This document shows, piece by piece, positions 1 to 64,000 of a DNA stretch of 64,000 nucleotides. Source of the stretch: Odiellus spinosus. Lineage: Eukaryota > Arthropoda > Arachnida > Opiliones > Phalangiidae. Under the pieces are notes generated by a model. The model searched no databases. It saw only the letters and a program-made list of their open reading frames with translations, and had not been told where the DNA came from. The translations under genes and the position numbers were made by a program. Position 1 is the stretch's first letter. Every line of letters begins with the position of its first letter. The stretch is taken from positions 18,501,320 through 18,565,319 of the forward strand of contig OY987230.1 in the NCBI GenBank assembly GCA_963920705.1, given 5' to 3'.

Positions 1-995
1 CTGTCACTGGAAGCCTGTTAACGTGGGTTAAACGAAAAACCTTTTAATTAAAACTAAGCTTTCATTTTGACGCAAAAGATCGATTCTTGGCCAAGAAAAT
101 CTTGATTGAAAACGCAATTAATGGATGGGAATTTTTACGACTTCATTATTTCTTTAATTAAATTGAGATCTTAATTATAAAGTTGATTCAGATGTTTTAA
201 TTGCATGGAAGTCTTTTAAACTATTGAATAGGAAAGTTTTCCTGAAAAGATTTTGTTATAAACTAACGTTGGACAACATTAAGTTACTGTATACACCTTT
301 ATTATTTCTTAACTTAATTAAGAGCCTAATTAACTTTTATTCAAATTCAATCCACTTAAGTACTGAAGATATTTAGGAATAGTTGCAGTTCAGCTTAGAA
401 ATTATTTTTCATTGTATCCACTTGGTCGAATGGTTATCAAAAATGGAGTATTTGTCTGACTTATCTTGTATTTTACTTTCCCTTTAACTTTAATAGCTAT
501 GGGGATATTTTGGGGGCCCATTCTTTTTCGTTGATGGGAGCTTATAGTTTTTTTTTTTCTTTTGATTCTTTTGTCTTTTCATTGGTAGGCGGCTTGTTAT
601 TTGCTCGTTACGAGACAGTTATTGTCTTTCCTCTTCGTTTCTTCTTTTCCCTCTCGCTCGGCTGGGCGGCTAAGTTCGCCCACCCTCCTCCCAAAAAAAC
701 TCTTCTTCATTCTCTCAAATGGTTTTCTTACTAATCTGTTTTTTCGCTTCAGGGTTACGTAGGTTGATGGGTGTGAATCAATCCTTTTCTTTTTGCGTTT
801 AGGATGTTTGGGAACGAATAAGTGTTAGCTATCAGTTCAATAATGCGATCTATAGACCCCAATGGGAAAGGAATTTAGCTAAACTAAAACCGGGTTATCC
901 GCGAATCCATTGGATGGTGAGATCGTGTGGGCAGACAAGAATTCTATTTTACGCGGAATATTTCCAGAAAACGTTGATTTACAGTTTTCTCTGGT
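1..995. other. No gene seen
   Basis: AT-rich sequence. A T-rich and C-rich stretch at 550-730 gives a 74-codon open frame that is low-complexity Phe/Ser and not convincing. The only recognised item is the family N fragment at 61-115. Confidence 0.6.
61..115 (-). repeat. Family N inverted-repeat element, fragment
   Basis: Read on the minus strand, this matches the left part of the element at 27904-28021. Both contain GCGTTTTCAAT, then GGCCAAGA, then CTTTTGCGTCAAA in the same order. The second terminal repeat is missing here, so this is one arm only. Confidence 0.55.
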
Positions 996-1093
996 AAAAT
1001 TCACCAGAATTGATACAAAAATTCACGAGAATTGATGGAGAATTTACAAAAATTCACGAGACTTGATAGAGAATTTACAAAAATTCACGAGAC
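996..1093 (+). repeat. 31-bp minisatellite, left part
   Basis: Tandem copies of a 31-bp unit containing TTCACGAGACTTGATAGAG and ATTTACAAAAA. The first units carry AGAATTGAT or GATGG variants. The array is broken by the family D transposon at 1094 and resumes at 1512. Confidence 0.9.
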
Positions 1094-1511
1094 CAGAGGT
1101 ATATAATAACCCCCTTCGGGGGGAAGTATGAAAGGTAGGCAAAATCGACGAACAACAAGTGCCCGGCGTAAATCGCGGCGGATCGACACACCGCTTTACT
1201 CCCAAAAAATAGTTACACCATTTTGAACCTCACTAAATTTTCCCTACGCACACTTCCGGAACTTGCGAGTTGAAGTCAACCTTCGACTCCATTTTAGCAA
1301 ACAGCCTGACTCCTGAGACAGGAAGTTCTAAACACAAATCGAGCCGTCTTGTTTATACAAAGACCATTTACTAGAGTAGCGACATTGAGAAGTCCAGCGC
1401 GAGCTAGTGGCCTAGATAGTCAGCAGCGGGCTCTTGTTGTTCGTGATTTTTAGCATTGGTAGTATAGGGGCTTTCATACTTCCCCCCGAAGGGGGTTATT
1501 ATATACCTCTG
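1094..1511 (+). mobile_element. Family D MITE, copy 1 (7-bp TSD)
   Basis: A 418-bp non-autonomous element with inverted ends of about 41 bp. The ends start CAGAGGTATATAATAA, and each carries a CCCCC-TTCG-GGGGG hairpin just inside. The flanking 7-bp duplication is ACGAGAC. Because the insertion lies in a minisatellite that contains this word, the duplication is less decisive here than at the second copy (12802). The two copies have the same length, opposite orientation and only scattered differences. No coding capacity is visible. The superfamily is not established. Confidence 0.88.
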
Positions 1512-1745
1512 ACGAGACTTGATGGAGAATTTACAAAAATTCACGAGACTTGATAGAGAATTTACAAAAATTCACGAGACTTGATAGATAATTTACAAAA
1601 ATTCACGAGACTTGATAGTGAATTTACAAAAACTCACGAGACTTGATAGAGAATTTACAAAAATTCACGAGACTTGATAGAGAATTTACAAAAATTCACG
1701 AGACTTGATAGATAATTTAATAAAATTCACGTTACTTCGCAGAGA
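1512..1745 (+). repeat. 31-bp minisatellite, right part
   Basis: Continuation of the array at 996-1093 after the family D insertion, about seven units. The last units degrade (AATAAAATTCACGTTACTTCG), which marks the array edge. Confidence 0.9.
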
Positions 1746-2682
1746 ATTTACTAGAATAAAATTCAATACATTCTCAGTACCGGATTTTAAATATATAGGC
1801 AAAGTAGGTAACTGCCTATGGGGCGGGCACAGCCTAGGGCCCCAATAGAGGGGAGAGGAACCCTGAAACTGGCACTGCCCAGGGGCCTCTACGTGGCTTA
1901 ATCAGGCCCTGTATATATCCTGACTCTTTGACCTTATTTGCTAATAACACAGTATTAGATTAAACGGCAGAGGAAGTCTATTGTATTATAGGAATCGATA
2001 TATCACACCGAACGTCAGTCGATCTAAACCGCTGTCTGAATGATCAATTCCCCGCGAAAAACTATACGTTGTATTAAAAAATAAAAGCATCGCGTCATAC
2101 TGGAATCTTTGCTTCTTCTCGCTTGATAGATCGCTCTTATAAAAAAAGAACGTACCTCGACAAATTCCCAACTTTCTCAAAGTTTTACACAACTCTAAAA
2201 GCTATGTGCTTGTGATTATCAACAAAACTTGAATATTTTAGGTTCTACAGAATTAATGAGATTGTAAAGATTCCAAAGAGTCATGTGGCTTGGCAGAGTC
2301 TGTTTAACCGGTCTCTGTACTAACCTTGGGTCGTAAGGTAATCTCCCAAACGTTACCATAACGCCAGTTTATTTGCAGTAAAACCAAAAATTTAAAATTG
2401 AAATTAGGCTTAAAACCAAATACTAGAATTATATACTCTTAATACATAAAAAAAAATTAAAAAATAAAGCTTAAAAATGTTTTTGGAACACATTGAGGTA
2501 ATTCGTAATTAAAATCATGAAATAAATTAACTTAGTTCCATGTTAAAACAACAGGAAATTATCATTCTTAGATTCAAATCCATCAGAAAGTCCAAAAAAA
2601 CAACAAAAAAAAAACGCATTGCATTAATATTTATTTAAGAATCTTTTGCAAGTTCTACAGAAATTCTATTATGAATTATCTT
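1746..2682. other. No gene seen; local GC-rich patch
   Basis: A GC-rich patch at about 1815-1915 stands out from the AT-rich surroundings. It contains the words GGGCCCC, GAGGGGAG and CCCAGGGGCC. It could be an old retroelement fragment, but I could not assign it. The rest is AT-rich with no supported frame. Confidence 0.5.
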
Positions 2683-2730
2683 ATGGTATAATCATGAATG
2701 TATTCATATGAATACATTCATGGTATAATC
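2683..2730. repeat. Perfect 30-bp palindrome between 11-bp direct repeats
   Basis: Positions 2693-2722 form a perfect palindrome centred on CAT|ATG. The word ATGGTATAATC lies on both sides (2683-2693 and 2720-2730), in direct orientation. It resembles a tiny foldback insertion or an expanded inverted duplication. Confidence 0.8.
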
Positions 2731-3223
2731 GAAGCAAAAATAGATCTAATAATTCCGTGCTAATCACTAGAATCTTCTATTATTTTCCCCCTAAAACCGG
2801 CTTTAATATAAATGTGCAAATACTGAAATTACAAACACATTGGGCAACGTGTTCCGTAGTATAAAAAATTCTATAGGGAATCCTTAGTCCCGCTATGGGC
2901 CACGACTACATATTTCGCGCAAAATCCCGTAATGAGTAGGAATTTAGTAGATATACTACTGTCCCCCACCGGCCTCCCCCTTCTTCCCCGATTGAAGAAC
3001 ATTCGACCAGTGTTCTACGCCACGTTAACTTCACGCGTTTCGTCCAGCTTACCCCGAAATCAAATTCTAATAAAATCGCGTTTAAATTAGCGTAAGTGTC
3101 CGAATGTTACGACTAGAAGAAGCCAGAACTATCGCGGATTATTGACAAGATAAAATTAACTACTCGCGTTTAATTAAAATTGCGGGAAAATTGGATATTG
3201 AAAGACCTATTTTTTGTGATCAG
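2731..3223. other. No gene seen upstream of candidate exon
   Basis: Mixed-composition sequence with several CpG-containing words at 2900-3170 and a C-rich run at 2961-2990. If the frame at 3224 is an exon, this would be intron or 5' flank. The polypyrimidine stretch at 3209-3223 would be its acceptor. Confidence 0.5.
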
Positions 3224-3372
3224 CCTAGCAACAGGCGACCTCCGGGATTTCCCCCGCTACCCAAGAAACTTTTAATTGCCTTTCAATTGGATGCAAATCG
3301 AGTGTTACAGTTCGGATTTTATGGTCAAAAATGCTTCAACTATCTGGCCAAAGGATACCGAAGCATTTTTGG
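3224..3372 (+). CDS. Candidate internal exon, faintly cytochrome P450-like
   Basis: An open frame is bounded by an acceptor-like CTATTTTTTGTGATCAG and a strong donor-like GG|GTGAGT. It covers about 50 codons. The translation begins with a basic, proline-rich stretch (PSNRRPPGFPPLP) and ends with YLAKGYRSIFG about 35 residues later. In microsomal P450s of the CYP2 clan, a PPGP-type hinge follows the membrane anchor. A K-Y-G-x-I-F-type stretch comes some 30-35 residues after that, so the layout is similar. Against this, the usual IGN motif after the hinge is absent, the Gly after the Tyr is Arg, no upstream anchor exon was found, and a downstream acceptor at about 3404 would give an early stop. 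It could be a decayed P450 exon, another protein, or chance. Confidence 0.2.
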
Positions 3373-3820
3373 GTGAGTTTTTATTCAACGTGTTTTATTT
3401 TTAGGTAGTATTTTGTTGTGTTGTGAACTTGATTCGCGGTGTCGACTGATGTTAGGCTTAGCGGTTAGCCCCAGAGCGCCTCTACGGTTTACGCCGCTGC
3501 CGCAATATTTAGGCGCCATTTTTTTCCGCTAAGTAACGAAGACGGGATGGAAAGGGGGTTTGTGGAGGGGGGGGGGATGGAAAACAGGATTGTGGGGGAT
3601 GGAAATTCTTTCAGAAGGATTTTTCGTTTTTTTTCACGCTGCGAAAGGTTGAGTCGAGCCAGAGCGCTCGGTAGTGATAATTATTATTGAGAAGGGATAT
3701 TGGGAAAATTTTCAAGGGTGAAATTAAATATATTTAGGCATATATTTCTAAAATAAAACATTAAATGTTTAGTGGTTTAATTAAACATGTTGACTAAATT
3801 AATTAACTAAATACGATACG
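3373..3820. other. No gene seen; G-rich degenerate repeat
   Basis: A purine-rich stretch at about 3540-3610 repeats GGGATGGAAA-like words three times around a run of ten G. The rest has no supported frame. Confidence 0.55.
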
Positions 3821-4250
3821 TTTAGGGTTTTTTTTAAATTGAATCGGTTTAGGGTTTTTTTTTTTTATAAATTGAATCGGTTTAGGGTTTTTTTAATTGA
3901 ATCGGTTTAGGGTTTTTTTAATTGAATCGGTTTAGGGTTTTTTTTTTTTTAATTGAATCGGTTTAGGTTTTTTTTTTTTAATTGAATCGGTTTAGGTTTT
4001 TTTTTATTTAATTGAATCGGTTTAGGTTTTTTTTTTTATTTAATTGAATCGGTTTAGGTTTTTTTTTAATTGAATCGGTTTAGGTTTTTTTTTAATTGAA
4101 TCGGTTTAGGGTTTTTTTTTTTTTAATTGAGTCGGTTTAGGGTTTTTTTTTTTTTAATTGAGTCGGTTTAGGGGTTTTTTTTTAATTGAATCGGTTTAGG
4201 GATATTTAATTGACTCAGTTAGGGGTTTAGGGATTTTTTAATTGGGTCGA
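3821..4250 (+). repeat. TTTAGGG / poly-T minisatellite
   Basis: About 16 units of roughly 23-31 bp, each of the form TTGAATCGGTTTAGG(G) followed by a T-run of variable length. Length variation is confined mostly to the T-run. Each unit includes TTTAGG or TTTAGGG, but the heptamer is never in direct tandem, so this is a minisatellite and not a telomere tract. Confidence 0.92.
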
Positions 4251-4805
4251 AACCAGGGTAACCAAATTAGTTCGCCACTATACGAAGCTGGTTTTATAGG
4301 TTTTTTAATATATAAATTACAAAATTATTAATATTTTCTACAGTTTTAAGCTCTTTATTTTCAATACGTAGTCTAACCAACTTGAATTTTATTTTTTTCA
4401 TAATCTTGGGAATCTTAGCTTTCCTTCTGTGTTTTTACGTACATGGTTTGTGCAAAACCTCATTTTTTTCTCACCGTTTCATTTTCTTACCGTTACGTAA
4501 TAAGGGTAGTATAGGATTATGAAAAAGATCACGTTTTCCTGAAAGATTCTTAGCTAGCTTGCTAAGCACGCCTTTTCTTTATTTTTTGACGCGAAAATGG
4601 GAATTTTATAACGAGGTTGGAAACAACAGCTGATCTTTTTCTTCTTATTTTAGCTCTCTAGGGCCTCCTTCGTAAACTTTTTTCTTACTTCAATATTGTT
4701 TTTGCTTTATATTAAGTTTTAAGTTACGTATTATGCACTCATCTTAATGGGATTTTTTATATGTTATATAGTAGGGGTATAATAGCGTTATAATACAATA
4801 TTGGT
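4251..4805. other. No gene seen
   Basis: AT-rich flank between the TTTAGGG array and a TTAA-flanked transposon fragment. Nothing recognised. Confidence 0.6.
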
Positions 4806-4998
4806 TTAAAGGGATAATGCAACCTAACAAGTGATTTTTAATCCATTCCTTATCGGTTCATCAGTAAGAAAAATTACAAAAATATTAAACTAGATATAAA
4901 TTTAAAATTTACCCAGAAATTAGGCTTAGCTGGATTCATGAAGATCCTGATTTCCTCGCGTATAAGGGCAGCAACCAATCGAATCTTGAGATCTCGCC
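4806..4998 (+). mobile_element. Family B TTAA element, left-half fragment
   Basis: Starts TTAAAGGGATAATGCAACC and follows the left half of the complete B copies at 17251 and 36931, including the AATATTAAACTAGA and GGCTTAGCTGGATTCATG stretches. It stops at the central hairpin, where a family C left end begins directly. The right half is missing. Confidence 0.75.
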
Positions 4999-5050
4999 TT
5001 AAAGGGAGAATGAAAGACCAAAACAACCTATTTTATTTTTTTTCGATTGA
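4999..5050 (+). mobile_element. Family C TTAA element, left-end fragment
   Basis: TTAAAGGGAGAATGAAAGAC with the following CAAAACAACCTATTTTA matches the left end of the complete element at 15362. It abuts the truncated B half in the same orientation. This is either a nested insertion that lost its right side or an end-swapped chimera. Confidence 0.65.
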
Positions 5051-5123
5051 GACCTCTTTGAAATTGGGTTAGTCCATTTCTTTCGTTAATTTCCATGGGA
5101 GCATATTGAAATGAAACTTAAAA

Positions 5124-5433
5124 CCATGGATTAATCAACCTCACAGTGATAATTCACTCTGGTAAAATGATTGTTCGAATCGCACCCTGGTGACAAAAAT
5201 TGTCTCTACACCGGAAGTTTCTAGCTACCGATACACGGGGTGAAATATTGAAGGGGGGAAAAACCCTAAAGCAGACGATGCTCTCATGGATTACTTCCGG
5301 ATTTGTATCGGTAAGGGGGTAAATTTGAGGGGCCGGATAAAATGTCTGGCAGCCATGTTTGAAACAAACATCTTCAACTACTTAGCAAATCGTACCAAAG
5401 TGAATTATCTCTGTGAGGTTGATTAATCCATGG
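5124..5433. mobile_element. Family L inverted-repeat element, 310 bp
   Basis: Terminal inverted repeats of about 40 bp run CCATGGATTAATCAACC to GGTTGATTAATCCATGG. The word TAAAA sits on both outer sides as a possible 5-bp duplication. Inside, CCGGAAGT at 5211-5218 and ACTTCCGG at 5293-5300 form a second inverted pair near matching ACCGATA and TATCGGT words. No coding capacity. Superfamily unassigned; only one copy seen here. Confidence 0.75.
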
Positions 5434-6130
5434 TAAAACCAACGTCACGTAATAGGTGAGAACTGCCTGGCGTCTTTTTTAACTTAATAAAACTTGAATT
5501 CGTGCATTTGGCGCGAGATCAATGTGACACGGCCCTAATCGAGTCGGGCTGCGTGTCTAAATTAAATTATGCAACTTCAAAATATTACTTGTATCTTCTT
5601 GTCAAAGAAAATAAGTCGGTTTTAAAGTTTGGGAAAATTGTCAGAAGTTAATATATCACAATAAATACGGTATAGACAGAAGACCGAGATTTTTATTTTT
5701 GACGGTTACCTCCCGAAAAATTAGGAATTCATACATTTTGGATTCTTATAGTCCCGGATGGATAGCCAGGGAGCGGTAGAAAAGGTCATATACTGTAAGA
5801 TTCCAAAAAGATAAATTTCTTGAATAATATACAAAGCTCCGTTCGTTTCCATAGTTACGAAAGCATCGGTGATACGCTCTCCTAAGAGATTTCTTAACCC
5901 CTCTTTCCCCTTACGGGTATCCTCGAGTTTGAGAAAGCGCGCGAAGCTTTCCCCGCCAAAATGTACTTTACGAGAGAAAGATATTATATCCCTGTGAAAA
6001 CAATATGGTCGATATATATGATGATATTATGGTACTGTTGTTTCAAAAACAAGGTATACATATACTTAATTTCACCTCGAGTTGACAGCAGACGCTGAGC
6101 TATTCTTCCTTCATTTCTAATAGCGAATGG
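5434..6130. other. No gene seen; small hairpin
   Basis: An imperfect hairpin at about 5524-5557 pairs GACACGGCCC with GGGCTGCGTGTC. No frame or other repeat is supported. Confidence 0.55.
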
Positions 6131-6465
6131 CAGAAGCCGATGAAACCCTCCTTTGAAGTCTATTACTCCCTGGTCTTGTCTACCCCTCTCTGTATGGGTT
6201 AGTTTCAAAAAGCGCGATTTGTACGCCTCCTAACGGTAGATATTTTCGGAGCGGAAGTTCGTCGAGCGAATATATCTAGCAGCCTTGGAGTTCGTCAAAA
6301 AAACGTCGTCGTTTCTGGAGAGAGAATTTCCAATTTTCCGTAGACAGGGGGTTTGAAGTAGGACCCCTCCGATCTCGTAAAATTGAGAATTTTACCCATA
6401 CAGAGAGGAGCGCTATATGGAACATAAGAGTAGTAGACTTCAAAGGAGGGTTTCATCTACTTCTG
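6131..6465 (+). mobile_element. Family A MITE, copy 1
   Basis: Family A elements are 326-344 bp with imperfect inverted ends of about 75 bp. The outer part reads CAGAAG(CC or TA)GATGAAACCC, then TTTGAAGTCTA. An inner match is CTCTCTGTATGGGT. Plus orientation here means the end carrying GTCTTGTCTACCCC is on the left. This copy has ends CC/TA and a perfect 7-bp duplication, CGAATGG. The 60-77-codon open frames found in several copies lie on both strands and in several frames, so they are not evidence of a protein. Confidence 0.93.
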
Positions 6466-8812
6466 CGAATGGTTAAGCTCTAGGCTCTGTCTAGCAATTT
6501 CTTTCTGTTCCACTGATTGGGTAATTTAATTTAAATGTTTTGTCGTTTACACAATATTTATTACGACCATGTAAACTCGACTTTATATTTGCATATGTAT
6601 AAGGAATTTAGATTTTATGGTCTTTTAAGTTCCTAGACCTTTCAAAATCTCCCTTTAATTTGAAGAGGAGCTTTAATCCTTTCGTTGGGGAGGCGGTTGA
6701 TTGGTGGAATAGATTTATACAACGTCGTGTAGTTAATTTGACTAATTAATTAATTTAATTAATGAATTTATCCATCGCGCAAAATTAGGGGATTATAAAA
6801 TGGGGTTAATCTCTGACCCCTTAACCTTATAATTACTACTACACGGTTTTAACTGAAATAAGAATTTGGGTCCTTGCAATTATGTGTATGAATACTTTAT
6901 TACAAACGTTTTAAAACAAGTATTTTAGGTTAGAAACTTAGATTAGACCTTAACTCCTATTTATAATCCATTTCAGTGTTATATTTAGGATTAGTGTGCG
7001 TGGTTTCCTCCTTTTCTCTCTCGTTCATTGACAATTGTTCCAATTCTTTTTCTATTTTGTCGGATTCCGTCGTCCCTCGCAGCATCCTGCACCCTTTGTC
7101 AATTTGTTTATTCATTAGTGTATTGTTTTAAGCGCCCATCTTCTCAACTAAGCCGCCCCGAATGCATCCGGCGTGAAGGGGCTTGGGAAAGACCTTTCTT
7201 CAACCGTAGATTGCAATGTAGCCAAAGCTGAGTCGTATTAACGCGTAATATCTAAACTCTTAGGGTATAAAATAAGTTTAGAAAACTAAAATCGTACGGA
7301 ATGATAATCGAAATCCGTTTGAGTTTTCATTTCCTATAAAGTTACACTTACTTAAATTCAAGCAACCGTATCTGGGGACATAGAGCTAACTTTAAATGAT
7401 TTCAAAAATTAGTTGGAAATGGAATGAACTGGTTTCAAAGAGGGCAGGAATTTAACAACAGTGTTGACTGAACTATTTTTATTGTAAATAAGGTTTAATA
7501 TTTTGTATTAATACGCCTTAGATTTCGCTGTAGTTTCCAGTTACTTTTAATCAAAAAGGGAAAATAAATATAATTCTAGCGTAAGCCGATGTTTGTGTTG
7601 CTGGTTAGTTAGGTATGAAAAGGTAAATATTAAGCCTATTTGTCTTATATTACGGTGAGAATTGTTTGAGTTCTAATTTTGCCCAACGCCGATACTCAAG
7701 ACTCTAATTGTACGAATTCTTTTAAAGGGCAAGTGAATGTCTCTCAATTGCGCAAAAGAAAAGAAGTGAATTTTATTTATAAATTCGAGTAATCTTTTAT
7801 TTTGACAGGGAATAGCTACACCAAAATGTCTCACACCGAAAAAGCTTTCGGACGTAGTATATCCACAGGTCAGAGACAAAAACTATTCTTTATTCGCAAC
7901 CGAAACGCCGTCTGCTAAGGTTTTATCTTAATATGTAAAAAACTAAACTTTTCATAGGGATAACACATTAGCAGACGATATTTTGGTCACGATTATACAA
8001 AGATGAATTGTGCAACGTGTTAGCGATTAGAATTTGTTAACCCTTTTATATTAAGGGCAGAAAAAGTAGGTCCTTTGGGTTTAGTTAAGTGTTTTGCCCG
8101 GGAATAGATAATCTAGAGAGAAGTTGTTTGAGTTAATTAATATTTGATGCACAAAGGGCAAATGGACGGTAATAATTGAACTTATAAAACTATCCATCCA
8201 ATTAATACTTCAAAGAAGTCGAACAGTGAAAGATTCTCATGACAAGGTGATGCAAATACCTTTTCCCATCCTTGGAACCAACATAAACAGGCGTTAAAAA
8301 AAATGGAAATTATTCAATTTAATTAAAATTAATTATTAAAAGACGATTATTAGATAGAAAAATAATGGAGCATATTGGTAATCGCCATCGAAACAATGAA
8401 GGTGCTATATCCATAATTTATCCACTTTAACTTTTATTTTACGTTTCACTTTGCCAGGAAATCCCTCGAAAACTTTCAAAACTTGATTGGTCATTCTTTA
8501 AAGAAAAATGTAATGTTCTAAATCTTTTCTAACCCTTTTTTTTTAATCTCAAAATTTCATTACCGTCGGCTTTTGCGAAATTTAAAACTCATCGAACTTC
8601 CCTCTAGATATTGATTAAAAAGTGGGTGCGTATTTTTATCCCCTTGACCTTTTTCTCCTTAGCTTTTTAACCAGTCTGTCCGTCCCATCCATTTTAAAAG
8701 CCAAGGAATTTTAAATTAAAACATTTAGTGAACTGTAGGCATAGTAATTATATTTTGAATCGTTTTTTTAACGATATCTCCGAAAATGCTTATCAATTTT
8801 CATTTGTAATAT
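6466..8812. other. No gene seen
   Basis: More than 2.3 kb without a recognised element. A 67-codon frame at 7028-7231 and a 68-codon minus frame at 7673-7879 have no motif and no convincing splice context. A possible family resemblance is the word AAAGGGCAAGTGAA at about 7725, which also occurs in the foldback at 22564. Confidence 0.55.
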
Positions 8813-9147
8813 CAGAAGCCGATGAAACCCTCCTTTGAAGTCTACTACTCCAATGTTCCATATAGCGCTTCTCTCTGTATGGGTAAAATTCCCAATTTTA
8901 CGAGATCGGAGGGGTCCTACTTCATACCCCCCTGTCTACGCAAAATTGGAAATTCTCTCTCTCCACAAACGACGACGTTTTTTGACGAACACCGAGGCTG
9001 CTAGAGATACTCGCTCGACGAACTCCCGCTCCGAAAATATCTACCGTTAGGAGGCGTACGGATTGCGCCTTTTGAGAATAACCCATACAGAGGGGTAGAC
9101 AAGGCCCGGGAGTAATAGACTTCAAAGGAGGGTTTCATCGGCTTCTG
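8813..9147 (-). mobile_element. Family A MITE, copy 2
   Basis: Full-length, minus orientation, both ends of the CC type. Perfect 7-bp duplication GTAATAT. The interior carries the TTATTCTCAAAAGGCGC variant (minus strand) shared with the copies at 43972 and 55186. Confidence 0.93.
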
Positions 9148-9745
9148 GTAATATATGAAAAATTCTTGATAGCAAACCCAAAATTAGATTTTCTGTTAGA
9201 TTTTTAATTGCAATTTTTATTTAAGCCTAATTTGTGAATGACCCTCAACGGTCTTTATGAAAATGTCTTTAAGAACTGCTTGACGCGGCTATACTAGTAT
9301 TACGAGAAGGGTTGTCAAAAGGGTCAAATTTGAGGCGGATTGATACATCATATTACATCTTATAGATGAAAAAGTAGTATTTGCCAATTGCTCTTGTATA
9401 CGAGCTGATTAGGCGTTTTTTTAGTCTTCTTAAGAAATCTATAATATCTGCTTTCACGAATTTTTGAATAGGACCCTCGCGAACGCTTCAATCTTTCACG
9501 AAGCTTCCTATTCATGAATGAGGACGAAAATTCAAAGTCTAAAACTTCTAAAGAGAGCGCGGATTTTCTAACTTCCTGATTATGTAAATTCAAAAACAAA
9601 ATCGATAACATCAACGTCAGCTTTTTGACCAAGAACGTTTTTTGGCCCGTCGTGTTATATTCAGTCTGTTTTCGTATAAGAATTACTAATCTATATATTG
9701 ATAAAGAAATTAAATTTTAATTATCAGACTCAGTTTAATATTCAG
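9148..9745. other. No gene seen; family P motif inside
   Basis: Apart from the family P motif at 9332-9400 nothing is recognised. A 90-codon minus frame at 9360-9632 is Lys/Ser/Leu-rich, has no motif, and overlaps the repeat. Confidence 0.5.
9332..9400 (+). repeat. Family P dispersed repeat, copy 1
   Basis: GAGGCGGATTGATACATCAT followed about 25 bp later by GAAAAAGTAGTATTTGCCAA. Related stretches occur at 10541, 20976, 31521 and 47452, all on the plus strand. Boundaries are unclear and no terminal repeats are seen. Confidence 0.55.
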
Positions 9746-9961
9746 CAGGGTTGCCACAGGTCAGGGAATTTGAAAATGAACCAAAAAGATCAGGGAAAAG
9801 TCGGGTAATTTTAAGATATTTCAAGACGTCAGGATTACCATATAAAAGGTTAAAAATTGGGTAGTATTAGCTGAAACGGTCAGGGAAAATCGTTGGGAAA
9901 GGTCAGGGAAAAACCTGGGAAAGTCAGGGAATTTGAATCTGAAATAACTGTGGCAACCCTG
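9746..9961. mobile_element. Family H hAT5-like MITE, 216 bp
   Basis: Ends are CAGGGTTGCCACAG and CTGTGGCAACCCTG, flanked by a 5-bp duplication, TTCAG. The interior repeats GTCAGGGAA-type words several times (GGTCAGGGAATTTGAA, AAAGTCAGGGAATTTGAA). The CAGGG start fits the hAT terminal pattern. A 5-bp duplication is what is reported for the hAT5 lineage, so that assignment is an inference from ends and target size only. Confidence 0.82.
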
Positions 9962-9995
9962 TTCAGTAAAATTCATTTTAATCCATTCATTTTTA

Positions 9996-10027
9996 ATTAG
10001 AAATGGCGATCATTCGTCATTTCTAAT
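9996..10027. repeat. Short hairpin
   Basis: ATTAGAAATG at 9996-10005 pairs perfectly with CATTTCTAAT at 10018-10027 around a 12-base loop. It lies 35 bp beyond the H element and may be an unrelated small foldback. Confidence 0.6.
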
Positions 10028-10639
10028 CATTGCAATGTGAAGAGTTTCTCGAATAGACGTTTTTTGGTCACGGTGATTCCGAAAATAAACGAAACTAGTT
10101 CATAATTATTCGTTTAAAGTCCAAGATATTTTCTGAGACTGGGTTGCAATTTACTGTAATAATAGTGGATCACTTCTGCCTTTATCTCCTTCTGATGTTA
10201 ACTGAAAAGAAAAAAATGATATGGCTTCATATAGAATTGGAAACTAGATGGGAATGACTATCTTCTCGCTTCATTAGACTCCTTTATATCCCTCCTTCTC
10301 GCTCCACTCTTTCTTATAAGAAAACCGCTGCGCCAATAATCTCGATAAACACACCATATACTATATAGCTTAACTCCCACATATTATCTTTCAACTTGCG
10401 TTGTCAGTAGGCATAAACATACAGTAACTTTATATCTATGATCTGTTAGTAGTAGATGATTCGCGGAGCGTAGCTACTCGCGTACTGAAAGACTATATGA
10501 TTGCCTGTCTATCTTGTCTCTTTATATATAAATTTAGTCGGGAGCGAATTGATACATAATGTAAAAACTTCATTGGGAAAAAAGTAGTCCATGTAACCTT
10601 GAACTGTGGGTCAAAACCAGCATGATCGCATGATGATAG
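10028..10639. other. No gene seen; family P motif inside
   Basis: No supported frame. It contains a family P copy at 10541-10612. Confidence 0.5.
10541..10612 (+). repeat. Family P dispersed repeat, copy 2
   Basis: GGAGCGAATTGATACATAAT, then TTGGGAAAAAAGTAGTCCAT, aligning over about 70 bp with the copies at 20976 and 31521. Confidence 0.55.
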
Positions 10640-10930
10640 CAAGAAGGATCAGATAAGGAGAGGAAAAGTGGGGCTGCGTTGAGTTTGAGAGAGAAGAGCC
10701 AACCTCCCACTCGGGTGGAAAGGGGGATAGGAAATTCTCGAGGTAAACTGTTGTCACGTGGTCGCTAGCTAGCGCGTCTCATAAAGGATTCGTTTTACCC
10801 ACGTGACAACAATTTACCACGAAGCATCTCTACCCCCGTCTGTCCCCCGTTCTCCCAGAGTGGGAGTTCAGGCCGACGCAGTAGGAGCCGCGCCGTTCCC
10901 ACTTTTCCTCTCCTTATCTGATCCTTCTTG
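10640..10930. mobile_element. Family I MITE, 291 bp (7-bp TSD)
   Basis: Inverted ends of about 33 bp start CAAGAAGGATCAGATAAGG and are flanked by a perfect 7-bp duplication, ATGATAG. A nested pair inside matches GTTGTCACGTGG (10751-10762) to CCACGTGACAAC (10799-10810). The core is GC-rich relative to the surroundings. Its CARRA start and 7-bp target place it structurally with families A, D and E, though its sequence differs from theirs. No coding capacity. Confidence 0.87.
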
Positions 10931-12025
10931 ATGATAGTGACGAAAAAAACAAGTTTTTGCTTAACTTAAAAAGAGCACCATTCTTTTCTTTGCACGTGCC
11001 GATACGTAATGGCGCTGCGATGCGTCATTAAGAGCTGACAAGCTAAATTCTTTCTGCACAGAATCCAGATCTTAGTTCATATAATTTATAGCTCTTTTCA
11101 ACCTTGAAATGGTTCAAAATTACCACGAACCGTTTGTAATAAAACCAAAGCTGTGGCGAATAAATACTCAATGTTAAATCTCATAAACGCAAAAGTAGTT
11201 GATACGAACTGTGTTATTTTTGAACTAGAGTACGGTATGAAAGAGAAGAATAGGAATTTTTTCATTGGATGGCGAAAGAGGTCTGGTTTACCTTTTCTAA
11301 GCGGGCTTGGCTAAGAGTAAATATTGACCCTCCATCCTAGAGAATTTTGACGCGCTCGCTTTTTGGCCCAGGTTTCTCCCGATTTCTGAGACTTTGCTGA
11401 CGTCAAAAAGTCATTCTTTGATATTTGAGGCACATCTTCAAAACTTTCCCTCGGGGAGTATCTCTTAAACTTTACTTGACCTCGAGGCCGTGACGGAAAA
11501 CCAAATAACTTACCCGTATGGAGTTTACAATAAGTCTTAAGTCTATCACATATTTCTCAGGGAGGGTAATTGAACCTACTTGGCAAGCTTTGTACGTGTT
11601 GTTAATTTGAAATGAAATTTGGACTATATTGGTGTTCGTTATCATTTTACGAAAGCGAAGGAGATTTAACATTCGTTATCATTCCACCACAGTTTCGCTT
11701 GCATTGCGAACTCCTTTTCTGTAAATTAGTTGTATATATATAAGGTTTATCTTTAGAAAGAATCGTGTCACGTGATATCGCTAAATTACGAGTTTAAGTT
11801 AAGAAAATTGATCTTTTTAACAGTCGATAGTGTTCGTGTATAGCTCCAAAAATATATGAACTAAATTGTCTTATGTTCACGTTTTTGATTACAATACATT
11901 GAAATATAACTCGCTTAGAGCTCGAAATTGAGACTAGAAATTACACCAGATCGAAAATAACTTGTCAAATTGTTTAAACATATTAAAGCTTAATACCTAA
12001 TAATTAGGACTATAAACAATGATAA
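10931..12025. other. No gene seen
   Basis: No supported frame. A 66-codon minus frame at 11472-11672 has no motif. A CACGTG occurs at about 11770. Confidence 0.55.
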
Positions 12026-12231
12026 TAGATAAAGGTGAATAACAAAACTGACCTTCATTAGCGTCCTCTAACGGCAAATAGTGGCAAAAGTAGTAACTAA
12101 ACCTCATGCGTGTATGTTAGAACTTTTACCAAGTTGTTTTCCGTTAGAGGACGCTTGCAATAAATACTCTCCCTCTATATGGGATTAAGCCTCCTTGTTA
12201 TAAAACTGAACTTGCTATTCATCTTTATCTA
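12026..12231. repeat. Family G inverted-repeat element, copy 1
   Basis: Outer arms TAGATAAAGGTGAATA and TATTCATCTTTATCTA surround stronger inner arms GCGTCCTCTAACGG and CCGTTAGAGGACGC. Further copies or fragments lie at 20560, 49340 and 57160. The interior between the inner arms is poorly conserved between copies. Target duplication is unclear. Confidence 0.75.
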
Positions 12232-12801
12232 AAGATAAACTTAACTTTGGAGTTAAGTTTATTCAAATTAGTTTTGCGAGTTAAGCAATGAACAATTTGT
12301 AAGAAGGTTAATTCTTTTGTTCAAACTCCAGTTAACTTCTCAGTTTAACTTTAACACAAGGATTTACAATTCAAAAACTTGTCTCTTAGACATCCTCGTA
12401 TTTAAATGTTCGTTTTATTCTTTTTACTATATGTAGCCTGCGTTTTAAGACTAAGTTTTAATTCAAATCCCTTGGAAATATAATCCTAATTTGTTCAGAC
12501 TCTTTTGAACTAGACTACTTTAAAGGGCAACTGTGTTTAAAATGAATTTTTTGTAAAAGTAATTAATTCAAAAAATCCTATACTTTCGTATGAAATTTAT
12601 CGTTAATTACATTCTAGAAATAAACTACCTCGTAAAAAAGCTCCAGGGTAGCGTGTTAGTTTTTCATCAAGAGATAAAATACCACATGTAAGCTCCTATA
12701 TCACGCTACTTTCTAAATCACGGCAGGCAAGCACTACGTATTTTTTAGTAAACGATGCTTTGTTTTTCTCTAACCAATTGATAATAAATGATTCGTATAA
12801 G
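12232..12801. other. No gene seen; small inverted repeat
   Basis: GTAGCGTG at 12648-12655 pairs with CACGCTAC at 12702-12709. No frame is supported. Confidence 0.5.
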
Positions 12802-13219
12802 CAGAGGTATATAATAACCCCCTTCGGGGGGAAGTATGAAAGCCTCTATACTACCAATGCTAAAAATCACGACCAACAAGAGCCCGCTGCTGACTATCTA
12901 GGCCACTAGCTCGCGCTGGACTTCTCAATGTCGCTACTCTAGTAAATGGTCTTTGTATAAACAAGACGGCTCGATTTGTGTTTAGAACTTCCTGTCTCAG
13001 GAGTCAGGCTGTCTGTTAAAATGGAGTCGAAGATTGACTTCAGCTCGCGAGTTCCGGAAGTGTGCGCAGGGAAATTTTAGTGAGGTTCAAAATGGTGTAA
13101 CTATTTTTTGGGAGTAAAGCGGTGTGTCGATCCGCCGCGATTTAAGCCGGGCACTTGTTGTTCGTCGATTTTGCCTACCTTTCATACTTCCCCCCGAAGG
13201 GGGTTATTATATACCTCTG
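12802..13219 (-). mobile_element. Family D MITE, copy 2 (7-bp TSD)
   Basis: 418 bp, the same length as the copy at 1094 but in reverse orientation. The perfect 7-bp duplication GTATAAG lies in non-repetitive flank, which confirms the element ends. Both ends again carry the CCCCC-TTCG-GGGGG hairpin. The 60-codon frame running out of its right side is incidental. Confidence 0.93.
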
Positions 13220-13824
13220 GTATAAGCCAATCGTCCTCGCTTCACACAACTGATTTCGAATATATAACAATTCAAAGTTTAATTTTATAGCTTCATTTTC
13301 CCTTTAATTCTGATAGCGTCCAACCACACTTTACCAGTTTAGTTTTATATGGATTAATCCTGGTTGCTATGTATAATATATTCAAAAGTAAATTTAGAGG
13401 ATGTGAAGGTGATGCTGGTTTATATTCATGGTTCTCTCTAGCGCTATATTCGCTTCGTTAACTTAAATCTAGGCTCGCTACATTTTAATACCGTGTAGGT
13501 TTACTAGCGGGCATAAGCGGGTCCTACAAAGTTTTCCAAGGTTTTAGTTTTACTACATCGTACATATAGACCTCTCTCCTTTTCTCTAGACCTCTTTTCC
13601 TCCTATACGAAATGACGTTGTCGTACTTAGAACCTATGGCTATCATTTTCCGTCTCTCCGCCTTAAACCAGAAAGTCGGATTACCGCTAGTTAAAGGGAT
13701 ACTGCCACTATTTTAACCTTTTTTTAATTGAATTTGTTTATATTCAAGTAAAGATGTCACCTTTTTCTCGAATTCCTAGGGATTATATTTTTTGTTTTAT
13801 CATTATTAAAAAGGTGGAAGTGTT
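13220..13824. other. No gene seen
   Basis: AT-rich sequence without a supported frame or repeat. Confidence 0.55.
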
Positions 13825-14045
13825 TTTAAGAAACTTAAAATGAAAATGTTAAAAATATATAGGTAATTTTTCCAATATATGACTTAGTTTGTTTCCACCA
13901 CGTAATTAATGATAATTTTCATACGAAAGGTAGGAATTTCTGGATTAAGTACTTTTACGAAAAAGACCGCCCGAAAGTGACTTTATCACGTGCCAGAACG
14001 CGCGAGAATTAACTAAGTTCTATATTAGCCACGCGATCATAGTGA
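13825..14045 (+). repeat. Family K dispersed repeat, copy 1
   Basis: Shared landmarks in order: AAGAAACTTAAAATGAAA, ATAATTTTCATACGAAA, TTTCTGGATTAAGTACTTTTA, then TTATCACGTG, AACGCGCGAGAAT and CCACGCGATCATAGTGATGACGTA. Copies lie at 63610 (plus), 50450 (plus, shorter) and 30930 (minus). No terminal repeats or poly-A were found, so the class is unknown. It carries CACGTG and CRE-like words. Confidence 0.7.
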
Positions 14046-14225
14046 TGACGTAGTATTTCGGGGATTTTTTATTAAATACGTCATTTTTCTATGTTATAAA
14101 TTGGATGGGCAAACATTCCACCATTTTGTGTCTATATACAGGTCATATTGATTATAACTTCTCTAATCCTATATAAGTAATTGTGATTGGCCCATGAGTA
14201 GATTAATAACTTAAGGGTTTGTTTT

Positions 14226-14463
14226 AAGAAACGATAAATCCAGGACATGACTCTAGCGTCTACTAAAAGAAACAGGCTACGTCATCACCGTACCGTGATG
14301 ACGCTTTTTTTGGGATCAAGTTTGTACAGTCAAAGGTATGGCGTTTTGGGAGCAAAGTGACGTCATATGACGTCACACGCTGTACGAAGGCTGTTTGTTT
14401 GGCCGACCGAGAATTTTATTCCTTCAAAAGGGGAAGAGTCATGTCCTGGATTTATCGTTTCTT
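14226..14463. mobile_element. Family J inverted-repeat element, 238 bp
   Basis: AAGAAACGATAAATCCAGG with the following ACATGACTCT is matched by the exact inverse at the right end, ending at 14463. No clear target duplication is visible. Inside are an imperfect hairpin at 14282-14305 (CGTCATCAC and GTGATGACG) and a perfect 20-bp palindrome at 14358-14377. Single copy in this window. Confidence 0.78.
14358..14377. promoter_or_regulatory. Double CRE palindrome
   Basis: GTGACGTCATATGACGTCAC is a perfect 20-bp palindrome made of two full TGACGTCA octamers separated by TA. TGACGTCA is the consensus CREB/ATF site. The motif is seen directly; function here is not shown. Confidence 0.6.
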
Positions 14464-15361
14464 GGCCCATGTTTTAATCATTACAAAAATCATTATTTTA
14501 TTTTGGCCAATATTACCCATCCTTTAAATTTAAAGGACGGTGGGGACCTAGGGGTACTCTAATCGTGGTACGTTAAGCCTTCGTTACTCGGTTAAAAGAA
14601 AGAATCTTGGCTGGGGAATCCTCCACAGGTGTGTCGTTCCGCACGTGTAAGGTCTCTCTTGATATCGACCGTATGTCCCTTTGGTAGTGCGCGTTTTGAG
14701 TGAGTGCTCGCGGTAACAACTCTAATGAATTCGCCGTCTAATTTCGGATGGATACCTCGAATACCGGGCCTTAGTTATTGCTCTACGTTTCCCCCTTTCC
14801 CTTTAACGCTTTTAATATTACAAATACAACTAGAGTACGTCCGAGTCGGACTCGATAGCCTGCACACGTATGAAGTTTATAATACTTGTTTGTTTTAATG
14901 CACCTCCTGAAATATGCAACAATGCTCAGCAATTTGCTTAATATATATATATATATGATTGTTTCTCGTTTTGCCCCGAATTATTGGCGGGAAATATCTT
15001 TGTTATAACTCTCTAATATATAGGATAAAGCTGCCTTATATCAACAATTGCATCTTTGCAATTTTGTGGAATTCATAGGCCATTCTAGTTTTCAAATTAC
15101 AATGTACTTTTTCTCAAGGATCGTTCGCAAGCCTAGCTTAACTTCCAAAAATAAATTAAAAAGCTGTTTTATATTTAGCTCTATCTAAAAAATATACTAA
15201 CCTTTTAAAAATTTAAATTTCCTGTTTGCATAGTTTAAATTCCCTAACGTTTCCTTGACCTTTTAAACGTAACATTTAAAATTCTGATTTTTTTTCATGA
15301 TCTTTTAGGCCAATATTTAAATTTCCCTATGGATTATTCTTATATCCAAATATCTAACTTC
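14464..15361. other. No gene seen; TA microsatellite and H-like debris
   Basis: An (AT)n run occupies about 14940-14957. A stretch at 15220-15345 repeats AAATTCCCT and CCTTGACC words, which resemble a decayed minus-strand family H element. A 64-codon frame at 14704-14898 has no motif. Confidence 0.5.
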
Positions 15362-15689
15362 TTAAAGGGAGAATGAAAGGCCAAAACAACTTATTTTTAA
15401 TCGATTAAGAATGCTAAAATAATGAGAAAAACAATAATTTAAGTCGCCAAAAATATTTTGTTATTTTATAATCAATTTCCAAAGTTCCGAAACTTGCAGG
15501 TGCTAAGCCTTGGCTGCCTTGCTCGGCGAACTAGGCGAGCACGAGACGTATTTTTTTAATATTCCCGTCTGATCTAGTCGCCAATCACGAGCGAGTACGC
15601 GTAGTTTTAAAATACGCGTACTCGCTCGTTATTGGTGACAAGAACAGCCGCGAATATTAAAATAATTCGGCCTTTCATTCTCCCTTTAA
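15362..15689. mobile_element. Family C TTAA-flanked MITE, 328 bp
   Basis: Starts TTAAAGGGAGAATGAAAGGC and ends with the inverse, CCTTTCATTCTCCCTTTAA, giving TTAA at both borders. The centre holds a strong hairpin of CGAGCGAGTACGCGTA-type sequence around 15588-15627. The TTAA target and CCCTTT-type ends fit piggyBac-like or Kolobok-like elements. Without a transposase the choice between them stays open. Confidence 0.85.
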
Positions 15690-16175
15690 ACTCACTTTAT
15701 AAGATTGCACGCATTCCCGAAATCTAATCCCAAGTCAAATTATTGATTTAAAATCAGTTTTATAAATAACTCCCTCACATCATTATTTCTTTTCCATTTT
15801 TAATTAAGACAAACTTACCTGATGTGTCATACCATCAAGTAACTTAATTAACCGGAAAAGAAAATACTCTTTTATATATCATTCTGTCAATTTCAACTGT
15901 CCAAGGCGCAAATTTGAGGAACATTTCCTGGAGTTAAAAGCCATAAAAATTCCCAGTAATCAATTAGCGCGCCAGTTTTCAATCCAAACCTTTTAATTAA
16001 GGCGATTTTCACGAGCTGTTTGTGCTTGCAATCTTTCTCTCTGTCTTCGCACGCCCCCTTTTCTCCTAAGAGACTCTATTTATCAGTTTCCTGGGGGAAC
16101 AAGGCGGGTGCGTGTTTGAGTGTAATCAATATAACTGAAACACCAGATATTCAAATAAAGTGCAAGTATATCGTC
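15690..16175. other. No gene seen
   Basis: AT-rich sequence between two transposons; nothing recognised. Confidence 0.55.
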
Positions 16176-16216
16176 GTTTAAATTAAGGTTAGTAAAGAGA
16201 CAGGTTAGGCAGATTC

Positions 16217-16254
16217 TGACGTCAGCCGGAAGTTACCTAGCGCGCAGCCATCTT
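16217..16254. promoter_or_regulatory. CRE, ETS and YY1-like words in left arm of F
   Basis: TGACGTCA (16217-16224), CCGGAAGT (16226-16233) and GCAGCCATCTT (16244-16254) sit within 38 bp. These match the consensus sites of CREB/ATF, ETS and YY1. The match is seen directly; activity is an inference. Confidence 0.55.
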
Positions 16255-16622
16255 CCAAATTCCTTTGACAATTGCTAGATGGCGATTTATATTGTAATTA
16301 CGGCGGGAATTTCAAACTAATATCCAATATGTTGTTTCCAATGAACGTTGCCAGGTGGCATTAAGGTCAAGCCGACTCAAGCGACTGAGTGGAATACGAA
16401 CTGAACTGAACGACCGGCGTCTGCTTAAAAATTATAATATAGTGAAATTTATGCTTGATTATAGTGAAACGTATGTTAAAGCGTTACCTGCGCTATATGA
16501 CAATCGACTTACTAAGTGCCACCTGGCAACGTTCATTGGAAACAGCATATTGGATATTAGTTTGAAATTCCCGCCGTAATTACAATATAAACCGCCATCT
16601 AGCAATTGTCAAAGGAATTTGG

Positions 16623-16660
16623 AAGATGGCTGCGCGCTAGGTAACTTCCGGTTGACGTCA
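16623..16660. promoter_or_regulatory. YY1, ETS and CRE-like words in right arm of F
   Basis: The mirror-image cluster of the left arm: AAGATGGCTGC (16623-16633), ACTTCCGG (16644-16651) and TGACGTCA (16653-16660). Confidence 0.55.
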
Positions 16661-16705
16661 GAATCTGCCTAACCTGTCTCTTTACTAACCTTGGTTTAAA
16701 TATGC

Positions 16706-16984
16706 CAGCCAAAATAAAAATTACAAACAAATATTAATCTAGAAATAAATTTAAAACTTTAATTCGTAGAGATACTGACCTCCCCGTATAAGTACCATCG
16801 ACGAATATCATTGGTCGATAGTTCTTATTCGGGGAGTACAGGTGATATCCATGAATCCAGCTAAGCCTATTTTCCGGGTAAATTTTAAATTTATTTCTAG
16901 TTTAATATTTGTTTTAATTTTTTTTTTTAAATTTTGGATTAGGGTATTTAAACGATAAGGAATTAGGTTTCATTTTCCCTTTAG
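16706..16984. mobile_element. Family B relative, diverged
   Basis: AATATTAATCTAGAAATAAA, the TGAATCCAGCTAAGCCTATTTT stretch and CGATAAGGAATTAGG follow the order of the B elements at 17251 and 36931. The left end is lost against the F element, and the right border reads TTTCCCTTTAGT instead of TTTCCCTTTAA. An old copy. Confidence 0.7.
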
Positions 16985-17250
16985 TACTAGGCCTAGGCTA
17001 ATACGATTTTTTTCCCAATTAACAACTCTAGTAAGCCTGATTATTGTTAATTGGCTAATACCTATATGAGATTATCATTGTGCATTGATCCGCTTGTCCA
17101 TGAATCCTATATTATCATTACCAAAATATTTGTACCTGATTAAAACCTTCTTATTTAGACAGCTATTTTGATGTAATTGTGTATATGTTAGCCATCTTGA
17201 TTTTTATTTGAATTAACAATTACATTTTGAAACTAATATTTTCATAGAGC

Positions 17251-17691
17251 TTAAAGGGAGAATGCAACCTAATTACAAGTGATTTTTTATCGATTCCTTA
17301 TCGTTTAAATAGGCCTAATCCACCGATAAAAAGTTTACAATACAAATATTAAACTAGAAATAAATTTAAAACTTACCCTGAAAATAGGCTTAGCGGGATT
17401 CATGGAGATCCTGAATCGCGTCCGTGTAAGGTCTAGCGACCAATGAGCAAAGGCCCGTCGTTCACGCGAGATCTCCACGAGACTTACGTCGCGCGCGATT
17501 GGTCGCTAGACCTTACACGCGAGGAAATCGGGAGCTCCATGAATCCCACTAAGCCTATTTTCAGGGTAAGTTTTAAATTTATTTCTAGTTTAATATTTGT
17601 TTGTAAATTTTTTAAATAGTGGATTAGGCCTATTTAAACAATAAGGAATCGATAAAAAATCACTTGTTGTTAGGTTGCATCCTCCCTTTAA
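17251..17691 (+). mobile_element. Family B TTAA-flanked MITE, copy 1, 441 bp
   Basis: Runs from TTAAAGGGAGAATGCAACC to GGTTGCATCCTCCCTTTAA, with TTAA at both borders. Inverted matching extends over most of the element to a central hairpin (GGTCTAGCGACCAAT and ATTGGTCGCTAGACC). It differs from the copy at 36931 at five positions by direct comparison, with no length change. The target and ends fit piggyBac-like or Kolobok-like elements. Confidence 0.93.
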
Positions 17692-17973
17692 GACTTGCCC
17701 TTCAAGTTCGTTTTTATTTAGTTTCAGTTTGTTAACACTGGTTTAGTTAATCAATTCGAAATTAAAAGGTTTCTTCGAATACAAAAAAAAGTTCTTCCTT
17801 GCATTATTGAGCATTCTTTAATTCGTGTTTAAAAACATACAGCTTTAAGTTTTTCTCCAAATCGTAAGAAAAAAACAGAAATGGAAGAAAAAAAGATGCA
17901 AAATTTCTTTGTTTAACAACGGAAGAAAAGGGAAGTGGAATCCCTGGTGTCTTTTCTGTCGACCGTATTTTCA

Positions 17974-18008
<35 letters not shown>

Positions 18009-18362
18009 AGACAGCTCGAAACAAGATAGATTCTTTTCGTATCTGAGAACAAGAACGGGAACATTACGTCAGAATCAAACTGAGATTTCAACCTTTACAA
18101 ATTTACATCATTAGCTTTCAATTTCTTAAAGTTAAAGGGGAACCATGTTGGTACGTGTTGCAATCTTCGATTGATTCTGATTAGGACTAGCACCATTTTT
18201 TATTGCAAAAAATTCAGATTCTTTAAATCATAGCCCTTCCCTTTTAAAGTAACTTTGATTAAACTAAATATGATTTTAAGTGATGAGAAGGCTTTTGCTA
18301 TCTTTTTTAAAATACCGTTTTTTGAGAAAACTTAAGGATCACATGAATAATAGTAATAATAG
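17692..18362. other. No gene seen; long T tract
   Basis: A run of 27 T occupies 17975-18001. No polyadenylation signal stands next to it on the minus strand, so it is not clearly a retroelement tail. No frame is supported. Confidence 0.5.
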
Positions 18363-18679
18363 CAAGAATCCATTCAGGTTCCATAAGAATATGGGAGAGC
18401 CGCGATTCAATAACCATCCTCCCAAACTTTGTAGCAAAAGTTCGTCCGCTTCGAATCGATTTTTCAAGTAAATCGCTCCTGACATTATATTATTAACCCG
18501 CGCCACTAACGACCTTGACATAATATTTTGGGTATTAAAAATGGAGCCAACCGAAAAAAGATCTAAGGGTACAAATGTTGCGAAAATTGCGGACGAACTT
18601 TTGTTACAAAGTTTGGGAGGATGGTAACAGAGGCTAAAGCTATGCTTCCATATTCTTATGGAACCTGAATGGATTCTTG
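18363..18679 (+). mobile_element. Family E MITE, copy 1 (7-bp TSD)
   Basis: 317 bp with inverted ends of about 33 bp starting CAAGAATCCATTCAGG. A second inverted pair lies inside: ATCCTCCCAAACTTTGTA and ACAAAGTTTGGGAGGAT, with adjoining GTTCGTCCGC. The perfect 7-bp duplication is ATAATAG. Copies at 52528 (same orientation) and 60368 (reversed). The 60-codon minus frame across it is incidental. Confidence 0.92.
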
Positions 18680-18989
18680 ATAATAGTAATATTTTTTTAC
18701 TAATTAAAGAAATCTTAAACTGTTTTAATAATTATTTCACTATACCTTTACAATTCTATTTCTTAGAGATTGTGTATACTATTTTAATTTGAAAATTAAC
18801 TAAGTAAATTATTAACTATATAATATATAAGGCAGGTTTTTATGAACTCAGTTCTATGCATAAATTAGATTGGTTAATTGACCCCTGATCAGCATGCTTT
18901 TCCAAAAACTTTGAAGCACGCAGGCTGGAACACTTGTACAGGCGCGAGGTATTATTCCCATAACGATAGGGTCTGATCTAGGATTATTT
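18680..18989. other. No gene seen
   Basis: AT-rich. CTTGTACAGGCGCGA at about 18932 recalls the small inverted element at 53406. Nothing else. Confidence 0.45.
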
Positions 18990-20565
18990 CTAATGGACGC
19001 CTATCTTAACAATAATTATTACAACGCGCCCATTCTTACATCAAAAGGGTTTTGATTGGCCTCATTCCTACTTTATCATTTTGGAGAGGTTGGAAAATGC
19101 TTTTACATTGGCACTAGTGTTAACCGAATCCCATCTAACAATTATTCCAACACACCTATTCATAGAGGTTTAGTCCTATTTCCTTTTTGGTTAATTGCAA
19201 TTTATTAACTGTATTTCAATGGTGGGGATTGGAAAATAGTTTCTATACATTGCTAGTCTTAACCGAATCACACCTACAGCAATTATTCCAACGCACCCAG
19301 TCTTAGAAAGGGCTTTTTATTAGTTTTATTCCTACTTTGGTTAATTCTTATTAATTAGCGACTGTTTTTCCATTAGGAGAGATTGGAAAATGGTTTCTAC
19401 ATTGCTAGTCTTAACCGAATCACACCTACAGCAATTATTCCAACGCACCCAGTCTTAGAAAGGGCTTTTTATTAGTTTTATTCCTACTTTGGTTAATTCT
19501 TATTAATTAGCGACTGTTTTTCCATTAGGAGAGATTGGAAAATGGTTTCTACATTGCTAGTCTTAACCGAATCACACCTACAGCAATTATTCCAACGCAC
19601 CCATTCTTAGAAAGAGCTTTTTAGTTTTATTCCTACTTTGGTTTATTCTTATTAGCGACTGTTTTTCAATTAGGAGAGATTGGAAAATGGTTTCTACATG
19701 GCTAGTCTTAACCGAATCACATCTACAGCAATTATTCCAACGCACCCATTCTTAGAAAGAGCTTTTTAGTTTTATTCCTACTTTGGTTAATTCTTATTAA
19801 TTAGCGACTGTTTTTCAATTAGGAGAGATTGGAAAATGGTTTCTACATTGCTAGTCTTAACCGAATCACACCTACAGCAAATATTCCAACGCACCCATTC
19901 TTAGAAAGGGCTTTTTATTAGTTTTATTCCTACTTTGGTTAATTATTATTAATTAGCGACTGTTTTTCAATTAGGAGAGATTGGAAAATGGTTTCTACAT
20001 TGCTAGTCTTAACCGAATCACACCTACAGCAATTATTCCAACGCACCCATTCTTAGAAAGGGCTTTTTATTAGTTTTATTCCTACTTTGGTTAATTATTA
20101 TTAATTAGCGACTGTTTTTCAATTAGGGGAGATTGGAAAATGGTTTCTACATTGCTAGTCTTAACCGAATCACACCTACAGCAATTATTCCAACGCACCC
20201 ATTCTTAGAAAGAGCTTTTTAGTTTTATTCCTACTTTGGTTAATTCTAAATAATTAGCGACTGTTTTTCAATTAGGAGAGATTGGAAAATGGTTTCTACA
20301 TTGCTAGTCTTAACCGAATCACACCTACAGCAATTATTCCAACGCACCCATTCTTAGAAAGAGCTTTTTAGTTTTATTCCTACTTTGGTTAATTCTTATT
20401 AATTAGCGACTGTTTTTCAATTAGGAGAGATTGGAAAATGGTTTCTACATTGCTAGTCTTAACCGAATCACATCTACACAAATTATTCCAACGCACCCAT
20501 TGTTAGAAAGGGCTTTTTATTAATTTTATTCCTACTTTGGTTAATTCTTATTAATTATCTATTAG
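18990..20565 (+). repeat. Satellite array, unit about 151 bp, roughly ten copies
   Basis: Each unit contains GAGAGATTGGAAAATGGTTT, CTAGTCTTAACCGAATCAC, AATTATTCCAACGCACCCA and CTTTTTATTAGTTTTATTCC. The anchor GGAAAATGG recurs near 19385, 19537, 19682, 19831, 19983, 20134, 20284 and 20433, so spacing is 145-153 bp. Small length differences come from TTA or TTAATTA gain and loss. Units at the left edge (before 19380) are clearly more diverged than those inside. Confidence 0.93.
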
Positions 20566-20726
20566 CAAAGAGTAGCAAAAGTAATTACACTAAACAAAAT
20601 CACGTGAATGAATAATATATAGGTAGACGTGCACGTTGATTTATTAGTTCCTACGTTTGCCTGCTCAGTTTGCCGTTAGAGAACACTTAAGAACGCCATA
20701 TTTCGTTATTCATCTATATCTATTAA
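20560..20726. repeat. Family G element, copy 2, left arm decayed
   Basis: The right side has TTTGCCGTTAGAGAACACTTAA and TTATTCATCTATATCTATTAA, matching the right arm of the copy at 57160. The left arm is reduced to GTAGCAAAAGTAA and abuts the satellite end. Confidence 0.6.
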
Positions 20727-20975
20727 GAAAAGTGTCCATTTTAATAGTCCTAGACCTAATATTCTAAACTATTTATTCTCTGGGTGTGTTAGTATATACG
20801 TATCAATATACGTTCAAGGTTACCATGCGCTGAGAATAGTTAAACATTTATTTAATTCTAGAATAATCTAAAACCTTAATCTTTAACCTTAAAGGTCAAA
20901 CACCATCTGGTTCAAGTACCCAAATAACTTTAATTATAATTTATTTCGAGAGTTTTCAAATAGGCCCTAACTGCA

Positions 20976-21045
20976 TGAGGCGGATCGATACATAATGTTA
21001 AACCTGGTAGGGAAAAGTAGCCTGTGTCAACTTAAATTGAATCAT
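20976..21045 (+). repeat. Family P dispersed repeat, copy 3
   Basis: GAGGCGGATCGATACATAAT, then TAGGGAAAAGTAGCCTGTGT and CAACTTAAA. The best-preserved copy of this motif in the window. Confidence 0.6.
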
Positions 21046-22393
21046 AGACAAATTAATATTATTACGGTGCCCAAATATGAATTTGATAAAACTCATATTT
21101 ATTTTACGGAATCCTTCAAAGTCAATAATATAGAAATTCTAAAGGTTTTTTTTTTTTTATTGAACCTAACTTCAATAAAGCGAAATAAAAGACCCGTTTA
21201 AATAAAGCAGAAGTAGTTAAATTAACACATCTACGGTTACATCCCCACATTTTTCTCAATTACTTTATATTATAATTTCTAAAACATCAAAATCTTAAAA
21301 ACTCTCTTAAGAATTAAATTATATTCTTGAATTTATAAAGTTTGTACGAAACTGGGGTTGTGTTCAGCGACGAATACCGAATCGCGTGATAGACTACCGC
21401 TGGATGTATTAATCTCTCGAGGCTTTATCTCTTATTCGCGTATCTGAACGAGGGTTACATCTTAACATTTTAAAAGGTCAATCCGTGGGCGAAATTATAC
21501 AAACACGATATTTCGTCTTCGCAAAAGGTCAAAGGCTAACATAGCTTATAAAACTGATTAATTATTCATAAGAGATGCTAGGCTATACCAATCTTGTTAG
21601 AAGTGAAAGGTATATTTTAATAATTTGTGTTGCGTAGAAGCAATGAGAATTTATCGATATTATTGAGTGTCCGATAATTGGTTTTCGCAATTCGTAATAA
21701 ATATTCGTTCAATTAAATTTTTTTTAGTTACGCAAAACTTGTTTTTTCGTCACTATAGTGATTGTGATATGTTCTGCTGTTGTTTGCTTAATTTCACTTT
21801 CAAAAGGCAAGGATCTAACATCCGATCGTGACGTCATTAGAAAACTATTTCGCGAATTAAAACTTCTAATTTTCTAACAGTAGGTTTTAAAAATTATTAT
21901 AGTTATACTATATTTTGGAGGTTTGCTTTATCTGTTAGTAATAGAAAAATAAGCATTTCGCATTTGAAGTCCTTAGCCCCTGTAATTTTCGAAATAACCA
22001 AAATATCTGCAAATTCATTATAATATTAATATCGAATTAGTTTCGCGTCAATTTCTATTCCATATAGATATCTCGTTTCTCTATAATTACTAAAACTTTG
22101 CCCTCTAAATTAATTCTCGTTGAAACTTCCCGTAGGTAATTTACCGCTAATATGGTACTTTCAAGGTCGGGTGAACGAACAATTACGTTATAGACCGAAA
22201 TTAGGCCCTTATAGTCATTCATAACATAATTATAAATATCTACAATTAGAATCAATTTCTACGACTCCATGGCCTCCATCTTGTGCCTATGAAAAGATAA
22301 GAATGACCAGCGCCCTTAGTCATGAAGGTATCGTCCCAATTGATCGACTTTTAAGTGATCGAAACCAGTTTTTTGGATTAAATGATCGAAATA

Positions 22394-22413
22394 TTTAGGT
22401 TAGGTTAGGTTAG
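22394..22413 (+). repeat. Short TTAGG run
   Basis: TTTAGGTTAGGTTAGGTTAG holds four TTAGG units. TTAGG is the usual telomere unit of arthropods. At this length it may be an interstitial remnant or chance. Confidence 0.6.
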
Positions 22414-22563
22414 TTTTTTAACTCAGTCGATCATATGAAATTCGATCATTTCGACCCAAATCGTCATGAATAGGGTTTTAAGTCCGCTAGGGTAGCCTTA
22501 TTATTATACTAAAATTTCCCGCCCAATTTTCTGAGTTTGACGCCTATCCAGTGAGACAAATAT

Positions 22564-22807
22564 CAGGTCAGACCTTACCCTGTCACGGTATATTTTTAGG
22601 CTTAGATATTGCTAGATTTCACTTGCCCTTTATAAATATATTTAGCTTCACTAACATGTATGATTTTAAGCATAGGTATTTCGAGGTTTCATTTGCCCCT
22701 TACAAATATTTTTAAGCCTAAAATTATACCTTTACACCAATTATATTTATAAAGGGCAAGTGAAACCTAATAATAGCTAAGCCTAAAATTATACCGTAAC
22801 TGACCTA
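22564..22807. mobile_element. Foldback element, about 244 bp
   Basis: The left arm contains GGTCAG, CACGGTAT, TTTAGGCTTAGATATT and TTCACTTGCCCTTTATAAAT. The right arm contains the inverse words in reverse order (ATTTATAAAGGGCAAGTGAA, TAGCTAAGCCTAAAATTATACCG, CTGACC). Between them a third, direct copy of the arm core (GCATAGGTATTTCGAGGTTTCATTTGCCCC) is inserted. No target duplication is evident. Confidence 0.75.
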
Positions 22808-22958
22808 CTTTGACAAAGTTTTTAACCTAACCTAACGGGACTAAACAAATGGGCTTCTACCGAACGGAAACTAATCTATCCAATCAATGGCTCCCATATT
22901 TAGTTAGCCAATTTTCCACCATAGAGGTGCGATTGACCAAAGATTTTGCCGTGGCAAC

Positions 22959-23198
22959 CAGGGACGGCAATAAGCACAAGTCACTGGTCATTTGACCCAT
23001 AAATTTTCCAAATGTCCGATAACTTTTTATTTTTAAGAGGGGGTCACTGGACAAATGTCCGATTAAAAAAAAGTACTTTTCAATACAGGAAATGTAGCAT
23101 TGTCCGGTAATTTTGCTAAATGTCCGATAACTTTTGAATTTTTAAGGGGGGTTACTGGACATTTGTCCAATAAGAAAAATTTCTTATTTCCGTCCATG
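22959..23198. mobile_element. hAT-like MITE, 240 bp (8-bp TSD)
   Basis: Ends CAGGGACGGCAATAAG and CTTATTTCCGTCCATG (one mismatch near the tip), flanked by a perfect 8-bp duplication, GTGGCAAC (22951-22958 and 23199-23206). The interior holds two direct copies of a 55-bp segment (about 23010-23066 and 23118-23172) that share AAATGTCCGATAACTTTT and ACTGGACA. The 8-bp target and CAGGG start point to hAT. Two overlapping minus-strand frames here are incidental. Confidence 0.85.
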
Positions 23199-23206
23199 GT
23201 GGCAAC

Positions 23207-25000
23207 CCAACGTAGTAACAAATACGTCGGGTTGCCACGGTAACGGGAGAAACGCGTCCACAAAATCTCAGAATGATCCCGCCACCTATCGAGAAAAAAT
23301 GGCAATCCCCTCCTGCTTCAGGAGCGTGCACTGGATTTGATAAATTATAGGAGGCGTTGATCCAACGCAATTGCAATTTCGTTCCAATGGTTTTCTTCAT
23401 ACAAATAAGTTTGAATTGAACAAAATCTGGCGTCTCGGGAAAACATCTCAATTCTTGGGTTTCATAATTTAGTCCTTGGTTTTAAAGATGAAATTTACTC
23501 TCTATAGAGCGAGCGCGCCCTAAAGATAGTTTTCCCTGATTTCCATAATGATATTAACTCTCAAACCGATTGTATATGAAATAACAAGGTTTCTCTAGAA
23601 TACAATCTAAAGCTAGGAAAATCAACATAGCTATCTTTTCCCGTTCACAGGTTACTTTGAAAAGCCCTTTCAGTTTCCCCCCGTCATCTGGTTAAATCAT
23701 GTTGCGTGTTTGAACCTCGTTCGCCGAGTTAATAATCGTAATACGCCTAAGGACCTATATTATTATATTCCAAACATTATAATGTATGCTAAGGCACAAC
23801 CTTATAACGCGACACGGAGGACGCGTTAATTCTTTTCTACCTAACGAGCGGAACTACTTATCGGAAGTGCAGTCTTTAAACACCTTTGTATCCGTGTACT
23901 TCCGGGGTTGAAGTCTTGTATTGTTCCGTCGCGGTCTAGGACCTTAAGAATGTCTTCGTTAGGTGACGTTTTCTATAATTAAAGGAAGAATAGACGCCCA
24001 TTAGAGGTCTAACCAATTACGTTAATAGTCTTATACTCTATATTACAATAGAACAAGATTAGGCTTAGCGTTTATGCAAATTTCTATCGATTTTATGATT
24101 AATGTATAAAGTGTTTTACTATAATTGGGTTTATATCACTCTTACTTCTAATTCTAAAGAGTATAATTGTTATATTATGCTTACAATAGAAAAATTGTAA
24201 CTTTTTGGTTTCAATTAATCTAAAGTGTTTTTTAATATTCTTATGCTGGGCTTCGAATTTAATCATCAACTAATTTATTACTAGAATATTTATTAGTTCA
24301 TTCGCATTTTAACGTAAATTCTACCAAATTTCTTGATTTTATATGAAACACATTATCTATTCGAAAAGCGTAGCTTTTTCAATCTCTAGAGTAAACTTGC
24401 ATAATACGCTCTAAAAAATTCAAATTAGAACGAAGATCAAAATAGTCGATATGATATGATAAATTACCTGTTCCTCTCTCCAAAATCACCTCAAGTTTTG
24501 AAGGACTACTTTTTAACTACTACAATTTGCATTCCTTTAGATAACCATCCGCCCTGACTTCAAACATGTTCTGAAAAAAACTGATTTTGATTTCAAACTT
24601 TCTCTGTTATTTTTGAAACTATTCTAATTTTTTTATTCACGCAACATACATTTCTTCAACAATCGAAATTGGATGGATTTTTAGTTTCAAAATATGATAT
24701 CTGAAGCCTTAAGTATTAAAAAATGATATCAATATGACCAGAAAGCTATTAACAACCTCCTTCGAGGGTATGGATTTCCAATTTTCATATTATCGTAATG
24801 CTAAAAGCGTGAAATATCAAAGTTACTACAGAAATCGTTTTGATATTTTACGTAATGATGTATAAGAATGTTATCTTGTTTCCCGCCAAATATTGAATAT
24901 TGAATTTAATAATTCAGAGAGAAGTTTCCACGTTTGTACAGGCATTACTAGAATGGTACGGGCGCCCCTCTTGTTTCACCCCTATTTTAGGAATCTCCTC
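23207..25000. other. No gene seen; ETS-like pair
   Basis: CGGAAGTG at 23861-23868 and ACTTCCGG at about 23900-23907 form an inverted pair of ETS-type words. A 99-codon minus frame at 23152-23451 starts inside the hAT-like element and has no motif. Otherwise AT-rich with nothing recognised. Confidence 0.5.
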
Positions 25001-25065
25001 ATTTCCGGTTGTCTCTCATTGGCTGATGCTACTGCTTACCTCTGATTGACGTCATAACCGGAAAT
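25001..25065. promoter_or_regulatory. Promoter-like motif cluster
   Basis: Within 65 bp lie ATTTCCGGTT (25001-25010), an inverted CCAAT box (ATTGG, 25018-25022), TGACGTCA (25047-25054) and AACCGGAAAT (25056-25065). The ETS-type words form an inverted pair. It may be a bidirectional promoter core or the arms of a decayed inverted-repeat element; no adjoining coding start was recognised. Confidence 0.35.
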
Positions 25066-27633
25066 CAAAGGATCACCCTTCGCTTGTGCCATTTTAAACC
25101 TTTCCTATTATTCCTCTGATATATTATCTCTGAATAATTTAAAAAATCGCGTTTCCACAAGATAATTAAATTCTTTAAGGGTGTAAAAAATTGTTTGAAA
25201 AAAAAAAAAATACCCTTTAGTATCCCTTTATGCCTAAAAGAGCGCGAAACTAAGGAAAGCGGCAAAAGTGTAAGAGAAAAACGTCAAAAACAAATCTCTT
25301 TCGCTCTCAATTTAAAGGTGAAATATGATTCCGCATGACGGGAAAACCTCTTCCCCGAAATTTGCGGATCTCCAACTTCTTCCAGAGATCTCTCTTTTTT
25401 TTCTTTTCCAACAATTTTCCAAACCGTCAGAGACCGTGATAAATTCTAGAACACCGTTCCTTCGAACCGTAATCCGAATCACTTTGAGTATTCAACGTTA
25501 ACAAAGTTATTGACTCCGATCTTTACTCTTTAGATTTTTTGTTTCCCAATAATGGGACCCCTAAGAAATGCGTCGAAACCGGTACCTTTATCTTAATTAA
25601 AACACTTTTTGTTTTATTTTTATTAATTACTAATTACGCTGAGTTTTAGTGAACAAAATGGCGCTGCTTAATGACTGAAGGGATGCCAGAATTGTTTTAA
25701 AATAATATCCAAAAAAAGTCGAATGGTGTATATTTTTAATTACACTGTAAAGTTACCGGATTTTGATACTTTTTACCACAATGACTGTTTGGGAAATTCA
25801 TGTTTATGTGATGGGAAAACATACTATAAGATTTAGGGTATTCGTAAAATAACTTACAGTATAATTTGTAATAATATTTACAAATTACCGAAAGACGCTT
25901 ACTGTAAATTTTATCATTAGGCTATTTAAATGCTTGTCTGATTTCAATAATTATATCATCAAAAATGAATAATATTACAGAGATAATTGGCACACTTAGT
26001 ATACGTTACTTATGGTCTTAATCGTAAAGGAAGGTAGCCTATATATGTCATTTGTCAGTATGCGCAGAGCTAAACTAGCATTTTTTATCATTATATTAAT
26101 ATAACGTGCAAGCGTAGCTTTGTACTCGCTGTCAAATTGACCAAAGTGTGTACTACCGATTTTTTGGTACTGAATTCTAAGAATGAACCGGGCTTTGTTA
26201 GACCTATATAATAATTACAAAATTGGGTATGAACACCGTGAGGTACGGAGCGATAATTAATAATGGTTCCTGCGAGTATAGAGACAGCTAACCTTGCGAT
26301 TCCTTGATTTTGGCAACTGCATTCGCGATTTAAAATGACTATGATGATCATCGCATATAAAGTATAAGTAACATAATCCTAAAAAGTACGAATCTTCCCA
26401 AGCTCCTGTTGTTTTAATATTAACTTTAGTTGGGAAACATTTTTCACCGTAGACTCCATGTAATTGGTCTGCTTGAATCGGCTACATGGTTTATTGCATC
26501 ATCTTGTTAGGTCTCATCCTTAGAAATACTTAAGTCTAGATAAAGGACATTTAAAGGGGATGTAGTCTAAGTGTATTTTTAATCTCTTTGACATTTTAAA
26601 TTTAATTTGAAAACATTTTGATTCTTAATTCAATATTTGTCCATTTTTATTTGGAATTCAAACACCAATAGGACATTTTAACCCGTAACTCGGGTCACTC
26701 TTTCGACTTAGGTGGACCAATCAATTAAGGCATACGTTTTTAATCTACGTTATAATATAGCGGAATTATCGTCGGAAGACGTACTCTATAGAATCAAACA
26801 ATCATCTTGCAGGGGGTGGGCTTTGCTCGACGATTTCAGTATATAGTTGCGAAAAGGGGTATTCCATTCACTTGATCATATAAGGCATACTTAGAGAGAT
26901 TATGTTCCATATGGTATATCCTTGATATCATTTCGTATCCCGTACCCAATCAGAAATCAGTCTTGATTTCTCCGTGTGCGGGTCGATACGCTCTTAGGTT
27001 TGTAACTCTAAGGATAATATTGGAGCCTATTTCGTGACGTGTAGGTGTTGTAATCCCAGGCTGTTTCTATCTACGTCCAGTCAATGAGGAGGTGAAGTTC
27101 AGTGGTGTCCCCTCTTCTAGGACCAATGTCCTGTGGGAATGGATATCGCGGGGAGGAGAGGACACTAGAGGCTGTTTTTGACACTGGAACCACCGCGGTG
27201 AATGATAGTGTACGGTGCCCGTATAATATCTTTCTTATACTTTCGTTTCAACCAAAATGTACGCTAGAACATTACTGTAAATATATATTTTGACACCTAG
27301 GCTTCAAGTTTTGGAGATGTAAATATTTCAGTTCGAAAAGGTTGCGATAAATCAATATTGTTTTGTGTGGAAATACGTTTTTCGATTGATGTTTCCTTAT
27401 ACATCAATTATTGAAGTTTCATTTCAAAGAATTTTTTGGTTTTTCGTCAAAAATTCAATTTTTTTAGCTAAAATATAGACTTGTTATATAACAATTGTTG
27501 CAAATTACCATTTGGTTTTGAAATATTTAAAGATTTTTGTATAGTTAACTTACATGCAAAAATATCGAACTTTTAAAGGATCTATGCAGTGGTCAACCAA
27601 TCATTATAATATATTTACATTTTTTATTTAGTT
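25066..27633. other. No gene seen; one long imperfect hairpin
   Basis: An imperfect hairpin at 26935-26989 pairs GTATCCCGTACCC and AGAAATCA with TGATTTCT and GCGGGTCGATAC. A more GC-balanced stretch at 27050-27215 contains the inverted words GTGTCCCCTCT and GGAGAGGACAC and a 63-codon frame with no motif. The rest is AT-rich. Confidence 0.5.
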
Positions 27634-27890
27634 CAGGGTTGCCACAGTTTTTTCAGATTCAAATTCCCCGACTTTTCCAACGATTTTCCCTGACCGTTTC
27701 AGCTAATACTACCCAATTTTTAACCTTTTATTTTTTATATAATTGCGTTCGTCAAACTTTTTTGCACGCGTATCTTTGTTATAATCTATACAACGGACAC
27801 GGGCAGCTTCAAATATTTTCTGTGGATTATGATTGTAATTTCCTGGCTTCTTGAAAGACCTTTAAATTCCCTGACTTTTCCCTGTAGTTA
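27634..27890. mobile_element. Family H hAT5-like element, copy 2, decayed right end
   Basis: Starts CAGGGTTGCCACAG like the element at 9746. It continues with the same words in inverted sense (AAATTCCCCGACTTTTCC, ATTTTCCCTGACC, GCTAATACTACCCAATTTT). The right end fades after TTCCCTGACTTTTCCCTG. The 71-codon frame within it is incidental. Confidence 0.7.
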
Positions 27891-27903
27891 GTCATTTTCA
27901 GCT

Positions 27904-28021
27904 TAAAGGCGCGTTTTCAATAAGGTATTTTTTGGCCAAGATTCTAGCGCTTTTGCGTCAAATCTAGAAGGTAAATTCATTTGGATTTTCCCAAAAATCT
28001 TAGATTGAAAACGGGGCTTTA
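27904..28021. mobile_element. Family N MITE, 118 bp
   Basis: Ends TAAAGGCGCGTTTTCAAT and ATTGAAAACGGGGCTTTA form an inverted pair with TA at both borders. A one-armed relative lies at 61-115. A TA target would fit Tc1/mariner-type elements, but the ends could also be read other ways. Confidence 0.65.
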
Positions 28022-29975
28022 CTGAATTGTAAGACAATTACGTTTAATATTGTTTTTCTAAAGCGTATATTTTCGCTTTACATTGTTGTATATTAAACTA
28101 TGGTGGGATAAAGTTAAAACACCACGTTAAATCATTTTTGAAACCCGGCATGGTCTGGACCTCTATCGACTTCCTTATACCAAAAACAATTTACGAGCAT
28201 CCTTCGTACTATAAATTGTGATTTCTGGTATGTACAACTCTTAAGATGCTGGGCTTCCGAAATATACTGTTTTTTCTCTTCTTCCATTTTATCGCAAAAT
28301 CCCCGAGAATAAATTTATTAGCGTGATTTATTATTTTGGCCTTATATAGTTCCCAAGCGTGCTTAGAAAGGCCAGGGGGTATTGATTTAATCATAAGGCT
28401 AGTTTTTAGTCCGTCACCTTAATATTGAACTCCCTAAACTATATATAATATTTCTAAATGAGATGATAGCTTAACTAAAGGCGGGGCTACCCTTAATTTC
28501 TATTTATGTTAACTCTCAGTCAAAGTGAACTTTAATTTGGGCATTGTCCAAAGTTCAGGACCCGAGTTCAAGAAAGTTTTAGCTTTGACAGTGCATTGAC
28601 TTAGAACTTCTACGAACCCACCTTTGGTAATGCAAAGAGATGTTATCATGTCAAATCTTCAAATCCTGTTGTTACTTTCAGTTTGTATGTAAGGTGAATA
28701 TCGATCTTGGCTGTTCGCGCCATCTGAAGGCCGACCTTAGAGTTATTACGTGATTTTTTTTTATATAGTGGCGCGTTTGTTTCCCGGGCAAAAAGGCACC
28801 AATCTTTTTTACTCTGGTTAAATCATCGACGACAGCTGCGTTAGCTTTGTTTGGCCAAGTTTTTTTAACGGAAACAAATTTCCTACGGGACTTTTGAATG
28901 GCTCCCTCCAGCATTGAAAACGAATGGAATTGTAACGGTTTCATCTCGCGAAAAGAATTCCTCGTGTTCGAAGCCTGGAGTGTTGGAACCCCTTAGGCTT
29001 TGTATTACGGTTATCGATGACTATCAGCACCATCAGTGAAGTTTGCACGTGGCCTTATAGTAGATGTACCTTTAGAAATGGGACGAACTATACGCGTACA
29101 ACGAACCAAATATGTAGGGATATAGTTGATATCGATTTTCGACTTCAGCGAGTACAAACCCGTGATACGCTCTTTTTCTATACATTATAGAATATCCTAC
29201 AGCTTGTAGTTTTGTACGCGTTGACATCTTAGCGTGTACTTTAAGACTGTAGATTTGTTATGAGCTTTCAATTCAATAAGATAAACGGGAGAAAAACACG
29301 CTGTAAATGCGAGGTCGGTGGCTGGCCTGCTCTTCAGCTTCTTTTATAATAAGAATCTGTTGGAGTTTTCAGCACCTACAATAATATATAACCATCCCTA
29401 TTCATGAAGATTTAGTACGTGGAAAGATATTATATACTGAAAATAGTCGCTGATAACCAAATTTAGCACGTCCAAAGGTGTGGCATAGGGATACTAAATC
29501 CAGTATATAGATAAAATATTTAAGAATTGTATACACTTCACGAAATCCTTTTTATTTCAAATTCATGTCGTTCAACACGATTTAACTTTTTTCTCCGCTA
29601 ATCTCAATAGGAAACCTTTGGCCATCGCTAGGCTACACCCATTACACAGTAACAAATTGAAATTCTTGTTTAAATACATTTAGAAATTTAATTTTTAATT
29701 TAACATGCGTATCATCAGTTTTTATTATTCCATGAGTGTAATTAGTGTTGGCCAAAAGTTTTAATATATTTATATCCTTGCTAATCAGCTAATAGTGTTT
29801 CTGAAACTGATGATTTCCCTGTACTTTTGAGTTTGAGCTGACTAGTGTAACACTAGGGTTAAAAGTTTACACTGTGAAAAAAATCTGGTGCAGCACTGCT
29901 ACCAATAGTATGATTTAGCGTAAAACACCCGTGGGCAAAAGTGTAGGACTTTCGGACTCAATTTTTTCCCACTAT
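28022..29975. other. No gene seen
   Basis: AT-rich. An 88-codon minus frame at 28678-28944 (basic, with KPLQFHSFSMLEGAIQKS near its start) has no recognised domain and no clear splice context. TTTAGCTTTGACAGTGCA at about 28590 resembles a word in the inverted repeat at 60211. Confidence 0.5.
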
Positions 29976-30319
29976 CAGAAGCCGATGAAACCCTCTTTTG
30001 AAGTCTACTACTCTGTTCCATATAGCGCTTCTTTCTGTATGGGTAAAATTCACAATTTACGAGATCGGAGGGGTCCTACTTCATACCCCCCCCTGTCTAC
30101 GGAAAATTGGAAATTCTCTCTCTGCACAAACGACGACGTTTTTTTTTTTTTTTGACGAACTCCAAGGCTGCTAGAGATATTCGCTCGACGAACTCCTGCT
30201 CCGAATATATCTACCGTTAGGAGGCGTACGAATCGCGCTTTTTGAAACTTACCCACACAGAGACGGGTAAACAAGACCAGGGAGTAATAGACTTATAAGG
30301 AGGGTTTCATCGGCTTCTG
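29976..30319 (-). mobile_element. Family A MITE, copy 3
   Basis: Full length, both ends CC, minus orientation, with a long T run inside (30140-30152). It is the only A copy without a recognisable 7-bp duplication: CCACTAT on the left against AACCAAG on the right. Its interior has the GTTTCAAAAAGCGC variant (minus strand), which otherwise goes with copies having a TA end. Confidence 0.9.
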
Positions 30320-30929
30320 AACCAAGTGATATAATATATAGATACAAGTTAGCTTAGTTTTTACGTGCTGAAAGTTCAATTTGAGGTTTTTGGCGCTTAT
30401 CCAGCGTGTCGATTGGTCGCTTTATGGAGGAAATGACAAGCGAACCTCTTTTTGATCGCGACAAAAGAATTCGAGTAATTTCTCTCGAGTTTTTTCTTCA
30501 GAACCCTGAGTTTATATCCTTTAAAATTACCCCCTTTTCTCTCGAGTACAAAGAGAAGAATGATTCGTATAAAAAATAAAATAAAAAGGTGTTGAATCGT
30601 GGTTTGGAGTGCTTTTGATAGCCACATAGATATAATCATTATCCTATAAAAGGCTTACCAAATATTATTTTGATCAAATGTTTCCATGTGGAACATTTCA
30701 ACAAGTTACTAAAACAAAAATAATTAAGTGAATCTCTCGCGGATTTTTTACGAGCTCCAAATGGAACTTGAGTACCATTTATGGAAAGGTAGTTAAAAAT
30801 GATTCTAGAAAGAATTACAGAGACAGTGAAATTTAAATGATATTAAACAATAAATTTTATTAAAATTTTAGTTATTTTCTATGAAAATATTTCCCGAAAT
30901 TTAAGTAATATTGCATATTTTATAATCTC
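30320..30929. other. No gene seen
   Basis: AT-rich. An 80-codon minus frame at 30397-30639 is Lys/Phe/Ile-rich without a motif. Confidence 0.5.
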
Positions 30930-31075
30930 CATTTTCGAAATTAAAATAATCCCCACAATAATACGTCATCACTATAGTCACGTGGCTATTGTAGAGACTA
31001 CTGTACATACTCACGTGTTCTACCACATTGTAATTAAGGTGGCTTTCACGTGATCTTTTTCGCAAAAGTAATAAA
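30930..31075 (-). repeat. Family K dispersed repeat, copy 4
   Basis: On the minus strand it follows the right part of the copy at 13825. On the plus strand the shared words are ATACGTCATCACTAT, GTGGCTATTGTAGA and ATCTTTTTCGCAAAAGTA. Three CACGTG hexamers occur at about 30980, 31013 and 31048. Confidence 0.6.
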
Positions 31076-31870
31076 CATATAATCTGTAGGAATTCGAAAA
31101 AAGGTGATAGCTTCAGTTTAACGTGTTTTTGGTTGAATTAAATAAAATTTTATATCGAAGCATACCTCGAGCGCGTAATGAGAAGGTCATTAATCATGTG
31201 GATATAGGAAGAGGGATAACTTTACACCATATTTAATTTCTCAATAACTTTATATCGGAATCAAAGGCCAGAAGTCCTTTTTGTATTCAATATATAATTC
31301 CTGGTTTCAAATTGATAAATACTAACGGAAGCTAGTTTTGGAATCGAAGGGAAACGTTCGTTGAAAGCGATTGCGAGCCCTTTTATCCGAATCAATGGTC
31401 TTTTTAAGCCTTTTCGTATATTGGACGATAAAATAAGAGAGCAAATCTAGAATCTGTTCGTCTTTCTATGTACTTTAGCACAGCTTTAGCTAAAGAAGTG
31501 TTGGGATAATGGGCGAAGCTAAGGCGGATTGATACGCAATTAAAATCCTTATAGCGAAGAAAGTAATCCGTGCCAACTTTAGATATCGCCATTAGATGAT
31601 ATCGAGGATTAATTGAAGTTTTCTATAAATTCGGTTTCAAGAACTATTTTTATGTCATATGAGTTTTATCATTGCGTGTCGTTCCTCATTAGTTATCGTT
31701 ACTGTTTGCAAACTATATATGATGGCGAATAGAAGAATTTGTACGTAATTACTATGAGTCATTACCAGTCTCGATAAGGTTTTTCTCATCAGCTTTTTAA
31801 GCCTTCTTATTGTGAAGAAGAGTTTTCCATTCCACAAGCTGATTAATCTGAAGTTAAAGATTTCATCTGA
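31076..31870. other. No gene seen; family P motif inside
   Basis: Contains the family P copy at 31521. A 91-codon minus frame at 31655-31930 runs into the H element and has no motif. Confidence 0.5.
31521..31590 (+). repeat. Family P dispersed repeat, copy 4
   Basis: AAGGCGGATTGATACGCAAT, then GAAAGTAATCCGTGCCAACT, aligned with the copies at 10541 and 20976. Confidence 0.55.
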
Positions 31871-32281
31871 CAGGGTTCGTACACGACCTGGAAAACCTGG
31901 AAAAGTCAGGGAATTTGGAAATTGGCCCAAAAAGTCAGGGAAAAGTCAGGGAATTTGAAAATAGCTCAAATGGTCAGAGAAAATAAATATTTTGGTATGT
32001 GCCAAGGAACTGTTTATGATTGGTTTACCAATCAGTTGTAACGTAATTATTATAAACTGAAAATATTTGCCTAAAGATTCAATTTCTCATATTCTGAGTA
32101 AGCTATCCTGACCCCGATTTATAAATAATGTCAAATAAAATGTGAGAATTGCCAACAGCTCGCTCGTAAGAATATATTCATGAAAAAATATTAAAATTGG
32201 TCAGGGAAATTATTTGGAAATGGTCAGGGAAAACCTGGAAAAGTCAGGGAAATTAACTTCCAAAATTTTGTACGAACCCTG
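31871..32281. mobile_element. Family H hAT5-like MITE, 411 bp (5-bp TSD)
   Basis: Ends CAGGGTTCGTACACGACC and TTTTGTACGAACCCTG, flanked by a 5-bp duplication, TCTGA. Just inside each end are multiple AAAGTCAGGGAA and GGTCAGGGAAA words, in direct orientation across the element. The terminal pattern fits hAT, and a 5-bp duplication fits what is described for hAT5. It is longer than the 216-bp relative at 9746. Its end sequence also differs from that one after CAGGGTT, so they are separate subfamilies. Confidence 0.85.
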
Positions 32282-33630
32282 TCTGATATGTTGTTAAAAC
32301 TTTTTCTTGCCCTGAGTCTATAATGATCTAATTTAAAACGAAAACATATTTAAAGGAATATATAAACTTAACTATTAATGAGTTTTGTTAATTAGTAGAG
32401 CTTACTTTTCGTACAAAAGTTTTTACAAATTAAAACAACATTATTCTGCCTTAATTTAAATTATAAATTGGGTCGGTCCTAATATATTAAATTTTAATAA
32501 TCTAAGATTTGACCTAAATTATGAATATTTATTTAAATTATACGTACGTTGTGCTAAGATCGAATTCAAGAAAATCGACCGAAAATATTGATCTAATACC
32601 TCGCTGTTTTCCCAATTGTTTTTAGCGCCATCCGATTTTTCTCAATCAATATTTTTTTTACTATGTTTAAATTAAATGTAGATATTTAATTTTTATCGTA
32701 ATATTACGTACACTTAATTATATATATTAATTTATAAGGGAAATTAATTGATATAACTAAAAATAAATTTTACTCGATGAAATCATTCCGTGATAATAAT
32801 ATTTAATCAGTCTATTAATCTTAGATCAATTAAATTAATAATCACATTAACAATAAATGAGTTTAGTAAAATTAATTTTATTACTCCAAAGTTTCGATAT
32901 TTTTGACGATAGATGGAACTATAGGCGGGTTAGTATTACGTAATCGGGTCGATTTATCGATCATGTCTTCTGCAAGTTTTGGGGATCGTTGAAATTTGCT
33001 TTATTTGAAATTAAGCCAGTTTTTCTCAAATAATTTGGTCAATTAGAAATTTCATTAATTCATTCTTAACACGGAGTACATTCGTTTTTGCTAAGCGCCT
33101 GTAGAAGTGTTCTAACCTTCGGACATCAGTGTGTCGGGTAAAGCACGCTTGTAGGGTAAATTTGTACATTAGCTAAGTTTAGCTAAGAATTTGAAATAAT
33201 TTTGTGCCCGTTTATAAGATTAAATCTCGTACACTTTCTGAGAATTTCCTTGTAAATGGCTAGGAGTAGTAAAAATTCATCACCCTAGATAGTTTAAGGT
33301 TTAAGGCAGACAATTTACATTGACTCTTGAGAAAACGCACAGTGATTGGTTAAAATTGTACGGATAGACCTGGGTTCTTACAGAACCAGGATATCATAGG
33401 TCAGGGATCCTCAAATGTGTGTTGGCCGGGGATAAGTTAAAAATTTAAATATATTCGTGTAAAATTAGGAATTAGTCTGAAAATATTTTGTGGTACATTA
33501 AAACGGGTGTCAAAACTGTTTATTACAAAATATCCATAAAATTGTTCTTGGATAAAGTAGACATCTAGTAAAAGTAATCCAAGCTTTAGCCTACTCGCCA
33601 CAATTTGTCTGGGAATTTTCTTAATAATAG
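32282..33630. other. No gene seen
   Basis: Very AT-rich, with many TTAATT-type words and nothing recognised. The small inverted words GGTTCT and AGAACC at about 33372-33384 are trivial. Confidence 0.6.
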
Positions 33631-33968
33631 CAGAAGCCGATGAAACCCTCCTTTGAAGTCTATTACACCCTGGTCTTGTCTACCCCTCTCTGTATGGGTT
33701 AGTTTCAAAAAGCGCTATTCGTACGCCTCCTAACGGTAGATATTTTCGGAGCGAGAGTTCGTCGAGCGAATATATCTAGCAGCCTTGGAGTTCGTCAAAA
33801 AAACGTCGTCGTATGTGGAGAGAGAGAATTTCCAATTTTCGGTAGACAGGGGGGTATGAAGTAGGACCCCTCCGATCTCGTAAAATTGTGAATTTTACCC
33901 ATACAGAGAGGAGCGCTATATGGAACATTAGAGTAGTAGACTTCAAAGGAGGATTTCATCTACTTCTG
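33631..33968 (+). mobile_element. Family A MITE, copy 4
   Basis: Plus orientation, ends CC/TA, perfect 7-bp duplication ATAATAG. Same interior variant as the copies at 6131 and 38469. Confidence 0.93.
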
Positions 33969-35062
33969 ATAATAGTAAGTTAAAAAGAAATCACGTTTTC
34001 CAGGGAGCTTGTTTCTTTCTCGCTTCCTTTTATATTTCTTAGAAAAAATCATGTTTCGACCTCCGTAACCACGTTTCTCATCTCGAAAAGCACTATCGAG
34101 GCTTATCAGACCCATCTAAATCCTTTTTCCAGACCTAGACAATCATTGGTTTGCTTCCTTTTTCAAACGAAAACTATCCAACCTTTCCAATAAATCTTCC
34201 CAATTTCTCGCTAACCTTTTGAAGTCTCGTTCACATTGTTTTTAACTTCAATTAAAACAATAAATTAATCCAAATCTTATAAAAAAAGCATTTTCCGCGC
34301 CCCTTTAAAATCAAAAATGGATAAATTAGTACCAATTAAAAAATAAAAAATAATTTATTAATTAAACTGTATTAAAATATCGAATGAGGAGAATTAATTT
34401 CAATTCAAAAATTGCAAAACTGAAATATTTTATTACTGCTTGTTAATTATTATTGGTTAGGCTTAGCGCGATAATTTTAATTAATTTAAAACCGGTGTGA
34501 AGAGGCCTGGCCTTCTTAAAATTCTTCGAAATTCGAAAAATAGGTTTTTGGTAAATCGACTTTTCAGGACCCGTCTTTCCTTCGCCATTCAACCTTCCCA
34601 CTTTTCTAATCTCGATAGAATGAAAATAAAATAAAATTAACCTCTCCTCTTCCTAACTACGGTAGTCTTTTGGAAATTGCCCAAAGGAAAGGAACCATTT
34701 TATATACCCAATTTCAATCTTCAAAGTAATCTAAACTTCTCTAACAATCCTGGTTTCCATTGGATTAAGAAAATTATCTAAGCTTGCAATTGATTATATA
34801 TCATTCCCCATTTTGGGGATTTCTTTGTTTCCTTTTAAACCTTTGCCGGATTTTCGATTAAAAATCTAATTTAAGTTTCTGGGGGAGAAGAAAAAAACAA
34901 AAAAAGAAATGACCGCGTTACGCGCTACTTTTTGATAACATATATATTTGCACGCCTCGTTCTTGCTTAGAACTTTATTTTAAACTTTGCCGCCAGACAA
35001 AAATTAAATAACGGAATAGCCACGGTTTAGTAATTAGGGTTCTTCAAATCGATAAATTCGTA
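33969..35062. other. No gene seen
   Basis: AT-rich, pyrimidine-rich in places (34000-34250). No frame or repeat supported. Confidence 0.55.
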
Positions 35063-35076
35063 GCCATGAAGAGATT

Positions 35077-35534
35077 CAGGTTTGATTGTTAAGGGGGTGC
35101 ACCGTAAACATAGTACATAACACCCCCGCCAATCCGTGCGGCTACATCATTTGTCCCTAAAGTGCCGCACGCGAAACCGTGCCCGGAACGGGTAACAAGG
35201 TCAAACAGCGGGAACCGAAGAACCCCAGACCAGTGCTCCCGCACACACGTGAGGAGGCTAAGGCAGCAGAAGGTGGAGAAACGGCTTGGCTACCAGAACC
35301 CACACAGCAGTGCCATACGGCCTCCGTAATGTAACCGTGACCCAACAAGACCGACTCAAAGGCAGAGGGAGCTGCCAGGGCCCAGGACGGGCCCCGCGAG
35401 TCGGCCGGGTGTGGGCGAGACGGCCGTGTTCCAATTCGCGGAACTAGGACGGATCCTAGAACTCGGGCCCCCTCACCACGACAAGGATGGAACACTACCC
35501 CCACCCTGCGCACGGACAGGTGGGGGGGAGGGGG
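35077..35534 (-). mobile_element. GC-rich retroelement-like insert with 14-bp TSD
   Basis: A sharply GC-rich 458-bp block is bounded by perfect copies of GCCATGAAGAGATT (35063-35076 and 35535-35548). A target duplication of this length is typical of non-LTR (LINE or SINE) integration and too long for a DNA transposon. No poly-A is seen. On the minus strand the end near 35077-35130 carries a GGGGGTG...CACCCCC stem-loop, as some LINE 3' ends do. The other end is a G-rich or C-rich run. A 118-codon minus frame (35157-35513) is open but rich in Gly, Ala, Pro and Ser, with no reverse transcriptase motif. The strand and family are therefore tentative; it could also be a 5'-truncated LINE end or a retrocopied transcript. 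Confidence 0.65.
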
Positions 35535-35548
35535 GCCATGAAGAGATT

Positions 35549-36582
35549 GGTTGTTATATCAGGAATTCATATAGTTAAAGAGGAAATATTGGTCTTCTTA
35601 CCTTTACCAAAAGTCTATCAAAAGTAAACAGCGCCCCATAGCTTAATACTATCAACAAAGGGCCAATTAAAGGTACTAGCCCATCACTTGAAACTAGCCA
35701 AAAAGTCATCACCCCTGTCGGGCTCTAGTGATTTGGACTCTTCTCGATATTTTGAGTCGTTAGAGAGGGACGATATTGTCTTATTCCCCAAGATTGGCGC
35801 TTAAGATTTAATTATTTACACCGTCTGCAACCACTAGAGTGTCTCGAATCAGAATCTGCTGGTAAATTAACCCGGACCTTTGCTGATCCACCCCTCTACG
35901 AGTAACGAGGGGTTTTTGGCTCTCTTGAATTAACCTTGCTTTCGATTGCTGTGGTAATTAGAAAAAATGTACAATACCGGGAATCAAATGTTTTTTGTCA
36001 GTCCTTATTGTAGAAACTCTCAAAACGCTTCTTTATAAGCGGATTGCTTAATAATCGATCTACTTAATCTCCAAAAAAACTACTTTTTTTTCCTCCTGAG
36101 GGTTAACATTGTATATTAATCCGCTACAGCTTTGGATAGTTTCGAGAACTAGTCTTGAATAAAAAATACGGGTATTAAATAAACATCAGTGGGGCTATAC
36201 ACGTTTGCGGAAGAAAAAGAGTGAGTGACGTCATCTAAATGATTAATGGGGATTGGATGAGGCTAAAAGAAAGGGATATAGACCCAAAAAGATCCCTGGT
36301 GAGAATCTTGCCTAAGTAGGGGTATATAAAAATCTTCATTTTCAATCTTAAAACAAGTTAAGAACTAATGGAAAATTCAAAATTCAATTTTTCCGCATGA
36401 TGCATTTGATGCTACGAAGGAAATTCGTTTCAACAGGAAGCGTATATTACTTTCGAATATACATTAAATTAGACATTTTTCTATAAGTTTGCCTCTCCTG
36501 ATAATGCAATGGTACCAAGATGGGTTTGATTAAAAAAAATTGCTTAACCATCCAAAATCGTCAATTATATTTCCTTGTGACC
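35549..36582. other. No gene seen
   Basis: No supported frame. A hairpin followed by T is listed at 35890. A TGACGTCA lies at about 36227. Confidence 0.5.
35890..35917 (+). terminator. Hairpin followed by T5
   Basis: ACCCCTC pairs with GAGGGGT around a 10-base loop, and the stem runs into TTTTT. It has the shape of an intrinsic terminator or a Pol III stop. No transcription unit ends here, and in a nuclear genome it may have no function. Confidence 0.2.
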
Positions 36583-36900
36583 TTTCTTCAGGATCACCAC
36601 GGGTTTGGGAAAATCAGATAATGTCTGACAATTTGAAAAGTATGCCTTAAGGTCAGCGAAAATGAGGAAATTTTAAAAATGGGCTCAAAAGGTCAGGGGG
36701 AACTGTCTTAATTTCCGTTACGAAATTAGTAATTTAGAATTTCTGTAAATATTATGTTTGTCACATGTCACGAAAGGGAAATAGTAGAAACCTAATCGAT
36801 TAGGAAAAACCTGGATAAGTCGGGGGAAACCTGTATAAATCTGGGAAATCATTGATTTGTTTGGGAATGCACGGATAAATCAGGAAAACACGGATAAGTT
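36583..36900. mobile_element. Family H-like debris
   Basis: Repeated words GGTCAGGGGGAACT, AAACCTGGATAAGTCGGGGG, AAATCTGGGAAATC and AAATCAGGAAAACACGG resemble the interior of the H elements. The ends are not recognisable. It looks old and partly tandemly expanded. Confidence 0.5.
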
Positions 36901-36930
36901 AGTTAATTTAAAAAGGAAAAAAAATGACTC

Positions 36931-37371
36931 TTAAAGGGAGAATGCAACCTAATTACAAGTGATTTTTGATCGATTCCTTATCGTTTAAATAGGCCTAATC
37001 CACCGATAAAAAGTTTACAATACAAATATTAAACTAGAAATAAATTTAAAACTTACCCTGAAAATAGGCTTAGCGGGATTCATGGAGATCCTGAATTGCC
37101 CCCGTGTAAGGTCTAGCGACCAATGAGCAAAGGCCCGTCGTTCACGCGAGATCTCCACGAGACTTACGTCGCGCGCGATTGGTCGCTAGACCTTACACGC
37201 GAGGAAATCAGGAGCTCCATGAATCCCACTAAGCCTATTTTCAGGGTAAGTTTTAAATTTATTTCTAGTTTAATATTTGTTTGTAAATTTTTTAAATAGT
37301 GGATTAGGCCTATTTAAACAATAAGGAATCGATAAAAAATCACTTGTTGTTAGGTTGCATCCTCCCTTTAA
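36931..37371 (+). mobile_element. Family B TTAA-flanked MITE, copy 2, 441 bp
   Basis: Same borders, orientation and length as the copy at 17251, exactly 19680 bp away. Differences read directly: one T/G near the left end, three clustered substitutions near 37097-37101 and one G/A near 37210. Flanks outside the TTAA borders are unrelated, so this is an independent insertion and not a segmental duplication. Confidence 0.93.
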
Positions 37372-37900
37372 CGATCTTCATTGAATCATCTAAGAATGTA
37401 AATTATTATAGACTCCTCCAATATGATTCGAAAATGGTAAGGCGCGGGGAAGAATATGCAAATGAAGACCATGGGGAAAAGAAAGGGGGATGACGTATTT
37501 CATTATCAAAGCCTGTTATCTCGGAAAAAGAGACGTCAGAAGAAAAAAGAAAGCGGGAACAATCTTTTGATAGAGCCCGGACTAGCTCCCCTTTTCTAAA
37601 CAATAAAACATTTTTTTATGCAAATGCAAATAAGCTTTGGCATGCCGAAGAAGAGCTCCTAGCTATATAACCTAACTCCTTCATTCGCTATCTCGTCGCA
37701 TCACTGTACGCTTCGGAAGTTTTTGGATAAGAGAATAATGTACTTAGATCTGATAATATCTCGCGCGGGAGGCCCCTAGCTTTATACCGAGAATATAAAT
37801 TTATCCAATCTTCGACGCGCTTCTTCTCTTTCGTTTTATGTTACGCATTATCATAAGTATTGTTGTAAAACAAAAAAGTACGCTACGAGTTTCCTATATG
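37372..37900. other. No gene seen
   Basis: Mixed composition with several CpG words at 37430-37600. A 65-codon minus frame has no motif. Confidence 0.5.
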
Positions 37901-38238
37901 CAGAAGTAGATGAAACCCTCCTTTGAAGTCTACTACTCTAATGTTCCATATAGCGCTCCTCTCTGTATGGGTAAAATTCCCAATTTTACGAGATCGGAGG
38001 GGTCCTACTTCATCCCCCCTGTCTACCGAAAATTGGAAATTCTCTCTCTCCACATACGACGACGTTTTTTTGACGAACTCCAAGGCTGCTAGATATATTC
38101 GCTCGACGAACTCCCGCTCCGAAAATATCTACCGTTAGGAGGCGTACGAATCGCGCTTTTTGAAACCTAACCCATACAGAGAGGGGTAGACAAGACCAGG
38201 GAGTAATAGACTTCAAAGGAGGGTTTCATCGGCTTCTG
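37901..38238 (-). mobile_element. Family A MITE, copy 5
   Basis: Minus orientation, left end TA and right end CC, perfect 7-bp duplication CTATATG. It lies 230 bp from the next copy, in inverted arrangement. Confidence 0.94.
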
Positions 38239-38468
38239 CTATATGCTTTTAGGACACAAAATAGTTTTATTTCATTTAAAAGTCAGGGAAAACGGTGATG
38301 ATTTGTAGGAGTTGCAAAGTCTGTAATATATTTAGCAGAAATGTTTTATACGGAATTCTTTTTTCTCTCAACACTTTTCAATTTAACGCGCAATTTCTTT
38401 TTCTACTAGGCTTAGTCATCCCCATCATTTGAATTGATTCCCACCTGCCAAATCATATAATATAGAGT

Positions 38469-38807
38469 CAGAAGCCGATGAAACCCTCCTTTGAAGTCTA
38501 TTACTCCCGGGTCTTGTTTACCCCTCTCTGTATGGGTTAGTTTCAAAAAGCGCGATTCGTAGGCCTCCTAACGGTAGATATTTTCGGAGCGGGAGTTCGT
38601 CGAGCGAATATCTCTAGCAGCCTTGGAGTTCGTCAAAAAAAAACGTCGTCGTTTGTGGAGAGAGATAATTTCCAATTTTGCGTAGACAGGGGGTATGAAG
38701 TAGGACCCCTCCGATCTCGTAAAATTGGGAACTTTACCCATACAGAGAGGAGCGCTATATCGAACATTAGATTAGTAGACTTCAAAGGAGGGTTTCATCT
38801 ACTTCTG
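38469..38807 (+). mobile_element. Family A MITE, copy 6
   Basis: Plus orientation, ends CC/TA, perfect 7-bp duplication ATAGAGT. With the copy at 37901 it forms an inverted pair that could fold over about 900 bp. Confidence 0.94.
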
Positions 38808-38845
38808 ATAGAGTGCATGTTGAAAATATTAGAATAGGGAGATGG

Positions 38846-38926
38846 CCAGGGAATTTATTGAAAAACGGTCAGGGAAAACCTGGAAAAGTCAGGGAAATTC
38901 AATTCGAAAAATTTGTACGAACCCTG
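38846..38926. mobile_element. Family H right-end fragment
   Basis: CAGGGAATTTATTGAAAA, GGTCAGGGAAAACCTGG, AAAGTCAGGGAAATTCAA and TTTGTACGAACCCTG match the last 80 bp of the element at 31871. No left end is present. A single end of this kind suggests internal deletion or truncation. Confidence 0.75.
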
Positions 38927-40934
38927 TTTATGATTTCCTGATGTATTTGAAGATTCCCTCACCTCATATCAATAATATTTTTCATTTTTTAAGTTTCTTA
39001 AAAAATGGTTTAAGTATGACATGTTTTAAGCAAGTAATATTTTTAATTTGCCCACTATTTTGGAAATTATAAATACAGTCTCTTAGAGGCTTCTATTCGC
39101 GTTGGTCTGATGGACACCCAACAAGGGAGTCGCAACTTCATAAAAGTTCAAGTGGCCATAAGACTTGTAAAGCCGATCTCTAATTACTACCTTTTGTGTC
39201 CTTCTTTGAGACACTTGAAACTTCTAATATTCTGACGTAAGCGTTGCCACGAAAAGGTACCTTGTAAATAACGAAATATAGATAATGTTTCCGTGAAATA
39301 ATCCTTTTCCATCTTTGTATAAGTTCTTGGGTTTCGTTAATTATTTCTTAACGCATGAGCTATGTTTACTAATTACTTCGAATATGGAAAAGTCTAGATG
39401 TGTTATAATTTTCCTTATGAAAAACTTAATCATTGAATTAGCTATCCTGTCAGTTTACACGGGTTTACCTTTGAATAATTTCTATCGGTTGTAAGTAGCT
39501 TGGTTACGAGATTGTTAGCAAATATGAATGTTGACGTTATAGTGCCCGAAGCACTTCTCGGATTATTAACAAAAAATAAAGAAAATAAGCCAACGCACTT
39601 GGCCAGACTTTGGCCACACACACCCTCGTAAAAATTTGATTGATAGAGAGTACTGTACATATATGGGTACTTATATTGTGTAATGTACGGCTCTCGCGAT
39701 ATATATTATATGGTCGAGATGCTAGCTCGTAAAATTTCACGACCTCGTAAATCTGGTCCTGTTATATATACCCCATATACACCTTTCAGCTAAAAAGGGT
39801 TGTAAACGTTTTTTCCACATAACTATCTTATACCTCCCTCCATAACCCCAAAAGCTCCATGATTCAGATCTTTTGTCCCTTAGTAATTTATATACCAGTA
39901 GGGCATTAAACTAATTTAGATCAAAAGAGACGATAAATATCTTCACCAAATATAAATTACCAACCTAATAGATCTATACAATAAGCTCGCCATATTCTGG
40001 TGCTTCTGTTTTTGTATTTATTGTTTATTATTAATCAAACTAATATTCGAATCAAAACTTTTCCTTTTCACAATATAATGATGATATATTACGTCATTTA
40101 GTAATTTTCTTTTCACCATTTTCGATGCAGTCTTTACTTTCTTTCCTCCTGAATTTCAGGCTGAACTTAAAAAATTTATAAACGACCTGTTCCATCCCCC
40201 TCACTCTATCCATTTCTTTACTTCTTGTAAAAAAATGTCCATTTCCGAACGAAAAAACCAAGAACTAATTAATGAAACCCTTAGAACAAACAAATTAAGT
40301 TATTTTTGATTGCACGTAGAGCAGCCGTTAAGCTTGAGAGTAAAACTAGAGATATTTAGAATTTTGTCATTCTGACTGCGCGGGCGCCGTGTTTCTTTAC
40401 AAGAAACGTCACAGGTGACGTCGACGCTCAACTTACGAAAAAGGACTCCTCCCTTTTATATATTTACCTATTATAAAGCATCATTCTCAGTGAATTCGTC
40501 AGTCTTACGTTCTAGGGTTTCATCATTTAGTTCTTGGTGGAACGTAGATAGACTCTCCCATACGGTAAAATAACTAGACTGGGATGCTTTTAGATGCTGG
40601 ATCGATCCCGTGTCGTAGTAGGAAACCTACTAAGAATTCAGCAAGTACGAAACAATGCTGTAGCTTTTATCGTTAAGAAAATAACGTAAGTTTATAGACG
40701 TCAAACTTGAAATTGCTTTAGAATATAGCGCCGAACTCTTTGGCTGATTACACGAAACTGCTATCAGGAAATAAGGAACATGTTCCGTTCGTTTGCTAGT
40801 TAAAATTTAAGCTCAAAGCGTTAAAGGACTACCGATAATATTGCCTAAAGTGATGCTGTCACTAATATTTCAAGAACTACTAATGGAAATTGAGGAGTAT
40901 TTCCAGAAAGATCGTTGAAAAACGATATGATTTA
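38927..40934. other. No gene seen
   Basis: No recognised element. A 70-codon open frame at about 40093-40310 reads FPPEFQAELKKFINDLFHPP in its middle and follows a good acceptor-like CTCCTGAATTTCAG|G. It has no known motif, so it is left unannotated. Confidence 0.5.
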
Positions 40935-41395
40935 TTCGGGATTTTTGTTCAATTTCTATCAGTGGCCCGAAACATAATTTGTTTGTCTTAAAATAATCAA
41001 AGAAACATTTACTTTCCAATGGTGCAATCAGTTTATGCCTAGGTGGGCATAGAGAGAAGTTATACGGCTATTTTAAGATAGGGATTATATTCGGGTTTTT
41101 GCTCAAATTTTATTAGTGTAGAAACATCTTTTTTGAGATGGCGAATCATAATTTGTTTGTCTTAAAATAATCTAAGAAAAGTCTACTTTTCAATGGTGCA
41201 ATCCGTTTATTCCTAGGTGGTCATAGAGAGAAGTTACGGCCATTTAAAGATAGGGGTTATTTTCGGGCTTTTGCTTGATTACTATCAGTGGCGAAACATT
41301 TTTTTTCGAGTGGTGAAACATAATTTTTTTGTCTTAAAATAATCTAAGGAACGCCTTCTTTTCAACGGTGCGATCGGTCTATGTCTATGTAGTGA
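40935..41395 (+). repeat. Imperfect tandem repeat, unit about 175 bp, 2-3 copies
   Basis: The word ATAATTTGTTTGTCTTAAAA recurs near 40974, 41150 and (as ATAATTTTTTTGTCTTAAAA) 41321. Each is followed by AATGGTGCAATC or AACGGTGCGATC. Between the first two pairs come CATAGAGAGAAGTTA and GATAGGG with CGGG. Unit divergence is around 15-20% by eye. Confidence 0.8.
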
Positions 41396-41759
41396 CTTCA
41401 ACGTGAAAACATTACATTTGCATGTTAATAAGGACAATTATTGTTGTAAAGTTGACGTGTAGACGAGTTAAAACGTATAACTTTAACCTATTTAAGCAAA
41501 TTTTCTCTTTCAAAAATTTTAATACCATTTTTGCAATATTATCGGAGTAAACAGTAAATTACTCCCTGGTAATTTACCCTGTAATTTAACAGGATAAATT
41601 ACCGATTTAGAACACTATACATTATAAATATTTACGTTTCCTTTAGTCTGATCTCATCAAAGAGAAATAGAGAGGGGGGGGGGGTTCGTAACTGGGTGAG
41701 AGTAACGAACTTGTAGGCCTAAAAATGTCTAGCTCCGAATTCCTAGTTATTTCCCCTTT
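41396..41759. other. No gene seen
   Basis: AT-rich apart from a G10 run at about 41675. Nothing recognised. Confidence 0.55.
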
Positions 41760-42864
41760 AGTATACCGTAGTACGCATCTTTATCGAACGCCGGGGCTTT
41801 GCTAGGAAAGCTATATTCGCGCATGCTCCGTAATAAACATTCCCTCGGAATTTCCACCGGTTTTCGGCCTCGGTCTATGCACCGCCATTAAACATTACAG
41901 CGCCTTACACAAATTCCTAGTAAAGTGTTCTCGCTAACGCCATGGTCTCGTTTGCCGAGAACACGTGGTTTTAAACGCCGCTAGTCATTTTATAAAGAGT
42001 TTATTTGTTTTTTTACGCGACGGCGGCGTTAAATGTAATATCGCTCTAAAATAAAGAAGAATCGGTGTGTTTTTAAAAATTAAAACTTCATCTGGGTTTT
42101 ACCCGAGGTGTATTCTCTTCGAACGAAGACCGAGGCGCGACTACAAGTTCGGCTTTTCCTTCAAACGCGGCGGCAAGGAACGTTTTCTCTAGCCAGCAGA
42201 GTCGAGTTTTAGAGTTTGGCCAGAAATCGGTCGATTTTTCTTAACTCTTGGTGGCTTTATAGTGTCAGGATTTAACGTACGGTGGCGTTTTAAGTTTTTT
42301 TTCTATATTTTGTATTTTCAAGAAGCTTCGAGATTAATCATTTAAAACTAATCATAATCGCGTCGTGCTTTTAAATTAAATTTATATATTTTGTCTCCCA
42401 TCTATGAGCAAGAAAAAAGATAAATACCGCGAAGTAAGTTGTTCTTTTGAACATCAATTCGAATTTAATAAAACTAGCGTCGTCCGTTATTTAAATTAAA
42501 TTAAAATATAATAATTAATAATAAGGGGTGAAATTAAAACAATAATAACGTGGCCAATTTTAAGTAAATTCCTTTTTTAAAATATTTCAATTATTATATA
42601 GTCGTGTTTTAATTTTAATTACGATTAAATTAATATAAATTCAATATATCAAGTATTTCCGGGTTATAATATTTATAATAGTAATAGTATAGTTACTTTG
42701 AATGTTGTCATAACGCGTGATTTAGCTTAATTCGGATAAAGAGTTTAAAATTTAAACGCGGTGACGTTTTTTCGGACCGGACAAAATAAAAACTTAATCG
42801 TGAAGATAAAAGATAATCTGTTAATAACATTGACATTGGGCTATCATCACAGTACTACTACGAT
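41760..42864 (+). promoter_or_regulatory. CpG-richer putative promoter and 5' UTR region
   Basis: CpG density rises visibly at 41780-42250, with words such as CGCGACGGCGGCG, AACGCGGCGGCAAGG, CCGGTTTTCGGCCTCGG and an AACACGTGGTT. This is the longest CpG-richer tract in the window that is not part of a recognised repeat. Two ATG-initiated stubs with splice donors follow (42404 and 42865). This fits a start region of a plus-strand gene with alternative first exons. There is no transcript evidence in the sequence itself, and the tract could instead be an unrecognised old element. Confidence 0.35.
42404..42433 (+). CDS. Candidate first coding exon 1a (MSKKKDKYRE)
   Basis: ATG followed by nine codons (SKKKDKYRE) reaches a full-consensus donor, GAA|GTAAGT at 42434. 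The start context is CTATGA. Without splicing the frame would continue to a stop after 31 codons in all. A lysine-rich start of this kind is common in cytosolic or nuclear proteins but identifies nothing. It lies in the lower half of the CpG-richer tract, 431 bp upstream of the second candidate. If both are real, they are alternative first exons that would have to join a downstream exon in different phases: phase 0 here, phase 1 at 42886. Confidence 0.25.
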
Positions 42865-42886
42865 ATGGCTTCGGATTCTAGTGCAG
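42865..42886 (+). CDS. Candidate first coding exon 1b (MASDSSA)
   Basis: ATGGCTTCG begins a seven-codon stub, M-A-S-D-S-S-A, with a G at +4 and a purine at -3 that give a good Kozak context. It ends in GCAG|GTAAAAT, a plausible donor at 42887. Met-Ala-Ser followed by acidic and Ser residues is a common processed N-terminus, which makes this the most gene-like start in the window. No matching second exon could be recognised in the remaining 21 kb, so the first intron would be long. It is also a very short motif and could be chance. Confidence 0.28.
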
Positions 42887-43142
42887 GTAAAATGTTATTC
42901 TTTATAAAGCTCCGCGTGTCTAATCCCAATGTAATATCATAATCGCTATTTAATCCACGTAGCTTGTTTTTTTTTTTGCTTTCCTTTCCAATTTACTGAT
43001 ACGCAATTTTTTCTTTCTTTCCAATTAAGAATTATGTGACTTAAGGATCATATACTATATTTTTATTCCATTATTTTTTTTCTTGGTACAAATAATTTTC
43101 TATAAAACCCAAGCACGGAGTGTTTTAATGGTTTTAAAGGTA

Positions 43143-43582
43143 TTAAAGGTGGAATGAAATGCAATAACAGGTGATTTTCTATCCATTTTCATCGTCAAAA
43201 TAGGCGTTATACGTTAGTTTAAGTAATTAACAAGCAAATATTAAGCTTGGAAACCCATTTTTTTATTTACTCGGAAAGTAGGCGTAACAAGGATCCACCG
43301 AGAGTTTGAAATATCGCCCATAAACAGTCTCCAACCAATGAGAAGAAGCGCCCCACTTAAACCTAATATGTTAAGACTAACTGCCTAGTTTAATGAAACA
43401 TTTGATTGGCCGGAGACTGTTTACCGTGGATCCTTACTAAGCCTATATAATTTCGGATTATGTTAAAATGGATAATAATATTGGTTTAAACCTTTTATCT
43501 TGCGATTAAGGTCAATTTTAACGATGAAAACAAATCGATAAAATATAAAATCACATCTGATCGGCCTTCATTCTCCCTTTAA
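43143..43582. mobile_element. Family B relative (B2), TTAA-flanked, 440 bp
   Basis: Borders TTAAAGGTGGAATGAAATGC and CCTTCATTCTCCCTTTAA. The inner pairs AAGGATCCACCGAGAG / GTGGATCCTTACTAAGCC and ACAGTCTCCAACCAATG / TTGATTGGCCGGAGACTG show the same architecture as the B copies at 17251 and 36931, with clearly diverged sequence. It is an older or separate subfamily. Confidence 0.82.
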
Positions 43583-43971
43583 TTGACGGGTGAAACCAGC
43601 TAAGAGAGTGAAACCTCATTCACGTTCCACTGATTAAAGTTCCGCACTTGACGGTACATAGTTACTAGAAACGTGACGTTGCGATCTTATACCGTAACTC
43701 ATTCTAATCGCACACCAGGATTTAATTTTAAACGGAATATGAGACGATAAGGAGAACATTTATTCGCGACCAAAACAAGTTTAGGTAGCGCTGCCGTGCT
43801 GATGTTTTTTTTCGTCTGCTAGCCGTGTGTGAAGCAATGCTAAAACTTAAGGGGGAAACCAAAAGCCCCTAAAAATAAACAGCTTTCAGAATTCGTTCGC
43901 CATGCGATTAGAATTGGTTTAATTCGTTCGCCACGCGATTAAATTTGCTTTCAATTCGTTGACCATATGAT
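43583..43971. other. No gene seen
   Basis: Three partial repeats of AATTCGTTCGCCA(T/C)GCGATTA-type sequence at about 43890-43965 lie just left of the A element. Otherwise nothing. Confidence 0.5.
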
Positions 43972-44308
43972 CAGAAGCCGATGAAACCCTCCTTTGAAGT
44001 CTATAACTCCCGGGTCTTGTCTACCCCTCTCTGTATGGGTTATTCTCAAAAGGCGCGATCCGTACGCCTCCTAACGGTAGATGTTTTCGGAGCGGGAGCT
44101 CGTCGAGCGAATATCTCTAGCAGCTTTGGAGTTCGTCCAAAAAACGTCGTCGTTTGTGGAGAGAGAGAATTTCCAATTTTCCGTAGACAGGGGGGATGAA
44201 GTAGGACCCCTTCTAACTCGTAAAATTGGGAATTTTACCCATACAGAGAGGAGCGCTATATGGAACATTGGAGTAGTAGACTTCAAAGGAGGGTTTCATC
44301 GGCTTCTG
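43972..44308 (+). mobile_element. Family A MITE, copy 7
   Basis: Plus orientation, both ends CC. The 7-bp flanks ATATGAT and ATATGAA match at six positions. Interior variant TTATTCTCAAAAGGCGC. Confidence 0.93.
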
Positions 44309-44335
44309 ATATGAATAGATTGGTTAAATTTTTGG

Positions 44336-44513
44336 GTCACGTGACTAGATTTATCATATGATCGATCTCACGTGACTAGATTTATCATATGATCGGTCTC
44401 ACGTGACTAGATTTATCATATGATCGGTCTCACGTGATTGGTTCTTTCCATCAGTCTCACGTGACTTGATTGGTACTTTTCATCAGTCTCACGTGACTAG
44501 ATTTATTCAATTC
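44336..44513 (+). repeat. CACGTG-bearing 31-bp array
   Basis: Three near-perfect units of TCACGTGACTAGATTTATCA plus TATGATCGGTC are followed by three variant units. Each unit carries one CACGTG, so six hexamers lie within about 160 bp. CACGTG is the E-box read by Myc/Max, MITF/TFE and USF-type factors. Confidence 0.9.
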
Positions 44514-45455
44514 ATGTTTAGTTAGGTGCATAGATTTGTTGTATTTAAGGTAGATACGCGTACAAGAAACGCAGTCAATTTCTCGACCTGTTTAATATCT
44601 TTACCTTGTATTTCACGTAATACTTTGGCAAGTGCTTGGTAAAATATACTCTATTCTAATAGAAACTCCTTTCGATAAAGGAGACTGGAATCTGTGTAAT
44701 ACCCGACACCGTTCATTACGTTAACGCGGGTTACCGGATGAATCAGATTTAGCTTTACGAACCCTCCTAGGCCTATCTTATCCCGTACACCACACCCCGT
44801 CTAGTCCCCGCTAAGCCTAAGCGGGCTTTCTAAACCCTAAGTCAATGCATGGAAAGCTCCGATGCGGGATAGCATCCCTGAAGGTTGTTTTCTATTAGCG
44901 AACTAGGCGCGAGTGGGGCAGGGTGGACAGTTCCGCTAATTTCATCTTCATTCCCGTCCTGGTCGGTCGTTTTGGCGTGACGCATAACACTCCCATCTTT
45001 ACTCTATACGTAGAGTCCATGTTTCACCTTGATTTGACAACACGTACGAAGCTAGGCCTCTCATTATTTCTACGATATGTTTACTTAGATCTAAACTCAG
45101 CCCAGAATTTCGCGTGATGCCAAATAAAAGTAAGATTGTTCAACGAGAAATATCAGTTTTTGTTTTGAGCGTGGATAATACTGTATTTTCCTCTATTTCT
45201 ACGATAGATAAAGTCGTAGAGATTCGTGGGATTATAGCTTTATACGTGGAGCAAAGTTAAGCGGATCACTATTTATGTTTTCTCTCTTTTGACCTAATGG
45301 TCGAACCTCAACCTTTCCACTCTCTCGTTTCTTGATTTAGTTCCACGGTGGCGCCTAACCTAAACATATCCTCGTTCTTCACTATCTATGGTTTGTCATG
45401 GGGGTGAGACTGAATAGTCTCGAAAGTCCAAGCTTAAAGGGTTGATGAAATGATA
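44514..45455. other. No gene seen; small hairpin
   Basis: CCCGCTAAGCCTAAGCGGG at about 44808-44827 can form a six-base-pair hairpin. A TATTTAAG at about 44541 stands 20 bp before a CpG-containing stretch and could be a TATA-like element. No frame is supported. Confidence 0.45.
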
Positions 45456-45610
45456 AAAAAATCGGAGGTTTGCAGAGGAAACCTAGAAAAAGCGGGAAAT
45501 TTAAGAATTCATATCTGTAAAGGTTATAGGGCGAATTTAAAAATATATTTTAAATCATTTTCAAATTAAATTTGTATCAGGCAAATTTAGAATTTGATTT
45601 AAATGAAGAT
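45456..45610. mobile_element. Family H-like debris beside the 28-bp array
   Basis: GAGGTTTGCAGAGGAAACC, AGAAAAAGCGGGAAATTT and ATTAGGGAAATTTAG resemble the internal words of H elements. The array that follows grows from GGGAAATTTAGAAATTGATT. Confidence 0.4.
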
Positions 45611-45993
45611 TAGGGAAATTTAGAAATTGATTTAGGGTCTGGAAAATTTAGAAATTGATTTAGGGTCTGGAAAATTTAGAAATTGATTTAGGGTCTGGAA
45701 AATTTAGAAATTGATTTAGGGTCTGGAAAATTTACAAATTGATTTAGGGTCTGGAAAATTTACAAATTGATTTAGGGTCTGGAAAATTTACAAATTGATT
45801 TAGGGTCTGGAAAATTTACAAATTGATTTAGGGTCTGGAAAATTTACAAATTGATTTAGGGTCTGGAAAATTTACAAATTGATTTAGGGTCTGGAAAATT
45901 TACAAATTGATTTAGGGTCTGGAAAATTTACAAATTGATTTAGGGTCTGGAAAATTTACAAATTGATTTAGGGTCTTGAAAATTTACAAATTT
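45611..45993 (+). repeat. 28-bp minisatellite, about 13-14 units
   Basis: Unit GGAAAATTTA(G/C)AAATTGATTTAGGGTCT. The first four units have G at the variable position, and all later ones have C. The switch is near 45732. Apart from that the units are almost identical, which suggests recent expansion from one C-type unit. Confidence 0.95.
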
Positions 45994-46879
45994 TGAAAAT
46001 ACCTTCCCTTGAACAGAATATATCCTATTGGCCAAACCTAAGTCGAATTGGTACATGAGTATATCAAATTTCAGGAAAAAACACAATAGATCTGAAACTA
46101 GTACTATTTTTTTCCCTCCACCATATATTTTAAGCTTGATTACTAATGACCGCTTACTAACATCACATCGCCTTAAGCCTCGGTCCTTGTATATACAGAC
46201 AGTATACTGCGTTCTGAACCTTTGCCCCTAAACCCGGGCCTCCTTTATTCAAGCTTCGCCCTTAAACATATCATCCCGTGAAGTATACGACTTGTTGCAG
46301 TTAATGAAGCTATGACGGGGGAAAGCGGAAAATAAATCTAAGTATATAATATACCGAAACCCAATGTCTCCCAACTTTTCACGCGTTATTCCAAATAAAT
46401 CGAACACGAAGTGGAGAGATTTTTGAGAGGGTGGGTTTGGTTTGCTCCACTCTTTTGATATATACGTGGAGTAAGGCTTAATGAAAGGATGTTAAGGAAA
46501 CACGAGAAGACGGTGTAGTAGGACGCTTAATCATCCACCCATGTTGTAGTAGCTTTCGAGCTATCCCACAGGTCTACAGATTTATATCAAAGATAACCTT
46601 CCCACCTCGTGACGTACTCCTCTGAGTCCTCTCTCTGTTGACTATATTTATCTCTCTAATGTTGCGGCTTCGGCGTCTTCCCTGTTATCAACTTGTTCCT
46701 TCCTCTCCCCTCGTTAACCTCGGTTGATATCGCCATTCTACGCTTATCTAACTTTGGTTCCCGCGCCCCAGAATGGTTAGTTAGGCTTAGCTCATCGCGA
46801 GTTCAAATAAAAACCGAATTCTAAGCCCAAAACGGTGATTTTTGTATGCTGTCACTGCTGCACGGTTTAATTTTAAAAT
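45994..46879. other. No gene seen
   Basis: TATATACGTGGAGTAAGGCTTA at about 46460 resembles TTATACGTGGAGCAAAGTTA at 45233, a possible low-copy repeat. A 67-codon frame at 46028-46231 has no motif. Confidence 0.5.
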
Positions 46880-46940
46880 ATTGTAAAAGAGGGTTCATAT
46901 GCAAACCTGGAAATATCACGAATTTGTAAGTTTACCAAAA
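46880..46940. mobile_element. Family H-like left-end debris beside the 30-bp array
   Basis: GAGGGTTCATATGCAAACCTGG, then ATCACGAATTTG, recalls the left end of the element at 31871 (CAGGGTTCGTACACGACCTGG). It leads straight into the array's AAATCAGGGAAACTC word. Confidence 0.45.
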
Positions 46941-47430
46941 AATCAGGGAAACTCTTAAAAATTAGACATAAATCGGGGAGACTCTTAAAAATTAGACATG
47001 AATCGGGGAGACTCTTAAAAATTAGACATGAATCGGGGAGACTCTTAAAAATTAGACATGAATCGGGGAGACTCTTAAAAATTAGACATGAATCAGGGAG
47101 ACTCTTAAAAATTAGACATGAATCAGGGAGACTCTTAAAAATTAGACATGAATCGGGGAGACTCTTAAAAATTAGACATGAATCGGGGAGACTCTTAAAA
47201 ATTAGACATGAATCGGGGAGACTCTTAAAAATTAGACATAATCGGGGAGACTCTTAAAAATTAGACATAAATCGGGGAAACTCTTAAAAATTAGACATAA
47301 ATCTGGGAAACTCTTAAAAATTAGACATAAATCTGGGAAACTCTTAAAAATTAGACATAAATCTGGGAAACTCTTAAAAATTAGACATAAATCTGGGAAA
47401 CTCTTAAAAATTAGGCATAAATCAGGGAAA
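46941..47430 (+). repeat. 30-bp minisatellite, about 16 units
   Basis: Unit ACTCTTAAAAATTAGACAT(G/A)AATC(G/A/T)GGGA(G/A). Variants are grouped. CGGGGAG units fill the middle, two CAGGGAG units lie within them, and CTGGGAAA units fill the right side. One unit near 47240 is 29 bp. Grouping of this kind is expected from stepwise local duplication. Confidence 0.95.
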
Positions 47431-47451
47431 TTTATGGAAGTACCAGTAATA

Positions 47452-47490
47452 TGAGGTGGATTGTTACAAAATGCTTAACTACATATAGAA
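47452..47490 (+). repeat. Family P dispersed repeat, copy 5, short
   Basis: TGAGGTGGATTGTTACAAAA is followed by TGCTTAAC. It matches only the first part of the other copies and lies immediately right of the 30-bp array. Confidence 0.4.
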
Positions 47491-48343
47491 AAATATAAGT
47501 ATTGGAAAATTCCTATTAGATTTTGACATCTAATTAGTCTGTGTATTGAGCTAAATCCAAATTTAAAAATAAGAGTAATCTTCTTTTTAAACCTTACATA
47601 TTTTATTGAAATTTCCCCATGATTCTGACGAGCTATTGTGATGAAAAGACTTGTTTTTATATGAGACTGATGTGAATAGTCGCTAATTCCATTGTCCCAA
47701 TAACATTTAATTAGTATTTCTTGATACGGAGGAAGAAGCAAGAAAGATTGTTCCTTCCTTAACCCCAATTTTTTTTTTTTTTTCTTTCTTTAATTCATTG
47801 CCAACAGTTGATCCGTGCTAAATCTCTTTTTATGAGTAAGTGGGAGTGTATATACTTTGTTCTGGGTTCTTTATTTTCTTTTTATGAACTTGAAGAATGA
47901 ATTACTTTCGTATCGCGTGTTAACCCACACTCTCCCGTCATGCGTGATGTTTTTACTTCTTATTGGAATATGATTTTGGCGCGTTTTATTTCCGTATACT
48001 GATATAAATGCGTATTTTATTCGCTTCTGATTAAACGATCTATATATATTGAATAAATATCTACAAACGATAGTTAATAACTTGTTCTAGAAAAGTATAA
48101 TTATGGCCCATTACCGTAACGCTACCCGAATGTGATTTTAATTGAAATTTCCAGTATGATGATTAAATTTTATTGGTGGGAAACCATTGACTCCAAAAGT
48201 TGCTACACTTTTGCCCTGTGTTACACTAAAGCTATTGGCACCAATGTAGCTCCAGGTTATAATATTTTTTTGATGTGTTTAACAAGCGTTTATTTCGTAA
48301 GTGCAGAAAAAGACATTGTCGAACAAGAGTGATCGCTAACAAC
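47491..48343. other. No gene seen
   Basis: Contains a T15 tract at 47769-47783. A 97-codon minus frame at 47475-47768 and a 66-codon plus frame at 48132-48332 carry no motif. Confidence 0.5.
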
Positions 48344-48700
48344 TTTTTTTTTTTTTTTTTTTTTTTTTTTGCTTCAAAGAAGGTAATTCTTTATTTTTAT
48401 ACCACTAGGACATAAAAAATATCTAATTTATGGCTGAAATTCAAAAGAAGTCCCTGATTTTCGACTGGTTATAGCTATTTTTTAATGCAATTACAATGTC
48501 ACCTATTCAAATAAAACAAGAATTGGACTGATTTCCGTCCAACAAACTTGTAGATTGTAATTCGACTTCATGCTACCTTTAAAATAGATAAAACTCTTTA
48601 AACTTGTATATAGACGCGATAAGAATGTCCTACAAAACCTCACCAGCAAATGGTGGTTCCCCGAAACCCGAATTTTCCGAAATAAATGGTTTTGATTGGT
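48344..48700 (-). mobile_element. Possible retrocopy or retroelement 3' end on the minus strand
   Basis: A tract of 27 T (48344-48370) is preceded on the minus strand, 20 bases upstream, by AATAAA (48390-48395). That is the spacing of a polyadenylated transcript copied back into the genome. The body upstream on the minus strand could not be assigned to a gene or a LINE. No matching target duplication was found, so its far end is a guess. Confidence 0.35.
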
Positions 48701-49339
48701 TATAGAATAGGATAGCTGCTAGGACGATAAAAATTTTCTATTCTGTATTCAATGGAATAGACGCGATAAAGAGAAGGGCGGGGATAAATAGATACTCCGT
48801 ATAATGAATTCATCACCGTTATCTCTTCCTCGCTGCCTTTAACCGTATATTATCTTTAACCCGTTGAACGCGAACCGTAAGATGAGAGAAGGTATGGCAA
48901 TGGGAAAGCCGGTATTTGATCATCATCTATCTCTTAAGATTCGAGAGATTGGTCCCGATGGAATAAAGGGAGTGAGCGGCTCCGAGTCTCAAGAGCTCAA
49001 TCCATGGGCTAAAGGTATCAGGAGATATTTTCCATCTTCAATTTCTAGCGCGTTTGAAGCTGTAGGATACCCGTTAACTGCATCATTTGTTTCTTAAGAG
49101 TACAAGCGAGATAGGTAAACATTATACGCGCTTTCATTTCAAGGTTGAAAAGATTGTAGTCCAAGAACTAATTTATCAAATCAGAGAACGTGTGCTGTGG
49201 TGTGAAATGACAGTTGTTTTTTTTTCTCCAACCGTATTTCTTCTATATTCTCTTCTCCCTACAAGTCCTTAGAGATAAAATTTATAGAGCGACCTCTTAA
49301 ATTTTTCCACAAATTCAATTTTACGTAGGTGTCCTATCT
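48701..49339. other. No gene supported; one unplaced open frame
   Basis: The frame at 48882-49097 reads MREGMAMGKPVFDHHLSLKI at its start and is less biased than most in the window. An internal AAAG|GTATCA could be a donor. It has no recognised domain and is therefore not called. Confidence 0.4.
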
Positions 49340-49564
49340 TAATAAATAAATATATTAAAACTTGGATTTCATAAGCGTCCTCTAACGGCAAACGGTGCCT
49401 GCAAAAGTAAGCTCTAATAAAACCTCGATCGTGAATGCTATGGATGAAGAATAGACAGACTCGCACTTGGTTTTTATATAGTTCCAACTTTTGCATGCTC
49501 TGTTTGCAGTTGGAGGAAGCTTTTGAAAGCTAGGTTTTAGTTAATCGTATCTTTATCTATTAAG
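49340..49564. repeat. Family G element, copy 3
   Basis: Left arm TTTCATAAGCGTCCTCTAAC followed by GGCAAACGGTG. The right arm TTTGCAGTTGGAGGAAGC is worn, then ATCTTTATCTATTAAGATA. It is more diverged than the copies at 12026 and 57160. Confidence 0.65.
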
Positions 49565-50449
49565 ATAAAGTATTCATTGTTAATAGCCCTGGGTATGTAG
49601 TTGTTTTCGACGATTTGTTCTTTCGATTTAGTTTTTTATGACCTCACTGATATCGTAGTTCGTTCATTTACATTTTGAGACTTTTATGCACTTTTTTTAT
49701 TTAATTTAATTTAATATTTTTTTGACTTTACCTTAATTTTACCTATATCCTCGTTTGATATCATTTCAAATTTCATGTTTAGGCTTCGAAACTTTCTTGG
49801 AAGGTCTAGGAACTTTTCCAACTTATTTTCAAATATAAATGGAAACGTTCTCGTGATTCGTATATTAGTTCTTGCTATATGTGTGATATAACATAGAAAG
49901 GTGGTTGGAAATGGAATGCGTTTGGTGTTGCATTACGGTTAGTGACTTATGTAAACGCGAACGAGGAAAAGCAGCTAACGGCATATCGGTTTCCTTGGTG
50001 AGCGAGTTTGAGTATTTAAGCGATTAGATAGGACCCAGATGGCGAGCGATTAAACATAGTTCCGATACCAATTTGCCATTCGTATCTTAAAGTATATAGT
50101 TTTAGATTAATATCCAATAGTTATATCACGTGATCTTATACAAATTTTCGGGTCGATATACGTCAATTAATCATTTGATTAAATTACAACGGATATATTA
50201 TTTATGCTCAAATTAACGTCTTTGACGCATCTTTAAATTTATTGTATATTGAGCTACGAAATCTTAAACTCAAAGGGAAAATTAAGTTCTACAATAATAG
50301 ATAATTCATTTTTCGTATGAGTTCTTAATTTTATTTATCTTTAATTGAAATTAGTTTTAATACATTAAAGTAAGCAGCTATCACCATTTTTCTTTTCGAA
50401 TGATATAGATTATATATTTTTAATTTAATCAAACAATTAAAACGTCATG
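49565..50449. other. No gene seen
   Basis: AT-rich, including a TCACGTGA at about 50127. Nothing recognised. Confidence 0.55.
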
Positions 50450-50565
50450 AAAATGTCAAAAATAAATAGGGTAATTTATTTCTGGAATGCTTTTAACTTT
50501 AATTTTCTGGATTAAGTACTTTTACCAAAAAAACCGCGCGAAAGCTACATTATCACGTGCTAGAA
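50450..50565 (+). repeat. Family K dispersed repeat, copy 2, partial
   Basis: TTTCTGGATTAAGTACTTTTA, ACCGCGCGAAAGC and ACATTATCACGTGCTAGAAC align with the middle of the copy at 13825. The 121-codon frame that starts at 50487, the longest in the window, begins inside this repeat. Confidence 0.65.
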
Positions 50566-51192
50566 CCTGTTTAAATCTTCCTTCTCTTCAATTATTCTTT
50601 ATCCTCACAAAACTCTTTTTCTATAAAAGATGCTGTGATAATAACGATTGTCGGTACCCACTTATATCAGGTTACAAGCGTCGCAGTCAAATGATATGTT
50701 TAACTATACGATCCGTTTTTCGTCTGGGATCATTAGAGACAGACAATCAGATGCATCTTTATCCGAGGTACGAATCATTTAAGATTCAGTTTTCATCAGC
50801 ACCTATAAAAACCAGGCTTTCTTTTTGTTCTGAATTTCATTTTACTTGTTAGAGATAGTTGGTAGGCAAAAGCTTCGTACTTGCTGTAATTCCAAATGGT
50901 ACCGATGACAATATTGATGTTCTTCATCGTACCATTACGTTCCGCCCTCTTGATTCAGCCCTTGAATGGAAGGTTACACGCTTGGATGCTCGTTTCTTTT
51001 TCTTTATGGTGCTTTGGGGAAACGGTTTTGAAGATAAGATTTTTACCGAGGCTTAAAGAACGGTTTTACCCTAAATTGCTTCTGTTTAAAAAAAATCGGA
51101 AAAAATTGATTCAACTATTTGTTTTTGGTGTATTTTCTATATGACAAAAATAAGACGTTTCTTGGTAATTTTGATCTAATATCCGCTATAAA
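50566..51192. other. No gene supported
   Basis: Covers most of a 121-codon plus frame (50487-50852) and two overlapping shorter ones. The long frame is Leu/Phe/Ser/Arg-rich with a scattered CC-D-N-N-D-C word, has no recognised fold, and starts in a repeat. I treat it as chance. Confidence 0.45.
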
Positions 51193-51527
51193 CAGAAGCC
51201 GATGAAACCCTCCTTTGAAATCTACTACTCCAATGTTCCATATAGCGCTCCTCTCTGTATGGCTAAAATTCCCAATTTTACGAGATCGGAGGGGTCCTAC
51301 TTCAAACCCCCGTGTCTACGGAAAATTGGATATTCACTCTCCACATAGTTGACGCTTGGTTGACGAACTCCGAGGTTGCTAGAGATATTCGCTGGACGAA
51401 CTCCCGCTCCAAAAATATCTACCGTTAGGAGGCGTACGAATCGCGATTTTTGAGACTAACCCATACAGAGAGGGGTAGACAAGACCCGGGAGTAATAGAC
51501 TTCAAAGGAGGGTTTCATCGGCTTCTG
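51193..51527 (-). mobile_element. Family A MITE, copy 8
   Basis: Minus orientation, both ends CC, perfect 7-bp duplication CTATAAA. The most diverged interior of the ten (GACGCTTGGTTGACGAACTC instead of the usual ACGACGTTTTTTTGACG). Confidence 0.92.
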
Positions 51528-52527
51528 CTATAAATGATATTGTTTAAGAAACCATTTTATATATTGCGTTTCGACCCAAAATTCCGAACAAAAACGGCTT
51601 TTACCAAGGCTTAAAAGCTATATTTCAATCTAAATGACTTTTGTTAAATTCGCGGTCATAAATATCAAACCGTTTAGCAATTTAATAATAATACTAACAA
51701 CCCCTATTATACTAAGGGATCTTCTACCTTTGGTTTCTCATATTTCGCCTTTACTCTCTATTGGCTTCTCTTTTAACGGATTAAACGTATAGATTTTTGT
51801 TAGTAGGTCATTTTCTTTTCATGCTGGGTTATGTTTCAATCGTTTTGAGATTTCAACACTCGTAAAACTATAGCTTCATTGTATTTCTAAGAACGATAAT
51901 ACATAGTTCAAAGAGTGGTAGCCTTTATATCAGCTGAAATCTCTACAAAACAGTGTTGAAGCTTCAATGCTTGAAAGTCAACAGGCGTGGTTCTTTTCCA
52001 CAAATTGAGGGGGAGGAAAAAAAAATCCCAAGTTTTTCGATGACTCGATGAGAATCTGTTGTTTCAGTCCGAGATTACCCATGGAAACTATAAAAAATAA
52101 AGTCTTGGCCTTTTATTGTACTGAACATTACGAATGAAATACGAGTCTTTTTCATTGTTCGTTCCAAATGGAATTAGCAGCCTGTACAAAGCTATCCAGT
52201 ACGTCTCTTTTAGAGTTTCCTTCAGAGCACTAATACCTTCTGGTTTGATTGGCATTCCTTCTTTAAGTTAGGCCTTTGCTGAGCTTTAAAAGTTTTTGAA
52301 ACTCTAGTGGACTCAGTCTTGATCGTTCTTGATCATTATTGATGCGACAAAAAGGGATTTAAGGCTTCTGTATTATCGGAAATTCTTATTCAGTATATAT
52401 AGTATACTTCTTTCTGTTCAAAACAGTAAAACCTCAACTATATATCTTCACCATGATATTAAAATTCTTCTAATTTTTCCCTTTTTAAATCCCACGCGTT
52501 ACGTTTATTCTATTTCTTTAGTTTAAC
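51528..52527. other. No gene seen
   Basis: AT-rich; a 65-codon frame at 52329-52526 has no motif. Nothing else recognised. Confidence 0.55.
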
Positions 52528-52843
52528 CAAGAATCCATTCAGGTTCCATAAGAATATGGGAGGGCCGCGATTCAATAACCATCCCCCCAAACTTTGTAGC
52601 AAAAGTTCGTCCGCTTCGAATCGATTTTTCAAGTAAATCGCTCCTGACATCTATTATTAACCCGCACCACTAACGACCTTGACATAATATTTTGGGCAAT
52701 AAAAATGGAGCCGGCCGAAAAAAGATCTAAGCGTACAAATGTTGCGAAAATTGCAGACGAACTTTTGTTACAAAGTTTGGGAGGATGGTACCAGAGGTTA
52801 AAGCTATGCTCCCATATTCTTATGTAACCTGAATGGATTCTTG
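52528..52843 (+). mobile_element. Family E MITE, copy 2
   Basis: 316 bp, same orientation as the copy at 18363. The flanks GTTTAAC and GTTTAAG match at six of seven positions. Internal inverted pair intact. Confidence 0.91.
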
Positions 52844-53405
52844 GTTTAAGTTTTTATATTAAAAAATGAATATTATTTGAGGTAAAAGTTTATATACCAA
52901 ATCTTTCAAACTTTATTACGTAATATAACAGACCATTTAATAATACAATTCCATTCCATTAAAAAGTATAGTGTTGATATATGTTAAATTTCCATCCAAA
53001 AGTAGCTTTTTATTGCGCCATTTCGTGCTGAAAACCGATTGGAAATGTTGGTATAGAAGCAAAAAAATATATTCCCGCCTTTTTTCAAGCCTGAATAGCC
53101 AAATTTCCTTTCCCCTATTTCCACGCGATTTCGATTCCAAGGTATAAATTCTGGCGATCCTTAACCTCAATGGAAAATACGCGAGACTTGGGTGAAGAGC
53201 GTGTTGGGAAGTAAGGCAAATAAAAATAGGGTTTTACCCTCCCAACTTTGGCCTAAGGTTTAGCTTTGATTTTTTTTTCTGCCCATATTTTTCTGGCCAT
53301 ATATTCTAACATACATGAGAATCAGTTTGAAATTTCAGACCGTACAAAACTCTTTATATGTACCCTTTGAGCAACTAATGCTTATCAATGAAGACAATAG
53401 CGTTG
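52844..53405. other. No gene seen
   Basis: AT-rich. A 77-codon minus frame at 52937-53170 has no motif. Confidence 0.5.
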
Positions 53406-53477
53406 CAGGGTAAACATTTGTACAGGAGCGAAATTATAATGTTAATTCGCATAGCCCCTGTACATGTGTTTCACCTG
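53406..53477. repeat. Family O small inverted-repeat element, 72 bp
   Basis: CAGGGTAAACATTTGTACAGG pairs with CCTGTACATGTGTTTCACCTG, with an inner TTCGCATAG / GAGCGAA match. No clear target duplication. A one-armed relative may lie near 18925. The CAGG tip resembles hAT-type ends. Confidence 0.6.
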
Positions 53478-53587
53478 TCGAGCTTATATTTAATAATAAT
53501 ATTAGTTTAAAACTAGAAAAAACCTAAAGATTAAAAAAAAAATTAAATTCTAGCTTGATTTTTATAACAATGCCAAATTTCTCATTT

Positions 53588-53655
53588 CCGAAAGGGAGAA
53601 TGCAATTTTTTTATTTAATGTTGCATTAGGCCTATTTAAACGTTAAGGAATTTGT
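53588..53655. mobile_element. Family B remnant
   Basis: AAAGGGAGAATGCAA, then TGCATTAGGCCTATTTAAACG and TTAAGGAAT, matches end words of the B elements. Most of the interior is deleted. Confidence 0.5.
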
Positions 53656-55185
53656 ATGAAGCCGTTTGATTGGTCAGAGGTTCTTATTTTATTCGCAATT
53701 CGGAGACATTTCTCGCGAACAAGTCTTATTTTTAATAGTAGAGCCCTCTCTTTTGGATAGTAATTTTCTCTTGTTGAAAACTCGGACTGGATTCTTCTCT
53801 ACTTTACCAGAACTTCTTTGTTGTTGAATATATATACCTTTTTGTCGAGTTTATTCGAAAAATAGGTCTTATATACTTCGAGATAAATTTCAACTTTGGA
53901 ATGGAAGAATATATTTGAATGAGAACTGGGAAATGTAACTACAATAGCGGTGTCAAGTTACTCCGTGACTTGTAGAATATTGGGCTAGCGCGGGAAATGG
54001 CGCGTGTTGTGAAAGGGCAAAAAGTTTTTGAGTTGCAGCTTGCGTGGTGGGTGACTGGGTTGCGGAGGAGATCATGAGGAGGGAGGGGGCGAAATGAAAT
54101 ACGCGCGTTTGATACCTTTCTGGTCGATAGCTCTAACCGTAAAACAAGCTTCTTCTGTTTTTGGAAAGAGAGAATTTCCCCCATTGAAGCTTAGGCCCAG
54201 TCCTTTCTAAATCTCGCCCTTTCTCGAAAGTCCGCGAGATATCGCGGGATCAAACCTAAAGAAAATATTTCGATCATTATAATAAATTCGTTTTAATGTC
54301 GTCTGCTTGTGAAGTATTTAGACATAATTGAAAATTACTTAACCCAATTCCATCCGGAATAATTCTTAGACATTTTAAGAATGATTTAATACACCAACCA
54401 GTCTTATTTGTAATAATAGAATCGCCCAAAAATTTGTTAATTTTCAATTTCACCTTCCTATTAATAACACCGGGACCATGAGGTAGATTTTTCAATTATC
54501 TTTTCGATAGATATTTTAGGTTTATTATCGATCAATTGATAATTTAAATCGTGATACCTCGTATCTTTATCAACGATCCCTTTTACCCCCGAATCATGGA
54601 GATAGTGGGAAAACGTGAGAGGTGTCGTAGAAGATGCGTCGCGTCGCTATGACAACGTTCGCTGAACGCGTATGATACCGGGAAAGTTTGCATTAGAAAG
54701 AAGCCCGAACTTTCTCTATAAGATTGATTGCGCTTTAGGAGAGATCATGGAATACAATGCCCGTATATCGTGGCCTGAACCAAACCTGTATAGTAGCCGG
54801 GATACAAAGGGTCAGCGTGTCGACCTTTCTACAAACAAACCTCTTATACTATCGATACCCTTTTCAGAGTATAGGCAGCGGGATAAGCCTAAACAAACCG
54901 ATTTTAGTAAAGGTTATAAGGGAAATATGGGATTTAAAAGTATTGCAAAATATTATTTTTGGAAATATACTTATTAATATTAATAATCGTAGCTTTTAAA
55001 AGGGAGGTTTTCACGGATTTTAAATCAACTTTAAATGAAAATTGAGTAACAATTCGATAGAAAACGATTTAATTGACTTGAAATTTCAAGTTTTTAAATA
55101 TTTAAGTTGATTTTTCACGAACGAAAATGACTATTTAAATATCGTTTAAATTTAATAAACCGTAAAATTGGCTTGTTTTAAGGAT
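53656..55185. other. No gene supported
   Basis: Frames of 81 codons (minus, 53939-54184), 72 codons (minus, 54277-54495) and 101 codons (plus, 54672-54977) show no recognised motif or convincing splice context. No repeats found. Confidence 0.45.
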
Positions 55186-55519
55186 CAGAAGCCGATGAAA
55201 CCCTCCTTTGAAGTCTACTACTCCAATGTTCCATATAGCGCTCCTCTCTGTATGGGTAAAATTCCCAATTTTACGAATTAGAAGAGGTCCTACTTCATCC
55301 CCCCTGTCTACGGAAAATTGGAAATTCTCTCTCCACAAACGACGACGTTTTTGGACGAACTCCAAGGCTGCTAGAGATATTCGCTCGACGAACTCCCGCT
55401 CCGAAAACATCTACCGTTAGGAGGCGTACGAATCGCGCCTTTTGAGAATAACCCATAGAGAGAGGGGTAGACAAGACCAGGGAGTAATAGACTTCAAAGG
55501 AGGGTTTCATCGGCTTCTG
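55186..55519 (-). mobile_element. Family A MITE, copy 9
   Basis: Minus orientation, both ends CC. Flanks TAAGGAT and TAAGAAT match at six of seven positions. Interior variant as in the copies at 8813 and 43972, including GAATTAGAAGAGGTCC where most copies have GAGATCGGAGGGGTCC. Confidence 0.93.
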
Positions 55520-57159
55520 TAAGAATGTATTAAGAGACTCAAGAAAAAACATCGTCTGCTTAGCAGAACTTTATCATTGATACGTGACTATCAGCGCAGA
55601 CTTTAGATTACATCCGGTTCCCAATAGATTTTTTATGCCCATACTCCGATTAAATTACAACGTTTATTCGTCACTTTCCAGGCCTTTGGTCAAATTGCTA
55701 CGCTTTATAGGTGTCTGTGCCGACCATGCAATGCACCCTAGAATAGATGGGAGTGAACGGGAGGTTAATTTAGCGTGGATAAAGACCTCTCCTTCTTATT
55801 TCTTTGACACGAGTCTTGGAAACTCTCAATTTATTACTGGACAAATTGAATTAACTCTTTTTTTTTCTCTAGCCCGAACTTCTCTATCTATATCCAGCTC
55901 AAGAGTAATTTGTTAGCAAATATTTTTTCACGAGCTTTGCGGGGTGGATTTTGCCCTGGATGAATGATAGTGTACTATAAAACTTTAGGTCTATAATAAG
56001 TCGGTAGAAGTTAGAATATTCCGCAGATACAAAGTTCGTGATGCAATTTCAACTTGAATTCGACTTGAAACCCACTTTGTAACCTTGTTATTTTATATTA
56101 TAGTTGTTTGAGTGTTTTTGTTTTCTAGTTAGAACTCTAAACACGCCTTTATCTAATTTTAAAACTTAACTTGTAAACTTTTAGACGTCGCTAATTGTTT
56201 TAAAACCTCCTGGGGGAAGGCGAAAATATTTTCTTTATACAAGGTTCGTATTAAACCCTGAATATCCGGAAAAGTCGGGACATTATAATGTTCACCAAAA
56301 ATCTGGGGTATTTCTTAGGTGTAAAATATCTTGGAAAATAATTAGCGTATTACAACATTTGGAAAATGAATTAATTGCGCAAGAAATTTAGATTCAATTT
56401 AAAGAACCTCGGACTAATCAAAAGACGCCCATGTACCTTTGTCTTAATAAAATCCCCGCGACACGTGCTGCGGCATTCACTCTTTGAATTTCTTATAATT
56501 TTTCTCTTCACGCTCCCTTTAAAGATAATTTAATTATTAATTCAAATTCTTATCTCTTTAAAACTATTTGTATCCATTATAATTGGCTGTGTAATATACT
56601 AGACAGATAAATTAATATTAATTGTACATAATAATGAGTACACGTATTTAAGAGGCGCTTGTCAACATACTTTTAATTGATTAGCTGGCAAATATTGTGG
56701 CGGTTTTCGATGATGGGTAGCTTCGGGACTTGGACAAGGGGGGTGAGTACGGCCATCCAAACCAGAGTAATAAATCACGGAGAATGTAAACAGAGCCAAA
56801 GAGTGAGTAATTCACGCCTCTTAAAATCACGTCCCCCCAGTCACAATCCTGTCTCAGGTGCCCTTACTGTTAGGTATACATTTTTTAATATTTTTTTTTT
56901 ATGCTAAATCGATGGAGCCTCTTCTTGAACGTCACTCCCTTTTCAAGCCCCTGCAATATCCGGAGTTATCTTCTCCGCATACGCCCTTAAGCGCCCATCC
57001 ATAGCTAAATCCTAACCAAGGAGGATTAATACTAGAGTAAGCTATAGTGGAGTTGAAATTGGATTTTAAGTATATCTAGTTTAACGAATAGATAGACAAC
57101 GTTTTGAATTATTAGATTTTGCTGTCGATTTTTGGAATTAAGGTGTCTTAATAGGTAAT
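55520..57159. other. No gene supported; H-like scrap
   Basis: A 110-codon plus frame at 55584-55916 starts at ATG but has no motif. GGTTCGTATTAAACCCTG with AAAAGTCGGGAC at about 56242-56285 is a likely H fragment. Otherwise nothing. Confidence 0.45.
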
Positions 57160-57371
57160 TCATCTTTATAAAACCTGGCTTCATAAGCGTCCTCTAACGG
57201 TAAAAACAGTGGCAAAATAAATAACTCACAAAAACTCGATGGTAGCTGCAATATTGATAAATAATAAGCAGACGCGAGTGTGGTTTTGTTAGTTCCATCT
57301 TTTGCCTGCACTGTTTGCCGTTAGAGGACGCTAACGAACGCCAGATTTTGTCATTCATCTTTATATATTTA
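57160..57371. repeat. Family G element, copy 4
   Basis: Inner arms AGCGTCCTCTAACGG (57188-57202) and CCGTTAGAGGACGCTAAC are intact. Outer words are AAACCTGGCTTCATAAG on the left and AACGCCAGATTTTGTC on the right. About 110 unlike bases lie between the inner arms. Confidence 0.75.
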
Positions 57372-59266
57372 GATGTCAGTTTTTCATAGTCCTAGTTGGA
57401 ATAATTCAACTTAAAAATAACTTAGTAATGAATTTAGTAACAAATAGTTGTCAATATAATCGTAAAAATTAAAATTAAATAGTAAAATATAATGGAAATT
57501 AAACTTTAATATTTCTAATTTCAAGTTCTTTATTTAGTATTAAATTTAAATATCTGCCGACAGACAGTCTTTGTTGCACAGACATTAAATTTAATTTTAA
57601 TAATTGACGTTAGGTTAATAATTTCAAAGTGATAAACTCCTCCAGTGTTTTGTAATGTATATCCCTCCTAGCTTTTTTTCTACTCCACAGGCTGAATAGG
57701 CGAAAAAAAAAACCCGGTTTTGAGTATTTATAGAGCCGGGAATGAAGGGAGTCGGTTTGGTCCATCCTTCCATGCCCGGACGTTATTTTTTTTTTTCCTG
57801 ATTCCATACGTTTTCCGTCATACTTTCCTGGTAGTGAGTGTCCATCCTCGGTAATATTACTTTTCCTTCGCCTTACGTAACGCTTTCCCTTTGTAACGTT
57901 AATAAAATTCAGTCGAATAAGTTAGAATAAATGGGATGGGCGTATATAGTTATATAGTTAATCAATCTTAGATTTCAGTCAGTTAAAGGTCGCGTTCTAT
58001 TTCCAACGTTTCATTGAGAAAGTGATGAGAGTACGTATCTTATTATAAAGGAATTGATAAAAACTACTTTTTCCCTATGATATTTAACACCTTGTATTAG
58101 TCCGCGTCAGTGTTTTCAGTTTTATTAACTCCCCTTGAATTAATTTTAGGATCACCCAACTTTCAGAGACCGTTTCACTCTGACATTTCAGTACGTATAC
58201 AAACCAGCCCTTTATTCCGCCTGACGATTATAATCAAAGGAATCTAAGGAAATAGTTTTTGCGTGTACTGAAATCTCGGGCTGACCGATCCGTTTCACTC
58301 GCAAAATTCAGTACGTACGAAGTTATAATCCCTTCTAATCTCCAATAAACTAAATTGTAAAGATTTGAAGCGAATACTAGGTTTGTTCGCGATGAAAACT
58401 CGGATTGAATCGAACTCTTTTAGCTGATCGCATTTATGATGAATGCGCCGAAAATTGGATAGGCTGTGTTTATTTTAACTCCTACTCATCGCCTACTGGT
58501 TTGGAGACATCATAGATTATAGAAATGTAGATATATAACGGGATTTCGAATAACTACTCAAACTTTTCAAGATATTATTTTAATTTCATACAACACACTA
58601 TATTAAATAAATATATACTTCTGTTAACTCGCAACGAACATAAGTATAGTGCCAAGAAAACATTTATGCACCTAAGGACAAAATATTTTAATCCCATCCT
58701 GGCATACTTGAGCTTTGCGAAAATATTAATCAAAAACAGTATATTAAAATCCGAAGCTGTAAATCTACAACGTCTAGCTTAGAGAATAGCTTAAATAAAT
58801 GAAAATAAAATGGCAGAGTGTGTTCTACTTCCTTTTAAATGACTGAGAAAACGAAAAGCAGACGAATTTTGGTTATGAAGTATTTCAATATAACTTGATT
58901 TTGTATTTCTCCATTTTCAAATTATCAAATTGTACAAAATTTAAAATAATTGGAGCTAAATTGGTTTCAGTACGATCGGGTTTACGCTAAATTAAGTGGC
59001 GAGATAGCAAACATATTATTTTATAAGATAAAACTCGATTTGAATATAAGTATCAAATTAATTCATATTTGGGTAAATATAGATTTTAAAAATTTAAAGT
59101 AAAGAAAATGACCTTATTTTTTCGAATCAGACCCTTCCAGAAAACTAACTTATCGCTGATCACCATTGACATTCAGTAAAGGAGTTATTTCAACAGAATT
59201 TTCTAGCTGCTCACCGTACTGCTTCTACGATTTCAACTCTTATATAAATCGAACTTTTCAGTTCAT
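57372..59266. other. No gene seen; short direct repeat
   Basis: CCGTTTCACTC followed by TTCAGTACGTA occurs twice, at about 58170 and 58290, with the reversed word TGTACTGAAAT between them. The rest is AT-rich with nothing recognised. Confidence 0.5.
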
Positions 59267-59592
59267 CAGAAGTAGATGAAACCCTCCTTTGAAGTCTACT
59301 ACTCTAATGTTCGATATAGCGCTCCTCTCTGTATGGGTAAAATTCCCAATTTTACGAGATCGGAGGGGTCCTACTTCATACCCCCTGTCTACCGAAAATT
59401 GGAAATTCTCTCTCTCCACATACGACGACGTTTTTTTGACGAACTCCAAGGCTGCTAGATATATTCGCTCGACGAACTCCCGCTCCGAAAATATCTACCG
59501 TTAGGAGGCGTTTTTTGAAACTAACCCATACAGAGAGGGGTAGACAAGACCAGGAAGTAATAGACTTCAAAGGAGGGTTTCATCTACTTCTG
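59267..59592 (-). mobile_element. Family A MITE, copy 10
   Basis: Minus orientation, and the only copy with both ends of the TA type. Perfect 7-bp duplication AGTTCAT. It is the shortest copy, with a deletion of about 11 bp between GGAGGCG and TTTTTTGAAAC compared with the others. Confidence 0.93.
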
Positions 59593-60210
59593 AGTTCATG
59601 TATATGTTAACTTTATACATTGCTGCCAAATGAAGATGAAATGTGCTATAGTTTCGGGTACGGAATACGAATTGATTTGTCAGCAAATACAATGTTAGTC
59701 TACCCCGTTATCTCTGATTTATTTCCTTATTCGGATTCAGCTTTACAGGCGCTGCCAAATCAAGATCAAATATACTATATATTTATCTTTCCCTCTGTTT
59801 CTTGGCGTGCATGAATACGATTGATGAGTTCAGTTTAGCTTCCATATTATTAGCATATCCCTTACTCAGTCGGAACTTTGGAAAACTCGGTCTATCTATA
59901 AAATGTAAAATAATATTTTAGATTCTATATACATTTTTTATTTTATTTCCTGTAGATATACTTCGATGTTTTCGAGATATGTATTATTTTAAAAGTATTT
60001 GGTTATGTAGAACGATCCATCTTTTCAGTTTCTTTAGTATTTTTTCTTTTCTTTTTATTATTGATATATATTCTTTGAATACAATAATTTGGTGTTTCTA
60101 TTTACCGGTATCGAATATTGAATATATTCAATCAGGAATTTTTATTTAAATATAGAGGGAATATTGAACATTTTCTAAAAACTTTATTCCAACTACTAGT
60201 TAAGGACGAC
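59593..60210. other. No gene seen
   Basis: GCTGCCAAAT followed by AGAT occurs twice (about 59621 and 59752), as a short direct repeat. A 64-codon frame has no motif. Confidence 0.5.
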
Positions 60211-60323
60211 GAGGGGTCAGACACTCTTGAATTCGCTGTACACCTGAGTTTACTGAGTTCAGCTTTGATAGTGCAAAGAGTTCAAAACTTTTGTACACCT
60301 GAGTTGGCGAGTGTCTGCCCCTC
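60211..60323. repeat. Inverted repeat, 113 bp
   Basis: GAGGGGTCAGACACTC (60211-60226) pairs with GAGTGTCTGCCCCTC (60309-60323). Inside, TGTACACCTGAGTT occurs twice in direct orientation. The 77-codon frame across it is incidental. Confidence 0.65.
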
Positions 60324-60367
60324 GAAGCCTAGATATCTTAATTTTTCTTGAATTCATGACCTTATAC

Positions 60368-60683
60368 CAAGAATCCATTCAGGTTCCATAAGAATATGGG
60401 CGCATAGCTTTAGCCTCTGGTACCATCCTCCCAAACTTTGTAACAAAAGTTCGTCTGCAATTTTCCCAACATTTTACGCTTAGATCTTTTTTCGGTCGGC
60501 TCCATTTTTATTACCCAAAATATTATGTCAAGGTCGTTAGTGGCGCGGGTTAATAATATAATGTCAGGAGCGATTTACTTAAAAAATCGATTCGAAGCGG
60601 ACGAATTTTTGCTACAAAGTTTGGGAGGATGGTTATTGAATCGCGGCCCTCCCATATTCTTATGGAACCTGAATGGATTCTTG
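60368..60683 (-). mobile_element. Family E MITE, copy 3 (7-bp TSD)
   Basis: 316 bp, reversed relative to the copies at 18363 and 52528. Perfect 7-bp duplication CTTATAC. All inner pairs present. Confidence 0.92.
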
Positions 60684-62575
60684 CTTATACTGGCAGGAGT
60701 GGCTTAACAAGAACCCCTGGTTGCGACCCGGTTTCGCCTAATCGAAATAAGACCTCCTCCTTATTATTATCCCCTTACTTAGAAGGTGGGTCGTGGACTC
60801 ATTAAAGTCTGTTAAATATTTCGTCTACATTTTAAATATTCTATAATTAGATATAGGTTCATGGAAAACGCATATTTTAGTTGTTAAGAATTAATTTAGA
60901 TAACTAAATTTTTTGTTTAGTTTACGCGTTTAAATAAATTTAAGTTCAATGATTTGATAAAAACTCGAAGGTTTAACGTTAAATCTGATTATTGTAAATT
61001 ATTTAATTGACAATTGTTCCTCCATACATGAAAATATATTTAAGAATCATTGGGTATATATATTCAACCAGTTGAAATATGTATTTATCTAAAAGTTCAA
61101 AGATCAAAAATACTATTTAGTCTCTTTGCGTGACCTTTTTGTAAATGGTCCTTTTTATATCTAAAATTTTGCAAGTTTAAAGGAAACGTACGACCTTGGA
61201 GGAACCATTAAGGGGAGACGCCGACTAATAGTTTTAGAATAGAGACGCCAGTAAGGGTGTCAGCCCTGATCTTCAAACCCTCAGTGTTGCCTGCAGTTGC
61301 GCCTCCATTGGAATACAAACCATTTATTATCCATCAATCGCAAACTAGGTTGCCCATCTCCCACCAAATAGGGAGTCAGCAGTGGAGACATTGATACGTC
61401 AGAGGTTTATATCTCTCACCTCGGTGTCATCCCCTTATAATGGTGGGTTAACAATATTCGCCCTTACAAACGCTCCCTCAGTATAGGTTCCATGACGTCA
61501 GGCTTTCTTTCCCCTTGGTTCTTTGCTGTCTCCCTATTGGGCGGTTTAAAAAGTTGGAAATTAATACTGATTCATACCTTTACACGCATGCGCGTTTAAA
61601 TTCCAACGTAGACTAAACACTGAAGCAGTCTGTAACACCCTCTATAGTTCCTCCCCGTTACGTTATCTGGGCGGTTCGATTACTGTATTGATCGATGTAT
61701 ACCATCGCTCTACTAGGTTCTACGCGAGTCTTAACTATATGGCCTTTGACAGCAGTGACAAGTTAAATTCGACGAGGTTAGGAGAATATGGATAGAAGTA
61801 GTCAAAATTTCTTTGTGTTTTCTGTTTGTAGAATTCTTATACGACTTCCACGTTTACGTTTCGGAGATGGAAAATGGATCTTGCTTAGCGTTTAAAGTAA
61901 ACTCCGCAAAACAGAAAAATTCTATAATGGTCGTGAAAAATGAAGGAATTTCTTCTAGTTTTCGCGCGATGTAGACGTTACGGGTCGCCGTAATATCCGA
62001 AATAATGTAACGAATAGTGTTTAAAGGCGGGGAAAGGGATCTAAAGGTTCAAGAATTGTAAACTGGAAAAAACTTAAGCCTATCTTTGCCCTCTTTTACT
62101 TCTATATCTTCGAGCAATATATATATCGAGAAAAATGACATATCGCTGAAGCATTTTGGGTCTCGAGAAATGGAGCGCGTTTTTTAGCCGATCTCAGTTT
62201 GAAATTTCAACACTTTTCAAACCTATATAATGAAAGGGATAATGAAGACGATTTATTAACAGACTAATTTGGGAAAAATTAAATCTTACCAAACGTTTTT
62301 CGTTAATTAACAATTGTTACTAGTTGGGCTATGGCTAGAAGTAAAATTTGTAGCTCTACAAATGTTTTAACTTTTGATATTGTCGAAGTTAAACACGTTA
62401 AGTCAATTCAAGTGTACAACGAATTCAAGAGTATCTGCCCCATCCTACGCGAGAGCTTTAGAGTTAATTCAGTTTACGCTCCGCAATTTTCTTTGAAAGG
62501 AGATTTAGAATATAGGGAGCCTAGTTTTAGACACGATGAAGTTTCGGAGTGGTATCGACTAAAATAATATTATAG
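60684..62575. other. No gene supported; one inverted pair
   Basis: AATAGGGAGTCAGCA (61367-61381) pairs with TGCTGTCTCCCTATT (61524-61538) with one mismatch, perhaps a worn inverted-repeat element. The 61190-61560 stretch is less AT-rich than its flanks. A 78-codon frame at 62331-62567 starts at ATG without a recognised motif. Confidence 0.45.
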
Positions 62576-62743
62576 CTACGTTCACATTAGAAACTGACAC
62601 CATTTGAAAGTTCAATTTAACTTTTTAAGCTGATTTGTATTAGAGGCAAAGGATCTCTTCAGTTAAGCCCTAAATTTTACAATTTAATCTTTCTAAAACG
62701 GTTAGAAACTGTCGCTTCTAATTTCACCCCGTGTGAACCTGAC
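62576..62743. repeat. Inverted-repeat element, about 168 bp
   Basis: CTACGTTCACATTAGAAACTGACA on the left is matched in inverse by TGTCGCTTCTAATTTCACCC and GTGTGAACCTGAC on the right, with a gap in one arm. No target duplication is clear. Single copy. Confidence 0.55.
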
Positions 62744-63609
62744 TTTAGAGACAGACGAGGTTAGTCCAGATTCTCGTTAAATATTTTTTTGTCTACGAAG
62801 TTTAATATAATGTATTAATGCGCCTCAGCTTATCTTTTATTGTAAATTCCTTTCGAACTTTCGATGTATTCCGTATCTCTTTCCTTTATTATTGCTTCTG
62901 TAAAGAAAAGAAAACTTTGGCGCGTCTCGCGTGAGATGACGGACGAGTTCGAATGACTGGGATATGTCCCCAAAAGTAATGTTTAAACCGGGACACGACC
63001 AGAAATATAAGAAAAAAGGTTTTTATCTCTCCTAACACCTATATATAACATTTTCTATAAAACATCCGACGGAAAACTTTCGAGATATGTCGCGTGTGTT
63101 GAAAAACTTTTTTTTATATTTTTGTATTTTTTGAGGAAGAAAATTTGAACTGTAATATGGTGTTAGAATTTATCTTTTAAGTAGACATGAAACCTGACTC
63201 AATTCGGGCCTTGTCAAATTGATTTAATCACAAAAAATTTAAAATAATTTGCGAGGTTGCTTTTACATACGCGTGACGTTGGTTTTACTTTTCTTTCCAA
63301 TGTGCTACCAAAGAATAACGAATTTATCGATCAAGAAAAGTCTTCTAATTTGGTTAAAATGGTCTAAATTTTGTGCATTTGACCAAATAAGCCAAATATA
63401 ACGAGAATTCAACAAAGTGGACCTAAACTTTTGATTGAATTCAAGTTTTTTCATTTCATCTATTTGGTCGAATTCACAATTTTTTATTTTTGGTAAATTA
63501 GAAGATATTTGGTCATCTGAAAATCCGATTTATTTCTTAATTATTTATTTATGGAAGCACATTAAAATAAACCCCATATTCAAAATTATATACGTCTGGG
63601 TTGACGCGT
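62744..63609. other. No gene seen
   Basis: AT-rich; nothing recognised apart from the beginning of the family K copy at its right side. Confidence 0.55.
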
Positions 63610-63825
63610 TCTTAAGAAACTTAAAAATGAAATGTCCAAAAAATTTAAGTTTATTTCTGGAACGTAATTAACGAGAATTTTCATACGAAAAGTAGAACTT
63701 TCTGAATTAAGTAGGCCTACTTTAAAACGAAAAAGACGACTCGAAAGCGACATTATCACGTGTAAAAACGCGCGAGAATCAACTGTTGGTTCTTCAATAA
63801 CCACGCTACCCTAATGATTACGTAT
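63610..63825 (+). repeat. Family K dispersed repeat, copy 3
   Basis: AAGAAACTTAAAAATGAAA, GAGAATTTTCATACGAAA, CTGAATTAAGTAGG, ACATTATCACGTG, AACGCGCGAGAATCAACT and ATAACCACGC follow the order of the copy at 13825. Two overlapping open frames of 72-78 codons on opposite strands are incidental. Confidence 0.7.
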
Positions 63826-64000
63826 TATCGCTGAAAAATTTTAATTTAAAAATTTCGAAAATGGCGATTGTAAAATATGTAGTTTTAATGTTGCATTCAT
63901 TTATTATATGCATCGCTTTTCAACCATCTCCTCAAAAATTCTACTCAATTTTCATTTGGAGTTAATGAAAATTGTTGACAGCCTCGCTTTTCCTTACCAT

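Follow-up and report, generated by a model that had tools for sequence, protein, structure and literature searches.

Four MITE families, A, D, E, and I, each about 290–420 bp long, occur in a 64-kb stretch of the Odiellus spinosus genome (hereafter the window, meaning the whole stretch of DNA that was analyzed). They are probably non-autonomous members of the P superfamily, of the Galileo-like type that duplicates 7 bp of its target. All four show features of that superfamily: a duplication in the 7- or 8-bp range and inverted ends of about 30 bp that begin with CA. They also share a feature of the Galileo type, a palindromic target with T at position 2 and A at position 6 of the 7 bp. A new superfamily is not needed. 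We regard A, D, E, and I as new non-autonomous families; the literature on 7-bp targets does not prove them unpublished.

All 16 elements that a sequence-only reading had located in the window were confirmed in place. The two D copies, both 418 bp, lie in opposite orientations and are 97.6% identical. One (1094–1511, + strand) sits inside a 31-bp tandem array and is flanked by ACGAGAC, the other (12802–13219, − strand) by GTATAAG, both matching at 7/7 positions. Perfect 7-bp duplications also flank the A copies at 6131–6465 (335 bp; CGAATGG), 8813–9147 (GTAATAT), 33631–33968 (ATAATAG), 37901–38238 (CTATATG), 38469–38807 (ATAGAGT), 51193–51527 (CTATAAA; this copy served as a local-search query) and 59267–59592 (AGTTCAT). 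Two other A copies match at 6/7 positions, 43972–44308 (ATATGAT/ATATGAA) and 55186–55519 (TAAGGAT/TAAGAAT), and the A copy at 29976–30319 is without a duplication (2/7). Family E has copies at 18363–18679 (ATAATAG, 7/7), in ATA-rich surroundings where a shifted 12-bp match is also possible, at 52528–52843 (GTTTAAC/GTTTAAG, 6/7) and at 60368–60683 (CTTATAC, 7/7; likewise a local-search query). The single I copy (10640–10930, 291 bp) is flanked by ATGATAG (7/7). The tally agrees with the one first reported: a perfect 7-bp duplication in 12/16 copies, six matching positions in three, and none in one. The 64-kb window contains no start-codon frames of 150 amino acids or more.

The view that these are non-autonomous inverted-repeat elements with a true 7-bp target duplication was borne out. 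Mean flank identity across the 16 window copies is 0.93 at 7 bp vs. 0.17–0.38 at 2–6 and 8–12 bp. When left and right flanks were re-paired at random (n = 2000), the maximum was 6 perfect 7-bp pairs (mean 0.87) vs. 12 in the real pairing. Flank scoring, which the earlier reading had recommended, was applied to 11 copies outside the window, from flanking and sampled regions, and gave the same answer, with 10/11 perfect at 7 bp and 0 at 6, 8, or 9 bp. A further 3/4 copies from regions fetched later have a 7-bp duplication, for a total of 25/31 copies (12/16 + 10/11 + 3/4). Partial A copies (L023, 8489–8680, and in L022 on both sides of a nested I) were excluded from these counts.

The empty site of the D copy at 1094–1511 settles the duplication length at 7. 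Deleting exactly 7 bp rebuilds the 31-bp array at 78/80 bases, whereas the other five lengths (0, 5, 6, 8, and 9 bp) give at most 56/80. For the I element nested in an A copy in L022, 7 bp is again best, by a small margin (48/60 vs. at most 45). It had been argued that an 8-bp match fails in most cases. In a fixed frame a perfect 8-bp match is indeed seen in 0/16 window copies, but the argument is weak alone: 6/12 perfect copies match over a greater length if the boundaries are shifted into the end bases, and by our own estimate the chance of one extra matching base is about 44%. The claim that this is not a misread 8-bp target nevertheless proved right, the D empty site being 7 bp.

A free scan for inverted ends with flanking duplications, in which no start motif was required, returned 27 pairs at 7 bp vs. 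2–5 per block shuffle (five shuffles) with the array locus L015 set aside. An earlier block-shuffle control that included L015 had given 160 pairs in three shuffles vs. the 27 real ones; the shuffle count exceeded the real count because of this single tandem-array locus. Twenty of the 27 pairs are A, D, E, or I, and five are family J, family K (two), family Lf, and the P element L031. The remaining two pairs, at L011 (3355–6181) and L024 (2756–2946), lack a CA start and their ends are weak; they were taken as chance. The duplicated sites have a palindromic motif, VTAWTAB, based on 28 perfect sites from all of the 7-bp elements, two P elements included. After symmetrising, the mirror letters T2/A6 are present at 42/56, and all four TA.TA letters occur in 6/28 sites vs. 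0.9% of window 7-mers. Galileo pentamers were not seen in the outer flanks of the sites.

The inverted ends of the MITEs are 30–41 bp long and near-perfect, with a few mismatches in A. Those of family D are 41 bp, perfect, and begin CAGAGGTATATAATAACCCCC; the ends of A, E, and I begin CAGAAGCCGATGAAACCC, CAAGAATCCATTCAGG, and CAAGAAGGATCAGATAAGG, respectively. The CARRA start attributed to these families holds for 16/16 window elements, but the three further 7-bp families from the free scan (J, K, and Lf) have among them the starts CAAGA, CAAAA, and CATGG. The common start is thus CA, not CARRA. Compared over the first 11 positions, A, D, E, and I differ from one another by 4–9 mismatches, and the closest pair of families is E and K, with 2. 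A Repbase rule for ends of the same superfamily, as worded in a passage of its source, asks for equal duplication length and no more than one mismatch in the first 11 bp (PMC4455052); no pair among A, D, E, and I comes that close. Family D ends in the genome number 3,981, enough for about 2,000 copies.

The genome contains at least 150 P-transposase matches above the PF21787 cut-off (150 candidates were scored of 386), and 0/14 control genomes, of a kind not stated, have a match. Seven P loci were fetched. Two have recognizable ends, both with 7-bp duplications, in a scan that asked for duplications of 7 or 8 bp. L030 (1066–5205) has 29-bp perfect ends, the duplication ATCCGAC, and a frame broken by a stop. 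L031 (1010–4786) has 31-bp perfect ends and the duplication TTTGAAG. Both frames, among seven P frames or pieces checked for domains, contain THAP, TNP-like RNaseH_N, and GBD domains. The only PDB match of the L031 frame at E 0.01 is the P transposase 6p5a (E 3.3e-21), which makes the L031 transposase a recognizable relative of the Drosophila P element. L030 and L031 are complete P-superfamily elements, with a P transposase between inverted ends and a target duplication. L030 is absent from the free-scan result, probably because of the complexity filter. We did not find a pair of inverted ends with a duplication in the other five P loci (L029, L032, L033, L034, and L036). The ends of the two complete elements, CACTACCTCC and CGGTGCCTCC, differ from each other, and they have no obvious sequence in common with the MITE ends (6–10 mismatches of 11). 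A CA start is an end rule of the P superfamily; the L031 ends do not start with CA and break it. By BLASTP, the P transposases of the genome fall into at least two groups. Neither the window nor the sampled regions gave a tblastn match to the P frames (E 1e-3).

A hunt for long elements with the same ends as the MITEs, as had been proposed, yielded nothing coding for D and E among the matches listed. For D, 192 ends follow the first 30 bp and then have different bases, and the roughly 100 of these that were listed differ from the MITE by point changes or in a G run. Two ends follow the inverted repeat further before other bases appear, and one of them may simply have lost a single base of the MITE. 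Among the first places listed, all of which are on C1, there was a single candidate for a long D element, of 3.5 kb, and it turned out to be two D MITEs in inverted duplication. Two candidate E ends with non-MITE neighbors were ordinary E copies. Because these searches, which covered D and E ends, turned up no coding element, the membership of A, D, E, and I in the P superfamily is one that we infer.

Several known systems bear on this assignment. The Drosophila P element starts with CA, as do the MITE families. 1360/Hoppel, of the P superfamily, also has a 7-bp duplication. In target, the likeness is to Galileo, in which, according to passages of the two papers cited, a 7-bp duplication is usual (PMC4168063, PMC2775673), the target consensus is GTANTAC across six Drosophila genomes (PMC4168063), and many non-autonomous copies are no more than a spacer between inverted ends (PMC4168063, PMC2775673). 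Galileo, P, and 1360 are named together there as the P superfamily (PMC4168063). The families in O. spinosus share with Galileo the 7-bp duplication and a palindromic target with a TA.TA core, VTAWTAB being close to GTANTAC. They are set apart from it by description, rather than by end alignment, in that the ends of Galileo are long, with internal repeats, whereas the families here are about 290–420 bp. The sequence-only reading had named P-like elements as near relatives, which stands; its statement that 7-bp targets are uncommon needs correcting for Galileo and for the P elements of this genome. In Anopheles gambiae, as described in part of one paper, P elements have ends of 27–31 bp and form several subfamilies, P-MITEs were found for 6/7 subfamilies with known ends, each tied to one subfamily, and both P elements and P-MITEs have 8-bp duplications (PMC1562414). 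O. spinosus resembles that system in having several MITE families with P-like ends in a genome with more than one group of P transposases, and in end length (30–41 bp vs. 27–31 bp). It differs in the duplication, 7 bp here and 8 bp there, and in that coding partners were found in Anopheles only. The Drosophila P element differs from the MITEs in being coding and, in the same portion of that paper, in its 8-bp duplication (PMC1562414).

There is next to no likelihood that chance or a framing artifact, with no fixed-length duplication, explains the data. Some duplications do fall within simple sequence rich in AT (18363, 33631), and half of the perfect copies (6/12) permit a longer shifted match. 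Chance and a misframed 8 bp alike are ruled out by the re-pairing of flanks (at most 6 perfect pairs vs. 12), the empty site restored by 7 bp, and the shuffle control of the free scan (27 vs. 2–5), and independent copies gave the same result (10/11). Dada, a MULE-like element, or an undescribed superfamily with 6–7-bp targets is a very unlikely source. The size of the duplication is similar, Dada duplicating 6–7 bp, and the searches with D and E ends turned up no coding partner whose own transposase would name the superfamily. Dada, however, is aimed at multicopy RNA genes, a targeting that is not seen here: the window copies lie outside known RNA genes, as the window has no Rfam match that attains a family's gathering score; tRNAs are also absent from it. 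P elements that made 7-bp duplications, moreover, are present in the genome. We also consider it unlikely that the families are hAT-superfamily MITEs from a branch that duplicates 7 bp in place of 8. The ends start with CA, the D start CAGAG fits the hAT end rule YARNG, and the T2/A6 target resembles the hAT preference nTnnnnAn. Yet G stands at position 5 only in D and Lf among the seven families (A, E, I, K, and J lack it), the duplication is perfect at 8 bp in 0/16 copies with an empty site of 7, and ends of 30–41 bp are long for hAT. Ends that look like those of hAT by eye, CAGGGCC at L016 (129–369) and TAGGGGT at L032 (3983–4653), carry 8-bp duplications.

Within the P superfamily, it had been suggested that all four families are mobilized by one transposase lineage whose demands on the ends are relaxed. 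Extended to all the families with CA starts, a single P lineage that needs little beyond CA and a TA-centered 7-bp target would have cross-mobilized at least six dissimilar MITE families. This is possible but quite unlikely. The duplication length and target motif are common to the families, all MITE ends start with CA, and the families coexist and nest, with I inside A in L022. A shared superfamily, however, is by itself enough to account for the common duplication length. The A, D, E, and I ends differ at 4–9 of the first 11 positions, and the suggestion finds no support in the P elements of the genome, of which the two complete ones differ in their ends and the transposases form at least two BLASTP groups. 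The P-MITEs of Anopheles, each tied to one P subfamily in the part of the report cited, also argue against it (PMC1562414).

P transposases are most likely what moved A, D, E, and I as non-autonomous P-superfamily elements. A P-type transposase, supplied in trans, would bind the 30–41 bp inverted ends, excise the MITE, and place it in a palindromic, TA-rich target, VTAWTAB, whose strands are cut 7 bp apart. The 7-bp duplication would then arise as the gaps are filled. Each family may be served, now or formerly, by its own P lineage.

Within the P superfamily, the passages cited report duplications of 7 bp from Drosophila, for Galileo (PMC4168063, PMC2775673), and of 8 bp from Anopheles, for P elements and P-MITEs (PMC1562414). 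At least 150 P-transposase matches together with several Galileo-like 7-bp MITE families in one genome would widen the Galileo type. The O. spinosus genome is material for asking which ends a single P transposase accepts. We suggest that elements with a 7-bp duplication and a CA start be checked against the P superfamily before a new superfamily is proposed.

The window lies in a genome of 443 Mb on 286 contigs, and within it we found no start-codon frames of at least 150 aa, Rfam matches at gathering score or tRNAs. All 16 elements reported there (families A, D, E and I, of dissimilar sequence) were recovered by a scan for CARRA-started inverted-repeat pairs together with the coordinates of the sequence-only reading. 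Re-scoring the flanks gave the same tally as that reading, with a perfect 7 bp match in 12 of 16, six of seven positions in three copies, and two of seven in the copy at 29976. Mean flank identity is 0.93 at 7 bp vs. 0.17–0.38 at the remaining lengths from 2 to 12 bp, and randomly re-paired flanks never gave more than six perfect 7 bp pairs in 2000 trials. The re-paired flanks are themselves elevated at 7 bp (mean identity 0.43), which hints at a common target motif.

Scoring flank identity by offset on further copies, as proposed, gave the same picture in the sampled regions, i.e., the two 10 kb flanks and 18 stretches of 10 kb (20 requested). Of 11 complete or near-complete copies of A, E and I (partial copies excluded), 10 have a perfect 7 bp target duplication (TSD), and none is perfect at 6, 8 or 9 bp. 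Copies met later agree in three of four cases. For family D, the best 40 of 153 candidates, query included, are 415–419 bp long and 97–100% identical. The 33 bp D end, with at most two mismatches, occurs 2015 + 1966 times in the genome (control, 0), enough for ~2,000 copies. An inverted duplication at C1:17192943-17196524 contains two D copies separated by 2.7 kb. A 7 bp TSD is present at the first copy, whose left flank recurs in inverted form as the right flank of the second, an arrangement reminiscent of the exchanged duplications that have been reported at inversions generated by Galileo.

The earlier argument that these are not misread 8 bp targets stands on different ground from that first offered. 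In 6 of the 12 perfect window copies a longer match appears once the boundaries are moved into the element; by our estimate such matches are near chance level, so that the window by itself offers only a weak argument against 8 bp. The D copy at 1094-1511, however, sits in a tandem array with a 31 bp unit, and this array is restored only by taking out 7 bp (78/80 bases), other lengths (0, 5, 6, 8 and 9 bp) giving 50–56 of 80. This settles the TSD length there as 7 bp. Where I is nested in an A copy (L022, a sampled region, 6810-7090), 7 bp is also best, by a small margin (48/60 vs. at most 45).

Tandem arrays occupy the window at 960-1787 (unit ~31 bp), 3796-4239 (~25–32 bp), 19094-20593 (~149–152 bp), 45529-46076 (~28 bp) and 46851-47518 (~30 bp); the 152 bp kind is also present on at least seven contigs. 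Large inverted repeats lie at 16177-16700, 17250-17692 and 36931-37371 (arms 189–195 nt, 88–96% complementary). Two of these, 19.7 kb apart, belong to copies that are 98% alike.

A scan made without the CARRA requirement gave 27 pairs at 7 bp vs. 2–5 in each of five block shuffles, a comparison that excludes one locus, a tandem array that would otherwise dominate the control. Twenty pairs are A, D, E or I, and one is a P element (L031, below); two with weak ends and a start other than CA were taken as chance. Further families with 7 bp TSDs are J (L011 8750-9755, one copy, end CAAAAGTC), K (L016 3064-3377 and L018 6811-7135, end CAAGAATAGA) and Lf (L032 141-394, end CATGGGCC). An Lf copy in the window (14226-14471, 95% identical to that in L032) has an eroded left end, and no TSD was found for it.

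The 28 perfect sites from 33 elements, with J, K, Lf and both P elements included, give the symmetrised motif VTAWTAB, with an extra T three bases ahead of the duplication and its mirror. All four TA.TA letters are present in 6/28 sites vs. 0.9% of window 7-mers (binomial 1.7e−7). Galileo is described with a TSD usually of 7 bp (8 in three copies) and a consensus GTANTAC in six Drosophila genomes, inside a 15 bp palindrome (PMC4168063; PMC2775673).

A PF21787 profile search of the genome returned 386 candidates; 150 of the 386 were scored, all above cut-off. These are matches rather than loci, some being fragments or neighbours. Many lie in frames of 600–929 aa, and 14 control genomes gave 0 matches. 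Among seven P loci fetched, a scan requiring a TSD of 7 or 8 bp found unmistakable ends at two, L030 (1066-5205, 4140 bp, TSD ATCCGAC, perfect 29 bp terminal inverted repeat, TIR) and L031 (1010-4786, 3777 bp, TSD TTTGAAG, perfect 31 bp TIR), and no end pair in the remaining five. The 801 aa frame of L031 has THAP, RNaseH_N and GBD domains, its sole PDB match at a cut-off of E 0.01 being the P transposase 6p5a; the L030 frame is interrupted by a stop and was searched as pieces. In both readable cases, then, P elements of this genome do make 7 bp duplications.

At another fetched locus, L036, nested short inverted repeats (11 bp GTGCCAACGCT, 10 bp CGTGACGTCA) surround a 929 aa P-transposase frame, with no end pair found within 4.5 kb. 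The P transposases of L029, L032, L033 and L034 belong to one BLASTP group, and after each of them comes a convergent frame of 222–554 aa. These companions are linked by BLASTP (that of L029 only to that of L034) and had no Pfam match at E 0.001. The arrangement suggests that a P-type transposon here carries two genes and extends beyond the 6.5 kb fetched.

The suggested search for long elements with MITE ends, carried out for D and E, yielded only MITEs among the places listed and inspected; its patterns are blind to partners with slightly different ends or with the same next bases as the MITE. Thirty bp of D end followed by foreign bases occurred 192 times (those listed are G-run or point variants), and the longer TIR so followed twice. 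One 3.5 kb D candidate, among the C1 places listed, is two D MITEs in inverted duplication, and both E ends with foreign bases next are ordinary MITEs. The known P ends (L030, L031) do not resemble the MITE ends.

Our placement of A, D, E and I in the P superfamily, the most likely one, draws on how abundant P transposases are and on features of the elements themselves (TSD length, target motif, length of the ends, CA start) rather than on a coding partner. Probably, a P-type transposase acts in trans on the short elements, which would be excised at their 30–41 bp ends and inserted with a 7 bp stagger into a TA-rich palindrome. The main rival, a hAT branch with a 7 bp duplication, we consider unlikely. 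Families of this kind may exist in Repbase, but G at position 5 is absent in 5/7 families, and two elements with hAT-looking ends (L016 129-369 and L032 3983-4653) have 8 bp TSDs. Thus 7 bp is no general habit of this genome. Inverted-repeat elements starting CAGGGTT (window 9746-9961 and 31871-32281), whose flanks match over only 5 bp, are possibly hAT-like with eroded duplications.

That a single relaxed P transposase serves all families overlaps with the P-type, in-trans explanation, and seems improbable. Against it speak the two P groups seen (by BLASTP, no tree) and the report from Anopheles that P-MITEs are tied to single P subfamilies (PMC1562414). TSDs of 7 bp are already known from the P superfamily, and so are MITEs derived from it; those of Anopheles have 8 bp TSDs where these O. 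spinosus families have 7 bp. Several 7 bp MITE families that are most likely P-type, one with ends for ~2,000 copies, would extend both known patterns.
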